Assembly (NCBI GenBank): GCA_014843695.1
Contig: CM026403.1
Location: forward strand, 47,224,539 to 47,288,538
Direction: 5' to 3'
Origin: Archivesica marissinica
Lineage: Eukaryota; Mollusca; Bivalvia; Venerida; Vesicomyidae
Length of the DNA stretch: 64,000 nucleotides
Positions 1 through 64,000 of this stretch are shown in pieces. The notes below the pieces were generated by a model that had not been told where the DNA came from, searched no databases, and worked only from the letters and a program-made list of their open reading frames with translations. The position numbers and the translations under genes were made by a program. Numbering within the stretch: position 1 is the first letter of the stretch; every line of letters starts with the position of its first letter.

Positions 1-364
1 TTCCACATGATCTCTTTGAAAGTCCTTATTATATTAGATACATAATTATACAAACCAACTGACAATTTCTCAAAATAATAATCAGAAAATTTAACATGAA
101 CAGTTAATAAACACACAATTAGTAAAACATGTGCGCAATAATAATGATGTGAAAACTGTACAAACTGCAACTGTGCATAAACCTTCACTGGCCTATATTT
201 AGAAACACCTACTATTTATTACATCTATTGAGAAACACGGGTGGTCATGTGACATTGACCTGGCCAATCGTGTGACATGTTGAATTGAGTAATTAATACA
301 ATTGACGGGAAATGCTGACCACAAAATTATTCAGAATTTGTGATTTAAGCCACTAAATTATTTC
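1..364. other. AT-rich intronic or flanking DNA, no gene seen
   Basis: No reading frame with coding character, RNA gene or tandem array was found here. It lies upstream of the first recognisable exon and is presumably part of the preceding intron, because exon 1 of this window starts with a splice acceptor rather than a start codon. Confidence 0.5.
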
Positions 365-515
365 ATGTGCGGAAGCTAAGCAGCTGGGTTATGGAATGTC
401 GTTGGTCCTACGCAGTTGTCCGCACGTGCCTGAAATATTGCTCGCAGTAGTCTGCTTCCACCAATAACGCCTGTAAGCTGCTAGTGCGTCTTTAAACCCA
501 AGCAGAAACATATTT
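365..515 (+). repeat. Diverged SINE body
   Basis: The order of short motifs (a GGAAGCTA block, a TGCCTGAAATATT block, a TCCACCAATAA block) matches better-preserved copies at 20320-20575, 48340-48535 and 60105-60330. The tRNA-like head is not recognisable in this copy. It sits about 140 bp upstream of the first exon. Confidence 0.5.
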
Positions 516-651
516 CCCAGGCCAAGTATAAAACTCGTGTCGTATTGTGAGAGGCGAGTCGTTAAATGTGCTAAACAGACAGTCAAAGTATTAGTTTGAT
601 TTAGATTAAGATCTATTGCATTGGAAGAAACATCTATTTTATTATTTGCAG

Positions 652-762
652 GTGAGTAAAGCACAAAGCCTGGTTGTACAGGCAGATATTATGAAGGAAG
701 AAATGTTGAATGCCGAGTGTTTGGAGTACACACCTAGTAGTCTACCACTACTAATTCACCAG
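652..762 (+). CDS. Host gene exon 1 of window (37 codons)
   Basis: This internal exon is bounded by a good acceptor (T-rich tract ending TTATTTGCAG) and a consensus donor (CAG/GTAAGT). It is 111 nt, phase 0 at both ends, and encodes VSKAQSLVVQADIM through to SSLPLLIHQ. Its end joins in frame to exon 2 at 13701. There is no start codon at its beginning, so earlier exons lie outside the window. The first bases after the acceptor read GTGAGTAA, which looks like a donor, so the same site could be mistaken for a 5' splice site. I see no catalytic motif; the segment is helical and charged. The gene may belong to the CCDC162/C6orf183 (DUF4549) group, judged from remembered similarity of exons 1-3 only. 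Confidence 0.75.
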
Positions 763-920
763 GTAAGTAGGCTATCCCGAAATGTGTGCAAGTCAAGTAT
801 ACATTAACCCATCAATTCATGTGCAACTCTTTTTTGTGTGAATTTATCCAAAATAGTAACATAAATTATGCCTCGGGTATAAGGCAGTTTTCAGTGATCT
901 TTTCTTGTGAAAAGGGTCTG

Positions 921-1486
921 TGAACTCTTGTATATAGAACATCTATTGTATGTTTCAACCACTACCTTGATATATAATCTCTGTGAACTCTTGTATATAG
1001 AACATCTATTGTATGTTTCAACCACTACCTTGATATATAATCTCTGTGAACTCTTGTATATAGAACATCTATTGTATGTTTCAACCACTAACTTGATATA
1101 TAATCTCTGTGAACTCTTGTATATAGAACATCTATTGTATGTTTCAACCACTCCCTTGATATATAATCTCTGTGAATTCTTGTATATAGAACATCTAATG
1201 TATGTTTCAACCACTACCTTGATATATAATCTCTGTGAATTCTTGTATATAGAACATCTAATGTATGTTTCAACCACTCCCTTGATATATAATCTCTGTG
1301 AATTCTTGTATATAGAACATCTAATGTATGTTTCAACCACTCCCTTGATATATAATCTCTGTGAATTCTTGTATATATATAGAACATCTATTGTATGTTT
1401 CAACCACTACCTTGATATATAATCTCTGTGAATTCTTGTATATAGAACATCTATTGTATGTTTCAACCACTACCTTGATATATAAT
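921..1486. repeat. 63-bp minisatellite, about 9 copies
   Basis: The unit contains CTTGTATATAGAACATCTA and a TTTCAACCACT motif. The period is exactly 63 bp apart from one TA insertion near 1375. Because 63 is a multiple of three, frames stay open on both strands, which explains the long apparent proteins here. No resemblance to the adjacent exon was found. Confidence 0.95.
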
Positions 1487-1625
1487 GCTTGTTCAGTAGA
1501 GGGTTCATGCTTGTTCAGTAGAGGGTTCATGCTTGTTCAGTAGAGGGTTCATGCTTGTTCAGTGGAGGGTTCATTCTTGTTCAGTAGAGGGTTCATGCTT
1601 AGTCCTTGGAGGGTTCATGCTTGAT
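1487..1625. repeat. 22-bp minisatellite, left part
   Basis: Units of the form TTCAGTAGAGGGTTCATGCT plus two bases, continuous with the large array at 3079-6624. The two parts are separated by a LINE fragment inserted into the array. Confidence 0.95.
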
Positions 1626-1628
1626 ATA

Positions 1629-2870
1629 CCTCCTTTTGACCTGACTAAACCCAACGTTATTTTACAACTTTGTGATAACCTGAAATCATATACTAACCCT
1701 CTAATGTTTAAATCAAAATTAAATGAAATCAGAACCATGTTTTCAGATTATACACCAATATACACAGATGGATCTAAAGCTAACAACAAAGTTGGCTGTG
1801 CTGCTGTCAGTAATTTACATAATTCTAAATTACGACTACCTGATCATGCATCTATATTTTCAGCAGAAGTAGAGGCTATTGATTTAGCTTTGAATTTTGC
1901 TGATGCATCACGTGATAGGAAATTTATGATCCTTTCAGATTCCTTATCTGTACTACAATCAGTAGACAACATGAACGTTAAAAAACTCCTTATCCACAAA
2001 TTACTTATTAAGCACACAGATATTTCATCGACTAAACATGTTATATATTGCTGGATACCAAGTCATATTGGTATTCGTGGCAATGAAATGGCTGATCAAA
2101 GTGCAAAAGATGCACTTAAACTAGACTGTATAAATCCTAAAATACATGTACCATATACTGATGCTAGGCAATCGATTCTTTCTTACATTACTTCAAAATG
2201 GCAAACCACTTGGAATAACATACAATAAACTACAACCAATTAAGCCAAACATTGGCAAATCATCTTTTATTTATCACTCCAACCGTAGAGACAGTACCTA
2301 TTATGTACTACTAATGTTATAAACTAACACTAATTAATGCATTGAATCAGGATCACAATTAGTCACTGTGTGCATTAAAATTCAGTATCAGGTTTGAACT
2401 ATATAGAATTAAACCTATCCAATGCTCAAACAATACCTACCATACACTGGCTCTAATGTGCTAAATTTATATGTTTGCAAACTCCACTATGGAAAGGAAT
2501 TTGTATAAGCATTTTATTATGCTTGTTTTCCAATCCAAATTATTTCTCTTGTAACACTTTATTCTTATATGTTATTTTCTGAATAAAATATGTTTAAACT
2601 AACCGTAGAGAGGAAACAGTAATGTCACGGTTGAGACTGGGACATACCCGTTTTACACACTCATTGTTATTGAAAAGAGAGGATCCACCATGGTGTATAC
2701 CATGCCATTCCTCTATAAATGTTGAACACATCTTAATTCACTGTGTAGATTTAGCACTCATTCGTCAAAAATATTATACAGTTGTGACAATGAAGGAGCT
2801 TTTCGACACTGTCGATTTTAAATACATTATTGCATTTTTAAAAGAATCACATATTTTCCATAAATTGTAA
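1629..2870 (+). pseudogene. LINE ORF2 C-terminal remnant (RNase H)
   Basis: The RNase H signature residues are visible: PIYTDGSKA (first catalytic Asp), FSAEVEAIDLAL (Glu), SDSLSVLQS (Asp) and GNEMADQSAK. After about 2228 the frame shifts by one base and resumes as NKLQPIKPNIG, is interrupted by a 309-bp insertion at 2292, then continues with MSRLRLGHTRFTH and EHILIHCVDL, a CR1/I-type C-terminal Cys/His region. It lacks endonuclease and reverse transcriptase domains, so it is dead. Confidence 0.9.
2292..2600. mobile_element. 309-bp insertion with 11-bp target duplication
   Basis: AACCGTAGAGA occurs at 2281-2291 and again at 2601-2611. Removing the segment plus one copy restores the LINE reading frame (HSNRREETVMSRL), so this is a clean insertion. 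The insert has no clear terminal inverted repeats and no poly-A tail, but has an AATAAA motif near its right end. Family unknown; it may be a SINE or a LINE 3'-end fragment. Confidence 0.8.
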
Positions 2871-3078
2871 GTTTTACAATTGACGTTTTATTATCATTTT
2901 TACAGCTTGATAAATGTTGTTGCAATTGACCTTTCGTCATTGCAATTTTAATGCATACAGAATGTTATCTACATAATAGTTTTAGTTGTAGATATCTTGT
3001 ATACAATGTACTTAACCTGGCGCGATATAGCCTGAACTGTGCTGATGCGCCGTTAAACCAAATACTCACTCACTCACT

Positions 3079-6000
3079 CATGCTTGATCAGTAGAGGGTT
3101 CAAGCTATGTCAGTAGAGGGTTCATACTTGTTCAGTAGAGGGTTCATACTTGTTCAGTAGAGGGTTCATACTTGATCAGTAGAGGGTTCATGCTTGTTCA
3201 GTAGAGGGTTCATTCTTGTTCAGTAGAGGGTTCATGCTTGTTCAGTAGAGGGTTCATGCTTGTTCAGTAGAGGGTTCATGCTTGTTCAGTAGAGGGTTCA
3301 AGCTTGTTCAGTAGAGGGTTCATGCTTGGTCAGTAGAGGGTTCATGCTTGTTCCTTGGAGGGTTCATGCTTGTTCAGTAGAGTGTTCATGCTTGTTCAAT
3401 AGAGGGTTCATGCTTGTTCCTTGGAGGGTTCATACTTGTTCAGTAGAGGGTTCATGCTTGGTCCTTGGAGGGTTCATGCTTGTTCCTTGGAGGGTTCATG
3501 CTTGGTCAGTGGAGGGTTCATACTTGTTCAGTAGAGGGTTCATGCTTGGTCCTTGGAGGGTTCATGCTTGTTCCTTGGAGGGTTCATGCTTGTTCAATAG
3601 AGGGTTCATGCTTGATCAGTAGAGGGTTCATGCTTGTTCAGTAGAGGGTTCATGCTTGGTCGGGGGAGGGTTCAAACTTTGTCAGTAGAGGGTTCATGCT
3701 TGTTAAGTAGAGGGTTCAAACTTGTTCAGTAGAGGGTTCATGCTTGGTCCTTGAAGGGTTCATACTTGTTCAGTAGAGGGTTCATACTTGTTCAGTAGAG
3801 GGTTCATGCTTGGTCCTTGTAGGGTTCATGCTTGTTCAGTAGAGGGTTCATGCTTGGTCAGTAGAGGGTTCATACTTGATCAGTAGAGGGTTCATGCTTG
3901 TTCAGTAGAGGGTTCATGCTTGGTCCTTGGAGGGTTCATGCTTGGTCGGGGGAGGGTTCATGCTTGTTCAATAGAGGGTTCATGCTTGATCAGTAGAGGG
4001 TTCATGCTTGTTCAGTAGAGTGTTCATGCTTGTTCAGTAGAGTGTTCATGCTTGGTCGGGGGAGGGCTCAAACTTTGTCAGTAGAGGGTTCATGCTTGTT
4101 AAGTAGAGGGTTCAAACTTTGTCAGTAGAGGGTTCATGCTTGGTCCTTGGAGGGTTCATGCTTGTTCAGTAGAGGGTTCATGCTTGGTCAGTAGAGGGTT
4201 CATGCTTGTTCAGTAGAGGGTTCATGCTTGGTCAGTAGAGGGTTCATGCTTGTTCAGTAGAGGGTTCATGCTTGATCAGTAGAGGGTTCATGCTTGTTCA
4301 GTAGAGGGTTCATACTTGTTCAGTAGAGTGTTCATGCTTGTTCAGTAGAGGGTTCATGCTTGTTCAGTAGAGGGTTCATGCTTGGTCAGTAGAGGGTTCA
4401 TGCTTGGTTGGGGGAGGGTTCAAACTTTGTCAGTAGAGGGTTCATGCTTGTTCAGTAGAGGGTTCATGCTTGTTCAGTAGAGGGTCATGCTTGGTTTGGG
4501 GAGGGTTCAAACTTTGTCAGTAGAGGGTTCATGCTTGTTCAGTAGAGGGTTCATGCTTGTTCAGTAGAGGGTTCATGCTTGGTCAGTAGAGTTCATGCTT
4601 GTTCAGTAGAGGGTTCATGCTTGTTCAGTAGAGGGTTCATGCTTGGTCGGGGGAGGGTTCAAACTTTGTCAGTAGAGGGTTCATGCTTGTTAAGTAGAGG
4701 GTTCAAACTTTGTCAGTAGAGGGTTCATGCTTGGTCCTTGGAGGGTTCATGCTTGTTCAGTAGAGGGTTCATACTTGTTCAGTAGAGGGTTCATGCTTGT
4801 TCAGTAGAGGGTTCATGCTTGGTCCTTGGAGGGTTCATGCTTGTTCAGTAGAGGGTTCATACTTGTTCAGTAGAGGGTTCATGCTTGGTCCTTGGAGGGT
4901 TCATGCTTGTTCAGTAGAGGGTTCATGCTTGGTCAGTAGAGGGTTCATACTTGATCAGTAGAGGGTTCATGCTTGTTCAGTAGAGGGTTCATGCTTGGTC
5001 CTTGGAGGGTTCATGCTTGGTCGGGGGAGGGTTCATGCTTGTTCAATAGAGGGTTCATGCTTGATCAGTAGAGGGTTCATGCTTGTTCAGTAGAGTGTTC
5101 ATGCTTGTTCAGTAGAGGGTTCATGCTTGGTCGGGGGAGGGCTCAAACTTTGTCAGTAGAGGGTTCATGCTTGTTAAGTAGAGGGTTTAAACTTTGTCAG
5201 TAGAGGGTTCATGCTTGGTCCTTGGAGGGTTCATGCTTGTTCAGTAGAGGGTTCATGCTTGGTCAGTAGAGGGTTCATGCTTGTTCAGTAGAGGGTTCAT
5301 GCTTGGTCGGTAGAGGGTTCATGATTGTTCAGTAGAGGGTTCATGCTTGATCAGTAGAGGGTGCATGCTTGTTCAGTAGAGGGTTCATACTTGTTCAGTA
5401 GAGTGTTCATGCTTGTTCAGTAGAGGGTTCATGCTTGTTCAGTAGAGGGTTCATGCTTGGTCAGTAGAGGGTTCATGCTTGGTCGGGGGAGGGTTCAAAC
5501 TTTGTCAGTAGAGGGTTCATGCTTGTTCAGTAGAGGTTTCATGCTTGGTTGGGGGAGGGTTCAAACTTTGTCAGTAGAGGGTTCATGCTTGTTCAGTAGA
5601 GGGTTCATGCTTGTTCAGTAGAGGGTCATGCTTGGTTGGGGGAGGGTTCAAACTTTGTCAGTAGAGTGTTCATGCTTGTTCAGTAGAGGGTTCATGCTTG
5701 TTCAGTAGAGGGTTCATGCTTGTTCAGTAGAGGGTTCATGCTTGGTCGGGGGAGGGTTCAAACTTTGTCAGTAGAGGGTTCATGCATGTTAAGTAGAGGG
5801 TTCAAACTTTGTCAGTAGAGGGTTCATGCATGTTAAGTAGAGGGTTCAAACTTTGTCAGTAGAGGGTTCATGCTTGGTCCTTGGAGGGTTCATGCTTGTT
5901 CAGTAGAGGGTTCATACTTGTTCAGTAGAGGGTTCATGCTTGGTCCTTGGAGGTTTCATGCTTGTTCAGTAGAGGGTTCATGCTTGGTCAGTAGAGGGTT

Positions 6001-6624
6001 CATACTTGATCAGTAGAGGGTTCATGCTTGATCACTAGAGGGTTCATGCTTGGTCAGTAGAGGGTTCATGCTTGTTCAGTAGAGGGTTCATGCTTGGTCA
6101 GTAGAGGGTTCATGCTTGGTCAGTAGAGGGTTCAAACTTTGTCAGTAGAGGGTTCATGCTTGTTCAGTAGAGGGTTCTGCTTGTTCAGTAGAGGGTTCAT
6201 GCTTGATCAGTAGAGGGTTCATGCTTGGTCAGTAGAGGGTTCATGCTTGGTGTAGGGTTCATGCTTGTTCAGTAGAGGGTTCATGCTTGTTCAGTAGAGG
6301 GTTCATGCTTGTTCAGTAGAGGGTTAAAACTTTGTCAGTAGAGGGTTCATGCTTGTTCAGTAGAGGGTTCATGCTTGATCAGTAGAGGGTTCATGCTTGT
6401 TCAGTAGAGGGTTCATGTTTGATCAGTGGAGGGTTCATGCTTGTTCAGTAGAGTGTTCATGCTTGGTCAGTAGAGTGTTCATGCTTGTTCAGTAGAGGGT
6501 TCATGCTTGGTCCTTGGAGGGTTCATGCTTGTTCAGGGGAGGGTTCATGCTTGATCCTTGGAGGGTTCATGCTTGTTTCGGGGAGGTTTCATGCTTTGTC
6601 CTTGGAGGATTCATGCTTTGTCAG
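3079..6624. repeat. 22-bp minisatellite, about 160 copies
   Basis: The unit is based on CAGTAGAGGGTTCATGCTTG, with subtypes carrying CCTTGG, GGGGGA or AAACTTTG in place of the usual bases. Subtypes recur in the same order in blocks (for example near 4056 and 5130), giving a higher-order structure. Conservation decays at the right end near 6530-6624. Confidence 0.97.
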
Positions 6625-6844
6625 GAAATATATATTAAATCACATGTAAATCGATTCATAAACACGTAATGACAATGTTGAGTTGGCATGCTTTCAGTGT
6701 GACTGTTTGTTTGAAACGTAAAATTTAACGTCTCTTTGTAGCATTATATAGAACGTATTTATAACATTAAATGCCACTTCGCCATGGCTGCTATATTTGG
6801 CTGATTATTTGAACTGTAATGTTCACATTTAATGTCACTATGCA

Positions 6845-7420
6845 GCATGTTATGGACTAAATGTGTCACATTAAAACATTTTATAGATCATATGTGTCAC
6901 ATTGCAACATTTCATTGACCGTATTTTTCACTTTGCATCATTTTATAGATCATATTTGTCACTTTCCATTATTTTATGGACTACATTTGTCTCTTTGCAG
7001 TATTTATGGAATATGTTTGTCTCTTTGCAGTATTTATGGAATATGTTTGCCACTTTGCAGCATTTATGGAATATGTTTGTCACTTTGCAGCATTTATGGA
7101 ATATGTTTGTCACTTTGCAGTATTTATGGACTATGTTTGTCACATTGCAGCATTTATGGAATATGTTTGTCACTTTGCAGCATTTATGGAATATGTTTGT
7201 CACTTTGCAGCATTTATGGAATATGTTTGTCACTTTGCAGCATTTATGGAATATGTTTGTCACTTTGCCACATTTATGGAATATGTTTGTCACTTTGCAG
7301 CATTTATGGAATATGTTTGTCACATTGCAGCATTTATGGAATATGTTTGTCACTTTGCAGCATTTATGGAATATGTTTGTCACATTGCAGCATTTATGGA
7401 ATATGTTTGTCACTTTGCAG
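6845..7420. repeat. 30-bp minisatellite copied from exon 2 acceptor, left part
   Basis: The homogeneous unit reads (intron side) ATGTTTGTCACTTTGCAG then (exon side) CATTTATGGA. The true exon 2 begins after CACATTGCAG with CATTTTATGGAT. Outer units (6845-6990) are diverged but keep four T residues and GAC/GATC motifs, closer to the real exon start. The array resumes at 13329 after a LINE insertion. Confidence 0.95.
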
Positions 7421-8028
7421 CCCCCCCAGCTGGGCAGGGGTTAGAATATCCCAGCTGTCGCACTACAGAGGGGTACAACCCCCCCCAAATGTGCCTGCCT
7501 GTTTGCCGTGGGCGGAGACCTGTGTCGCCTGATGAGAGGATCCTGGTGGTTGAGTAGAATCAGTGTTGGCAAATAATACCCTGTTTCCACAACACACCAC
7601 TTCGGCCTTAAGTTGGGTTAAACGGGAGGTCAGGAAAGCCCGTCCTTGATCAATCGGCTGGTCATGCCGAGCCCTAGGGCATCGTTAATCTTAAACACAT
7701 ATTTTCAAAATTTATCTTGAAAACAAATATTGATTCTCTAAATATTTATACTCTTTCATTGTCTTCTTTTTGATGCCCTAGAAGGCGGTGGCTCATGGGC
7801 TAATCGGGTGAACGTTTGATGTTTTATTGACTTTTGTAACCTCCCAAGGATAGTCTAAACTTGGTAGGACCTTCTGTGGGAATACACTTGTCCAGTCTAG
7901 TCCTTTCATTCTGAGTATATCATTGATGTATCCCTGTCATGATCTGCGATGGATTTCCCCAGATCATGTCCCCTTGTTGGGCTCTGAGACGGGTGGGGAG
8001 CATTGACGATGAACTATATATTACTATT

Positions 8029-9358
8029 ATGAGTTCCACTCAAAAAAAAGCCAAGCGTGCACTAAGTGAATCTGATGATGATTCTGTTGAACAACAGAGA
8101 GTGAACGTCCCTCGCTTCATTCTCATTGAGGCGGTAGACAGTTCAAAACCTATCACAAAAATTTCCCCTTTCGTCATTGAAAAGCAAATGAAATCTCTCC
8201 TAGGTACACCTAAATCTGTTAAAAGTCTTCGAAATGGAAGTCTTTTGGTTGAAATTACTTCAAAAGCTCAATCTCAGAATTTATTATCAACGAACACCTT
8301 CTTTGGACATTCTGTGAAGGTCAGTCCCCACAAATCTTTGAACTTATCCAAAGGTGTCATCAGGTGCAGGGAATTATCTTCCTGCTCTTTGGATGAGATC
8401 AAAGAAGGTTTGTCAAGTCAAGGGATCATTGACGTGAAGAGAATATCAATAAAACGTAACAACGAAATAAAAACAACAAACACATATATAATTACATGTG
8501 ACACACAAGTCATCCCGTCACGTATCAAAGTCGGCTACCAGATTGTCACCGTCGACATATATGTACCTAACCCTCTTAGATTCTTTAAATGCCAGAAGTA
8601 TGGTCATCATGAGGATAGGTGTCGGAACGAGTCTGTATGCTCCAAGTGTGCTGAGACTGCTCCACAACATCAAGAGAACAACTGCCCCAACACAAATAAA
8701 TGCGCCAAGTGTGGCGCTGATCATATTTCCAATTCTAAAGACTGTGTCTCCTGGAAAAAAGAAAAAGAAATTGTTAAAATCAAATATTCGGAAAACATTT
8801 CATTCCAGGATGCAAGAAAAATTTATGAATCTCGGTACAAATCCGAAAATCAGCCAAGCTATGCAAGTGTTGCTAAAACAGCTTCTGTTGAATGCAAAAC
8901 TTGCAAAAACTTGTTGACCAAACTTTGCCAAATATTTCCAGACAAAAAAAACAGAAATAATGCAGTTATTCCCTGGTTCTGATAGTTCTTCTCATCTTGA
9001 CCAACTTACACATCAAAATACACCACAAACACCTAAACCTACGCTTACAAATCAAAATACACCACAAACACCTAAACCTACAGCAGACAAACAAAAACAA
9101 GCAAAAACAAACATACACAAGAATCCAACAACAAAAAACACTCGAAACAACAATACACAAGAAAAACACATTCAACCAAAAACAACATCAACTTCATCAA
9201 AACCAATACCTACTAAAAAAAATCTACAGCTCAACAAGCATCAACTTCAACAAAAAAGCAATCTGCTGTCACTTCCAGACAAGTCCGAGTCTATGACCTG
9301 GCAAGATGGCGAGGGTGGCTGGAGCAACAACCTCCAGTCGTTGCAGGATGCCACTTAA
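8029..9358 (+). pseudogene. LINE ORF1 (zinc-knuckle RNA-binding protein), frameshifted
   Basis: The start chosen is the ATG at 8029 (MSSTQKKAKRALSESDDDS); an in-frame upstream extension to 7939 looks like UTR. An RRM-like segment spans roughly residues 25-185. Three Cys/His knuckles follow: CQKYGHHEDRC, then CSKCAETAPQHQENNC and CAKCGADHISNSKDC. The first frame stops at 8982. The second frame, entered near an A-rich run at about 8945, continues with a Thr/Gln/Lys-rich tail to 9358, so a one-base slip probably splits the original ORF. The product would bind element RNA in the retrotransposition particle. Confidence 0.85.
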
Positions 9359-9441
9359 TATATTATTAACTTTATATTTTATCTATGAATAATAATTATG
9401 TAAATATCGGTATAGTATTTTTAATAATTAATCTCTCCATA

Positions 9442-12400
9442 ATGGCCAATGGAATTATCCAGTGGAATTGTCGAGGTTTAAAATCTAATTTTGCAGAGAT
9501 TTCTCTTTTAGTGCAAGAACATAAACCTGCTGCGTTATGCCTTCAAGAAACATTTTTGAAACAAAATGATACAATTTCTATAAAACATCACACCATTTTC
9601 AATAAAATATACAGTGAAGGTGATAAAGCCCAGGGTGGGGTATCTATCGTCGTCAATAATAGTGTTCCACATAAGGAATTACTGTTAAATACAAACTTAC
9701 AAGCTGTTGCTGTAAGACTGTCATTACATAGCACTATCACACTGTGTTCACTATATCTTCCCCCAAGTAAACCAATTGAAGAACATAGGCTGAATGATCT
9801 TATAATACAATTACCCACTCCATATATCCTAATAGGTGATTTCAATGCACATAACATCATCTGGGGTTGTAATAATACAAATCAAAGAGGTCTCCAGATA
9901 GAGAATTTCATCACTGATAATTCTCTTTCTTACATGAATGATCCATCTTCCAAAACATATTTACACCCAGGAACAGGATCCTATTCTGCAATAGATCTTA
10001 CACTATGTAGCCCAGTCATACTTCCAGATTTCTCATGGAAAGTCGATGATGATCTCCACGGAAGCGATCACTTCCCCATCCTCATATCTGAAAATCAGCC
10101 AACAGTTTATAGTCAACCCAGAAGATGGAAACTTTCTAAAGCAAATTGGACTAAATTCCAACAACTTTGTGAACAAACAATTTCATATGAAACATTCAAG
10201 GATTGTCGTGATCAAACACAGCTATTCACTACATTACTAATAAAATCAGCAGAACAATCCATACCTCAGACTTCACCTAATCCAAAGAGACCATACAAAC
10301 CCTGGTATGATGACGATTGTAAGAAAGCCATCCAAAATAGGAAATCGGCCATAAGAAAATTCAATTTGAGACCCACCACAGAAAATTTAAACAACATTCG
10401 CATATATAGAGCAAAAGCACGACGTACAATACAAAGCAGCAAACGCAAATGTTGGAAACAATACATCTCAAGACTAAATAACAGAACAACAACTAAGAAA
10501 ATGTGGGACATGATCAGAAAACTTAATGGCAAAGGTACTTCACCTATTAGCCACCTCACTGCAAACAACAAACAAATCACCACACCTCTGGAAATTTCAA
10601 ACATTTGCACAAAAATCATCAGCAAATAATTATTCACAAAAATTTCAGAAATTCAAAAACACTAAAGAAAAGAAAAAACTAAACTTCAATTCAAGGAACA
10701 AAGAACATTACAACAAACTATTTAATCTTAAAGAACTAAAGTCTGCTTTGTCAAAAGCACATGATACATCCCCAGGTCCAGATAAAATCCACTATCAATT
10801 CTTAAAACATCTACCTAGCTCCTCCCTCTTTATATTATTGGACATTTTTAATTCTATATGGCAAACTGGTGAATTTCCTACATCTTGGAGGGAGGCTTTA
10901 GTCATCCCAATACCAAAACCAGATAAGGATAAAAAGGATCCAAACAACTATAGACCCATAGCGTTAACAAGTTGTATATGTAAAACTATGGAAAGAAACA
11001 ACCGGCTTGTATGGTTTCTCGAATCAAATCATTTAATTGTTAATGTCCAGAGTGGCTTTCGTCAGCAGCGAAGCACACTGGATCATCTAGTTCGTTTCGA
11101 AACATTTATAAGAGAGGGCTTTGTCAATAAACAACATGTTGCTTCAGTATTTTTCGACCTTGAGAGTGCTTATGACACACCCTGGAAATATGGCATTTTA
11201 AAAGATCTTCACGACTTTGACCTCAGAGGACGCCTTCCATTATTTATTTCTGCATTTTTAAATGAAAGACATTTTCGTGTTCGTGTTTGTAATACCCTAT
11301 CAGATGCTCGGGAACAGCAGATGGGTGTACCACAGGGTTATATTTTGCCCGTTACATTGTTTAGTATTAAGATAAACAATATTGTTAAATCAATAAATCC
11401 AGGGGTTGAGTGCTCCCTTTATGTAGATGATTTTGTTATTTGCTTCAGGTCTAGTAATATGAACATAATAGAACGCCAACTCCAGCAATGGCTGAATAAA
11501 CTTCAGACTTGGTCGGATGAAAATGGTTTTAAATTTTCTAAATCAAAAACTAAATGTATGCATTTTTGTAATCTACGTGGACTTCATCCAGACCCAGAAA
11601 TTTACCTGGATGGCTCACGTGTAGAAGTAGTCTCAGAATACAAATTTTTAGGTGTTATCTTTGATAAAAACTCTCATTCATTCCTCATATCAATAATTTA
11701 AAAAAGAAATGTCAAAAAGCTCTAAATATTTTAAAGGTTGTGGCACATTCCGATTGGGGAGCTGATAGAAAGGTACTTCTACGGCTCTATCGGTCATTAG
11801 TTCGCTCTAAGCTGGATTATGGTTCGATAATTTACGGATCTGCACGAAAATCGTACCTGAAAATACTTGATCCTATACATAATCACGGTCTACGATTAGT
11901 CCTTGGAGCTTTCAGAACTTCCCCTGTTAAAAGTCTTTATGCTGAAGCAAATGAACCCTCTCTGTATGCTAAGCGACAGAAGCTAGCTCTTCAATACCTA
12001 CTGAAACTCAAGTCAAATCCTCTAAACCCAGCTCACAAAGTGGTCTTTCAACCCCAATTTAAAGTGCAGTTTCAAAGAAAACCGAGAGCTATTGCCCCAC
12101 TAGGTATATGCATGGAACAATGTCTAGATGACCTACATATTGACATGAAATCTATTGCACAGTATAAAATCCCAGATTCTCCTCCTTGGACCCTTAAAAC
12201 TGCCGAGTTTCGCTTTGATCTCACTTCTGATAAAAAGTCTATTACAGACGGGAGCCAGTTTCAAACAAAATATCATGAAATCAGGGAATTTTATTCTGAC
12301 TTCAAAGCCATATACACAGATGGTTCAAAAGCTGGTGACACTGTTGCGTTAGCAGCAATCTTTGGGAATAAAAATCGGAAATGTAGACTTCCAAACAAGT

Positions 12401-13093
12401 CCTCAATTTTCTCTGCCGAACTGAAGGCCATAGATCTCGCTCTAGATCTTGCAGTGGAATCACACTATGTTCAATATATCATTTTCTCTGATTCCTTGTC
12501 TGTTTTACAGGCTTTTGTATTATGAAAAGTTTGAAAATCCTATTGTTTGTACTTTGCTTGAAAGGATTTCTTCCCTTTCAGAAACAAATACATTTGTGTT
12601 CTGCTGGCTTCCGAGCCATATGGGAATAAAAGGTAATGAAATGGCTGACCAGAATGCAAAGCTGGCTTTGTCATTATCAATTTCTAGGATTAAAGTGTGT
12701 TATACCGATTTTAAATCTACAATTCTTACCTTAATTCAATCCTCTTGGCAGGCCCAATGGGATGGTGAAATTTTTAACAAACTTTATTCGGTCAAACCAA
12801 CACTTGGCGAATGGTGCCCAATTTACAGGCCTATTCGTCGAGAAGAAGTCATTTTTGCCCGTCTCAGGATTGGTCATTCTCGAATATCACATTCATGGCT
12901 GTTGTCACGAGATGATGCACCAGAATGTATCCCATGCAATACTCTATACACGGTGGAGCATATCTTAATACACTGTGTTGACCTTCAACCAATCCGGTTG
13001 CAGTACTACAATTTGGACAACATTAAAAAACTCTTCGACTCTATCAGAGTAGAGTCCATCATATCATTTATCAAGGCAATAGGAAATATATAA
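9442..13093 (+). pseudogene. LINE ORF2 (APE endonuclease, RT, RNase H), frameshifted
   Basis: The ORF starts MANGIIQWNCRGLKSNF. APE motifs include CLQETF, LIGDFNAHN and a GSDHFPI end motif. After a frame change near 10600-10630 come the RT blocks: SPGPDKIHYQFL, NYRPIAL, VFFDLESAYDT, GVPQG and the catalytic SLYVDDFVI. A second break lies near 11680, then the thumb region (DYGSIIYG). RNase H follows (IYTDGSKAG, FSAELKAIDLAL, SDSLSVLQ) with a third break and small deletion near 12512, then LPSHMGIKGNEMADQ and a C-terminal EHILIHCVDL. All domains are present but the frame breaks make it non-functional. Confidence 0.92.
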
Positions 13094-13328
13094 TAATGGT
13101 GTGATAAGCAATTGTTACTCCATGCCTTTGTAGTAATCGTCTTCATATATTACCTGTAATTCATCTTAACGTCCTTTAATAACTTTCTTATTGAGTGGGA
13201 TTGTACGTAATACATATACTTATATAGAATTTTATTTCATACACTCGACAATAAACATAACTTTAATGCGCGCTACATGACCTTAGATGTCGATGCGCCG
13301 TAAAACACCATTCATTCATTCATTCATT

Positions 13329-13700
13329 CACTTTGCAGCATTTATGGAATATGTTTGTCACTTTGCAGCATTTATGGAATATGTTTGTCACTTTGCAGCA
13401 TTTATGGAATATGTTTGTCACATTGCAGCATTTATGGAATATGTTTGTCACATTGCAGCATTTATGGAATATGTTTGTCACTTTGCAGCATTTATGGAAT
13501 ATGTTTGTCACTGCAGCATTTATGGAATATGTTTGTCACTTTGCAGCATTTGTGGAATATGTTTGTCACATTGCAGCATTTATGGAATATGTTTGTCACT
13601 TTGCAGCATTTATGGAATATGTTTGTCACTTTGCAGCATTTATGGAATAATTATGTTTGTCACATTGCAGCATTTATGGAATATGTTTGTCACATTGCAG
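13329..13700. repeat. 30-bp minisatellite copied from exon 2 acceptor, right part
   Basis: This part continues directly into exon 2. About 12 units each carry a TTGCAG acceptor followed by CATTTATGGA. The last full unit is in frame with exon 2 (TLQHLWNMFVTLQ followed by HFMDRI), so use of the decoy acceptor one unit upstream would add ten residues without a stop. Confidence 0.95.
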
Positions 13701-13825
13701 CATTTTATGGATCGTATTCATCACATCATACAGTCCAAGTACCTGCATTTACTGAGATGGAAGAGGTTCTGCCAGGGTACAGCCACCATGGAAGCATTAC
13801 ACCCCCTCTATCAGAAGAGAATGAG
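13701..13825 (+). CDS. Host gene exon 2 of window (41 codons + 2 nt)
   Basis: The acceptor is CACATTGCAG and the donor GAG/GTGAGA. The exon is 125 nt, enters in phase 0 and leaves with two bases. It encodes HFMDRIHHIIQSKY, LHLLRWKRFCQGT and MEALHPLYQKRM. The aromatic and basic KYLHLLRWKRFC stretch is the most characteristic segment of the gene and the main reason for the tentative CCDC162/C6orf183-like call. The alternative frame across this exon does not fit the phase of exon 3. The upstream minisatellite is made from this exon's 5' boundary. Confidence 0.85.
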
Positions 13826-14199
13826 GTGAGACTTGAAGACATTTCCAGGAAATGACCTATGGGGGTCAGGACTACAGTTGAAATTTAGGGCTTCACACAA
13901 CAAATTTTAATTATATAATAGAACACATTTATAGAATTTTAATTGTCGCCATTCTGAAACCATCGTCTCCTGAACCCCATCTGTGTGTGTTTTCCTCGAA
14001 CAGCCCAGTCATACCATTGGATAATTCATATCACTTTCCTCAGTTTCTTTTCACTCCTATTTTTCTTTTCAAGAGCTTGCTGATTTGACTGCCAATATTG
14101 GCCTATTTTTTCATTTTATCGACATTTTGACCATTCAAACCCCCATTGTTTGTGTGCCATCAAATATGTTTCGAAAACCATATATATTTTTGATAATGT
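13826..14199. other. Intron sequence without recognised features
   Basis: Unique-looking AT-rich intron between exon 2 and the first SINE. No coding frame, tandem array or TIR element was found. Confidence 0.5.
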
Positions 14200-14400
14200 T
14201 TATCGCATTGGTTAGCACACTCGCTTCTCACCAATGCAACCCAGGTTTTGTACAGGAAGGTATTTAGGATAAGTACAGTGGTAGCCAAATCAGACAGGTG
14301 GGTGTTTCTCCGACTACTCTAGTTTCCTCCCACATAGTTACACTACAAACGGTCAGCATGTAGGCAATAGTCCCATGAAATATGATATGGCATATCCCAT
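14200..14400 (+). repeat. Possible SINE
   Basis: A GGTTAGCACACTCGCTTCTC motif resembling a tRNA A-box region is followed by a segment with TCCGACTACTCTAG and TTTCCTCCCACA, which I associate with common molluscan SINE-like repeats. Boundaries are uncertain. Confidence 0.4.
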
Positions 14401-14444
14401 ATTTTTTTGTTAATCCGTTTTTCTATCCTTCAAATTTCATTGTG

Positions 14445-14672
14445 TGGAAGTCATGATAGTGTCGTGGTAGCGCTTTGGCTTCAGGTGCGAATGGTCCTCT
14501 GTTTGAGCCCCGCTGGAACCATTACGATTGTGCCCTTAGGCGAGGCATTTAAATTCCACATGCCTCTTCTCCCTCGTTGCGATGGATTCAATCAGGAATG
14601 AGGTCTCGAGAATGATTAATATAAGTTGTTAGAACTTGTTTCGCAATCGAGCTAAAATAAATTTGTATAGAC
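14445..14672 (+). repeat. tRNA-derived SINE
   Basis: The head contains GTGTCGTGGTAGCGC (A-box-like) and GTTTGAGCCCC (B-box-like). The last 65 bp (AATGATTAATATAAGTTGTT through AAATAAATTTGTATAG) match the tail of the element at 29033-29292, showing a shared 3' module. Confidence 0.7.
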
Positions 14673-14784
14673 ATTTTCTTGTCTGAAAATAACTCCAAAA
14701 ATACGGAATGTATTGGTATGAACCATGGACCAATGATAGCAGGCAACGATGCTCTGTGCAGAGTATTAGAACTACAGCTTCACT

Positions 14785-15002
14785 TGTATTGAGCATATAT
14801 ATCTCAGTAGTATTGAGCATATATATCTCAGTAGCATTGAGCATATATATCTCAGTAGCATTGAGCATATATATCTCAGTAGTATTGAGCATATATATCT
14901 CAGTAGCATTGAGCATATATATCTCAGTAGTATTGAGCATATATATCTCAGTAGTATTGTGTAAAATCTTCAGTAGGATGGAGCATATATATCTCAGTAG
15001 TA
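14785..15002. repeat. 24-bp minisatellite, about 9 copies
   Basis: The unit contains TTGAGCATATATATCTCAGT. It is a longer relative of the 21-bp unit that follows, with an extra TAT, so the two arrays share an origin. Confidence 0.9.
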
Positions 15003-18000
15003 TTGTGTAAAATCTTCAGTAGGATGGAGCATATCTTCAGCAATATTGAGCCTATCTTCAGTAGTATTGAGCATATCTACAGTAGTATTGAGCCTATCTT
15101 CAGTAGTATTGAGCATATCTTCAGCAATATTGAGCCTATCTTCAGTAGTATTGAGTATATCTTCAGTAGTATTGAGTGTATCTGCAGTAATATTGAGTCT
15201 ATCTGCAGTAATATTGAGTGTATCTGCAGTAATATTGAGTGTATCTGCAGTAATATTGAGTGTATCTGCAGTAATATTGAGTGTATCTGCAGTAATATTG
15301 AGTGTATCTGCAGTAATATTGAGTCTATCTTCAGTAATATTGAGTCTATCTTCAGTAGTATTGAGTCTATCTTCAGTAGTATTGAGTGTATCTGCAGTAG
15401 TATTGAGCATATCTTCAGTAGTATTGAACATATCTTCAGTAGTATTGAGCATATCTTCAGTAATATTGAGCATATCTTCAGTAATATTGAGTATATCTGC
15501 AGTAGTATTGAGCATATCTTCAGTAGTATTGAGCATATCTTCAGTAGTATTGAGTATATCTTCAGTAGTATTGAGCATATCTTCAGCATTATTGAGCCTA
15601 TCTTCAGTAGTATTGAGTATATCTTCAGTAGTATTGAGTGTATCTGCAGTAATATTGAGTGTATCTGCAGTAATATTGAGTGTATCTGCAGTAATATTGA
15701 GTGTATCTGCAGTAATATTGAGTGTATCTGCAGTAATATTGAGTGTATCTGCAGTAATATTGAGTGTATCTGCAGTAATATTGAGTGTATCTGCAGTAAT
15801 ATTGAGTCTATCTTCAGTAATATTGAGTCTATCTTCAGTAGTATTGAGTGTATCTGCAGTAGTATTGAGCATATCTTCAGTAGTATTGAACATATCTTCA
15901 GTAGTATTGAGCATATCTTCAGTAATATTGAGCATATCTTCAGTAATATTGAGTATATCTGCAGTAGTATTGAGCATATCTTCAGTAGTATTGAGCATAT
16001 CTTCAGTAGTATTGAGTATATCTGATACTCAGCAGTAATATTGAGCCTATCGTCAGTAGTATTGAGTCTATCTTCAGTAGTATTGAGCATATCTTCAGTA
16101 ATATTGAACATATCTGCAGTAATATTGAACATATCTGCAGTAATATTGAGCCTATATTCAGTAGTATTGAGCATATCTTCAGTAATATTGAGCCTATCTT
16201 CAGTATTATTGAGTATATCTTCAGTAATATTGAGCATATCTGCAGTAATATTGAGCCTATCTTCAGTAATATTGAGCCTACCTTCAGTAGTATTGAGTAT
16301 ATCTGCAGTAGTATTGAGTATATCTGCAGTAGTATTGAGTATATCTGCAGTAGTATTGAGTATATCTTCAGTAGTATTGAGTCTATCTTCAGTAGTATTG
16401 AGTCTATCTTCAGTAATATTGAGTCTATCTTCAGTAGTATTGAGTCTATCTTCAGTAGTATTGAGTATATCTGCAGTAGTATTGAGCATATCTTCAGTAG
16501 TATTGAGTATATCTTCAGTAATATTGAGTGTATCTGCAGTAATATTGAGTGTATCTGCAGTAATATTGATCCTATCTTCAGTAGTATTGATCCTATCTTC
16601 AGTAGTATTGAGTCTATCTTCAGTAATATTGAGTGTATCTGCAGTAATATTGAGTGTATCTGCAGTAATATTGATCCTATCTTCAGTAGTATTGAGCCTA
16701 TCTTCAGTAGTATTGAACATATCTTCAGTAGTATTGAGCATATCTTCAGTAATATTGAGCATATCTTCAGTAATATTGAGTATATCTGCAGTAGTATTGA
16801 GCATATCTTCAGTAGTATTGAGCATATCTTCAGTAGTATTGAGCATATCTTCAGTAGTATTGAGTATATCTGATACTCAGCAGTAATATTGAGCCTATCG
16901 TCAGTAGTATTGAGTCTATCTTCAGTAGTATTGAGTCTATCTTCAGTAGTATTGAGTATATCTGCAGTAGTATTGAGCATATCTTCAGTAGTATTGAACA
17001 TATCTGCAGTAATATTGAGCCTATCTTCAGTAGTATTGAGCATATCTGCAGTAATATTGAACATATCTGCAGTAATATTGAGCCTATCTTCAGTAGTATT
17101 GAGCATATCTTCAGTAATATTGAACATATCTGCAGTAATATTGAGCCTATCTTCAGTAGTATTGAGCATATCTTCAGTAATATTGAGCCTATCTTCAGTA
17201 TTATTGAGTATATCTTCAGTAATATTGAGCATATCTGCAGTGATATTGAGCCTATCTTCAGTAATATTGAGCCTACCTTCAGTAGTATTGAGTATATCTG
17301 CAGTAGTATTGAGTATATCTGCAGTAGTATTGAGTATATCTGCAGTAGTATTGAGTATATCTTCAGTAGTATTGAGTCTATCTTCAGTAGTATTGAGTCT
17401 ATCTTCAGTAATATTGAGTCTATCTTCAGTAGTATTGAGTCTATCTTCAGTAGTATTGAGTATATCTGCAGTAGTATTGAGCATATCTTCAGTAGTATTG
17501 AGTATATCTTCAGTAGTATTGAGTCTATCTTCAGTAGTATTGAGTCTATCTTCAGTAGTATTGAGCCTATCTTCAGTAATATTGAGCCTGTCTTCAGTAG
17601 TATTGAGCACATCTTCAGTAATATTGAGTGTAATATTGAGCATATCTGCAGTAGTATTGAGTCTATCTTCAGTAGTATTGAGTCTATCTTCAGTAGTATT
17701 GAGCCTATCTTCAGTAGTATTGAGTCTATCTTCAGTAGTATTGAGTATATCTGCAGTAGTATTGAGCCTATCTGCAGTAATATTGAGCATATCTGCTGTA
17801 GTATTGCGCATATCTTTAGTAGCATTAGGCATGTCTTCAGTAGTGTTGTATGAAATTCAGGAGTATTGAGCATAACATTATCTTCAGTAGTATTGTGCAT
17901 ATCTTTAGTAGTATTGTATGTATCTTCAGTAGTATTGTGCATATCTTTAGTAGTATTGTATGTATCTTCAGTAGTATTGTGCATATCTTTAGTAGTATTG

Positions 18001-18330
18001 TATGTATCTTCAGTAGTATTGTGCATATCTTTGTAGTATTAGGCATATCTTTAGTAGTATTGTATGTATCTTCAGTAGTATTGTGCATATCTTTGTAGTA
18101 TTAGGCATATCTTCAGTAGTATTGTATGTATCTTCAGTAGTATTGTGCATATCTTTGTAGCATTAGGCATATCTTCAGTAGTATTGAGCATATCTTCAGT
18201 AGTATTGAGCCTATCTTCAGTAATATTGAACATATCTCCAGTAGTATTGAGCCTATCTTCAGTATTATTGAGTGTATCTTCAGTAATATTGAGCATATCT
18301 ACAGTAGTATTGAGCCTAGCTTTCCCTGAT
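15003..18330. repeat. 21-bp minisatellite, about 155 copies
   Basis: Units follow TTGAGCATATCTTCAGTAGT plus one base, with CTTCAG/CTGCAG and AGCATA/AGTGTA/AGTCTA variants. Longer blocks are duplicated: a rare TCTGATACTCAGCAG variant occurs at 16021 and again at 16869, and strings of variant units recur in the same order. From about 17860 to 18170 the unit becomes a 42-bp dimer. The 21-bp period explains the open frames of several hundred codons on both strands. Confidence 0.97.
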
Positions 18331-18399
18331 GTAGTTTTGGACTGCTTCAAATATATTTGTGTTGAAATCATTGCTAAGATTCCATTCTCCGTGTAATAG

Positions 18400-18640
18400 A
18401 GTGTTATTGTTCAATATTTAGAAGTAGATGCATGGAGACGAATTCTGATGTCATTATAATAGAGACATTCAAAGAAAAAATGATGATTACTCTCTTGAAG
18501 ACCACATTGATAGAGGGGCGATGGAGAAATGTTTTTATCGAATAAATGATGGTTTAATGAGCTACAATTAGTACGGTAATCTGTATGTTGACAGCTCATC
18601 CATTGATTATGAGAGGTAATTTGTGACATTTAGTGACATT
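18400..18640 (-). pseudogene. LINE ORF2 C-terminal scrap
   Basis: The minus strand encodes NHHLFDKNISPSPLYQCG, ESNHHFFFECLYYNDIR, a pattern of leucines, Cys and His typical of the C-terminal end of CR1/L2-like LINE ORF2 proteins. No endonuclease or RT remains. Confidence 0.65.
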
Positions 18641-18644
18641 CTAG

Positions 18645-18860
18645 TCTTTCGGATGAGACTTTAGACCGAAGTCTTGTGTTAGTGTTTTACACCGTGCACA
18701 TAAAAGAATCGGAGGAAATTCTGGAATGGGTCTCTGTCTGTATCATTGCACTATTCTATAAAATGACGAATCTGTTCAAGAGGCGTCGCTTATATGGGCA
18801 TCCGGTAGCAACGATAAATAAATGTAAAACACACTCACAACTGACATTCTGTCTGTATAA
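18645..18860 (+). repeat. SINE fragment lacking tRNA head
   Basis: It matches the body of the SINEs at 34725-34985 and 44675-44960: CTTTCGGATGAGACTTTAGA, then GGAATGGGTCTCTGTCTGTA and ATAAATAAATGTAA at the end. The tRNA-like part is missing. Confidence 0.75.
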
Positions 18861-18968
18861 TATCCAACAAGCAAAGCCCTTCCATTTAGAGCCCTAGTTG
18901 GAACACAGATAATAGTTTGACTAGTAAGGGAGGAATTACATGCATTGTATTTGTAATTTACTCTTCAG

Positions 18969-19152
18969 TGACATCCTGTCGGAGTATAATGACTGTGTTG
19001 AGAGGGCACAGCGGTTGTCCTTGGCACGGGAGTCGTACCTGTGCAAGGCTGACCATGTCTTGGCAGTGATAGAGCTAGAGGATTTACTCATCTATCTACG
19101 CTGGCTTGTCTCTCACTTACATTCTACAAAGAGGTTTAACCAATATCTGAGG
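18969..19152 (+). CDS. Host gene exon 3 of window (61 codons + 1 nt)
   Basis: The acceptor is TTTACTCTTCAG and the donor AGG/GTAGGT. The exon is 184 nt: its first base completes the Ser codon begun in exon 2 and it leaves in phase 0. It encodes DILSEYNDCVERAQRLSLAR, then ESYLCKADHVLAVIELEDLL and IYLRWLVSHLHSTKRFNQYL. The alternation of hydrophobic and charged residues indicates helices, possibly coiled coil. This is one of the most gene-like segments of the window. It lies about 640 bp downstream of the 21-bp array, separated from it by a LINE scrap and a SINE fragment. Confidence 0.88.
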
Positions 19153-19313
19153 GTAGGTATAATTAACCCATATTATAATACAGCCTCCTATACACGATTG
19201 GCTATCAAATGCAACATTGTTATTCCTAGAGTAGGTGTACCTGTAATTGATCCATTTTCCAGTACAAGATTGGCTATCAAATGATATATAGTTATTTTGT
19301 GGAAAAATATTAT

Positions 19314-19559
19314 TTAACCCTTTCAACCCCACAGGCCTCTAAATAGGCTTATGAAAAGTGTAGATCCAGATGAGCCGGCTCGTAACGAGCCGTCTCATCA
19401 GGATCTGCACTTTTTTGCCAGTAATAATTATTACTATTTTTAGATAAAATTACCCATTTTGATAAATGAACTGATCCAAATGTAATTTTGTTATTAATTT
19501 ATTGGTCTAAAAATATCATGGACTAGTCCATGTCAGTTACTTGGGGTTGAAAGGGTTAA
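19314..19559. mobile_element. TTAA-flanked MITE, copy 1
   Basis: TTAA at both ends and terminal inverted repeats CCCTTTCAACCCCA / TGGGGTTGAAAGGG. A central palindrome reads GAGCCGGCTCGTAACGAGCC. TTAA targets and CCC(T) ends are typical of piggyBac-type non-autonomous elements. Four more copies lie in this window. Confidence 0.88.
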
Positions 19560-20315
19560 ACAAGCGCTAAATGGTAATGTGATAAAAAGGATCTCACACT
19601 TGTGATTTCATACCATAATATGTGAAACTCGTTTCTGATTAAACAGATATGCGGCAGAAAAACGACATGCGTATTTTATGTTGACACCGATTTTTCTGTA
19701 ATAATCAAATCTAAAGTTTGTTTTCTTTCGGCGAAAAATAAATTTTAGAAAAATGGTTCGGCTAACAGAATGGCATGTGTACATTGCACATACAACACAG
19801 GATTCATAGCAGATTCAAGCATCGAATTGGAACCGGACAATGTCATAATGTCTGGCGGAAATCCTTTTTTGGTATTGAATGTAAGAACGACGATCGCTTT
19901 AGCATTTATAAGATTATAACACGTTGTTGAAGTACAAGTATTCACACAATAAACTCTTATAGATCTTCAATGGATTATATTATATGAATTAGCTGCAAAT
20001 GAGAAATAATATGATATTTTCATGAAAAACGACAACTTTGAGGGCGGGGCGACTGACGCATGATAAAAGGCAATGTCGAGCTATAGCTAGTGTGATAAGA
20101 CACCCATTTCTTTCATTATCATGTTATACTCGATACATACAATGAATATGATCACTTTGAATAAATAATATTATATGGATCTGTTGTCAATTTGATTTCT
20201 TTCATGAATAAATGGCAATTTTGCGGGTCTGAGGCATGAAAAGAGTGAATGTTGTGCTAAGACCTAAGGTTGATGGCCCCAATGTTTTATCTTCCTATGA
20301 TTTTTATCACACCCT
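19560..20315. other. Intron sequence without recognised features
   Basis: AT-rich intronic DNA. Two stretches around 20000-20080 and 20165-20250 look loosely alike (TTTCATGAA... followed by GGCAAT), suggesting an old repeat, but nothing assignable. Confidence 0.4.
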
Positions 20316-20319
20316 AAAC

Positions 20320-20575
20320 AGGGTGTACTTGCCACTCAACGCTGTATGTTCGAATCTCACTGAGGGTGTCGAATTCTTCATGTGAGGAAGCTATCCAGGA
20401 ACGTCAGTGGTTCTACCCGGGTGCCTGAAATATTCCTCGGAGGGGCACACAGGGTCCTCCACCAATAATAGCTGGTAAATCGCTATTCACTATAGTTGCT
20501 TTCATCGTGCACATGAAAGAAGCAGAGGAGCTTCTGGAATGGGGCTCTGTCTGTATTATGCAATAACTTCCAAAA
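20320..20575 (+). repeat. SINE with tRNA-like head
   Basis: A tRNA-like stretch (TTCGAATCTCACTGAGG as B-box) is followed by the same body as at 365, 48340 and 60105: GAGGAAGCTAT, TTCTACCCGGGTGCCTG, TCCTCCACCAATAATAGCTG. Confidence 0.7.
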
Positions 20576-20649
20576 ACAAAACAATACAGTAATACACTTC
20601 AGAATAATGCACTGACTTGTTAGAACAAACCATCCCATTTTACTTACAG

Positions 20650-20718
20650 GTAATACAATGGATGCCCATTCTATTCAAGAATGAAATAGCGCCACCAGTA
20701 AAAGAAGACAATGATCAG
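20650..20718 (+). CDS. Host gene exon 4 of window (23 codons)
   Basis: The acceptor is TTTTACTTACAG and the donor CAG/GTAGAT. The exon is 69 nt, phase 0 at both ends, encoding VIQWMPILFKNEIAPP and VKEDNDQ. Together with exon 3 this makes a helix followed by a hydrophobic WMPILF turn and an acidic tail. The donor is weaker than the others. Its phase matches both exon 3 and exon 5. Confidence 0.8.
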
Positions 20719-21109
20719 GTAGATAGCTTTTGTGAACATATTTCTACTTATCAGTAAATCTAAATGGGACTGAATGTAAAAAGTAAAAGTGTTTGTTTAT
20801 TATAGTGTCACCCCTATTTAAAGGGCCAGCCATTTCTGACTTATGAGACACCTCTTTTTATGAACTTACCGTGTCCTAGTATGGAAATGTGACCTGCTAT
20901 GGCCAATGTCTGTGGCAATTGTTTGCAAAGTATACATGCACGCAGCTTAAAGTTGTGTTTTATTTGAAGAACAATATAAAGACTCGGGATAGGCGTTATA
21001 TTTGGACAGATTTGTACAAAATTGTTTTAGATAGGGCCATTTTACTGATCAATGCGAAATCTGACATCCCACAGAGTAGAATCCCTGTACTTAAATATAT
21101 ATACTAGTA
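20719..21109. other. Intron sequence without recognised features
   Basis: Intronic DNA between exon 4 and a minus-strand SINE. No array, TIR or coding exon was found. Confidence 0.45.
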
Positions 21110-21292
21110 CCCCCAAACGTGCCGAATCCCTGTGGTATGCCAGGCTCAAAGCTGGTAGGCAATCGGTAACCATTATTTAACTAGCTGGTGGCTCACCAAC
21201 CGCCATATCAGAGCGAACCCCTAGAGGGATTTGAACCTTCGACCTACCAATCCATAGGCGGATGCCTTAACCACTAGGCCACAGAGACAGTT
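21110..21292 (-). repeat. tRNA-derived SINE, minus strand
   Basis: On the minus strand the end at 21292 reads GTGGCCTAGTGGTTAAGGC (A-box) and GGTTCAAATCCC (B-box), a tRNA-like head, followed by a short body. No acceptor-stem pairing good enough for a functional tRNA was seen. Confidence 0.7.
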
Positions 21293-21420
21293 ATATATGT
21301 ATGTGTTCAGGCCAAGGATTTTATAGAATAAAATGTGTTAGTTATTTGACAATTTGAAATGTGAAGTAAGAAATATGTGGACTTGTGGCTGAAAAACAAG
21401 TAAGAATTTTTTTTTTAAGT

Positions 21421-21670
21421 GTTGAATTTGATGATTGCAAACCATGTGGGGAACCATGTTGGCGAGCGGTGTTGAATTTGATGATTGCAAACCATGTGGG
21501 GAACCATGTTGGCAAGTGGTGTTGAATTTGATGATTGCAAACCATGTGGGGAACCATGTTGGCGAGCGGTGTTGAATTTGATGATTGCAAACCATGTGGG
21601 GAACCATGTTGGCGAGCGGTGTTGAATTTGATGATTGCAAACCATGTGGGGAACCATGTTGGCGAGCGGT
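21421..21670. repeat. 50-bp tandem repeat, 5 copies
   Basis: Five copies of a 50-bp unit with GTTGAATTTGATGATTGCAA and CCATGTTGGCGAGCGGT, nearly identical (GAGCGG/AAGTGG variants). The array starts right after a T-rich run. Confidence 0.95.
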
Positions 21671-21819
21671 GTTGAATTTTGTTTTTTACATTTATTTAAT
21701 CGTACTGTGAAAATGTATTGAGGAAACTGACAAGGGACAAACTGTTGTAATTTATTACATTCATTAGATAATTTATTGGATAAATGATACAGCTCTACCA
21801 TAGCATGCTTAATATTTAT

Positions 21820-23400
21820 CAGGGCGTTCATTTGACCCGAGCTCCCAGATTTTGACGCATGCAAATCAGTAAAGACGCTTGTTTGACTCTTGGTGAAAAT
21901 GCGTTGTGGGTCAACTTTGACCCGGGACGATGAGCGGTCAAGCGTCATCGAACATTTTTTCAACAGTGTAATTATCCTAATCTGCCTCTGCGATCAGAGA
22001 GGGTGGAGTCCGTCTAAAAATGAACGCTGTAACTCCGGCTTCGGCCAATGTATGAAGATGTCTGTAAAATTTGCCAACAACTATAAGTCTAGATATTTTC
22101 TCGTAAAGTTGGAGCCAAATTTACATGAACATACGACTTTTCTGCTGATTTAATGAATATTTATTAAACGGTCATACTTTTATCTTATTGTCGATACTAA
22201 AATCATTTTCCGGAACAAACATTAAGCTACCCGCATTTTGTTTTGAACTCTGTGACCCCAGTAGTAAATCTAAGAGCGTCCATTTTGAATATACTGATGC
22301 CGGGGCTATCACAAATTATATGATGCCAGTGAATGATAAAACTTTGTCGAACAATTTAATTTACGAATTTTTATGATTTATTGCAATTTGAAACTACTGG
22401 TAAATATATTTTATGAAAATCACTTCTTTTCATAGTAATTCCGAGTATTCACGTCGTTATCTTGGATTATGAATGAAAATTTTCAGATTCGTTCCAGTTT
22501 GGGAACAGCTGATCAAAAATCTCTTTCACTCGCCATAATAACTCGGAATTTTAGTTGATTTCGCAAATGATACTAATTATACATATTACATATTCATACA
22601 AATGTGCTTAAATTCAAAAATTAAATTCAAAAATTCATAAATATGTAATATATATTCATCTATATATAAGAAATTCATGTTTTACAATGTCGTGGAACTG
22701 TACTCGATCCGTTTCATACTCGATCTGTTTCGTACCAATTTCATGAAAAATAAATTAAATGCAGATCAGCTAAAAAATGTATTTTGTATAATTGACATTA
22801 TTATTGGTTTGTCAAGGCTAATCTGGATGCAGGACCCCAGAAGGTTCATGTGAAATCAACTACTCTTGATCATATGGTGACCGTTGCAACTGGGATACAA
22901 TGTAGAATTATACAAGTTGTATGTATGTATGTATGATACATTTATGTCAAGCCATTTGCGGGGACCTAGACATGCTTTCCTGGGCAGAATTAGTCGACCT
23001 GAGTGGTTAACCAGTACTAAGCAATTTGTGTGAGATGCCTTGCTCAGTATCAAACCAGATCATTCTATTCCAAATCCGATGCTCTACATGTACCACAAAG
23101 TAACATGAAACTTAAATACTTGTAAGGTTCTAAGCCCAGATGCAAAGCTCAGCAAACTAGTTAATGTTTTCTCTAATTATGATAACAAAATTACTGGTTG
23201 CACCCAAGACACACCTTTGTCCAGAGGTTATTATATGGTCGGGAAAAAGTTATCTGTACGGAAAGTACCAACATGCATATGACTTTTGAAAAATTCAGTT
23301 TGACTCTTGAAAAATCCAGTTTGACTCTTGAAAAATCCAGTTTGACTCTTGAGATGTTGACCTCAAGGGTCTTGGCTTTCAAAGTTTAGTGAACGCCCTG
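21820..23400. mobile_element. Candidate non-autonomous DNA transposon, 1.58 kb
   Basis: The ends are inverted: CAGGGCGTTCA at the left and TGAACGCCCTG at the right. The flanks carry a 6-bp direct repeat ATTTAT (21814-21819 and 23401-23406). CAGGG-type ends recall hAT-like elements, though the target duplication is shorter than the usual 8 bp. No transposase was found. A 21-bp repeat (TTTGACTCTTGAAAAATCCA) occurs three times near 23281-23350. Confidence 0.65.
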
Positions 23401-23406
23401 ATTTAT

Positions 23407-24462
23407 TTATTGGAACTTTATGTTATTTGTTTTGACAATTATTGACCTGACATAGAAAAAGCATTCATGATTTGTAGTGGCATAAAGTCAACCAGATATC
23501 TCAAATTGAGCCAACTTTCAATCAAAAATGAGAGAAAAAACGATTGTCGTAACGAATGTCATAATCTACAAAGTACCTAGCCTGGATTCCAGTCTGTTGA
23601 GTTTTTACTTCTGGCAAAACGACACCCTTGATAAACCTGATTTCCATGTGTAGCGCGATCTAGACATAGACCACAGGTGTTAATTTTAAGAACGACAACT
23701 CTTCTCTGCAAGATAGGATCGCTAAAAATAGAAACGGAATTCTTGCAGATATCACCGAACAGGCACGGTTGTACACGATCATTCCTGGAAATAATTGAAT
23801 GCTCCCATAGCCTCATTTACATGGTCAAAATATTATTTCATGGTTCAGCATTATATCGATATGGTTACGGATTATAACTATTACGTTTCTATGGTAAAGG
23901 ACTTGGGCTTAAGTTAAGCAAGGATGATGAATAGCACTTAAATCTAAAATCGTCAAATCATACTGTACTTTTAGAACGATTTACCATTCTGATGATCCAT
24001 AAAAAATATGGTGGCCAAGTATACAGTTACATCAACATAATCAGTGCCTGTCTTTCAATTCAAGTCACATCATTAATTAAGTCACATGCTAATAGACCTA
24101 TTAATAGGATTAATGATAATCGATAATTACACAGAAAACACCTCAAGTTTCCACAGTCGTTGATATTGCCAGAAACTCAATACAGCTCAATTAATAGTGT
24201 TAAATAAATATATTTATTTGATGGGCAAGGCAAAATAGCAACGCCTGTTCCTAGCCTACAAAGTACCCTAAACTTATGGAAGGATCCAGCTGAAAATCAT
24301 GTTTTTCAAGCCAACCGTCTTCTGGCCGAGACTATTTGGTATGTAAGTTAGCATATAGATTATACTGTGATTTCCTAGGTGGGTAACACTGCGTAGTATC
24401 TATGACTGGTAGCATCTAAGGCGCAGGGTTGAATGATTGGTGTTTCTTATCTTATGTATTTT
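23407..24462. other. Intron sequence without recognised features
   Basis: About 1 kb of AT-rich intron. No coding frame of interest, tandem array or element ends were recognised. The last 20 bases become the first unit of the 31-bp array. Confidence 0.4.
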
Positions 24463-25710
24463 CCCATGTCAGGGAGATTGTTTGCATCATCTTCCCATGT
24501 CAGGGAGATTGTTTGCCTTGTCTTCCCATGTCAGGGAGATTGTTTGCCTTGTCTTCCCATGTCAGGGAGATTGTTTGCCTTGTCTTCCCATGTCAGGGAG
24601 ATTGTTGCCTTGTCTTCCCATGTCAGGGAGATTGTTTGCCTTGTCTTCCCATGTCAGGGAGATTGTTTGCCTTGTCTTCCCATGTCAGGGAGATTGTTTG
24701 CCTCGTCTTCCCATGTCAGGGAGATTGTTTGCCTCGTCTTCCCATGTCAGGGAGATTGTTTGCCTCGTCTTCCCATGTCAGGGAGATTGTTTGCCTTGTC
24801 TTCCCATGTCAGGGAGATTGTTTGCCTTGTCTTCCCATGTCAGGGAGATTGTTTGCCTTGTCTTCCCATGTCAGGGAGATTGTTTGCCTTGTCTTCCCAT
24901 GTCAGGGAGATTGTTTGCCTCGTCTTCCCATGTCAGGGAGATTGTTTGCCTCGTCTTCCCATGTCAGGGAGATTGTTTGCCTTGTCTTCCCATGTCAGGG
25001 AGATTGTTTGCCTTGTCTTCCCATGTCAGGGAGATTGTTTGCCTTGTCTTCCCATGTCAGGGAGATTGTTTGCCTGTCTTCCCATGTCAGGGAGATTGTT
25101 TGCCTCGTCTTCCCATGTCAGGGAGATTGTTTGCCTTGTCTTCCCATGCCAGGGAGATTGTTTGCCTTGTCTTCCCATGTCAGGGAGATTGTTTGCCTCA
25201 TCTTCCCATGTCAGGGAGATTGTTTGCCTTGTCTTCCCATGCCAGGGAGATTGTTTGCCTTGTCTTCCCATGTCAGGGAGATTGTTTGCCTCATCTTCCC
25301 ATGTCAGGGAGATTGTTTGCCTTGTCTTCCCATGTCAGGGAGATTGTTTGCCTCGTCTTCCCATGTCAGGGAGATTGTTTGCCTTGTCTTCCCATGTCAG
25401 GGAGATTGTTTGCCTTGTCTTCCCATGTCAGGGAGATTGTTTGCCTCGTCTTCCCATGTCAGGGAGATTGTTTGCCTTGTCTTCCCATGCCAGGGAGATT
25501 GTTTGCCTCATCTTCCTATGTCAGGGAGATTGTTTGCCTCGTCTTCCCATGTCAGGGAGATTGTTTGCCTTGTCTTCCCATGTCAGGGAGATTGTTTGCC
25601 TCGTCTTCCCATGTCAGGGAGATTGTTTGCCTTGTCTTCCCATGCCAGGGAGATTGTTTGCCTTGTCTTCCTATGTCAGGGAGATTGTTTGCCTCGTCTT
25701 CCCATGTCAG
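24463..25710. repeat. 31-bp minisatellite, about 40 copies, with acceptor-like core
   Basis: The unit reads CTTCCCATGTCAG then GGAGATTGTTTGCCTCGT. The pyrimidine-rich stretch ending in CAG resembles a splice acceptor. The first unit is preceded by a TTATGTATTTTCCC tract and the last runs into a short segment ending in a strong donor (25748), so this array may also come from an exon boundary. Near-identical copies with T/C, A/G variants. Confidence 0.95.
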
Positions 25711-25748
25711 GGAGATTGTTTGCCTCGTCACACCAATGCTGTAACCAG
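25711..25748 (+). other. Possible cassette exon at end of array (phase conflict)
   Basis: Bounded by CCCATGTCAG and CCAG/GTATGT, the 38-nt segment would read GDCLPRHTNAVTR in phase 0. Inclusion between exons 4 and 5 shifts the frame and hits a TAG early in exon 6, so it cannot be a constitutive exon. With a weak internal donor at 25740 it would be 30 nt and in frame. It is either a poison exon, a dead exon, or chance. Confidence 0.3.
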
Positions 25749-26116
25749 GTATGTTGTAATTTTTCCGCACTGAGGTAGCTTCCAAAATATTTGGATACTG
25801 GGAATGTCTCCCATGGTTCAAATAATATGTCAGTTATTTAGTCAGAGTGTTAACCAGTCTATTATATTAGTCAGAGAATATATGGGGTTATCCCGAATGA
25901 GGGCCTGAGAAAAATCATTTGTCCCGAAATTAACTAATCAGTTTAGTGTATTTTTGTCACATCTTGGTATGCTCATAGGTTCCAGTCTAGAATCTCCTGC
26001 GATTCTACACTCGGTAAAAGAATTAATGACAAACAGTTCTATGTTTAAAGTCCAGTGTTGGTCATTTTTGCATGTTTGGAGTTGCATATTGCAAGATTCT
26101 CTGTTATATCTTACAG
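25749..26116. other. Intron sequence preceding exon 5
   Basis: Unique-looking intronic DNA ending in a good acceptor (GTTATATCTTACAG). No other features seen. Confidence 0.5.
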
Positions 26117-26330
26117 GAGGAGAACACAAGTGTTTCCAAGATGGCTTCCCGGTATCTTGATGATGCTTCAGGCTCCTACCAGCGACCCAAATCTGGTACA
26201 TCTAGACCTGGTTCAGCGGTGTCCCCAAGAGCCCAGACTCCACTTCCTCAACCACCTGCCATCAACCCAACTCTGCTGTCAACCACACCACTGCCATCGT
26301 CCGCTTTGGCATATGCTGCCGCTGCTGCAG
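26117..26330 (+). CDS. Host gene exon 5 of window, Ser/Pro/Ala-rich linker (71 codons + 1 nt)
   Basis: The acceptor is TATATCTTACAG and the donor GCAG/GTAGGT. The exon is 214 nt, enters in phase 0 and leaves with one base. It encodes EENTSVSKMASRYLDDASGS, YQRPKSGTSRPGSAVSPRAQ, TPLPQPPAINPTLLSTTPLP and SSALAYAAAAA. The frame is fixed by exon 6, because another open frame through this exon meets TAG there. The composition predicts a disordered, possibly phosphorylated linker. The 60-bp minisatellite downstream is a degenerate copy of this exon's last 71 bases including the donor. Confidence 0.85.
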
Positions 26331-26340
26331 GTAGGTTAAA

Positions 26341-29022
26341 TAATCCTTCATCAACTTCACACTGCTGTCCACCACATCACTGCCATCATCCGTGAATGTA
26401 GGTCCAGTCATCAACTTCACACTGCTGTCCACCACATCACTGCCATCATCCATGCATGTAGGTCCAGTCATGAACTTCACACTGCTGTCCACCACATCAC
26501 TGCCATCATCCATGCATGTAGGTCCAATCATCAACTTCACACTGCTGTCCACCACAACACTGCCATCATCCATGCATGTAGGTCCAGTCATCAACTTCAC
26601 ACTGCTGTCCACCACATCACTGTGATCATCCCTGCATGTAGGTCCAATCATCAACTTTACACTGCTGTCCACCACATCACTGTGATCATCCGTGCATGTA
26701 GGTCCAGTCATCAACTTCACACTGCTGTCCACCACATCACTGTGATCATCCGTGCATGTAGGTCCAGTCATCAACTTCACACTGCTGTCCACCACATCAC
26801 TGCCATCATCCATGCATGTAGGTCCAGTCATCAACTTCACACTGCTGTCCACCACAACACTGCCATCACCCGTGCATGTAGGTCCAGTCATCAACTTCAC
26901 ACTGCTGTCCACCACATCACTGTGATCATCCGTGCATGTAGGTCCAGTCATCAACTTCACACTGCTGTCCACCACATCACTGTGATAATCCGTGCATGTA
27001 GGTCCAGTCATCAACTTCACACTGCTGTCCACCACATCACTGCCATCATCCATGCATGTAGGTCCAGTCATCAACTTCACACAGCTGTCCACCACATCAC
27101 TGTGATCATCCGTGCATGTAGGTCCAGTCATGAACTTCACACTGCTGTCCACCACATCACTGCCATCATCCATGCATGTAGGTCCAGTCATCAACTTCAC
27201 ACTGCTGTCCACCACATCACTGTGATCATCCGTGCATGTAGGTCCAGTCATCAACTTCACACTGCTGTCCACCACATCACTGCCATCATCCATGCATGTA
27301 GGTCCAGTCATCAACTTCACACTGCTGTCCACTACATCACTACCATCATCCATGCATGTAGGTCCAGTCATCAACTTCACACTGCTGTCCACCACATCAC
27401 TGTGATCATCCGTGCATGTAGGTCCAGTCATCAACATCACACTGCTGTCCACCACATCACTGCCATCATCCATGCATGTAGGTCCAGTCATCAACTTCAC
27501 ACTGCTGTCCACCACATCACTGTGATCATCCATGCATGTAGGTCCAGTCATCAACTTCACACTGCTGTCCACCACATCACTGCCATCATCCGTGCATGTA
27601 GGTCCAGTCATCAACTTCACACTGCTGTCCACCACATCACTGCCATCATCCATGCATGTAGGTCCAGTCATCAACTTCACACTGCTGTCCACCACATCAC
27701 TGTGATCATCCGTGCATGTAGGTCCAGTCATCAACTTCACACTGCTGTCCATCACATCACTGCCATCATCCATGCATGTAGGTCCAGTCATCAACTTCAC
27801 ACTGCTGTCCACCACATAACTGCCATCATCCGTGCATGTAGGTCCAATCATCAACTTCACACTGCTGTCCACCACATCACTGCCATCATCCGTGCATGTA
27901 GGTCCAGTCATCAACTTTACACTGCTGTCCACCACATAACTGCCATCATCCGTGCATGTAGGTCCAGTCATCAACTTCACACTGCTGTCCACCACATCAC
28001 TGCCATCATCCGTGCATGTAGGTCCAGTCATCAACTTTACACTGCTGTCCACCACATAACTGCCATCATCCGTGCATGTAGGTCCAGTCATCAACTTCAC
28101 ACTGCTGTCCACCACATAACTGCCATCATCCGTGCATGTAGGTCCAGTCATCAACTTCACACTGCTGTCCACCACATCACTGCCATCATCCATGCATGTA
28201 GGTCCAGTCATCAACTTCACACTGCTGTCCACCACATCACTGCCATCATCCGTGCATGTAGGTCCAGTCATCAACTTCACACTGCTGTCCACCACATCAC
28301 TGCCATCATCCATGCATGTAGGTCCAGTCATCAACTTCATACTGCTGTCCACCACATCACTGCCATCATCCATGCATGTAGATCCAGTCATCAACTTCAC
28401 ACTGCTGTCCACCACAACTCTGCCATCATCCATGCATGTAGGTACAGTCATCAACTTCACACTGCTGTCCACCACATCACTGCCATCATCCATGCATGTA
28501 GGTCCAGTCATCAACTTTACACTGCTGTCCACCACATAACTGCCATCATCCGTGCATGTAGGTCCAGTCATCAACTTCACACTGCTGTACACCACATAAC
28601 TGCCATCATCCGTGCATGTAGGTCCAGTCATCAACTTCACACTGCTGTCCACCACATCACTGCCATCATCCATGCATGTAGATCCAGTCATCAACTTCAC
28701 ACTGCTGTCCACCACATCACTGCCATCATCCGTGCATGTAGGTCCAGTCATCAACTTCACACTGCTGTCCACCACATCACTGCCATCATCCATGCATGTA
28801 GGTCCAGTCATCAACTTCACACTGCTGTCCACCACATCACTGCCATCATCCATGCATGTAGGTCCAGTCATCAACTTCACACTGCTGTCCACCACAACAC
28901 TGCCATCATCCATGCATGTAGGTCCAGTCATCAACTTCACACTGCTGTCCACCACATCACTGCCATCATCCATGCATGTAGGTCCAGTCATCAACTTCAA
29001 ACTGCTGTCCATCACATCACTG
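26341..29022. repeat. 60-bp minisatellite copied from exon 5 end, about 45 copies
   Basis: The unit holds CATCAACTTCACACTGCTGT, CCACCACATCACTGCCATCA and TCC..TGCATGTAGGTCCAGT. By eye the first 44 bases match exon 5 positions 26260-26303 at 37 of 44. The unit's TGCATGTAGG resembles the exon's last bases plus donor. In the matching frame the array reads INFTLLSTTSLPSS against INPTLLSTTPLPSS in the exon. The 60-bp period leaves frames open on both strands (up to 917 codons on the minus strand), which I do not regard as genes. Confidence 0.96.
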
Positions 29023-29032
29023 CGAAAGGGGA

Positions 29033-29292
29033 CATCCGTCCATAGCCGAGTTGTTAAGGTCGTTGGCTCTGAAGTTACACTTCACTGCTACACTGGGGGT
29101 GTCAAATTATTTCAAATGAAGCTATCAGTGGTTCTACCCACATACCTGTCCGTGCACTCGAGGTCTTCCTCCATCAATACTAGCTGGAGAGTCGCCATAT
29201 CACATAAGCTGTTTGTGCAACTTTAAACTCTGAAGAATGATTAATATAAGTTGTAGGAACTTGTTTCGCAATCTAACTAAAATAAATTTGTA
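29033..29292 (+). repeat. tRNA-derived SINE, composite
   Basis: The head has TAGCCGAGTTGTTAAGGTCG (A-box-like). The middle resembles the 365/20320/48340/60105 family (GGTTCTACCC, CTTCCTCCATCAATACTAGC). The 3' tail matches the SINE at 14445-14672. It inserted at the right edge of the 60-bp array. Confidence 0.75.
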
Positions 29293-29366
29293 TGAACTAA
29301 GCTCCAAAACCAACCCAAGCCAAGACCTTTATAAAATTTCTTTTGAAGAAGATGATCTCATGTTTG

Positions 29367-31885
29367 ATTTTGTGACTTTGTGTAGAGTGGTGGAACCTAT
29401 GCACGTGACTTTGTGTAGAGTGGTGGAACCTATGCACGTGACTTTGTGTAGAGTGGTGGAACCTATGCACTTGCCTTTGTGTAGAGTGGTGGAACCTATG
29501 CACTTGCCTTTGTGTAGAGTGGTGGAACCTATGCACGTGACTTTGTGTAGAGTGGTGGAACCTATGCACGTGACTTTGTGTAGAGTGGTGGAACCTATGC
29601 ACGTGACTTTGTGTAGAGTGGTGGAACCTATGCACGTGACTTTGTGTATAGTGGTGGAACCTATGCACGTGACTTTGTGTAGAGTGGTGGAACCTATGCA
29701 CGTGACTTTGTGTAGAGTGGTGGAACCTATGCACGTGACTTTGTGTAGAGTGGTGGAACCTATGCACGTGACTTTGTGTAGAGTGGTGGAACCTATGCAC
29801 GTGACTTTGTGTAGAGTGGTGGAACCTATGCACGTGCCTTTGTGTAGAGTGGTGAAACCTATGCACGTGACTTTGTGTAGAGTGGTGGAACCTATGCACG
29901 TGACTTTGTGTAGAGTGGTGGAACCTATGCACGTGACTTTGTGTAGAGTGGTGGAACCTATGCACATGCCTTTGTGTAGAGTGGTGGAACCTATGCACGT
30001 GACTTTGTGTATAGTGGTGGAACCTATGCACGTGACTTTGTGTATAGTGGTGGAACCTATGCACGTGACTTTGTGTATAGTGGTGGAACCTATGCACGTG
30101 ACTTTGTGTAGAGTGGTAGAACCTATGCACATGACTTTGTGTAGAGTGGTGGAACCTATGCACGTGACTTTGTGTAGAGTGGTGGAACATATGCACGTGA
30201 CTTTGTGTAGAGTGGTGGAACCTATGCACGTGACTTTGTGTAGAGTGGTGGAACCTATGCACGTGACTTTGTGTAGAGTGGTGGAACCTATGCACGTGAC
30301 TGTTTGTAGAGTGGTGGAACCTATGCACATGACTTTGTGTAGAGTGGTGGAACCTAGGCACGTGACTTTGTGTAGAGTGGTGGAACCTATGCACGTGACT
30401 TTGTGTAGAGTGGTGGAACCTATGCACGTGACTTTGTGTAGAGTGGTGGAACCTATGCACGTGACTTTGTGTAGAGTGGTGGAACCTATGCACGTGACTT
30501 TGTGTAGAGTGGTGTAATCTATGCACGTGACTTTGTGTAGAGGGATGAAACCTATGCACGTGACATTGTGTATAGTGGTGAAACCTATGCATGTGACTTT
30601 GTGTAGAGTGGTGGAACCTATGCACGTGACTTTGTGTATAGTGGTGGAACCTATGCACATGACTTTGTGTAGAGTGGTGGAACCTATGCATGTGACTTTG
30701 TGTATATGGTGGAACCTATGCACATGACTTTGTGTATAGTGGTGAAACCTATTAACGTGACTTTGTGTAGAGTGGTGAAACCTATGCACGTGACTTTGTG
30801 TAGAGTGGTGGAACCTATGCATGTGACTTTGTGTAGAGTGGTGGAACCTATGCACATGACTTTGTGTAGAGTGGTGGAACCTATGCACATGACTTTTTGT
30901 AGAGTGGTGGAACCTATGCACGTGACTTTGTGTAGAGTGGTGGAACCTATGCACGTGACTTTGTGTAGAGTGGTGGAACCTATGCACGTGACTTTGTGTA
31001 GAGTGGTGGAACCTATGCACGTGACTTTGTGTAGAGTGGTGGAACCTATGCACGTGACTTTGTGTAGAGTGGTGGAACCTATGCACGTGACTTTGTGTAT
31101 AGTGGTGGAACCTATGCATGTGACTTTGTGTAGAGTGGTGGAACATATGCACGTGACTTTGTGTATAGTGGTGGAACCTATGCACATGACTTTGTGTATA
31201 GTGGTGGAACCTATGCATGTGACTTTGTGTAGAGTGGTGGAACATATGCACGTGACTTTGTGTAGAGTGGTGGAACCTATGCACGCGACTTTGTGTAGAG
31301 TGGTGGCACCTATGCACGTGACTTTGTGTAGAGTGGTGGAACCTATGCACGTGACTTTGTGTAGAGTGGTGGAACCTATGCACGTGACTTTGTGTAGAGT
31401 GGTGGAACCTATGCATGTGACTTTGTGTAGAGTGGTGGAACATATGCACGTGACTTTGTGTATAGTGGTGGAACCTATGCACGTGACTTTGTGTAGAGTG
31501 GTGGAACCTATGCATGTGACTTTGTGTAGAGTGGTGGAACCTATGCACGTGACTTTGTGTAGAGTGGTGGAACCTATGCACGTGACTTTGTGTAGAGTGG
31601 TGGAACCTATGCACGTGACTTTGTGTAGAGTGGTGGAACCTATGCACGTGACTTTGTGTAGAGTGGTGGAACCTATGCACGTGACTTTGTGTAGAGTGGT
31701 GGAACATATGCACGTGAATTTGTGTAGAGTGGTGGAACCTATGCACGTGACTTTGTGTAGAGTGGTGGAACCTATGCACGTGACTTTGTGTAGAGTGGTG
31801 GAACATATGCACGTGACTTTGTGTAGAGTGGTGGAACCTATGCACGTGACTTTGTGTAGAGTGGTGGAACCTATGCACGTGACTT
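29367..31885. repeat. 33-bp minisatellite, about 76 copies
   Basis: The unit is GTGACTTTGTGTAGAGTGGT followed by GGAACCTATGCAC. Variants include TATAGTGG, CATGACTT and GAACATATG. The period is a multiple of three, so both strands show open frames over 400 codons. It ends about 340 bp before exon 6. Confidence 0.97.
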
Positions 31886-32224
31886 TGTATACCATATTTT
31901 TAACTTTATCATATGAATACATTTTTATGAGCTAAAATTGAACAAATGAAGGTTTGAAAATCATAAAATTGATTTAGTGGAAGAAGAATTGACCGTTGCA
32001 TGTACTGTTTTCAGTATCGTGTATATTTCTGTAATATTATTATTGGAATTTATAGAAGTCGGCTATTGATACGGATGACATGAAAACATATTATTGGTCG
32101 TCTCCGTTGCAGACAAGGAAAGTCGGGTATCTGCATAAGTACTGTCTATAAGGCGTTTTTAGAAAAATACAGCGAGCATAGATTCCACCACTCTAAGTAT
32201 AATGTATAATTGTATATGTTGCAG
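31886..32224. other. Intron sequence preceding exon 6
   Basis: AT-rich intron ending in TATATGTTGCAG. No other features recognised. Confidence 0.5.
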
Positions 32225-32337
32225 GTGGTGGTATAGCTCAGGATGAGAAGAGTCTGGGACTACCGTTGAATGTAGTAGACTTCCAGTCACTGAAACCACA
32301 TCTAGATTTCCTGCTTAATGTGTATGGAATAAACTTT
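32225..32337 (+). CDS. Host gene exon 6 of window (37 codons + 2 nt)
   Basis: The acceptor is TATATGTTGCAG and the donor TTT/GTAAGT. The exon is 113 nt: the first two bases complete the Gly begun in exon 5 and it leaves in phase 0. It encodes GGIAQDEKSLGLPLNVVDFQ and SLKPHLDFLLNVYGINF. The sequence is hydrophobic-helical with no known motif. This exon fixes the frame of exon 5. Confidence 0.85.
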
Positions 32338-32389
32338 GTAAGTAGTGAAAATGTTTTCATTTGTAGACAAATTTAGTGCTTCTGTCATG

Positions 32390-34560
32390 TCATATGTTGA
32401 ATACTGAATCATGTCATAGAATACTGAATCATGTCATAGAATACTGAATCATGTCATAGAATACTGAATCATGTCATAGAATACTGAATCATGTCATAGA
32501 ATACTGAATCATGTCATAGAATACTGAATCATGTCATAGAATACTGAATCATGTCATAGAATACTGAATCATGTCATAGAATACTGAATCATGTCATAGA
32601 ATACTGAATCATGTCATAGAATACTGAATCATGTCATAGAATACTGAATCATGTCATAGAATACTGAATCATGTCATAGAATACTGAATCATGTCATAGA
32701 ATACTGAATCATGTCATAGAATACTGAATCATGTCATAGAATACTGAATCATGTCATAGAATACTGAATCATGTCATAGAATACTGAATCATGTCATAGA
32801 ATACTGAATCATGTCATATGTTGAATACTGAATCATGTCATAGAATACTGAATCATGTCATAGAATACTGAATCATGTCATACAATACTGAATCATGTCA
32901 TAGAATACTGAATCATGTCATAGAATACTGAATCATGTCATACAATACTGAATCATGTCATAGAATACTGAATCATGTCATAGAATACTGAATCATGTCA
33001 TACAATACTGAATCATGTCATAGAATACTGAATCATGTCATAGAATACTGAATCATGTCATAGAATACTGAATCATGTCATAGAATACTGAATCATGTCA
33101 TATGTTGAATACTGAATCATGTCATAGAATACTGAATCATGTCATATAATACTGAATCATGTCATAGAATACTGAATCATGTCATAGAATACTGAATCAT
33201 GTCATAGAATACTGAATCATGTCATAGAATACTTAATCATGTCATAGAATACTGAATCATGTCATATGTTGAATACTGAATCATGTCATAGAATACTGAA
33301 TCATGTCATAGAATACTGAATCATGTCATAGAATACTGAATCATGTCATATGTTGAATACTGAATCATGTCATAGAATACTGAATCATGTCATAGAATAC
33401 TGAATCATGTTATAGAATACTGAATCATGTCATAGAATACTGAATCATGTTATAGAATACTGAATCATGTCATAGAATACTGAATCATGTCATAGAATAC
33501 TGAATCATGTCATAGAATACTGAATCATGTCATAGAATACTGAATCATGTCATATGTTGAATACTGAATCATGTCATAGAATACTGAATCATGTCATATA
33601 ATACTGAATCATGTCATAGAATACTGAATCATGTCATAGAATACTGAATCATGTCATAGAATACTGAATCATGTCATAGAATACTTAATCATGTCATAGA
33701 ATACTGAATCATGTCATATGTTGAATACTGAATCATGTCATAGAATACTGAATCATGTCATAGAATACTGAATCATGTCATAGAATACTGAATCATGTCA
33801 TATGTTGAATACTGAATCATGTCATAGAATACTGAATCATGTCATAGAATACTGAATCATGTTATAGAATACTGAATCATGTCATAGAATACTGAATCAT
33901 GTTATAGAATACTGAATCATGTCATAGAATACTGAATCATGTCATAGAATACTGAATCATGTCATAGAATACTGAATCATGTCATATGTTGAATACTGAA
34001 TCATGTCATATGTTGAATACTGAATCATGTCATAGAATACTGAATCATGTCATATGTTGAATACTGAATCATGTCATAGAATACTGAATAATGTCATAGA
34101 ATACTGAATCATGTCATACAATACTGAATCATGTCATAGAATACTGAATCATGTCATATAATACTGAATCATGTCATAGAATACTGAATCATGTCATATA
34201 ATACTGAATCATGTCATAGAATACTGAATCATGTCATACAATACTGAATCATGTCATACAATACTGAATCATGTCATAGAATACTGAATCATGTCATAGA
34301 ATACTGAATCATGTCATAGAATACTGAATCATGTCATATAATACTGAATCATGTCATAGAATACTGAATCATGTCATAGAATACTGAATCATGTCATAGA
34401 ATACTGAATCATGTCATATGTTGAATACTGAATCATGTCATAGAATACTGAATCATGTCATAGAATACTGAATCATGTCATAGAATACTGAATCATGTCA
34501 TAGAATACTGAATCATGTCATAGAATACTGAATCGGGCCGTAGAATACTGAATCAGGTCA
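32390..34560. repeat. 20-bp minisatellite, about 105 copies
   Basis: The unit is TAGAATACTGAATCATGTCA, very homogeneous, with 24-bp TATGTTGAA... variants spaced at intervals, giving a higher-order pattern: 33080-33560 and 33540-34000 look like copies of the same block. The first unit arises from the intron about 50 bp after the exon 6 donor. Confidence 0.97.
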
Positions 34561-34724
34561 TAAAATGTTGAATCAGATATAAAGTGATACATCAGTTCAT
34601 AAAATTATGGATTACCATAATCATTTGTATGTAGGTTGCACAGGAGAATAAGACACAGTTCAAAAACAGAGAAATTTCATGGAAAAAAATTGTGACTTAT
34701 TTTCAAAAATCAAACCACAGACGG

Positions 34725-34985
34725 ATCTGTAGTCCAGTGGTAACAAGTTGGACTGGTAATCCAGGGATTGCAGGTTCGATCCCACGTCTGACCCTAATAA
34801 AATTAACAGTCTTTCAGATGGGACGTTAAACCGAGGTCTCGTGTCGGTTCTTTACTCTGGAATGGGTCTCTGTCTGTATCATTGCACTATCCTCTAAAAT
34901 CTAAAATTACTAATCTCTTCAGTAGGCGTTACTCATATGGGCAACCGGTAGCGACGATAAATAAACGTAAAAACACACACAAAAT
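34725..34985 (+). repeat. tRNA(Thr)-like SINE
   Basis: The head TAGTCCAGTGGTAACAAG, an anticodon-arm-like GGACTGGTAATCC and B-box GGTTCGATCCC resemble tRNA-Thr. A conserved body follows (CTTTCAGATGGGACGTTAAA, GGAATGGGTCTCTGTCTGTA) with a GATAAATAAACGTAA end. The long non-tRNA body and its copies at 18645 and 44675 argue against a functional tRNA. Confidence 0.85.
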
Positions 34986-35178
34986 CAAACCTAGTCAAAC
35001 TAGTCAATCTCAACCCATTATCAAGGTTCTCATAATTACAGCACATACACCAAAACAGCTGTAAATGGTTGTTTGCAAAAGTTATTTATTATGAACCATC
35101 ATTAATTATCTTTCAATAGATCATTGTATTGGATGATTTTTATTTTCGATCTGGATTTTCTATTTTTGTTATCATAAA

Positions 35179-35419
35179 TTAACCCTTTCAACACCAAGTA
35201 ACTCACATGGACTGGTCCATGATATTCATAAACCAATAAATGAATCAGAAAATCACATTTGGACAAGTTCATTTATCAAAATGGGTAATTATGTCTAAAA
35301 ATAGTCATATCACTGGCAAAAAGTGCAGATCCTGATGAGACGGCTCGTCACGAGCCGGCTCATCTGGATCTACACTTTTTGTAAGCCTATTTAGATGTCT
35401 GTGGTGTTGAAAGGGTTAA
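35179..35419. mobile_element. TTAA-flanked MITE, copy 2 (inverted relative to copy 1)
   Basis: TTAA ends with CCCTTTCAACACCA / TGGTGTTGAAAGGG inverted repeats and the same GAGCCGGCTC central palindrome. Confidence 0.88.
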
Positions 35420-35734
35420 ATAACATTTTTAACTTTGAATGATTTTCCACACTGATGTAGATATCTAGATTCAACGAAATCCGGAACAAGTATGGCACGT
35501 ATGGTACTTAGAGGAAAATAATATGAAACATTTATTTCCCTTTGTTATAATATGCTATTTGTCATTTTTGAGTTGCGGAAAAAATGAAATTTAGTTCTAA
35601 GCTGGAGTATAAGACGCAGCAAACTTATGGATACAATGAAAATACCTGCTTCTTATATATAAACGATTACGGTATGTCATATTGTTATGTATTTTAAGCA
35701 GGATTGGATGCTATTACGTATAATATTGTGAACA

Positions 35735-38344
35735 GAATATGTATTATATGTATTATCTTGGTTTGTGAACATAATGTATATATTATCTTGGTTGTGAACG
35801 TAATGTATATATTATCTTGGTTGTGAACGTAATGTATATATTATCTTGGTTGTGAACGTAATCTATATATTATCTTGGTTGTGAACATAATGTATATATT
35901 ATCTTGGTTGTGAACGTAATGTATATATTATCTTGGTTGTGAACGTAATGTATATATTATCTTGGTTGTGAACGTAATGTATATATTATCTTGGTTGTGA
36001 ACGTAATGTATATATTATCTTGGTTTGTGAACATAATGTATATATTATCTTGGTTGTGAATGTAATGTATATATTATCTTGGTTGTGAATGTAATCTATA
36101 TATTATCTTGGTTGTGAACGTAATGTATATATTATCTTGGTTGTGAACGTAATGTATATATTATCTTGGTTGTGAACGTAATGTATATAATATCTTGGTT
36201 GTGAACGTAATGTATATATTATCTTGGTTGTGAACATAATGTATATATTATCTTGGTTTGTGAACATAATGTATATATTATCTTGGTTGTGAACGTAATG
36301 TATATATTATCTTGGTTGTGAACGTAATCTATATATTATCTTGGTTGTGAACATAATGTATATATTATCTTGGTTGTGAACGTAATGTATATATTATCTT
36401 GGTTGTGAATGTAATGTATATATTATCTTGTGTTTTGAACTGAATATATATATATTATCTTGGTTGTGAATGTAATCTATATATTATCTTGGTTGTGAAC
36501 GTAATGTATATATTATCTTGGTTGTGAATGTAATGTATATGCTATCTTGGTTGTGAATGTAATCTATATATTATCTTGGTTGTGAATGTAATGTATATAT
36601 TATCTTGGTTGTGAACGTAATCTATATATTATCTTGGTTGTGAATGTAATGTATTTGCTATCTTGGTTGTGAATGTAATCTATATATTATCTTGGTTGTG
36701 AATGTAATGTATATATTATCTTGGTTGTGAATGTAATGTATATGCTATCTTGGTTGTGAATGTAATCTATATATTATCTTGGTTGTGAACATAATGTATA
36801 TATCATCTTGGTTGTGAACGTAATGTATATATTATCTTGGTTGTGAATGTAATGTATATATTATCTTGGTTGTGAATGTAATGTATATGCTATCTTGGTT
36901 GTGAATGTAATCTATATATTATCTTGGTTGTGAACATAATGTATATATTATCTTGGTTGTGAACGTAATGTATATATTATCTTGGTTGTGAATGTAATGT
37001 ATATATTATCTTGGTTGTGAATGTAATGTATATGCTATCTTGGTTGTGAATGTAATCTATATATTATCTTGGTTGTGAACATAATATATATATTATCTTG
37101 GTTGTGAATGTAATCTATATATTATCTTGGTTGTGAATGTAATGTATATATTATCTTGGTTGTGAATGTAATCTATATATTATCTTGGCTGTGAACATAA
37201 TCTATATGTTATCTTTATTGGGAACAGACTCTGTATTTTTAGCTTGTTTGTGAACTGAATATATATGTTATCTTGTTTGTGAACTGAATATATATGTTAT
37301 CTTGTTTGTGAACTGAATATATATGTTATCTTGTTTGTGAACTGAATATATATGTTATCTTGTTTGTGAACTGAATATATATGTTATATTGGTTGTGAAC
37401 ATAATCTATATGTTATCTTGGTTGTAAACTGAATATATGTTATCTTGGTTGTAAACTGAATATATGTTATCTTGGTTGTAAACTGAATATATGTTATCTT
37501 GGTTGTAAACTGAATATATGTTATCTTGGTTGTACACTGAATATATGTTATCTTGGTTGTAAACTGAATATATATGTTATCTTGTTTGTGAACTGAATAT
37601 ATATGTTATCTTGTTTGTGAACTGAATATATATGTTATCTTGTTTGTGAACTGAATATATATGTTATATTGGTTGTGAACATAATCTATATGTTATCTTG
37701 GTTGTAAACTGAATATATGTTATCTTGGTTGTAAACTGAATATATGTTATCTTGGTTGTAAACTGAATATATGTTATCTTGGTTGTAAACTGAATATATG
37801 TTATCTTGGTTGTACACTGAATATATGTTATCTTGGTTGTAAACTGAATATATATGTTATCTTGTTTGTGAACTGAATATATATGTTATCTTGTTTGTGA
37901 ACTGAATATATATGTTATCTTGTTTGTGAACTGAATATATATGTTATATTGGTTGTGAACATAATCTATATGTTATTTGGTTGTTGTTTGTTTTTGGTTG
38001 TTGTTTGTTTTTGGTTGTCACTGAATATATGTTATCTTGGTTGTAAACTGAATATATATGTTATCTTGGTTGCAAACTGAATATATGTTATCTTGGTTGC
38101 AAACTCAATATATGTTATCTTTGTTATGAACATAATCTATATATATTACCTAATGTGGTGAACATAATCTATATATTACCTAATGTTGTGAACATAATCT
38201 ATATATTAACTAATCTTGTAAACATAATCTATATATTACCTAATATTCTGAACATAATCTATATATTAACTAATCTTGTAAACAGAATCTATATATTACA
38301 TAATCTTGTAAACAGAATCTATATATTACATAATCTTGTAAACA
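35735..38344. repeat. 29-bp minisatellite related to exon 7 acceptor, left part
   Basis: Units start as GTGAACGTAATGTATATATT plus ATCTTGGTT and drift rightwards through GTGAACTGAATATATATG forms to GTGAACATAATCTATATATT plus ACATAATCTT (30 bp). The rightmost forms match the bases spanning the exon 7 acceptor. A minus-strand LINE interrupts the array at 38345. Confidence 0.95.
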
Positions 38345-38486
38345 CAATACAATAAGTTTATTGCATAAAACAGACACATGTTTATAGCAATTAAACAGTA
38401 GAAACAGGCAGTGACATGGAATTTTACAAAAGAGCATAATTATAGGTTATTAGTATTCAAATACATGTATATGATATAAAAAGGTG

Positions 38487-41400
38487 TTAGGTTCGTTGTT
38501 TATTTGCAAAATATATAAATTTGGAAAGATCGATAGTGATTTTTTGTGATTTGCATGACAAGAGATTAATAAATTTCTGTATAGTCGGCCAGGTATGGTA
38601 ATATCTTTTAATAAATTTCGATCTTAAAGTTGCATAATGTGGGCAGATTAGTATGAAATGATATTCATTTTCCAAAATTCTCGAATTACAATAATTACAT
38701 AATCTTTCGTTTCGTGGCAGGTGTAGGTAACGACCACGCTCAATAGCTAAATCATGCGATGATGTTTTAAATCGTGTAAGGGCAATTCTGTATTTGTTTT
38801 CTTTAATAAAATCAAGGTAAGTTTCAAAGATAAATTCATTTTTAAACAAACTGTATGTCTCTAGACGTGCAGAGTTATTGATAGCAGTATACCAGCGTTG
38901 ATAATATATGTCTAATATGCGTGATTTTATAGTATTGTAATTAATAAGCATTCTTGACTGGTTTTGCCACAAATAGGACAGTCCGCATGTATCGATACTA
39001 TTTTTTAACTGATAAGCCCAGTTCATTTTGTTGTGATAATTTTTGTTTTCAACATCAGTTTTCAACAGTTGGTAAGTTTTATAAAGTAATGAATCTTCTG
39101 GTAAAGTCAATAATTTTAAGCAATATTTGACCATTAGTAGTTGTCTGCGTATCGACATGGGAAGACAACCAAGTTCTCCATATAGTGCATTTAGGTTTGT
39201 TGAGCGCCTTACGCATAATATGTTTCTGCAAAATTTTGAAAGTATTAATTCAACATCGGGTGCATCATGGTAGCCCCATAATTCTGCTGAATAGTTTAAA
39301 ATTGGTGCGACAAGAGAATCAAACAAGCTTAACTTTCTCGATGATGGGAAGTCTACTTGATTAAAAGCAATAAATAATTGATGTAAAGAAAAAGAGGCGT
39401 GCTTAGCTACAAGTTTTTGTGTTCGATTCCAATTACCGTTCTTGTATAGATGAACACCTAAATATTTAAACGATTCTACAATATCAATACGTGAATTATA
39501 TATGTAAAAATCATGTCGAGAATGTCGACCATTTTCAAAAATCATAATTTTTGTTTTATTAGTATTAAGGCGTAAGCCCCATGTATTACAGTAAGTCTCA
39601 ATATCGTTCAACATAGATTGTAATGCTTCAGGATCTTGCGCAAACACAATAGCATCGTCAGCAAATAATAGTAAGAATATTTGTAGGTCACCAATGTTCA
39701 TTATTCCATTCAGATCTGCATTAATATTATTTAATATATCATTCAAAAAAAATAAACACAAAATGCTACTGGACGGGTCTCCTTGCTTTACGCCAATATT
39801 CGATGTGATACAATCAGACGTGTTTGACCCATAGCGAATATACGATCGTACTACTGTATACATAGATTTTAGAGCAGTTATAAATCTAGTGCTAACATTT
39901 GAATTAAGCAGTTTCCCCCATAAGTAAACCCTATCAATTCTATCAAACATCATTTGCCAGTCCAAGTAGGCTACATAGAGTTTTTCTTGGCAGCAAGAGT
40001 TTTACATATAAGGGCATGCAAAATAAAAATACAGTCACTAGTGGATTTATTCTTCTGAAAACCAAATTGATTATCAATAAGTGTGTCATGTTTATCAGTC
40101 CATTTTATTAATCTATTGACCAATAGTTTTGAATATATTTTTGAAATTATATTATTAAGTGTGATTCCTCGAAAGTTTTTGGCTTCACGATTACCACCCT
40201 TGAATATCGGTATAATGATACCTTCTCCCCAGCTTTGTGGGAAAACCCCAGAGCTAAATATAGTATTGTATAGTTTAGTCAGGTAAGGCGCGATTATATC
40301 GAACGAATACTTAAAAACTTCGGCAATTAATTGATCTGTTCCCGGGCTTTTCGAGTTATTTTGCGCGAATACAGCATTTCTTACCTCCGACTCAGTAAAC
40401 TCAGTATCTAGGTCATTATCATAAATAAGAGTGTCCGTGTTTTCAAAATTATCTTGATCATGTTCTGGTTGTGAGCCGTACAGGTTAGTAAAATGAGTAA
40501 ACATATCTTCAATTGAAACATTATCTATATTTGAACCTTTTGTTTTATATTGAGCTTTTACATTTTTCCAAAATGCTTTTGGATTTGATTTAGCTAAGTT
40601 ATTTATACGTTCGCTTTCCTTACGATTAAACTGCCGTTTGTGCAAACGCTTTAAATTAACATAATCACGCCTTTTACTTAGAAATATTAATTTACTTTCT
40701 TGTGTTTTGTTTCTTAAAAATGCATTTCTTGCTATATTAAATTGCTTTCTAGCAGCAATACAATCATTATTAAACCACCTCTTTCTATTTTTACTTATAT
40801 TATTGCTCGCCAGATTATGAACTGTTTGCGAACTTTTCTGAATACACTAAAAGCTTTATCCTGCATGTATTGTGTGAACTGCTGTACTGATTCATTTATT
40901 GTATTGTTATTTAAATCTGATGACAGTCGCTGAAGTAGGTCATTACTGTCCAATAATTGTGTATGGAATGTATCGGTCAGCGTATCGTCCCACTCTAAGT
41001 ATTCCCCATTGGTTGTATTATTATCACGTGATTCGCATTCCTTACTGTGTTTACGTTGTATACAAATATTCAATGCGCAATGTACACAAAAGTTATTAAT
41101 GTAAATAAAGTCATTCTTATTCAATAAACAATAATCAACAACACTTGAACCATTATTATTAATGAATGTAGGCTCGCCAGTTTGATCATTACATAGACGA
41201 CCGTTACATATAAGTAAGTCAGTAGATTGACAAAGTTGTATAAGACGTTTACCATGTGCGTCTAACACATGATCTGTGTTTACTCTCTGACTGTAAACAT
41301 TAGATTGTACATCAATATTGTTGTCTAAAAACCTGTCAAAAACGATATAATCTGGTTAATTCGAAGTTCTACAATTTAGATCACCGATTAAGAGGACCTT

Positions 41401-41847
41401 ACCTTGAACATGATATTTTTCTATATCAGTTTCAATTTGTTCAAATACATCAAAATCATTGTTAAGGTTTCTGAGTACATTTGATTGTTGTGGTGGTATA
41501 TAAATACCGCATAAATAAACATCAGTTTCAAAATGAAATAGGCTTTTACAAAGCTTTAACCACATACTGCCACTTTGGTGTGTTTCCACTAGTGTTATCG
41601 TCTCTTGCAAATACGATTTACAATATATAGTGATGCCGCCACTGAAACGTCCTTTCTTAGTATGGGGCGATTTATTACCAAATAGGTGATAGGCAAAATA
41701 TCCATGAATGTCTAAATTATAATGAGAATTTCGTGACAGCCATGTTTCAGTCAGTATTATCATATCATGATTATAAATAATGTCAAGAAAATCTGGATCC
41801 GATAATTTACGTATTAGTCCATTTATATTCCACGAAATAATGTTCAA
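38487..41847 (-). pseudogene. LINE ORF2 (APE endonuclease and RT), broken
   Basis: It starts MNIISWNINGLIRKL. APE motifs: ILTETWLS, GGITIYC, LLIGDLNCRTSN. A TAA stop at about 41356 interrupts the frame, which continues with PDYIVFDRF and SSVVDYCL. Frameshifts lie near 40795 and 39966. RT motifs: SPGTDQLIAEVF, NFRGITL, AYLDWQMMFD, GVKQGDPSS and the catalytic LLFADDAIVF. The C terminus carries CNYCNSRILENEYHF and ILICPH, a Cys/His finger usual in this position. Compared with the element at 7421 it lacks RNase H, so it is a different lineage. Confidence 0.92.
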
Positions 41848-41865
41848 CTGCTCTTCATGACTTCC

Positions 41866-43035
41866 CTAGTGCGCCGAGGATACCGGCCTCATGTACTGCT
41901 GCCCATTGATGTAAAGTTTGTCTGCAACGAGCTTAACTTTATGTCCTTTGCGCTTTTCGGTTTGCATGACTGGGTACAGATCTCGACGGGCTTCTCTCCA
42001 TTCCTTCGGAAGCTGGATTCCCACACCATGGTTGGTTTTCTTCAAGTCGTCTTTGACTGTGTAGGATGTGGTTCGAACCGTCTCGCGTTCAGAGTAACTG
42101 TGAAATTTAACAACTATTGGGCGGGGTTTTTTCGAATACTCCGGATTGCCCATTCTGTGTGCACGGTCAAACGCCATGCTGTCACTATCTACCTTTAAAT
42201 AGTTTTTGATGAAATCTTTCACAAGGGCTTCACTGTTTTCGGGTTCCGTGGTAACAGAATCTCCGTGCTGTGGTCTGTGAGTTTCAGGAATGCCATAGAA
42301 TATTAGATTCTCTCTCATATTACGATATTCACCATCTAGAACTCGGTCTGTTGTGGATTCCTGTTGTGTTTCCAGTGTTCTTATTTGTTTTTGAAGGGTT
42401 GCACACGAGTCTTGGATACCTTTAACATTGGCTCTGACTGACTTCGTTTCAGTCGATTGTTGGTCATATTGATTACTTATATAGGCGCTAGCATTTTTGA
42501 CATCAATAACCCGCTTGTCAATGGCACTTACTTTTATTTCTAGATCATTGAGTTTTGAGCTTATAGAGTTCACGGTTTTTTCCACATGTTCGATCCTTGC
42601 CACTGTACATTTAATGCTCTGTATATCTTCCATCATGCTCACAGCCCACGGAGGAGGTTCGACTCCGGGCGTGACAACTGGTACATAGGGTAGGGTATAC
42701 TGTCTTTGAGGCGTAGTAAACTGACCAGGGGTAGACCCAGGGGTAGACCCAGGGTATGCTTGTGGAGTATAGTTCATGTTTACTAGATACGGAGAGTCTG
42801 TTGGTGCGTAACTACTCGGAGATGGATTTTTAAGCTTCAAACGTTTACTCACTTCATCAGTTCCATGTTGCGCTGTCGTGTGTACATGTTGATCATATGT
42901 ATCCAAAGTTCGTGTAATGTGTTCACGGTCCTGAGCACGAGAATTTTCACTATTGTCCGCACACAATGGGGAAATTTGTTTTCGTTTATTTTTCTTCCCA
43001 GAATTGTTATTCTGATGTTTTCCTTTCGGTGGCAT
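41866..43035 (-). CDS. LINE ORF1 (coiled-coil/RRM type), intact 389 aa
   Basis: The frame starts with MPPKGKHQNNNSGKKNKRKQ and stops normally 18 bp before ORF2. Residues 1-125 are basic and Pro/Thr-rich with a repeated GSTPG. A predicted coiled coil follows (about 130-225, ending ETQQESTTD). The C-terminal part has NLIFYGIPE, FDRAHRMG and RPIVVKF, as in L1-type ORF1 RRM domains. The likely role is as a trimeric RNA chaperone in the element's ribonucleoprotein. An intact ORF1 beside a decayed ORF2 suggests fairly recent insertion. Confidence 0.88.
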   Translation of the reverse strand: MPPKGKHQNNNSGKKNKRKQISPLCADNSENSRAQDREHITRTLDTYDQHVHTTAQHGTDEVSKRLKLKNPSPSSYAPTDSPYLVNMNYTPQAYPGSTPGSTPGQFTTPQRQYTLPYVPVVTPGVEPPPWAVSMMEDIQSIKCTVARIEHVEKTVNSISSKLNDLEIKVSAIDKRVIDVKNASAYISNQYDQQSTETKSVRANVKGIQDSCATLQKQIRTLETQQESTTDRVLDGEYRNMRENLIFYGIPETHRPQHGDSVTTEPENSEALVKDFIKNYLKVDSDSMAFDRAHRMGNPEYSKKPRPIVVKFHSYSERETVRTTSYTVKDDLKKTNHGVGIQLPKEWREARRDLYPVMQTEKRKGHKVKLVADKLYINGQQYMRPVSSAH

Positions 43036-43160
43036 GAGGAAACAACACTTTAACTCTATTACACCAACAATTTACGAAAATAAGTCCTTATTTTTTAATT
43101 TAATTCCAAATAATTGTCGGAGTTTAAATTCCATGTCACGCCATGAAGGGAGATAACTCA

Positions 43161-43834
43161 TGTAAACAGAATCTATATATTACCTGATCTTGTAAAACAG
43201 AATCTATATATTACATAATCTTGTGAACATAATCTATATATTACCAAACAAACTTTGTAAACAAAATCTATATATTACCTAACTTTGTGAACAGAATCTA
43301 TAAATTACCTAACTTTGTGAATAGAATCTATTTATTACATAATCTTGTGAACATAATCTATATATTAACTAATCTTGTGAATATAATCTATATATTACAT
43401 AATCTTGTGAACAGAATTTATATATTACATAATCTTGTGAACATAATTTATATATTACATAATCTTGTGAATAGAATTTATTTATTACATAATCTTGTGA
43501 ACATAATTTATATATTACATAATCCTGTGAATAGAATTGATATATTACATAATCTTGTGAACATAATTTATATATTACATAATCCTGTGAATAGAATTTA
43601 TATATTACATAATCTTGTAAACATAATCTATATATTACATAATCTTGTAAACATAATCTATATATTACATAATCTTGTAAACATAATCTATATATTACAT
43701 AATCTTGTGAATAGAATTTATATATTACCAAAGTTTGTGAACAGAATCTATATATTACCAAATTTTGTGAACAGAATATATAAATTACCTAACTTTGTGA
43801 ACATAACCTATATATTACCTAACTTTGTGAATAG
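43161..43834. repeat. 30-bp minisatellite abutting exon 7, right part
   Basis: Units read TTGTGAACAG then AATCTATATATTACATAATC and run without a break into the exon 7 acceptor TTGTGAATAG followed by AATCTAGAAGGG. The acceptor plus the first six exon bases are thus part of the repeat. Units close to the exon carry CCTAAC, a good branch-point match. Confidence 0.95.
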
Positions 43835-43960
43835 AATCTAGAAGGGATCAGGAACACAGCTGATGAAATGGAAATGTATGCTACCATCAACAGGAAGTTT
43901 AAGCAGATCTTCCAGCGGCAAGAGCACATGAGAACCTTCAAGACCTATGATAGGATTGAG
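43835..43960 (+). CDS. Host gene exon 7 of window (42 codons)
   Basis: The acceptor TTTGTGAATAG was chosen because it gives phase 0 to match exon 6; the later AG after TCT would break the frame. The donor is GAG/GTATGA. The exon is 126 nt, phase 0 at both ends, and encodes NLEGIRNTADEMEMYATINR, then KFKQIFQRQEHMRTFKTYDR and IE. It is a charged helix, likely coiled coil. The pyrimidine tract is poor and the acceptor is embedded in the last unit of a minisatellite, so use of other units as acceptors is possible. Confidence 0.82.
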
Positions 43961-44254
43961 GTATGACACGGATCACATGGTGATCATGTGACTAGAGGGT
44001 GTGGTTCTCACTATCACTATCGCCCTATGCAACTCTATATCACAAATTGTCTACTGTGAACATTTCATACAGCAGAACATGAACATTGAACATCTGCAAC
44101 AGGAGGGGGGGTCTTCGATAACGTGGAAAGTAATACATGTAATAAAAATAGCGATGCTTGATAATTGGAGGTCGCTAATAATTTTCCTAGCCACATATAT
44201 ACACAGATGTACAATCATTTGGTTTATTGGCTAAGGTGTTCATCCAGAAGGTGT
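43961..44254. other. Intron sequence after exon 7
   Basis: Unique-looking intron between exon 7 and the third MITE. Nothing recognised. Confidence 0.45.
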
Positions 44255-44500
44255 TTAACCCATTCAACCCCAAATAACTGACATGGACTGGTGCGTGATA
44301 TTTTCAGACCAATAAATTAATAAGAAAATTACCTTTGGACCAGTTCATTTATCAAAATGGGTAATTTTATCTAAAAATAGTAATAATTATTACTGGCAAA
44401 AAAGTGCAGATCCTGATGAGACGGCGCGTCACGAGCTGGCTCATCTGGATCTACACTTTTCATAAGCCTATTTAGAGGCCTGTGAGGTTGAAAGGGTTAA
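44255..44500. mobile_element. TTAA-flanked MITE, copy 3
   Basis: TTAA at both ends, CCCATTCAACCCCA / GAGGTTGAAAGGG inverted ends and the shared GAGACGG...GAGCTGGCTC centre. Same orientation as copies 2 and 5. Confidence 0.87.
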
Positions 44501-44674
44501 GGGCTAAAATAGACTACAAATTAACCTAATGACTTAGAGGCTATCAATAGTATTCAACTGAAAGCCCCTAAAACACTAAATTCTGCCCGGACATACTCAC
44601 AAGTTACTACCCCATTGCTCTCTGTTGTTCTATCAGCCATGCAAGATCATTTATAATCACCTAAGAGCTAACCC

Positions 44675-44960
44675 TAGATCTGTAGTCCAGTGGTAATACG
44701 CTGGACTTGTAATCCAGGGATCTCAGGTTCGATCCCCCGTCTGACCCTAATAAAATTAGAAGTCTTTCAGATGGGACATTAAACCGAGGTCTCGTGCTGT
44801 ACACCGTACACGTAAAAGAATCAGAGGAGACTCTGGAATGGGTCTCTGTCTGTATCATTGCACTATCCTCCAAAAATCTAAAATGACTAATCTCTTCGGG
44901 AGGCATCACTCATATGGGCAACCGGTAGCGACGATAAATAAACGTAAGCACACACATAAC
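44675..44960 (+). repeat. tRNA(Thr)-like SINE, fuller copy
   Basis: The head has TAGTCCAGTGGTAATACG, the anticodon-arm-like CTGGACTTGTAATCCAG (TGT in the anticodon position) and GGTTCGATCCCC. The body and tail match 34725-34985 and 18645-18860, with the fuller CACCGTACACGTAAAAGAAT segment. Confidence 0.87.
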
Positions 44961-45261
44961 TAAAACCCAGTTGGTTTTAAGTTTCATGTCTCTTTCTGTC
45001 ATTCATTTTCACAGTAACGACTTATATGTTATATCGGATTACATAAAATCACTTACTTATTTCCCAATGAATACTGCTCTCTAAAGTTATTTATCACATG
45101 ACTTTGTTTGTATTCAGTGTAATACAGGAATCACATATTTCTTTTATAGCATAATTTATGATGCTGACGGGTGATATTTTCATATTACACTAGTGTAATA
45201 ACTATGCAAATGAGCACGATATGTATATTTACGCTCCGTAAACAAAATAAGCATCCAACAT

Positions 45262-45720
45262 CAGGGCCGTCGCTGGAGCTATTTTGATGATACGCACGGT
45301 CAAATATGCTTGTTTGTTGAGTGAGCATAGCGAGCTAGTACGCTAGGGGGGGTCCAGGTGCATGCCCCCGCCAATGTTTTGAAATGAGGAAGCAATTTCC
45401 TGCATTTCAATGCATTTTGTAACATACAATTGTAGGACTAAAGTTCTTACGACAATCCGTACAAAGGTATAAATTAAGGCTAGATGTATAATATACATGA
45501 TCTATCGCCCTTATCAAGCACGTAAAATAGCACAAACTAATGTTCGAGATGCACCATATTTGCAATGGGCTCAATTAATCCAACACTCCACACATCACAG
45601 TGTCTATGTATCCCTACTACCCCCACTCCCCGGGGGTTTTTATTGCATTTTTTGGAGTTTTCATTTTCTGAGACCAATGATACGCATGTGCGTACTTGCA
45701 TATGCCCAACGACGGGCCTG
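45262..45720. mobile_element. Candidate TIR element (459 bp)
   Basis: The left end CAGGGCCGTCGCTGG and right end CCAACGACGGGCCTG are imperfect inverted repeats. AACAT occurs directly outside both (45257-45261 and 45721-45725). The CAGGG-type end is hAT-like. No transposase. Confidence 0.6.
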
Positions 45721-45846
45721 AACATGGCGTCACAATTCTGGTGACACTATAAATCCTTCACGACGGGCTATCAACTCCTGTTCTATCGCTGAATTCTTCA
45801 ACAGCCATGTCCAGCTACAGCAGCAATTACATTGTAAAGATCCATT

Positions 45847-47600
45847 TGGCTCAAGAAATGGTTCATATATTTAGAATGAGAGATGTCCCCCCTTGGCTCT
45901 AGAAACGGTTCATATATTTGGAATGAGAGATGTCCCCCTTGGCTCTAGAAACGGTTCATATATTTGGAATGAGAGATGTCCCCCTTGGCTCTAGAAACGG
46001 TTCATATATTTGGAATGAGAGATGTCCCCCTCTTGGCTCTAGAAATGGTTCATATATTTGGAATGAGAGATGTCCCTCTCTTGGCTCTAGAAATGGTTCA
46101 TATATTTGGAATGAGAGATGTCCCCCCTTGGCTCTAGAAATGGTTCATATATTTGGAATGAGAAGATGTCCCCCTCTTTGCTCTAGAAATGGTTCATATA
46201 TTTGGAATGAGAGATGTCCCCCTCTTTGCTCTAAAAATGGTTCATATATTTGGAATGAGAGATATTCCCGCTTGGCTCTAGAAATGGTTCATACTTTTAG
46301 AATGAGAGATATTCCCGCTTGGCTCTAGAAATGGGTCATATATTTGGAATGAGAGATGTCCTTCCCCCTTGGCTCTAGAAATTGTTCATATATTTGGAAT
46401 GAGAGATGTCCCCCTCTTTGCTCTAGAAATTGTTCATATATTTGGAATGAGAGTTGTCCCCCTTGGCTCTAGAAATGGTTCATATATTTGGAATGAGAGA
46501 TGTCCTTCTTTGCTCTAGAAATGGTTCATATATTTGGAATGAGAGATATTCCCGCTTGGCTCTAGAAATGGTTCATACTTTTAGAATGAGAGATATTCCC
46601 GCTTGGCTCTAGAAATGGTTCATATATTTGGAATGAGAGATGTCCCCCTCTTTGCTCTAGAAATGGTTCATATATTTGGAATGAGAGTTGTCCCCCTTGG
46701 CTCTAGAAATGGTTCATATATTTGGAATGAGAGATGTCCCTCTTTGCTCTAGAAATGGTTCATATATTTGGAATGAGAGATGTCCCCCCCTTGGCTCTAG
46801 AAATGGGTCATATATTTGGAATGAGAGATGTCCCCCTTGGCTCTAGAAATGGTTCATATATTTGGAATGAGAGATGTCCCCCTCTTTGCTCTAGAAATGG
46901 TTCATATATTTGGAATGAGAGTTGTCCCCCTTGGCTCTAGAAATGGTTCATATATTTGGAATGAGAGATGTCCTTCTTTGCTCTAGAAATGGTTCATATA
47001 TTTGGAAGAGAGATATTCCCGCTTGGCTCTAGAAATGGTTCATACTTTAGAATGAGAGATATTCCCGCTTGGCTCTAGAAATGGTTCATATATTTGGAAT
47101 GAGAGATGTCCCCCTCTTTGCTCTAGAAATGGTTCATATATTTGGAATGAGAGTTGTCCCCCTTGGCTCTAGAAATGGTTCATATATTTGGAATGAGAGA
47201 TGTCCCTCTTTGCTCTAGAAATGGTTCATATATTTGGAATGAGAGATGTCCCCCCCTTGGCTCTAGAAATGGTTCATATATTTGGAATGAGAGATGTCCC
47301 TCTCTGCTCTAGAAATTGTTCATATATTTGGAATGAGAGATGTCCCCATTGGCTCTAGAAATGGTTCATATATTTGGAATGAGAGATGTCCCTTGGCTCT
47401 AGAAATGGTTCATATATTTGGAATGAGAGATGTCCCCCTTGGCTCTAGAAATGGTTCATATATTTGGAATAAGAGATGTCCCTTGGCTCTAGAAATGGTT
47501 CATATATTTGGAATGGCGGATGTCCCTTGGCTCTAGAAATGGTTCATATATTTGGAACGAGAGATGTCCCCCCCTTGGCTCTAGAAATGGTTCACTACTT
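45847..47600. repeat. About 47-bp minisatellite, about 37 copies
   Basis: The unit holds GGCTCTAGAAATGGTTCATA, TATTTGGAATGAGAGATGTC and a C-run of variable length. The C-run length change makes the period vary. Subtypes (TTTGCTC, ATTCCCGC, GTTGTCC) recur in the same order about every 370-380 bp, a clear higher-order repeat. Confidence 0.96.
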
Positions 47601-48094
47601 CAAATGAAAGAAATTTATAAATAAATGCCTTCTTTTTATTTGTATTGTACCCTGTGTGTGTTTTCATCCATGTAATTAAAATTGCAGACACTGCCATACC
47701 TTGTACAAGGGGTTACTAATGGAGTGTGAACATTAGATTTTACTATCTCTAGGATAAGATGATTCTAAATGGCATGAAAATTATTGTCCTTGTGTACAGA
47801 CTCACGATACTGAATTCAGCTGGGCTATAGTAATCGGATCTATCCGTCTCTCAGTCTGGTGATCTGGTCCCTGTAACTCTTCATTATTATCCTGATTCAA
47901 ACTTTATCTCCAGTTATAAGTTCATGAAACCTCAATTCCTTTCTTTGCTTCGATTTGTTCTTCAAAGGCTAGAATAACCTCTAATAACATTAGACAATAA
48001 ACCAAATTAAGGAACCGGTAGCAACTGCATTAGTCTGATCACAATCATAATGTACAGTTGGGTGAAAGCTGGTCAGAAGTTTCTTATACTGTCA
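47601..48094. other. Intron sequence without recognised features
   Basis: Intronic DNA between the 47-bp array and the fourth MITE; nothing assignable seen. Confidence 0.45.
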
Positions 48095-48337
48095 TTAACC
48101 CTTTCAACACCACAGACCTCTCAATAGGCTTACAAAAAGTGTAGATCCAGATGAGCCGGCTCGTGACGAGCCGTCTCATCAGGATCTGCACTTTTTTCAA
48201 GTAATATAACTATTTTTAGAAATTTATTTACCCATTTTGATAAATGAACTGATCCAAATGTAATTTTGTTATTAATTTATTGGTCTAAAAATATCATGGA
48301 CCAGTCCATGTCAGTTACTTGGTGTTGAATGGGTTAA
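48095..48337. mobile_element. TTAA-flanked MITE, copy 4
   Basis: TTAA ends, CCCTTTCAACACCA / TGGTGTTGAATGGG inverted repeats, and the GAGCCGGCTCGTGACGAGCC palindrome. Same orientation as copy 1. Confidence 0.87.
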
Positions 48338-48339
48338 TT

Positions 48340-48535
48340 ACAAATCTCTTGCCCCTCACCGCTGTGGGTTCAAATTGCATTATTTTAAGTGAGGAAGCTA
48401 TTCAGCTAGCTTGCGGTTGGTGGGTGGTTTTACCTGGGTGCCTGTCCGCGTCTGAAGTACTGCTCGAATGGGCACCCGGGGTCTTCCATATGAATCACCA
48501 TATGACCTAAGCTGTTGACTTTAAGCCCCAAAAAG
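48340..48535 (+). repeat. SINE, same family as 20320 and 60105
   Basis: Shares TTGCCCCTCACCGCTGTGGG, GAGGAAGCTATTCAGCT, TGGGTGCCTGTCCG and CACCATATGACCTAAGCTGT with the 60105 copy. It inserted immediately beside the MITE. Confidence 0.75.
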
Positions 48536-48767
48536 AAACTCATCTGAGTAGTGACTCAGTATATCATTCAATGTAAAACTCTTGTCTTAATTGCTTTAAT
48601 TTGACCAAAGATTAATGCTTGTTTGTATTACAAATGGGTTGGACTACTACATTCTCCCAATATTAGCTACAGCCCTCCCTCAAGCATGTTTGGTTCATAT
48701 TAATGTCAAACACGTGAGAACAGGAAATGTGTATACTGTTTTCAAAACATGCTGGTTCCCTTTACAG

Positions 48768-48794
48768 TCCAGCAAAAAGGCGATGGTGCCGGAT
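48768..48794 (+). CDS. Host gene exon 8 of window, micro-exon (9 codons)
   Basis: A 27-nt exon between TTCCCTTTACAG and GAT/GTAAGC, phase 0 at both ends, encoding SSKKAMVPD. Both splice sites are good and the length keeps the frame between exons 7 and 9, so it may be optional. It is short enough that chance cannot be excluded. Confidence 0.6.
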
Positions 48795-49164
48795 GTAAGC
48801 AGATAGTCATTTATGTTGTATTAACATCCTATGCAACCCTGTACAACACATTACTGTTAACACTGATACAATGGAACATTAGAATCGATTGAAATAACTG
48901 AACTTGAGTTACAGTTGTTTCAATGAATATTTGTGTTCCACTGTAAATGCAATGTGCAGGTTGCACAGGGTGATTTATTGAATGTTGTTTTGATTAACCT
49001 ATCAATGGATAATGATTTAATCAGTGTGAATAACTGCATCATTGTTCATTTCTTTATGCATTTACGGCTTTTCATGGTGCCTTTGCCGATGACAAAACAT
49101 AGTTAGATTCAATGTGAAATAATTTATTATATGTGTCTGATGCTCATCTTGATAGAGGTCTATT
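48795..49164. other. Intron sequence without recognised features
   Basis: AT-rich intron following the micro-exon; nothing recognised. Confidence 0.45.
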
Positions 49165-49825
49165 AAATAGCCAACGTCCAGTTTCCCAAACTGTCATTTG
49201 ATTATAGATTTGTGTCATCTGTTAAGTAGCCAACATCCAGTTTCCCAAACTGTCATTTGATTATAGATTTGTGTTATCTTTTAAGTAGCCAACATCCAGT
49301 TTCCCAAACTGTCATTTGATTATAGATTTGTGTTATCTATTAAGTAGCCAACGTCCAGTTTCCCAAACTGTCAGTTGATTATAGATTTTTGTCATCTGTT
49401 AAGTAGCCAACATCCAGTTTCCCAAACTGTCATTTGATTATAGATTTGTGTTATCTATTAAGTAGCCAACATCCAGTTTCCCAAACTGTCATTTGATTAT
49501 AGATTTGTGTTATCTATTAAGTAGCCAATGTCCAGTTTCCCAAACTGTCAGTTGATTATAGATTTTTGTCATCTGTTAAGTAGCCAATGTCCAGTTTCCC
49601 AAACTGTCATTTGATTATAGATTTGTGTCATCGGTTAAGTAGCCAACGTCCAGTTTTCCAAACTGTCATTTGATTATAGATTTGTGTCATCTGTTAAGTA
49701 ACCAACATCCAGTTTCCCAAACTGTCATTTGATTATAGATTTGTGTCATCTGTTAAGTAACCAACGTCCAGTTTCCCAAACTGTCATTTGATTATAGATT
49801 TGTGTCATCTGTTAAGTAGCCACCT
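49165..49825. repeat. About 59-bp minisatellite, 11 copies
   Basis: The unit contains AAGTAGCCAACATCCAGTTT, CCCAAACTGTCATTTGATTA and TAGATTTGTGTCATC. Variants alternate ACATCC/ACGTCC/ATGTCC and CATTTG/CAGTTG. Confidence 0.94.
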
Positions 49826-50134
49826 GTTGTAAGCATCATGTTTATGTATTGACTAGACTGGAATGCTTCAGACAGGACTGACTGTATCATATTGATTGTA
49901 TTGCTCATTGCTGGCATGTCTTATTGATTGTCTTGAATATAGTGGTGTGTTATGTAACCTGTGTCTTAGGTTTGTGTGATATTCAAATCATATAGTAGTT
50001 AAGATGATAATCTTAATATTGGTTTCATTTACTTGAATTAGCATGTTGTATACAATGTTTGCATGTTTTGTGTGTGTGTGATACAGTGTGTGATACAGTG
50101 TGTGATACAGTGTGTGATACAGTGATTAAAAGAT

Positions 50135-50450
50135 GTCAACTTCTGATTAATTAATGATTATGATGTCATATGACATTTATTTGATTAATTAACGATTATG
50201 ATGTCATATATGACATGTATTTGATTAATTAACGATTATGATGTCATATGACATTTATTTGATTAATTAACGATGGTGATGTCATATGACATTTATTTGA
50301 TTAATTAACGATTATGATGTCATATGACATGTATTTAATTAATTAATGATGGTGATATCATATGACATTTATTTGATTAATTAACGATTATGATGTCATA
50401 TATGACATGTATTTGATTAATTAACGATTATGATGTCATATGACATTTAG
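50135..50450. repeat. About 40-bp AT-rich repeat with palindromic core, about 8 copies
   Basis: Each unit has GATTAATTAACGATTATG followed by ATGTCATATGACAT, a perfect 14-bp palindrome. Some copies have an extra TA that keeps the symmetry (ATGTCATATATGACAT). A short TGTGTGATACAG repeat (four copies, about 50070-50125) lies just upstream. Confidence 0.9.
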
Positions 50451-50975
50451 GGACTGTAAACTGTATATAAAATAAATAAATTCAAATTTTGGAATCACAT
50501 GACCTCTTACATGACCTCTTATTGGTTCTCTCTCTAATTTCCCTCTCACCTGGTGGTGAGAATGGCGCATGTGTACACATGCTTCATGCAATTCACAATG
50601 TTTGGATTATTTAATTTTCCACTTACATCAAATAATAATTATGTAATGCCATAAAAAATGTTTCACATAAACGACCACTCAAAAATAATTTTATTGACCT
50701 TTTTCTATATAATAAAATAAGTTTTATATAATGTTGGCATTCTAATATTTGTTGGTATCTCTAATTGTGATATACTCTGGCATGTCTGTGCTTAATTAAT
50801 GCTCGAGTTCCACCTTGATTCGCTAGTCATGTAAATGGTTTGTAAATGATTAAACTTGTTTATTTTAACATGAGAGATAGTTTGGGTATATTTGAGAGAA
50901 GTTTTACAACTTTCGCTAAATGTACTTTTTATAGTCTATATTAAATTGGAATACAGAGATAATCCCAATCCCCTG
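50451..50975. other. Intron sequence without recognised features
   Basis: AT-rich intron between two arrays; no exon, RNA gene or element ends seen. Confidence 0.45.
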
Positions 50976-53545
50976 AACATAATCCTCCCATACATAGCCC
51001 CAGACATCAGCCTACCAGACATAATCTTCTGGACATAATCCTCCCAGACATAGCCCCAGACATCAGCCTACCAGACATAATCTTCTGGACATAATCCTCC
51101 CATACATAGCCCCAGACATCAGCCTACCAGAAATAATCCTCCCATACATAGCCCCAGACATCAGCCTACCAGACATAATCCTCCCATACATAGCCCCAGA
51201 CATCAGCCTACCAGACATAATCCTCCCAGACATAGCCCAGACATCAGCCTACCAGACATAATCCTCCCATACATAGCCCCAGACATCAGCCTACCAGACA
51301 TAATCCTCCCATACATAGCCCCAGACATCATCCTCCCAGACATAATCCTCCCATACATAGCCCCAGACATCAGCCTACCAGACATAATCCTCCCATACAT
51401 AGCCCCATACATCAGCCTACCAGACATAATCTTCTGGACATAATCCTCCCAGACATAAACCACCAGACATAATCCTCCCATACATAGCCCCAGACATCAG
51501 CCTACCAGACATAATCTTCTGGACATAATCCTCCCAGACATAAACCACCAGACATAATCCTCCCATAATAATCCCCCAGACATAATCCTCCCAGACATAA
51601 TCCTCCCAGACATAATCCTCCCCAGACACAATCCTCCCCAGACATAATCCTCCCCAGACATAATCCTCCCATACATAATCCTCCCATACATAATCCTCCC
51701 ATAATAATCCTCCCATAATAATCCTCCCAGACATAATCCTCCCATACATAATCCTCCCAGACATAATCCTCCCATAATAATCCTCCCAGACATAATCCTC
51801 CCAGACATAATCCTCCCATACATAATCCTCCCAGACATAATCCTCCCATACATAATTCTCCCAGACATAATCCTCCCATACATAATCCTCCCAGACATAA
51901 TCCTCCCAGACATAAGCCTCCCATAATAATCCCCCAGACATAAGCCCCATACAAAATCCCCGGGCATAATCCCCGGGACATAATCCTCCCATACATAATC
52001 CTCCCATACATAATCCTCCCAGACATAATCCCCCAGACATAATCCTCCCAGACATAATCCTCCCAGACATAAGCCTCCCATAATAATCCCCCAGACATAA
52101 GCCCCATACAAAATCCCCGGCATAATCCCCGGGACATAATCCTCCCATACATAATCCTCCCATACATAATCCTTCCAGACATAATCCCCCAGACATAATC
52201 CTCCCAGACATAATCCTCCCATACATAATCCTCCCAGACATAATCCCCCAGACATAATCCTCCCATACATAATCCTCCCATACATAATCCTCCCATACAT
52301 AATCCTCCCAGACATAATCCTCCCATACATAAGCCTCCCAGACATAATCCCCAGACATAATCCTCCCAGACATAATCCTCCCCGACATAATCCTCCCATA
52401 CATAATACTCCAGACATAATCATCCCAGACATAATCATCCCAGACATAAGCCTCCCATACATAATCATCCAGACATAATCCTCCCAGACATAATCCTCCC
52501 CAACATAATCCTCCCCAACATAATCATCCCAGACATAATCCTCCCTGACATAATTCCCCAGACATAATTCCCCAGACATAATTCCCCAGACATAATTCCC
52601 CAGACATAATTCCCCAGACATAATTCCCCAGACATAATACACCAGACATTAATCCCCAGACATAATCCTCCCAGACATAATCCTCCCAGACATAATCCTC
52701 CCTGACATAATTCCCCAGACATAATTCCCCAGACATAATTCCCCAGACATAATTCCCCAGACATAATTCCCCATACATAATTCCCCAGACATAATACACC
52801 AGACATTAATCCCCAGACATAATCCCCCAGAAATAATCCACTGGACATACTCCCCATACATAATCCTCCCCAACATAATCTTCCCCGACATAATCCTCCA
52901 GACACAATTCCCCAGACATAATTCCCCAGACATAATACACCAGACATTAATCCCCAGACATAATCCTCCCAGACATAATCATCCCAGACATAATCCTCCC
53001 TGACATAATTCCCCAGACATAATTCCCCAGACATAATTCCCCAGACATAATTCCCCAGACATAATTCCCTAGACATAATACACCAGACATTAATCCCCAG
53101 ACATAATCCCCCAGAAATAATCCACTGGACATACTCCCATACATAATCCTCCCCAACATAATCTTCCCCGACATAATCCTCCAGACACAATTCCCCAGAC
53201 ATAATTCCCCAGACATAATACACCGGACATTAATCCCCAGACATAATCCTCCAGACACAATTCCCCAGACATAATTCCCCAGACATAATACACCGGACAT
53301 TAATCCCCAGACATAATCCTCCCAGACATAATCCCCAGACATAATCCTCCCATACATAATCCTCCCAGACATAATCCCAGACATAATCCTCCCATACATA
53401 ATCCTCCCAGACATGATCCAACTGGACATAACCCTCAGACATAATCCTCCCAGACATAATCTCCCAGACATAATCCCCAGGCATAATCCCTGGGACATAA
53501 TCCTCCAGGCATAATCCCCCTCAGACCTGATCCCCCCGACATCCG
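50976..53545. repeat. 15-bp-type minisatellite, forward orientation
   Basis: The basic motif is AGACATAATCCTCCC, with ATACATA, CCCCAG, TTCCCC and CAGCCTACC variants. It is organised in larger blocks: repeated runs of AATTCCCCAGACAT at about 52550-53300, and a roughly 160-bp block near 51950-52140 present twice. Read from the minus strand it gives long Gly/Trp/Tyr-rich frames that are repeat artefacts. Confidence 0.96.
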
Positions 53546-53649
53546 GATGACATAATTCCCCCATCTATTGTTTAGTGTACCTTCTATGTGAATAAGGGCA
53601 TTATGTTGTACCTGAGTTTGTATATTGTAGGATCCATCTTTGTAAAAAC

Positions 53650-53865
53650 GTGTGGGGATTATGTCTGTGGGGATTATGTCTGCGGGGATTATTTTCTGTG
53701 GGGATTATGTCTGTGGGGATTATGTATGTGGGGATTATATCTGTGGGGATTGTATCTGCGGGGATTATGTCTGCGGGGATTATGTATGCAGGGATTATGT
53801 CTGGGAGATTATGTCTGCAGGGATTATGTCTGCGGTGATTATGTCTGCATGTATTTATGTCCTAC
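53650..53865. repeat. Same 15-bp motif in inverted orientation
   Basis: The unit is GGGGATTATGTCTGC or GGGGATTATGTCTGTG, the reverse complement of the AGACATAATCCCC subtype of the preceding array. About 14 units. Confidence 0.92.
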
Positions 53866-53911
53866 ATTTGCATTATAACTGTTCTTCCTCAGTTGTAAAT
53901 GGGGAGAAGTG

Positions 53912-54124
53912 ACAGAGCTCAGGGACAATAGTTCTCTCTTCAGCCAAACTGAGCTCAGGGACAATAGTTCTCTCTTCAGCCAAACTGAGCTCAGGGACAA
54001 TAGTTCTCTCTTCAGCCAAACTGAGCTCAGGGACAATAGTTCTCTCTTCAGCCAAACTGAGCTCACAGACAATAGTTCTCTCTTCAGCCAAACTGAGCTC
54101 AGGGACAATAGTTCTCTCTTCATA
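53912..54124. repeat. 36-bp tandem repeat, 6 copies
   Basis: The unit contains TGAGCTCAGGGACAATAGTT and CTCTCTTCAGCCAAAC; copies are almost identical. Confidence 0.95.
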
Positions 54125-54180
54125 ATAGTTCATATACTAGTAAGTTATATATTTACAAAATATGTGCATATGGAGAGTCT

Positions 54181-54447
54181 GCCTCCATGATCGAGATGTT
54201 AAGGTCGCTGACTTGCATACCACTGTAATCTATCATCATTGATTATCATGGGTTCAAGTCCCGCTCAGTCTATTGATATGAAAAAGTTGTCAGTTTCTTG
54301 CGGAGCTTGGTGCACCAAGTCATGGTTAACCTTTGGAGCATGCCTACCCAGGAAGGGTGTTGTTAGGTTACAATAATGCCTGTCAGAGATATAGCCCAAA
54401 ATGGTACTGATGAAGCTGTAAATACCGAACAAACAAACAAACAAACA
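54181..54447 (+). repeat. tRNA-derived SINE with (CAAA)n tail
   Basis: The head has TGATCGAGATGTTAAGGTCG (A-box-like) and GGGTTCAAGTCCCGC (B-box), and the element ends in an (ACAA)n run near 54430-54447. Confidence 0.75.
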
Positions 54448-54486
54448 TATAGAATTATACGAATATACCATCACATATTTTAACAG

Positions 54487-54681
54487 TTGGGGCAAGAGAA
54501 CTGGGGCATAGACTCACCCATCCATACCCTGAAGCAGGAATCCAACTGGCTCCCCTACGTTAAATTGAAGCCAGAACACAATGCCATGCAGGAGAAAGTG
54601 TGGACCCAGCTGAGACAATTGAACAATACTGATGAGATATTGCGTATGCAGGCACACTTCATACATGTGTCTGATGCAGAG
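54487..54681 (+). CDS. Host gene exon 9 of window (65 codons)
   Basis: The acceptor is TATTTTAACAG and the donor GCAGAG/GTAAGC. The exon is 195 nt, phase 0 at both ends, encoding LGQENWGIDSPIHTLKQESN, WLPYVKLKPEHNAMQEKVWT, QLRQLNNTDEILRMQAHFIH and VSDAE. It has helical segments rich in Gln and Leu. The last 20 bases of the exon and first 12 of the intron form the unit of a 14-copy tandem array beginning inside the exon. Reading past the donor gives VSK and a stop, so only use of the first donor preserves the protein. Confidence 0.88.
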
Positions 54682-55109
54682 GTAAGCAAATAATACATGT
54701 GTCTGATGCAGAGGTAAGCAAATAATACATGTGTCTGATGCAGAGGTAAGCAAATAATACATGTGTCTGATGCAGAGGTAAGCAAATAATACATGTGTCT
54801 GATGCAGAGGTAAGCAAATAATACATGTGTCTGATGCAGAGGTAAGCAAATAATACATGTGTCTGATGCAGAGGTAAGCAAATAATACATGTGTCTGATG
54901 CAGAGGTAAGCAAATAATACATGTGTCTGATGCAGAGGTAAGCAAATAATACATGTGTCTGATGCAGAGGTAAGCAAATAATACATGTGTCTGATGCAGA
55001 GGTAAGCAAATAATACATGTGTCTGATGCAGAGGTAAGCAAATAATACATGTGTCTGATGCAGAGGTAAGCAAATAATACATGTGTCTGATGCAGAGGTA
55101 AGCAAATAA
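54662..55109. repeat. 32-bp array of exon 9 donor, 14 copies
   Basis: The unit is TACATGTGTCTGATGCAGAG (exon) plus GTAAGCAAATAA (intron). The span is 448 bp, exactly 14 x 32, and the copies appear identical by eye. The first copy is the real exon end. Every further copy carries the same donor GCAGAG/GTAAGC. Confidence 0.98.
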
Positions 55110-55189
55110 CGCAGAAAAAGATCTGCTTTATATGTGTATGCTGGTGTATTTACATTCCTATACTGACAAAGATTTTCAGCTTTTATGTG

Positions 55190-56100
55190 GATTATGGGTA
55201 TATAGCTTCCAATAAAGACAAAGCACTAATTTTACGTGGATTATGTGCATATAGATTCCAATACAGACAAAGCACTAATTTTACGTGGATTATGAGCATA
55301 TAGATTCCAATAAAGACAAAGCACTAATTTTACATGGATTATGTGCATATAGATTCCAATAAAGACAAAGCACTAATTGTACGTGGATTATGTGCATATA
55401 GATTCCAATACAGACAAAGCACTAATTTTAAGTGGATTATGGGCATATAGATTCCAATACAGACAAAGCACTAATTTTACGTGGATTATGTGCATATAGA
55501 TTCCAATACAGACAAAGCACTAATTTTACGTGGATTATGTGCATATAGATTCCAATAAAGACAAAGCACTAATTGTACGTGGATTATGAGCACATAGATT
55601 CCAATACAGACAAAGCACTAATTTTACGTGGATTATGTGCATATAGATTCCAATACAGACAAAGCACTAATTTTACGTGGATTATGAGCATATAGATTCC
55701 AATACAGACAAAGCACTAATTTTATGTGGATTATGAGCATATAGATTCCAATACAGACAAAGCACTAATTTTACGTGGATTATGAGCATATAGATTCCAA
55801 TACAGACAAAGCACTAATTTTACGTGGATTATGAGCACATAGATTCCAATACAGACAAAGCACTAATTTTACGTGGATTATGAGCATATAGATTCCAATA
55901 CAGACAAAGCACTAATTTTACGTGGATTATGAGCATATAGATTCCAATACAGACAAAGCACTAATTTTACGTGGATTATGGGCATATAGATTCCAATACA
56001 GACAAAGCACTAATTTTACGTGGATTATGAGCATATAGATTCCAATACAGACAAAGCACTAAGTTTACGTGGATTATGGGCATATATATTCCAATAAAGA
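55190..56100. repeat. 49-bp minisatellite, about 18 copies
   Basis: The unit contains GCATATAGATTCCAATACAG, ACAAAGCACTAATTTTACGT and GGATTATGA. A related two- or three-copy repeat (AAATTCCTA.ACTGACAAAG) follows at about 56200-56320. Confidence 0.95.
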
Positions 56101-56330
56101 AAAATGACTTCAGTCGCCCATTAATACTCACCTTGAAGATTGAATAACCTTGAATTGGTCAGCCAATCAGATTTGTGACATTGCAAGCAGTTTTAATTAA
56201 ATTCCTATGCTGACAAAGAACTGCATATTTATGTATGCCTGTGCATTTAAATTCCTACACTGACAAAGAACTGCATATTTATGTATGCCTGTGCATTTAA
56301 ATTCCTATACTGACAAAGGGTCACATTTAT

Positions 56331-56827
56331 TTTTTGTTGTATGTCTGATACTAACAGATGAGATTTTACATTTTTAAGTACATATTATTTACATATTTCC
56401 ATAGATATGCGCACATTGTACTTGCACTATTTATTAGTGTCAAATTCCATTGTTGTCACACATAGTATGCAAGGTCATATATATCCAACTACCAGATGGA
56501 ACAGAATGAAATTTAATACATGTATTTGAGGCACCAGGGGGGAGGGGGAAGCTGTGAATATTTTCCAGTTTGACATTATATTGTTGTTTCACATCTCGCC
56601 CCAAGGTTATTAAACTTTCTCTGATCTTGAGTGATATGATTGGTTGACTCCCAGAATTGCGCAAATCCTATGTTAATTGTATGTAACCATGCCGACAGTA
56701 AATAAAATTTGATTGATCAATATATAAACAGCGGCGCAAGATTTGAGAAAAGTTTTATAATCTGCAGGCCTTGTCGATTCCATTTGTGTGTACATGTATG
56801 TTACTGATCGGGTATCTATCATTTCAG
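56331..56827. other. Intron sequence before exon 10
   Basis: Unique-looking intron ending in a good acceptor (ATCTATCATTTCAG). Nothing else recognised. Confidence 0.5.
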
Positions 56828-56979
56828 CATGTACAGGAGATTCTACAGGAGCATGCTAGTGCGGTGCGGAACCCAGTCACTGGAAACGCTGCACGGGTCA
56901 CCACTAATCATGATGCTAATAATGTGAATACACTACAAGTATGGAGAAAGATTTACTGTAACAGTGATCTCTATACTGA
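56828..56979 (+). CDS. Host gene exon 10 of window (50 codons + 2 nt)
   Basis: The acceptor is CTATCATTTCAG and the donor CTGA/GTAAGT. The exon is 152 nt, enters in phase 0 and leaves with two bases. It encodes HVQEILQEHASAVRNPVTGN, AARVTTNHDANNVNTLQVWR and KIYCNSDLYT. An earlier GTATGG at CTACAA was considered as donor, but the GTAAGT site is stronger and gives the phase needed by exon 11 (a Glu codon split GA/A). Confidence 0.85.
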
Positions 56980-57754
56980 GTAAGTGTTTGGTGGTAGTAC
57001 AGTTAGACGGCCCGTACACAGGATTTTTGATAGGAGGACACGCAATTTTTTAATGGACGAGTCCAAACACGAGCCATATCGTTTTTCATGGGATTTGAGG
57101 GTTCTCACCCAAGCCTTTTTGAAACCTAGAATTAGGGGTGGGTGCATATGCACCCATCGCAACCCCACTGCATACAGGCCTGGTTAGTAACCGGTGGGAC
57201 TTGCAATGAGTATGTACATATACATGTTCAAAAATTTCTTGGAACGCATGCGATCAGTTTGGAATTCTTCGCGTTTCGCTGCGTTCGTTTTTGATCAGAT
57301 CGCAGTTTTTTACCGATTCCTCGCGTTATATTTGCGTTTCCCAAAAATGGGTAGAAAAACCCAATACAAACCCACCTCAAGCCTAAATCGCCAACATATG
57401 ACCTTATCATTATGCATATATCAATGTCAGCATTCTTATTAATTAAAGCACTGTATTGTTAATGCTATATATTTCCATATTAGTAAATGTGTAATTATTA
57501 AATTTTAGATGTTTCATACATATCAAGAGGCTAATTGTGTTCAGAATGATATTACTACAGTGGCCTGGGGCATACCCCCCCCCCCCAAAACAAATGTCCC
57601 TTAGATCGACTGTGGTCCATTCTGGGGTGATATTCACAACTGTAGCTGTAGCAATCAATCATGTTTATGAATTTATGGTCCATGCTCAATTGTGTGTTTA
57701 AATTAATTATAGGGATAATGTGGTCGTGGGTTCGTGTCCTGACAGCACTCGGGT
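56980..57754. other. Intron sequence, no clear features
   Basis: This contains a poly-C run (57580s) and a GGTGCATATGCACC palindrome near 57138. It may include old transposon debris, but I could not define ends. Confidence 0.4.
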
Positions 57755-58868
57755 CAAGTTTTCTTTGAGCTTTGTTTACATTGACAACGGGTTAAAGCTT
57801 TCCATTATTTCTTTGAGCTTTGTTTACATTGACAATGGGTTAAAGCTTTCCATTATTTCTTTGAGCTTTCTTGACATTGACAGTGGGTTAAAGCTTTCCA
57901 TTATTTCTTTGAGCTTTCTTGACATTGACAATGGGTTAAAGCTTTCCATTATTTCTTTGAGCTTACTTGACATTGACAACGGGTTAAAGCTTTCCATTAT
58001 TTCTTTGAGCTTTCTTGACATTGACAACGGGTTAAAGCTTTCCATTATTTCTTTGAGCTTTCTTGACATTGACAACGGGTTAAAGCTTTCCATTATTTCT
58101 TTGAGCTTTGTTTACATTGACAACGGGTTAAAGCTTTCCATTATTTCTTTGAGCTTTGTTTACATTGACAACGGGTTAAAGCTTTCCATTATTTCTTTGA
58201 GCTTTGTTTACATTGACAATGGGTTAAAGCTTTCCATTATTTCTTTGAGCTTTCTTGACATTGACAATGGGTTAAAGCTTTCCATTATTTCTTTGAGCTT
58301 TGTTTACATTGACAATGGGTTAAAGCTCTCCATTATTTCTTTGAGCTTTGTTTACATTGACAACGGGTTAAAGCTTTCCATTATTTCTTTGAGCTTTGTT
58401 TACATTGACAACGGGTTAAAGCTTTCCATTATTTCTTAGAGCTTTGTTTACATTGACAATGGGTTAAAGCTCTCCATTATTTCTTTGAGCTTTGTTTACA
58501 TTGACAATGGGTTAAAGCTCTCCATTATTTCTTTGAGCTTTGTTTACATTGACAACGGGTTAAAGCTTTCCATTATTTCTTTGAGCTTTGTTTACATTGA
58601 CAACGGGTTAAAGCTTTCCATTATTTCTTTGAGCTTTGTTTACATTGACAATGGGTTAAAGCTTTTCATTATTTCTTTGAGTTTTGTTTACATTGACAAT
58701 GGGTTAAAGCTTTCCATTATTTCTTTGAGTTTTGTTTACATTGACAACGGGTTAAAGCTTTCCATTATTGCCTTGAGCTTTGTTTACATTGACAATGGGT
58801 TAAAGCTTTCCATTATTTCTTTGAGCTTTCTTTACATTGACAACCGGTTAAAGCTTTCCATTATTGCA
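57755..58868. repeat. 48-bp minisatellite, about 23 copies
   Basis: The unit contains TTTCTTTGAGCTTTGTTTAC, ATTGACAACGGGTTAAAGCT and TTCCATTA. Variants: GTTTAC/CTTGAC and AACGGG/AATGGG, arranged in blocks. Confidence 0.96.
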
Positions 58869-59232
58869 GATTTTTACGCATTTCGGTGATAGGGTCAGAC
58901 ACAACTAATTAAAGAAAATACGATTTATTTACATAAATTACGAAAATTTTAATGATTTATTATTTTTTATATTTGTAATACATGAGAAATTATGAAATTT
59001 CCTTGAGAACGTGATTTCATTGGAAAATGTGTCATATTCACTGTGAGGCGGTGATACTTGGCAGGTATGATGCTTACCGGTAGCTATTAAGACCACCACC
59101 GAAATACACTGTACTATTTATATCATGCACCAAGAAGGTCAGTTTTCACTTACCGTCCATACTTGCCTATGAAACTAGTTTTTCACCAAGATATTATTGC
59201 CTCAAAGTGGCTTCCCATCTTATAAGTGAATG
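58869..59232. other. Intron sequence without recognised features
   Basis: AT-rich intron between the 48-bp array and MITE copy 5. Confidence 0.45.
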
Positions 59233-59482
59233 TTAACCCTTTCAACCCCACGTAACTGACATGTACTGGTGCGTGATATTTTCAGACCAATAAATTAATA
59301 AGAAAATTACCTTTGGACCAGTTCATTTATCAAAATGGGTAATTTTATCTAAAAATAGTAATAATTATTACTGGCAAAAAAGTGCAGATCCTGATGAGAC
59401 GGCTCGTTACGAGCCGGCTCATCTGGATCTACACTTTTCATAAGCCTATTTAGAGGCCTGTGGGGTTGAATGAAAGGGTTAA
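59233..59482. mobile_element. TTAA-flanked MITE, copy 5
   Basis: TTAA ends, CCCTTTCAACCCCA left end, and a right end TGGGGTTGAATGAAAGGG that carries a 4-bp insertion (TGAA) relative to other copies. Central GAGACGGCTCGTTACGAGCC palindrome. Confidence 0.87.
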
Positions 59483-59669
59483 ACTATGTTAATGGTATCC
59501 ATAATTACATTTTAGAAAAGACAGCACTCTGAAAATTTCTTCAACTTGCACTGGCCAAGCATGAAATTTATGCATGGTCTGGTGTCCATTTTTTCAACCC
59601 GTCTTAGTTTAAACATATTTTATTCGGATCAAATACATATATACATATATAAACACAATTTTTATACAT

Positions 59670-60040
59670 TCAACCCGTCTTATATGCGAGTGCATGCCAA
59701 AACCCACAGATTTCATGAGCAAGGTAGTGAGGTCGTCATATATGCGAGTGCATGCCAAAACCCACAGATTTCATGAGCAAGGTAGTGAGGTCGTCATATA
59801 TGCGAGTGGATGCCAAAACCCACAGATTTCATGAGCAAGGTAGTGAGGTCGTCATATATGCGAGTGCATGCCAAAACCCACAGATTTCATGAGCAAGGTA
59901 GTGAGGTCGTCATATATGTGAGTGCATGCCAAAACCCACAGATTTCATGAGCAAGGTAGTGAGGTCGTCATATATGCGAGTGCATGCCAAAACCCACAGA
60001 TTTCATGAGCAAGGTAGTGAGGTCGTCATATATGCGAGTA
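59670..60040. repeat. 58-bp minisatellite, about 6.5 copies
   Basis: The unit contains ATATGCGAGTGCATGCCAAA, ACCCACAGATTTCATGAGCA and AGGTAGTGAGGTCGTCAT; nearly identical copies. Confidence 0.95.
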
Positions 60041-60104
60041 TGGATGGTACTTCAAATTTTCAATCGTTTATGTTAAAATAAAATCTTCTTTTTCTATGGA
60101 ATGA

Positions 60105-60345
60105 CTTGCCCCTCACCGCTGTAGTCTTGAATCCTACTGACGGTGATAAATTCTTGCACGTGAGGAAGCTATTCAGCTGGCTTACGGCAGGTTGGCGGTT
60201 CTACCCGGGTGCCTGTCTGTTCCGGAAATACTCCTCGGAGGTGCACCCAGTGTCTTCCTCCACCAATAATAGCTGAAGAGTCGCCATATGACCCAAGCTG
60301 TTCGTGTGACTTTATGCCCCAAAAACAAACAAATAAACAAATCTT
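60105..60345 (+). repeat. SINE, best-preserved copy of the 20320 family
   Basis: Shows TTGCCCCTCACCGCTGTAG, GAGGAAGCTATTCAGCTGGC, TTCTACCCGGGTGCCTGTCT, CCTCCACCAATAATAGCTGA and an end with CCCCAAAAACAAACAAATAA. Confidence 0.78.
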
Positions 60346-60538
60346 CTATTCCCTCAAGTTGTTTTTCCCCTACATATCTGTTATGATGTAAGTCTAAATC
60401 CTTGATCCTGTTTATATCACACTTGCAAAGTTACCACAATTACAACAAGACTCTAATAATGTGACGTTGACTGATTTCAAAGTTCCTACCAATGCCAATA
60501 GCATAAATGTTGAAAAATTGTTGATGAATGGTAATATC

Positions 60539-60977
60539 TAGGGATGGCAATGAATGGTGATTGTGATATTCGAATATTCGGATGATCTTCCAAACGAATA
60601 TTCGAATATTTGAATATTCGCAAATTTCTCCAACTTTCCATTTCCACTACTGTTAGTACCTGTAAAACAAATGCTTCTCAGTTTGTGTCCCGTCAAATAT
60701 ACTGCATTAATCAATTAGTGGCCCCTGTAAGGTGTGAACAACATGTCATCACCCTCCTTTGTTATTTGGAGCCAAATCGCGATGACATTTCGCACCTTCG
60801 GGCATGCATTGGGTCATTCTTTGTTTTCGAAACTTAATTGATTGAAATTTAAACAAACATATATATCCTTTTAAGTTATGATTTAACTGCAATTGATTAA
60901 AATTTGATTTGAATTTTTTTTTAATATTCGAATATGGTTTTAATATTCGAATATTCGAACATTCGTTGCCATCCCTA
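60539..60977. mobile_element. hAT-like MITE (439 bp) with 8-bp target duplication
   Basis: The ends TAGGGATGGCAATGAATG and CATTCGTTGCCATCCCTA are near-perfect inverted repeats. GTAATATC flanks both sides (60531-60538 and 60978-60985). The sub-terminal regions carry clusters of GAATATTCG. An 8-bp duplication with a YAGGG(A/C)TG terminus fits hAT elements. No transposase. Confidence 0.88.
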
Positions 60978-61014
60978 GTAATATCCAAATTCATCCATCA
61001 GGATTGTATTTCAG

Positions 61015-61157
61015 AGAGGATGATGATGATTCTATTAAAGTTGCCAACTTTGATGAGCGAGATATCGAGAATGTGAATCTAGCGAATAACAAGAGGGCTG
61101 GCAGTGCCAGGAAGAGGAGAGATAGCTATGATTATATCAACACTGTACAGATGCTGG
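61015..61157 (+). CDS. Host gene exon 11 of window (47 codons plus split codons)
   Basis: The acceptor is ATTGTATTTCAG and the donor CTGG/GTAAAT. The exon is 143 nt: the first base completes Glu from exon 10, and one base is left over. It encodes EDDDDSIKVANFDERDIENV, NLANNKRAGSARKRRDSYDY and INTVQML. An acidic run is followed by a basic RKRR stretch that could be a nuclear-type signal or a binding patch. Without a downstream exon the gene continues beyond the window. Its last 13 bases plus 19 intron bases form the unit of the array that fills the rest of the window. Confidence 0.87.
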
Positions 61158-64000
61158 GTAAATATCCTTCCTTGTTGTACAGATGCTGGGTAAATATCCT
61201 TCCTTGTTGTACAGATGCTGGGTAAATATCCTTCCGTGTTGTACAGATGCTGGGTAAATATCCTTCCTTGTTGTACAGATGCTGGGTAAATATCCTTCCT
61301 TGTTGTACAGATGCTGGGTAAATATCCTTCCTTGTTGTACAGATGCTGGGTACATATCCTTCCTTGTTGTACAAATGCTGGGTACATATCCTTCCGTGTT
61401 GTACAGATGCTGGGTACATATCCTTCCGTGTTGTACAGATGCTGGGTAAATATCCTTCCTTGTTGTACAAATGCTGGGTACATATCCTTCCGTGTTGTAC
61501 AGATGCTGGGTACATATCCTTCCGTGTTGTACAGATGCTGGGTACTATCCTTCGTGTTGTACAGATGCTGGGTACATATCCTTCCTGTTGTACAGATGCT
61601 GGACATATCCTTCCGTGTTGTACAGATGCTGGTACATATCCTTCCATGTTGTACAGATGCTGGGTACATATCCTCCGTGTTGTACAATGCTGGGTAAATA
61701 TCCTTCCATGTTGTACAGATGCTGGGTACATATCCTTCCGTGTTGTACAGATGCTGGGTACATATCCTTCCGTGTTGTACAAATGCTGGGTACATATCCT
61801 TCCGTGTTGTACAGATGCTGGGTACATATCCTTCCATGTTGTACAGATGCTGGGTACATATCCTTCCGTTTGTACACTGGGTAATATCCTTCCGTGTTGT
61901 ACAGATGCTGGTACATATCCTTCCGTGTTGTACAGATGCTGGGTACATATCCTTCCGTGTTGTACAGATGCTGGGTACATATCCTTCCGTGTTGTACAGA
62001 TGCTGGGTACATATCCTTCTGTGTTGTACAGATGCTGGGTACATATCCTTCCGTGTTGTACAGATGCTGGGTACATATCCTTCCGTGTTGTACAGATGCT
62101 GGGTACATATCCTTCCGTGTTGTACAGATGCTGGGTACATATCCTTCCGTGTTGTACAGATGCTGGGTACATATCCTTCCGTGTTGTACAGATGCTGGGT
62201 ACATATCCTTCTGTGTTGTACAGATGCTGGGTACATATCCTTCCGTGTTGTACAGATGCTGGGTACATATCCTTCCGTGTTGTACAGATGCTGGGTACAT
62301 CCTTCCGTGTTGTACAGATGCTGGGTACATATCCTTCCGTGTTGTACAGATGCTGGTACATATCCTTCGTGTTGTACAGATGCTGGGTACATATCTTCCT
62401 GTTGTACAATGCTGGGTACATATCCTTCCTGTTGTACAGATGCTGGGTACATATCCTTCCGTGTTGTACAGATGCTGGGTACATATCCTTCCGTGTTGTA
62501 CAGATGCTGGGTACATATCCTTCCGTGTTGTACAGATGCTGGGTACATATCCTTCCTTGTTGTACAGATGCTGGGTACATATCCTTCCTTGTTGTACAGA
62601 TGCTGGGTACATATCCTTCCGTGTTGTACAGATGCTGGGTACATATCCTTCCGTGTTGTACAGATGCTGGGTACATATCCTTCCGTGTTGTACAGATGCT
62701 GGGTACATATCCTTCCGTGTTGTACAGATGCTGGGTACATATCCTTCCGTGTTGTACAGATGCTGGGTACATATCCTTCCGTGTTGTACAGATGCTGGGT
62801 ACATATCCTTCCGTGTTGTACAGATGCTGGGTACATATCCTTCCGTGTTGTACAGATGCTGGGTACATATCCTTCCTTGTTGTACAGATGCTGGGTACAT
62901 ATCCTTCCTTGTTGTACAGATGCTGGGTACATATCCTTCCTTGTTGTACAGATGCTGGGTACATATCCTTCCGTGTTGTACAGATGCTGGGTAAATATCC
63001 TTCCTTGTACATATGCTGGGTAAATATCCTTCCTTGTACAGATGCTGGGTAAATATCCTTCCTTGTACATATGCTGGGTAAATATCCTTCCTTGTACATA
63101 TGCTGGGTAAATATCCTTCCTTGTACAGATGCTGGGTAAATATCCTTCCTTGTACATATGCTGGGTAAATATCCTTCTTGTACATATGCTGGGTAAATAT
63201 CCTTCCTTGTACATATGCTGGGTAAATATCCTTCCTTGTACATATGCTGGGTAAATATCCTTCCTTGTACAGATGCTGGGTACATATCCTTCCTTGTTGT
63301 ACATATGCTGGGTAAATATCCTTCTGTGTACAGATGCTGGGTAAATATCCTTCCTTGTACAGATGCTGGGTAAATATCCTTCCTTGTACAGATGCTGGGT
63401 AAATATCCTTCCTTGTACAGATGCTGGGTAAATATCCTTCCTTGTTGTACTGATACTGGGTAAATATCCATCCTTGTGGTACAGATGCTGGGTCAATATC
63501 CTTCCTTGTACAGATGCTGGGTAAATATCCTTCCTTGTACAGATGCTGGATAAATATCCTTCCTTGTACAGATGCTGGGTAAATATCCTTCCTTGTTGTA
63601 CTGATACTGGGTCAATATCCTGTATTGTACATATGCTGGGTTAATGGTCTTCATTGTTGTACATATGCTGGGTAAATATCCTTCCTTGTGGTACAGATGC
63701 TGGGTAAATAACCTTCATTGTACATATGCTGGGTAAATGTCCTTCCTTGTTGTACATATGCTGGGTAAATATCCTTCCTTGTACAGATGCTGGGTAAATA
63801 TCCTTCCTTGTACATATGCTTGGTAAATATCCTTCCTTGTACAGATGCTTGGTAAATGTCCTTCCTTGTTGTACAGATGCTGGGTAAATATCCTTCCTTG
63901 TACATACATATGCTGGGTAAATATCCGTCCTTGTACAGATGCTTGGTAAATGTCCTTCCTTGTTGTACAGATGCTGGGTAAATATCCTTCCTTGTACATG
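61145..64000. repeat. 32/29-bp array of exon 11 donor, about 90 copies, truncated by window end
   Basis: The unit is GTACAGATGCTGG (exon side) plus GTAAATATCCTTCCTTGTT (intron side). From about 63000 most units lack three bases (29 bp). Central units carry GTACAT in place of GTAAAT. A patch with many one-base deletions lies at about 61540-61700, 61870-61910 and 62290-62420. The array starts inside exon 11, so the real donor is its first unit. Confidence 0.97.

Follow-up and report, generated by a model that had tools for sequence, protein, structure and literature searches.

Can an intron grow by multiplication of the splice junction at its own end, and are such junctions preferred places for minisatellites to arise? 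The questions are raised by a stretch of 64,000 nt from Archivesica marissinica (GCA_014843695.1, CM026403.1, positions 47,224,539-47,288,538, forward strand), hereafter the window. A sequence-only reading had described here one gene of 11 exons, in which at least five minisatellites with mutually unrelated units derive from the nearest exon-intron junction, and had considered chance placement unlikely.

Exon map of the CCDC162-like gene

The window lies within a CCDC162-like gene, as indicated by a match to PF15082 (E = 3e-24) and by 51% identity to the "coiled-coil domain-containing protein 162-like" of Elysia; in the aligned parts only, identity is 82% to Mercenaria and 74% to Mya. A PDB search gave nothing useful. 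By tblastn of the Elysia, Nucella, Mytilus and Mya proteins ten exons were placed in the window (Table 1), and ten of the 11 exons first read are thus backed by orthologs. The remaining one, a 27-bp exon picked by eye at 48768..48794 on the plus strand and taken as exon 8, was rejected: a counterpart was seen in none of the eight homologs in which this stretch could be located (12 inspected), and Mya has four unrelated residues at its place. For exon 7, our own initial start at 43842 was dropped, since the orthologs place it at 43835 (gtgaatag/AATCTAGAAGGG, the slash marking the junction). With this start exons 6 and 7 are again in phase, and the junction falls within the repeat.

Table 1 Exons, junction arrays and insertions in the window (positions counted from its first letter; exon numbers as first read)
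Feature	Position	Strand	Basis and remarks
Exon 1	652..762	+	tblastn to Elysia/Mya orthologs; splice sites
Exon 2 acceptor array, distal block	6833..7421	+	TRF; unit common to both blocks
LINE-like retrotransposon splitting exon 2 array	7422..13327	+	ORFs by eye
Exon 2 acceptor array, 30-bp unit, 12.7 copies	13328..13711	+	TRF
Exon 2	13701..13825	+	Splice sites; ortholog tblastn
Exon 3	18969..19152	+	Splice sites; ortholog tblastn
Exon 4	20650..20718	+	Splice sites; ortholog tblastn
Exon 5	26117..26330	+	Splice sites; ortholog tblastn
Exon 5 3'-end array, probably with donor, 60-bp unit, 44.6 copies	26348..29023	+	TRF
Exon 6	32225..32337	+	Splice sites; ortholog tblastn
Exon 7 array, distal block	35747..38348	+	TRF; unit matches
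LINE-like retrotransposon splitting exon 7 array	38349..43152	-	Minus-strand ORFs, by eye
Exon 7 acceptor array, 30-bp unit, 22.7 copies	43153..43840	+	TRF
Exon 7	43835..43960	+	NLEGIR aligned with DLEKID (Mytilus) and NLDGIR (Mya)
Exon 9	54487..54681	+	Splice sites; ortholog tblastn
Exon 9 donor array, 32-bp unit, 14 identical copies	54661..55109	+	TRF; all GTAAGC
Exon 10	56828..56979	+	Splice sites; ortholog tblastn
Exon 11	61015..61157	+	Ortholog tblastn
Exon 11 donor array, 32-bp unit	61144..63995	+	TRF; runs past the window to 66490

Junction arrays in the window

All five junction arrays claimed for the window are real (the acceptors of exons 2 and 7, the 3' end of exon 5 and the donors of exons 9 and 11), and their units come from the nearest junction, as had been proposed. 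The unit at exon 2 reads TCACTTTGCAG/CATTTATGG... across the acceptor; the one at exon 7 also spans the acceptor and has only 6 exon bases. The element that splits the exon 2 array carries ORFs that, by eye, look gag-like, endonuclease/RT-like and RNase H-like. At exon 5 the assignment is by homology: the 60-bp unit is identical to exon bases 26260-26302 at 36 of 43 positions, in an alignment that stops short of the donor. This match was equalled by none of 2000 shuffles and by one of 3000 random non-array pieces, a piece which itself came from the exon 5 region.

Junction arrays across the gene and in myosins

Among the 96 mapped junctions of CCDC162, 11 lie inside a repeat unit, six of them outside the window. 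Ten are spanned by an array edge, namely the donors of exons x-1, 9, 11, 46 and 47 and the acceptors of exons 2, 7, 16, 21 and 25; the eleventh is exon 5, by homology of its unit. With exon 5 counted, these are six donors and five acceptors, so both intron ends are affected. The exon 44 acceptor used is 3 bp off, which leaves the counts unaffected, and that of exon 38 was excluded.

Myosin-head exons elsewhere in the genome served as a second sample. Of 74 matches listed, 62 were analysed and 12 dropped: nine on C5 presumed, from equal or similar scores and profile ranges, to be near-copies of others that were retrieved, one on C763 taken as a haplotig, and two low-ranked ones on C5. These 62 exons gave 123 junctions, with only the donor counted for L083, which comes without upstream flank; 10 of the 123 are spanned. 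The L048 acceptor was not counted as spanned, its refined splice site being 12 bp clear of the array. In these two gene samples of the bivalve, about one junction in ten bears such an array.

The units measure 30-146 bp in CCDC162 and 31-110 bp in the myosins. Arrays reach 8-64 bp across the splice site into the exon at exons 2, 9, 11, 16, 21, 46 and 47 and at L034, L039, L048, L049, L052, L073, L074, L076 and L080; the units at exon 7, exon 25 and L067 contain only 4-6 exon bases. When 17 units were compared with each other, including that at the L048 acceptor and leaving out that of exon x-1, there was no non-self match, which bears out the earlier view that the units are unrelated and that such arrays originated repeatedly. 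In addition, 10 of the 11 CCDC162 units were searched in 304 kb and each matched its own array alone, which at exons 2 and 7 consists of two blocks.

Splice-site copies and the choice among them

In many arrays, nearly every copy has a splice site that equals the real one in quality. Splice dinucleotides, counted in copies of at least 72% identity, are near-universal in five arrays: AG is kept in 25/26 copies at exon 2 (both blocks), 19/19 at exon 16 and 24/25 at exon 21, and GT in 14/14 copies at exon 9 and in 164 of the 166 scored at exon 11. In two others they are mostly lost, with AG remaining in 13 of the 54 copies scored at exon 7 (both blocks) and GT in one of 20 matched copies at exon 47. 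At exon 5, where inspection of the 44 copies showed a GTAGGT donor core in 41, the decoy donors look weaker. The lost or weak decoys at exons 47, 7 and 5 could mean that some decoys are harmful.

The main ortholog alignments stop at the exon-proximal copy. Splicing at the next copy instead would cause a frame shift in six of 11 cases and introduce stops in three more; exon 46 is counted under the latter because its two donors are 105 bp apart, although TRF gives a period of 107. Since the neighbouring copy breaks the frame or adds stops in 9/11, the exon-proximal copy is presumably the one chosen, most simply via exon definition. This fits the earlier suggestion that a duplicated junction may be tolerated: the exon-proximal copy still encodes an ortholog-like protein.

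Relation to known systems

The sequence-only reading knew of no named class for such repeats. A class has, however, been described in amphioxus as "mirages", in the genes for Adh3, the globins BflGb6 and BflGb9 and TnC, with similar repeats in PGBD5 (PMC3087553, PMC3902484). According to these reports, mirages occur at both intron boundaries, have units of 10-160 bp, show length or somatic instability, and keep AG or GT in many, not all, copies; RT-PCR suggests that splicing is regular despite them (PMC3087553, PMC3902484). The clam arrays likewise have a boundary-spanning unit, are found at both boundaries, fall in this range of unit lengths and retain AG or GT in part. They are an abundant mollusc instance of mirages. 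They differ in copy number, with up to 166 scored copies compared to 6 and 3 in the reported BflGb6 haplotypes, and in their frequency in two gene samples, from which it seems that mirages, earlier described in few amphioxus genes, are no lancelet oddity.

In the potato RdRp gene, a tandem duplication over an intron-exon boundary supplies ready-made splice signals (PMC4974935). The boundary-crossing duplication is common to both systems, but the duplicate described in potato creates a new intron, whereas the clam arrays lengthen existing ones; in the gene structure of this assembly, no exon split by an array was seen. Human segmental-duplication genes are reported to contain variable internal tandem repeats with units of ~30 bp on average and 4 copies (PMC2812944). 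These, too, are minisatellites that lie in part at exon-intron boundaries and alter gene structure; unlike in the clam, the cases described involve alternative transcripts or novel introns and small copy numbers. A literature search on minisatellites, introns and bivalve genomes found no report, from which we do not claim that none exists.

The arrays offer natural tests of splice choice: there are exons with 14 or 164 intact donors of their own and others with 19 to 25 of their own acceptors, the real one counted, and the competing copies differ little save in position. They also pose the problem of how one correct copy is selected in splicing when dozens of sites are identical. In addition, junction arrays are a concrete route of intron growth, possibly of intron birth.

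Origin of the arrays

We consider it likely that these junction arrays are mirage-type minisatellites that grew from junction duplications, with the exon-proximal copy kept as the real exon end. The founding step would be a short tandem duplication across an exon-intron junction, which slippage or unequal exchange may then expand to tens to more than 100 copies. The array lies on the intron side, and as the exon-proximal copy stays the real end, the protein would be unchanged while the intron lengthens. Exon definition across the short exon would pick the nearest site.

Alternatively, the arrays may have reached the junctions by pure chance, from uniform seeds in an array-saturated genome; in this gene, there is an array start per ~570 bp of unique intron. 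This is a possibility to be taken seriously, if not the one we favour. The earlier argument against it, that junctions cover only about 1% of the window, ignored array density. In place of the shuffled positions proposed there, we used the adjoining 41-310 bp of intron as background for the array edges that lie at most 40 bp from a junction, counting arrays of a TRF score of at least 70 and a period of at least 10 in CCDC162 and the myosins. In the window, there are 5 edges in 1.38 kb near junctions and 2 in 3.63 kb (rate ratio 6.6, P = 0.02). At the other 76 CCDC162 junctions, where the near zone of 5.69 kb holds 11 edges and the adjoining 12.9 kb holds 26, there is no excess (ratio 0.96, P = 0.61), as expected from chance. 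The myosins do show one: the 8.86 kb near junctions hold 22 edges and the adjoining 20.3 kb hold 12 (ratio 4.2, P = 3.8e-5), and in array-bearing stretches only the ratio is 3.0 (P = 0.0013). All data outside the window combined give a ratio of 1.98 (P = 0.003). A hazard estimate that allows for 50 bp on the exon side again agrees with chance (6.4 of 73 spanning arrays expected, 8 observed, P = 0.31), while a collapsed-unit null argues against it (2.8 of 73 expected, 8 observed, P = 0.007, discovery window included). The statement that chance is unlikely thus holds for the window and the myosins and fails for the rest of CCDC162. Because tandem arrays occupy 52% of the CCDC162 region (25-52% in sampled stretches), attraction of arrays by junctions is no more than a possibility; junction arrays are probably somewhat more frequent than random seeding would give. 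Growth of introns through junction arrays, as first proposed, is real, but such arrays are only part of this array content.

The myosin excess and the reported amphioxus repeats at both kinds of boundary would also be expected if junctions were hot spots, at which some factor linked to the sequence of the splice site or to splicing during transcription favours the first duplication. We regard this as doubtful: the CCDC162 junctions outside the window lack the excess, the mechanism is hypothetical, and selection alone could yield a moderate excess. It is tempting to speculate further that in this clade minisatellites arise preferentially at junctions by a process linked to splicing or sequence, that this is a main route of intron growth and that the hundreds of full-strength decoys which thereby fill the introns are ignored only through exon definition, a reading we hold to be improbable as a whole. 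Under it, some decoys of the AG/GT type (slash at the junction) could serve stepwise or new introns.

Another explanation, which we find still less convincing, is that intron arrays absorb their flanks until selection on the exon halts them, so that edges accumulate at the junction. The myosins indeed have 12 edges at -3 to +20 bp (5.3 per kb versus 0.46 per kb at 60-310 bp), but CCDC162 shows no such pile-up (3 in 1.95 kb, 1.5 per kb), and arrays reaching 8-64 bp into the exon are left unexplained. Finally, multiplication of junction sequences by long-read assembly is very improbable, for although the identical exon 9 copies are what assembler stutter might give, artefact copies are expected to be identical, whereas those of the other ten CCDC162 junction arrays are 86-99% alike (TRF) and two arrays are split by insertions that by eye are LINE-like.

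Minisatellites at splice junctions

Arrays with a repeat unit that contains an exon-intron boundary (a spanned junction) are common in the two gene samples studied here. The window (G000:C18:47224539-47288538, in an assembly of 1.54 Gb) carries on its + strand part of a CCDC162-like gene (PF15082, DUF4549; E = 3e-24), whose nearest proteins are from Mercenaria (82% within the aligned part) and Mya (74%); on these identities the source is probably a heterodont bivalve. Adding 100 kb of upstream and 140 kb of downstream sequence and locating further exons by ortholog proteins gave 96 splice junctions in total; TRF arrays (score of at least 50, period up to 500) make up 153,690 of 298,000 non-N bases (51.6%). 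The sequence-only reading had claimed five junction-derived arrays in the window, at exons 2, 5, 7, 9 and 11, and all five were confirmed. A 27-bp exon at 48768-48794, taken to be exon 8 of that reading, was rejected: the stretch could be located in eight of 12 homologs inspected, and none of the eight has a counterpart.

The exon 5 unit shares 36 of 43 positions with exon bases 26260-26302, a score equalled by none of 2000 shuffles and by one of 3000 random non-array pieces, and this single piece comes from around exon 5. For exon 7, the acceptor reads gtgaatag/AATCTAGAAGGG, which preserves phase with exon 6; at the protein level this gene has NLEGIR there (NLDGIR in Mya, DLEKID in Mytilus). 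With the acceptor placed by orthologs, the array unit gtgaacag/AATCTAtatatta spans it and includes six exon bases. Outside the window, 6 of 76 junctions are spanned, and the acceptor of exon 35 has one extra copy 385 bp upstream (79 bp, 77 identical). Of the 11 CCDC162 units, 10 were searched for within 304 kb, and each matches its own array only, and a comparison of 17 units from both gene samples gave no non-self match.

Arrays and other elements of the CCDC162-like region (positions in window coordinates)
Feature	Position	Unit (bp)	Copies	Remark
Exon 2 acceptor array	13328-13711			reaches 11 bp into exon
Exon 2 array, distal block	6833-7421			same unit; split off by LINE-like element
Exon 9 donor array		32	14	copies identical
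Exon 11 donor array	continues to 66490		166 scored	
Exon x-1 (outside window) donor array		146	2	
Exon 16 acceptor array		56	19	reaches 43 bp into exon
Exon 21 acceptor array		43	25	
Exon 25 acceptor array		63		reaches 5 bp into exon
Exon 46 donor array		107 (TRF period)		reaches 59 bp into exon; copy LHEHNVKLDPFQRVDYLQS
Exon 47 donor array	199488-200636	55	21	outside window
LINE-like elements	7422-13327, 38349-43152, ~1624-3077			
Dispersed repeat	~19320-19560, 35180-35420, 44257-44500, 48097-48340, 59234-59480	~250		
tRNA-like Rfam matches	21216-21288 (-), 44676-44748 (+)			

The second sample came from a search of the same genome for the myosin head (PF00063), which gave 74 exon matches; 62 exons were analysed with flanks of mostly 250-400 bp, and splice sites were set from reading frame and consensus score. 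An array spans 10 of the 123 myosin junctions by more than 3 bp (donors of exons L034, L039, L048, L052, L073 and L080; acceptors of L049, L067 (only 4 bp), L074 and L076), and 12 more have an array edge at -3 to +20 bp. The units visibly contain exon end and splice site, as in L039 (TGCATTGTGATATCAG/GTAAAACTATAC) and L049 (ATTGTTATTTCAG/GAGTCAATAG). Around 57 myosin exons, arrays occupy 24.7% of the flanking intron sequence.

Test for an excess over chance

In an edge test adapted from the sequence-only reading, array edges up to 40 bp from a junction were compared with those 41-310 bp into the intron; from each junction only the first array encountered was counted. The excess claimed for the window was borne out (5 edges in 1.38 kb versus 2 in 3.63 kb, ratio 6.6, P = 0.02); it did not extend to the rest of CCDC162 (11 in 5.69 kb versus 26 in 12.9 kb, ratio 0.96, P = 0.61), and the whole gene gave 16 versus 28 edges (ratio 1.34, P = 0.22). 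Two alternative nulls on 73 CCDC162 junctions conflict: the eight seen compare with 6.4 expected under the first (P = 0.31) and 2.8 under the second (P = 0.007).

The excess is found again in the myosins (22 in 8.86 kb versus 12 in 20.3 kb, ratio 4.2, P = 3.8e-5), where the P values are optimistic, because the sample represents a single gene family, several of whose paralogs cluster side by side. With only array-bearing stretches kept (29 of 58), so that array-poor genes cannot inflate the contrast, the ratio was 3.0 (P = 0.0013). Of the 34 edges at the first 57 exons, 22 lie within the junction zone, and a conditional test on this zone gave P < 0.004 at a background of up to 5 arrays/kb and 0.07 at 8/kb. 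Myosins and the rest of CCDC162 combined gave a ratio of 1.98 (P = 0.003). An excess of arrays at junctions above random seeding is likely, uneven across genes and not settled.

Decoy splice sites

Splice dinucleotides were scored in array copies at least 72% identical. They are intact in nearly all such decoys at exons 2 (25/26), 9 (14/14), 11 (164/166), 16 (19/19) and 21 (24/25); at exon 7, AG is kept in just 13 of 54 copies. The exon 47 array has GT in a single copy out of 20 matched, which is presumably the exon's own donor, and AT or otherwise in the others, as if one mutated copy had been amplified. Use of the neighbouring copy would be disruptive in 9 of 11 cases, with a frameshift in exons x-1, 9, 11, 16, 21 and 47 and stops gained in exons 7, 25 and 46; in exons 7 and 47 the nearest copy also lacks the splice dinucleotide. 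In exon 2, the frame would stay open.

The main ortholog alignments stop at the exon-proximal copy. Under exon definition, pairing of the nearest acceptor and donor across a short exon would select the exon-proximal copy at both ends.

Known structures of this kind are the mirages of amphioxus, described as minisatellite-like duplications of exon-intron boundaries (PMC3087553, PMC3902484), for which RT-PCR suggests regular splicing (PMC3087553). Four of the six defining features of mirages were examined here and all four were found. The arrays described here add to the amphioxus cases a mollusc, an abundance of about one in ten junctions across both gene samples, and copy numbers of up to 166. 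Related ideas are intron gain through tandem duplication (PMC4974935) and human repeats located at exon-intron boundaries (PMC2812944).

Other elements

All three LINE-like elements seen in the window sit within minisatellite arrays and divide them; at the first in the table (7422-13327), the array sequence tcactttgcag seems to recur on either side as a target-site duplication. By eye, a dispersed repeat is present in at least five copies; its ends are complementary (ccctttcaac...gttgaaaggg type), a further inverted repeat lies inside it around GACGGCTCGT.ACGAGCCGGCTC, and it resembles a short inverted-repeat element. The tRNA-like match on the + strand is part of a longer tRNA-derived short repeat, with another copy, also by eye, near 34720. 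Among the myosins, L077 contains two differing versions of one exon segment (profile 122-152), 240 bp apart, which resemble mutually exclusive exons.
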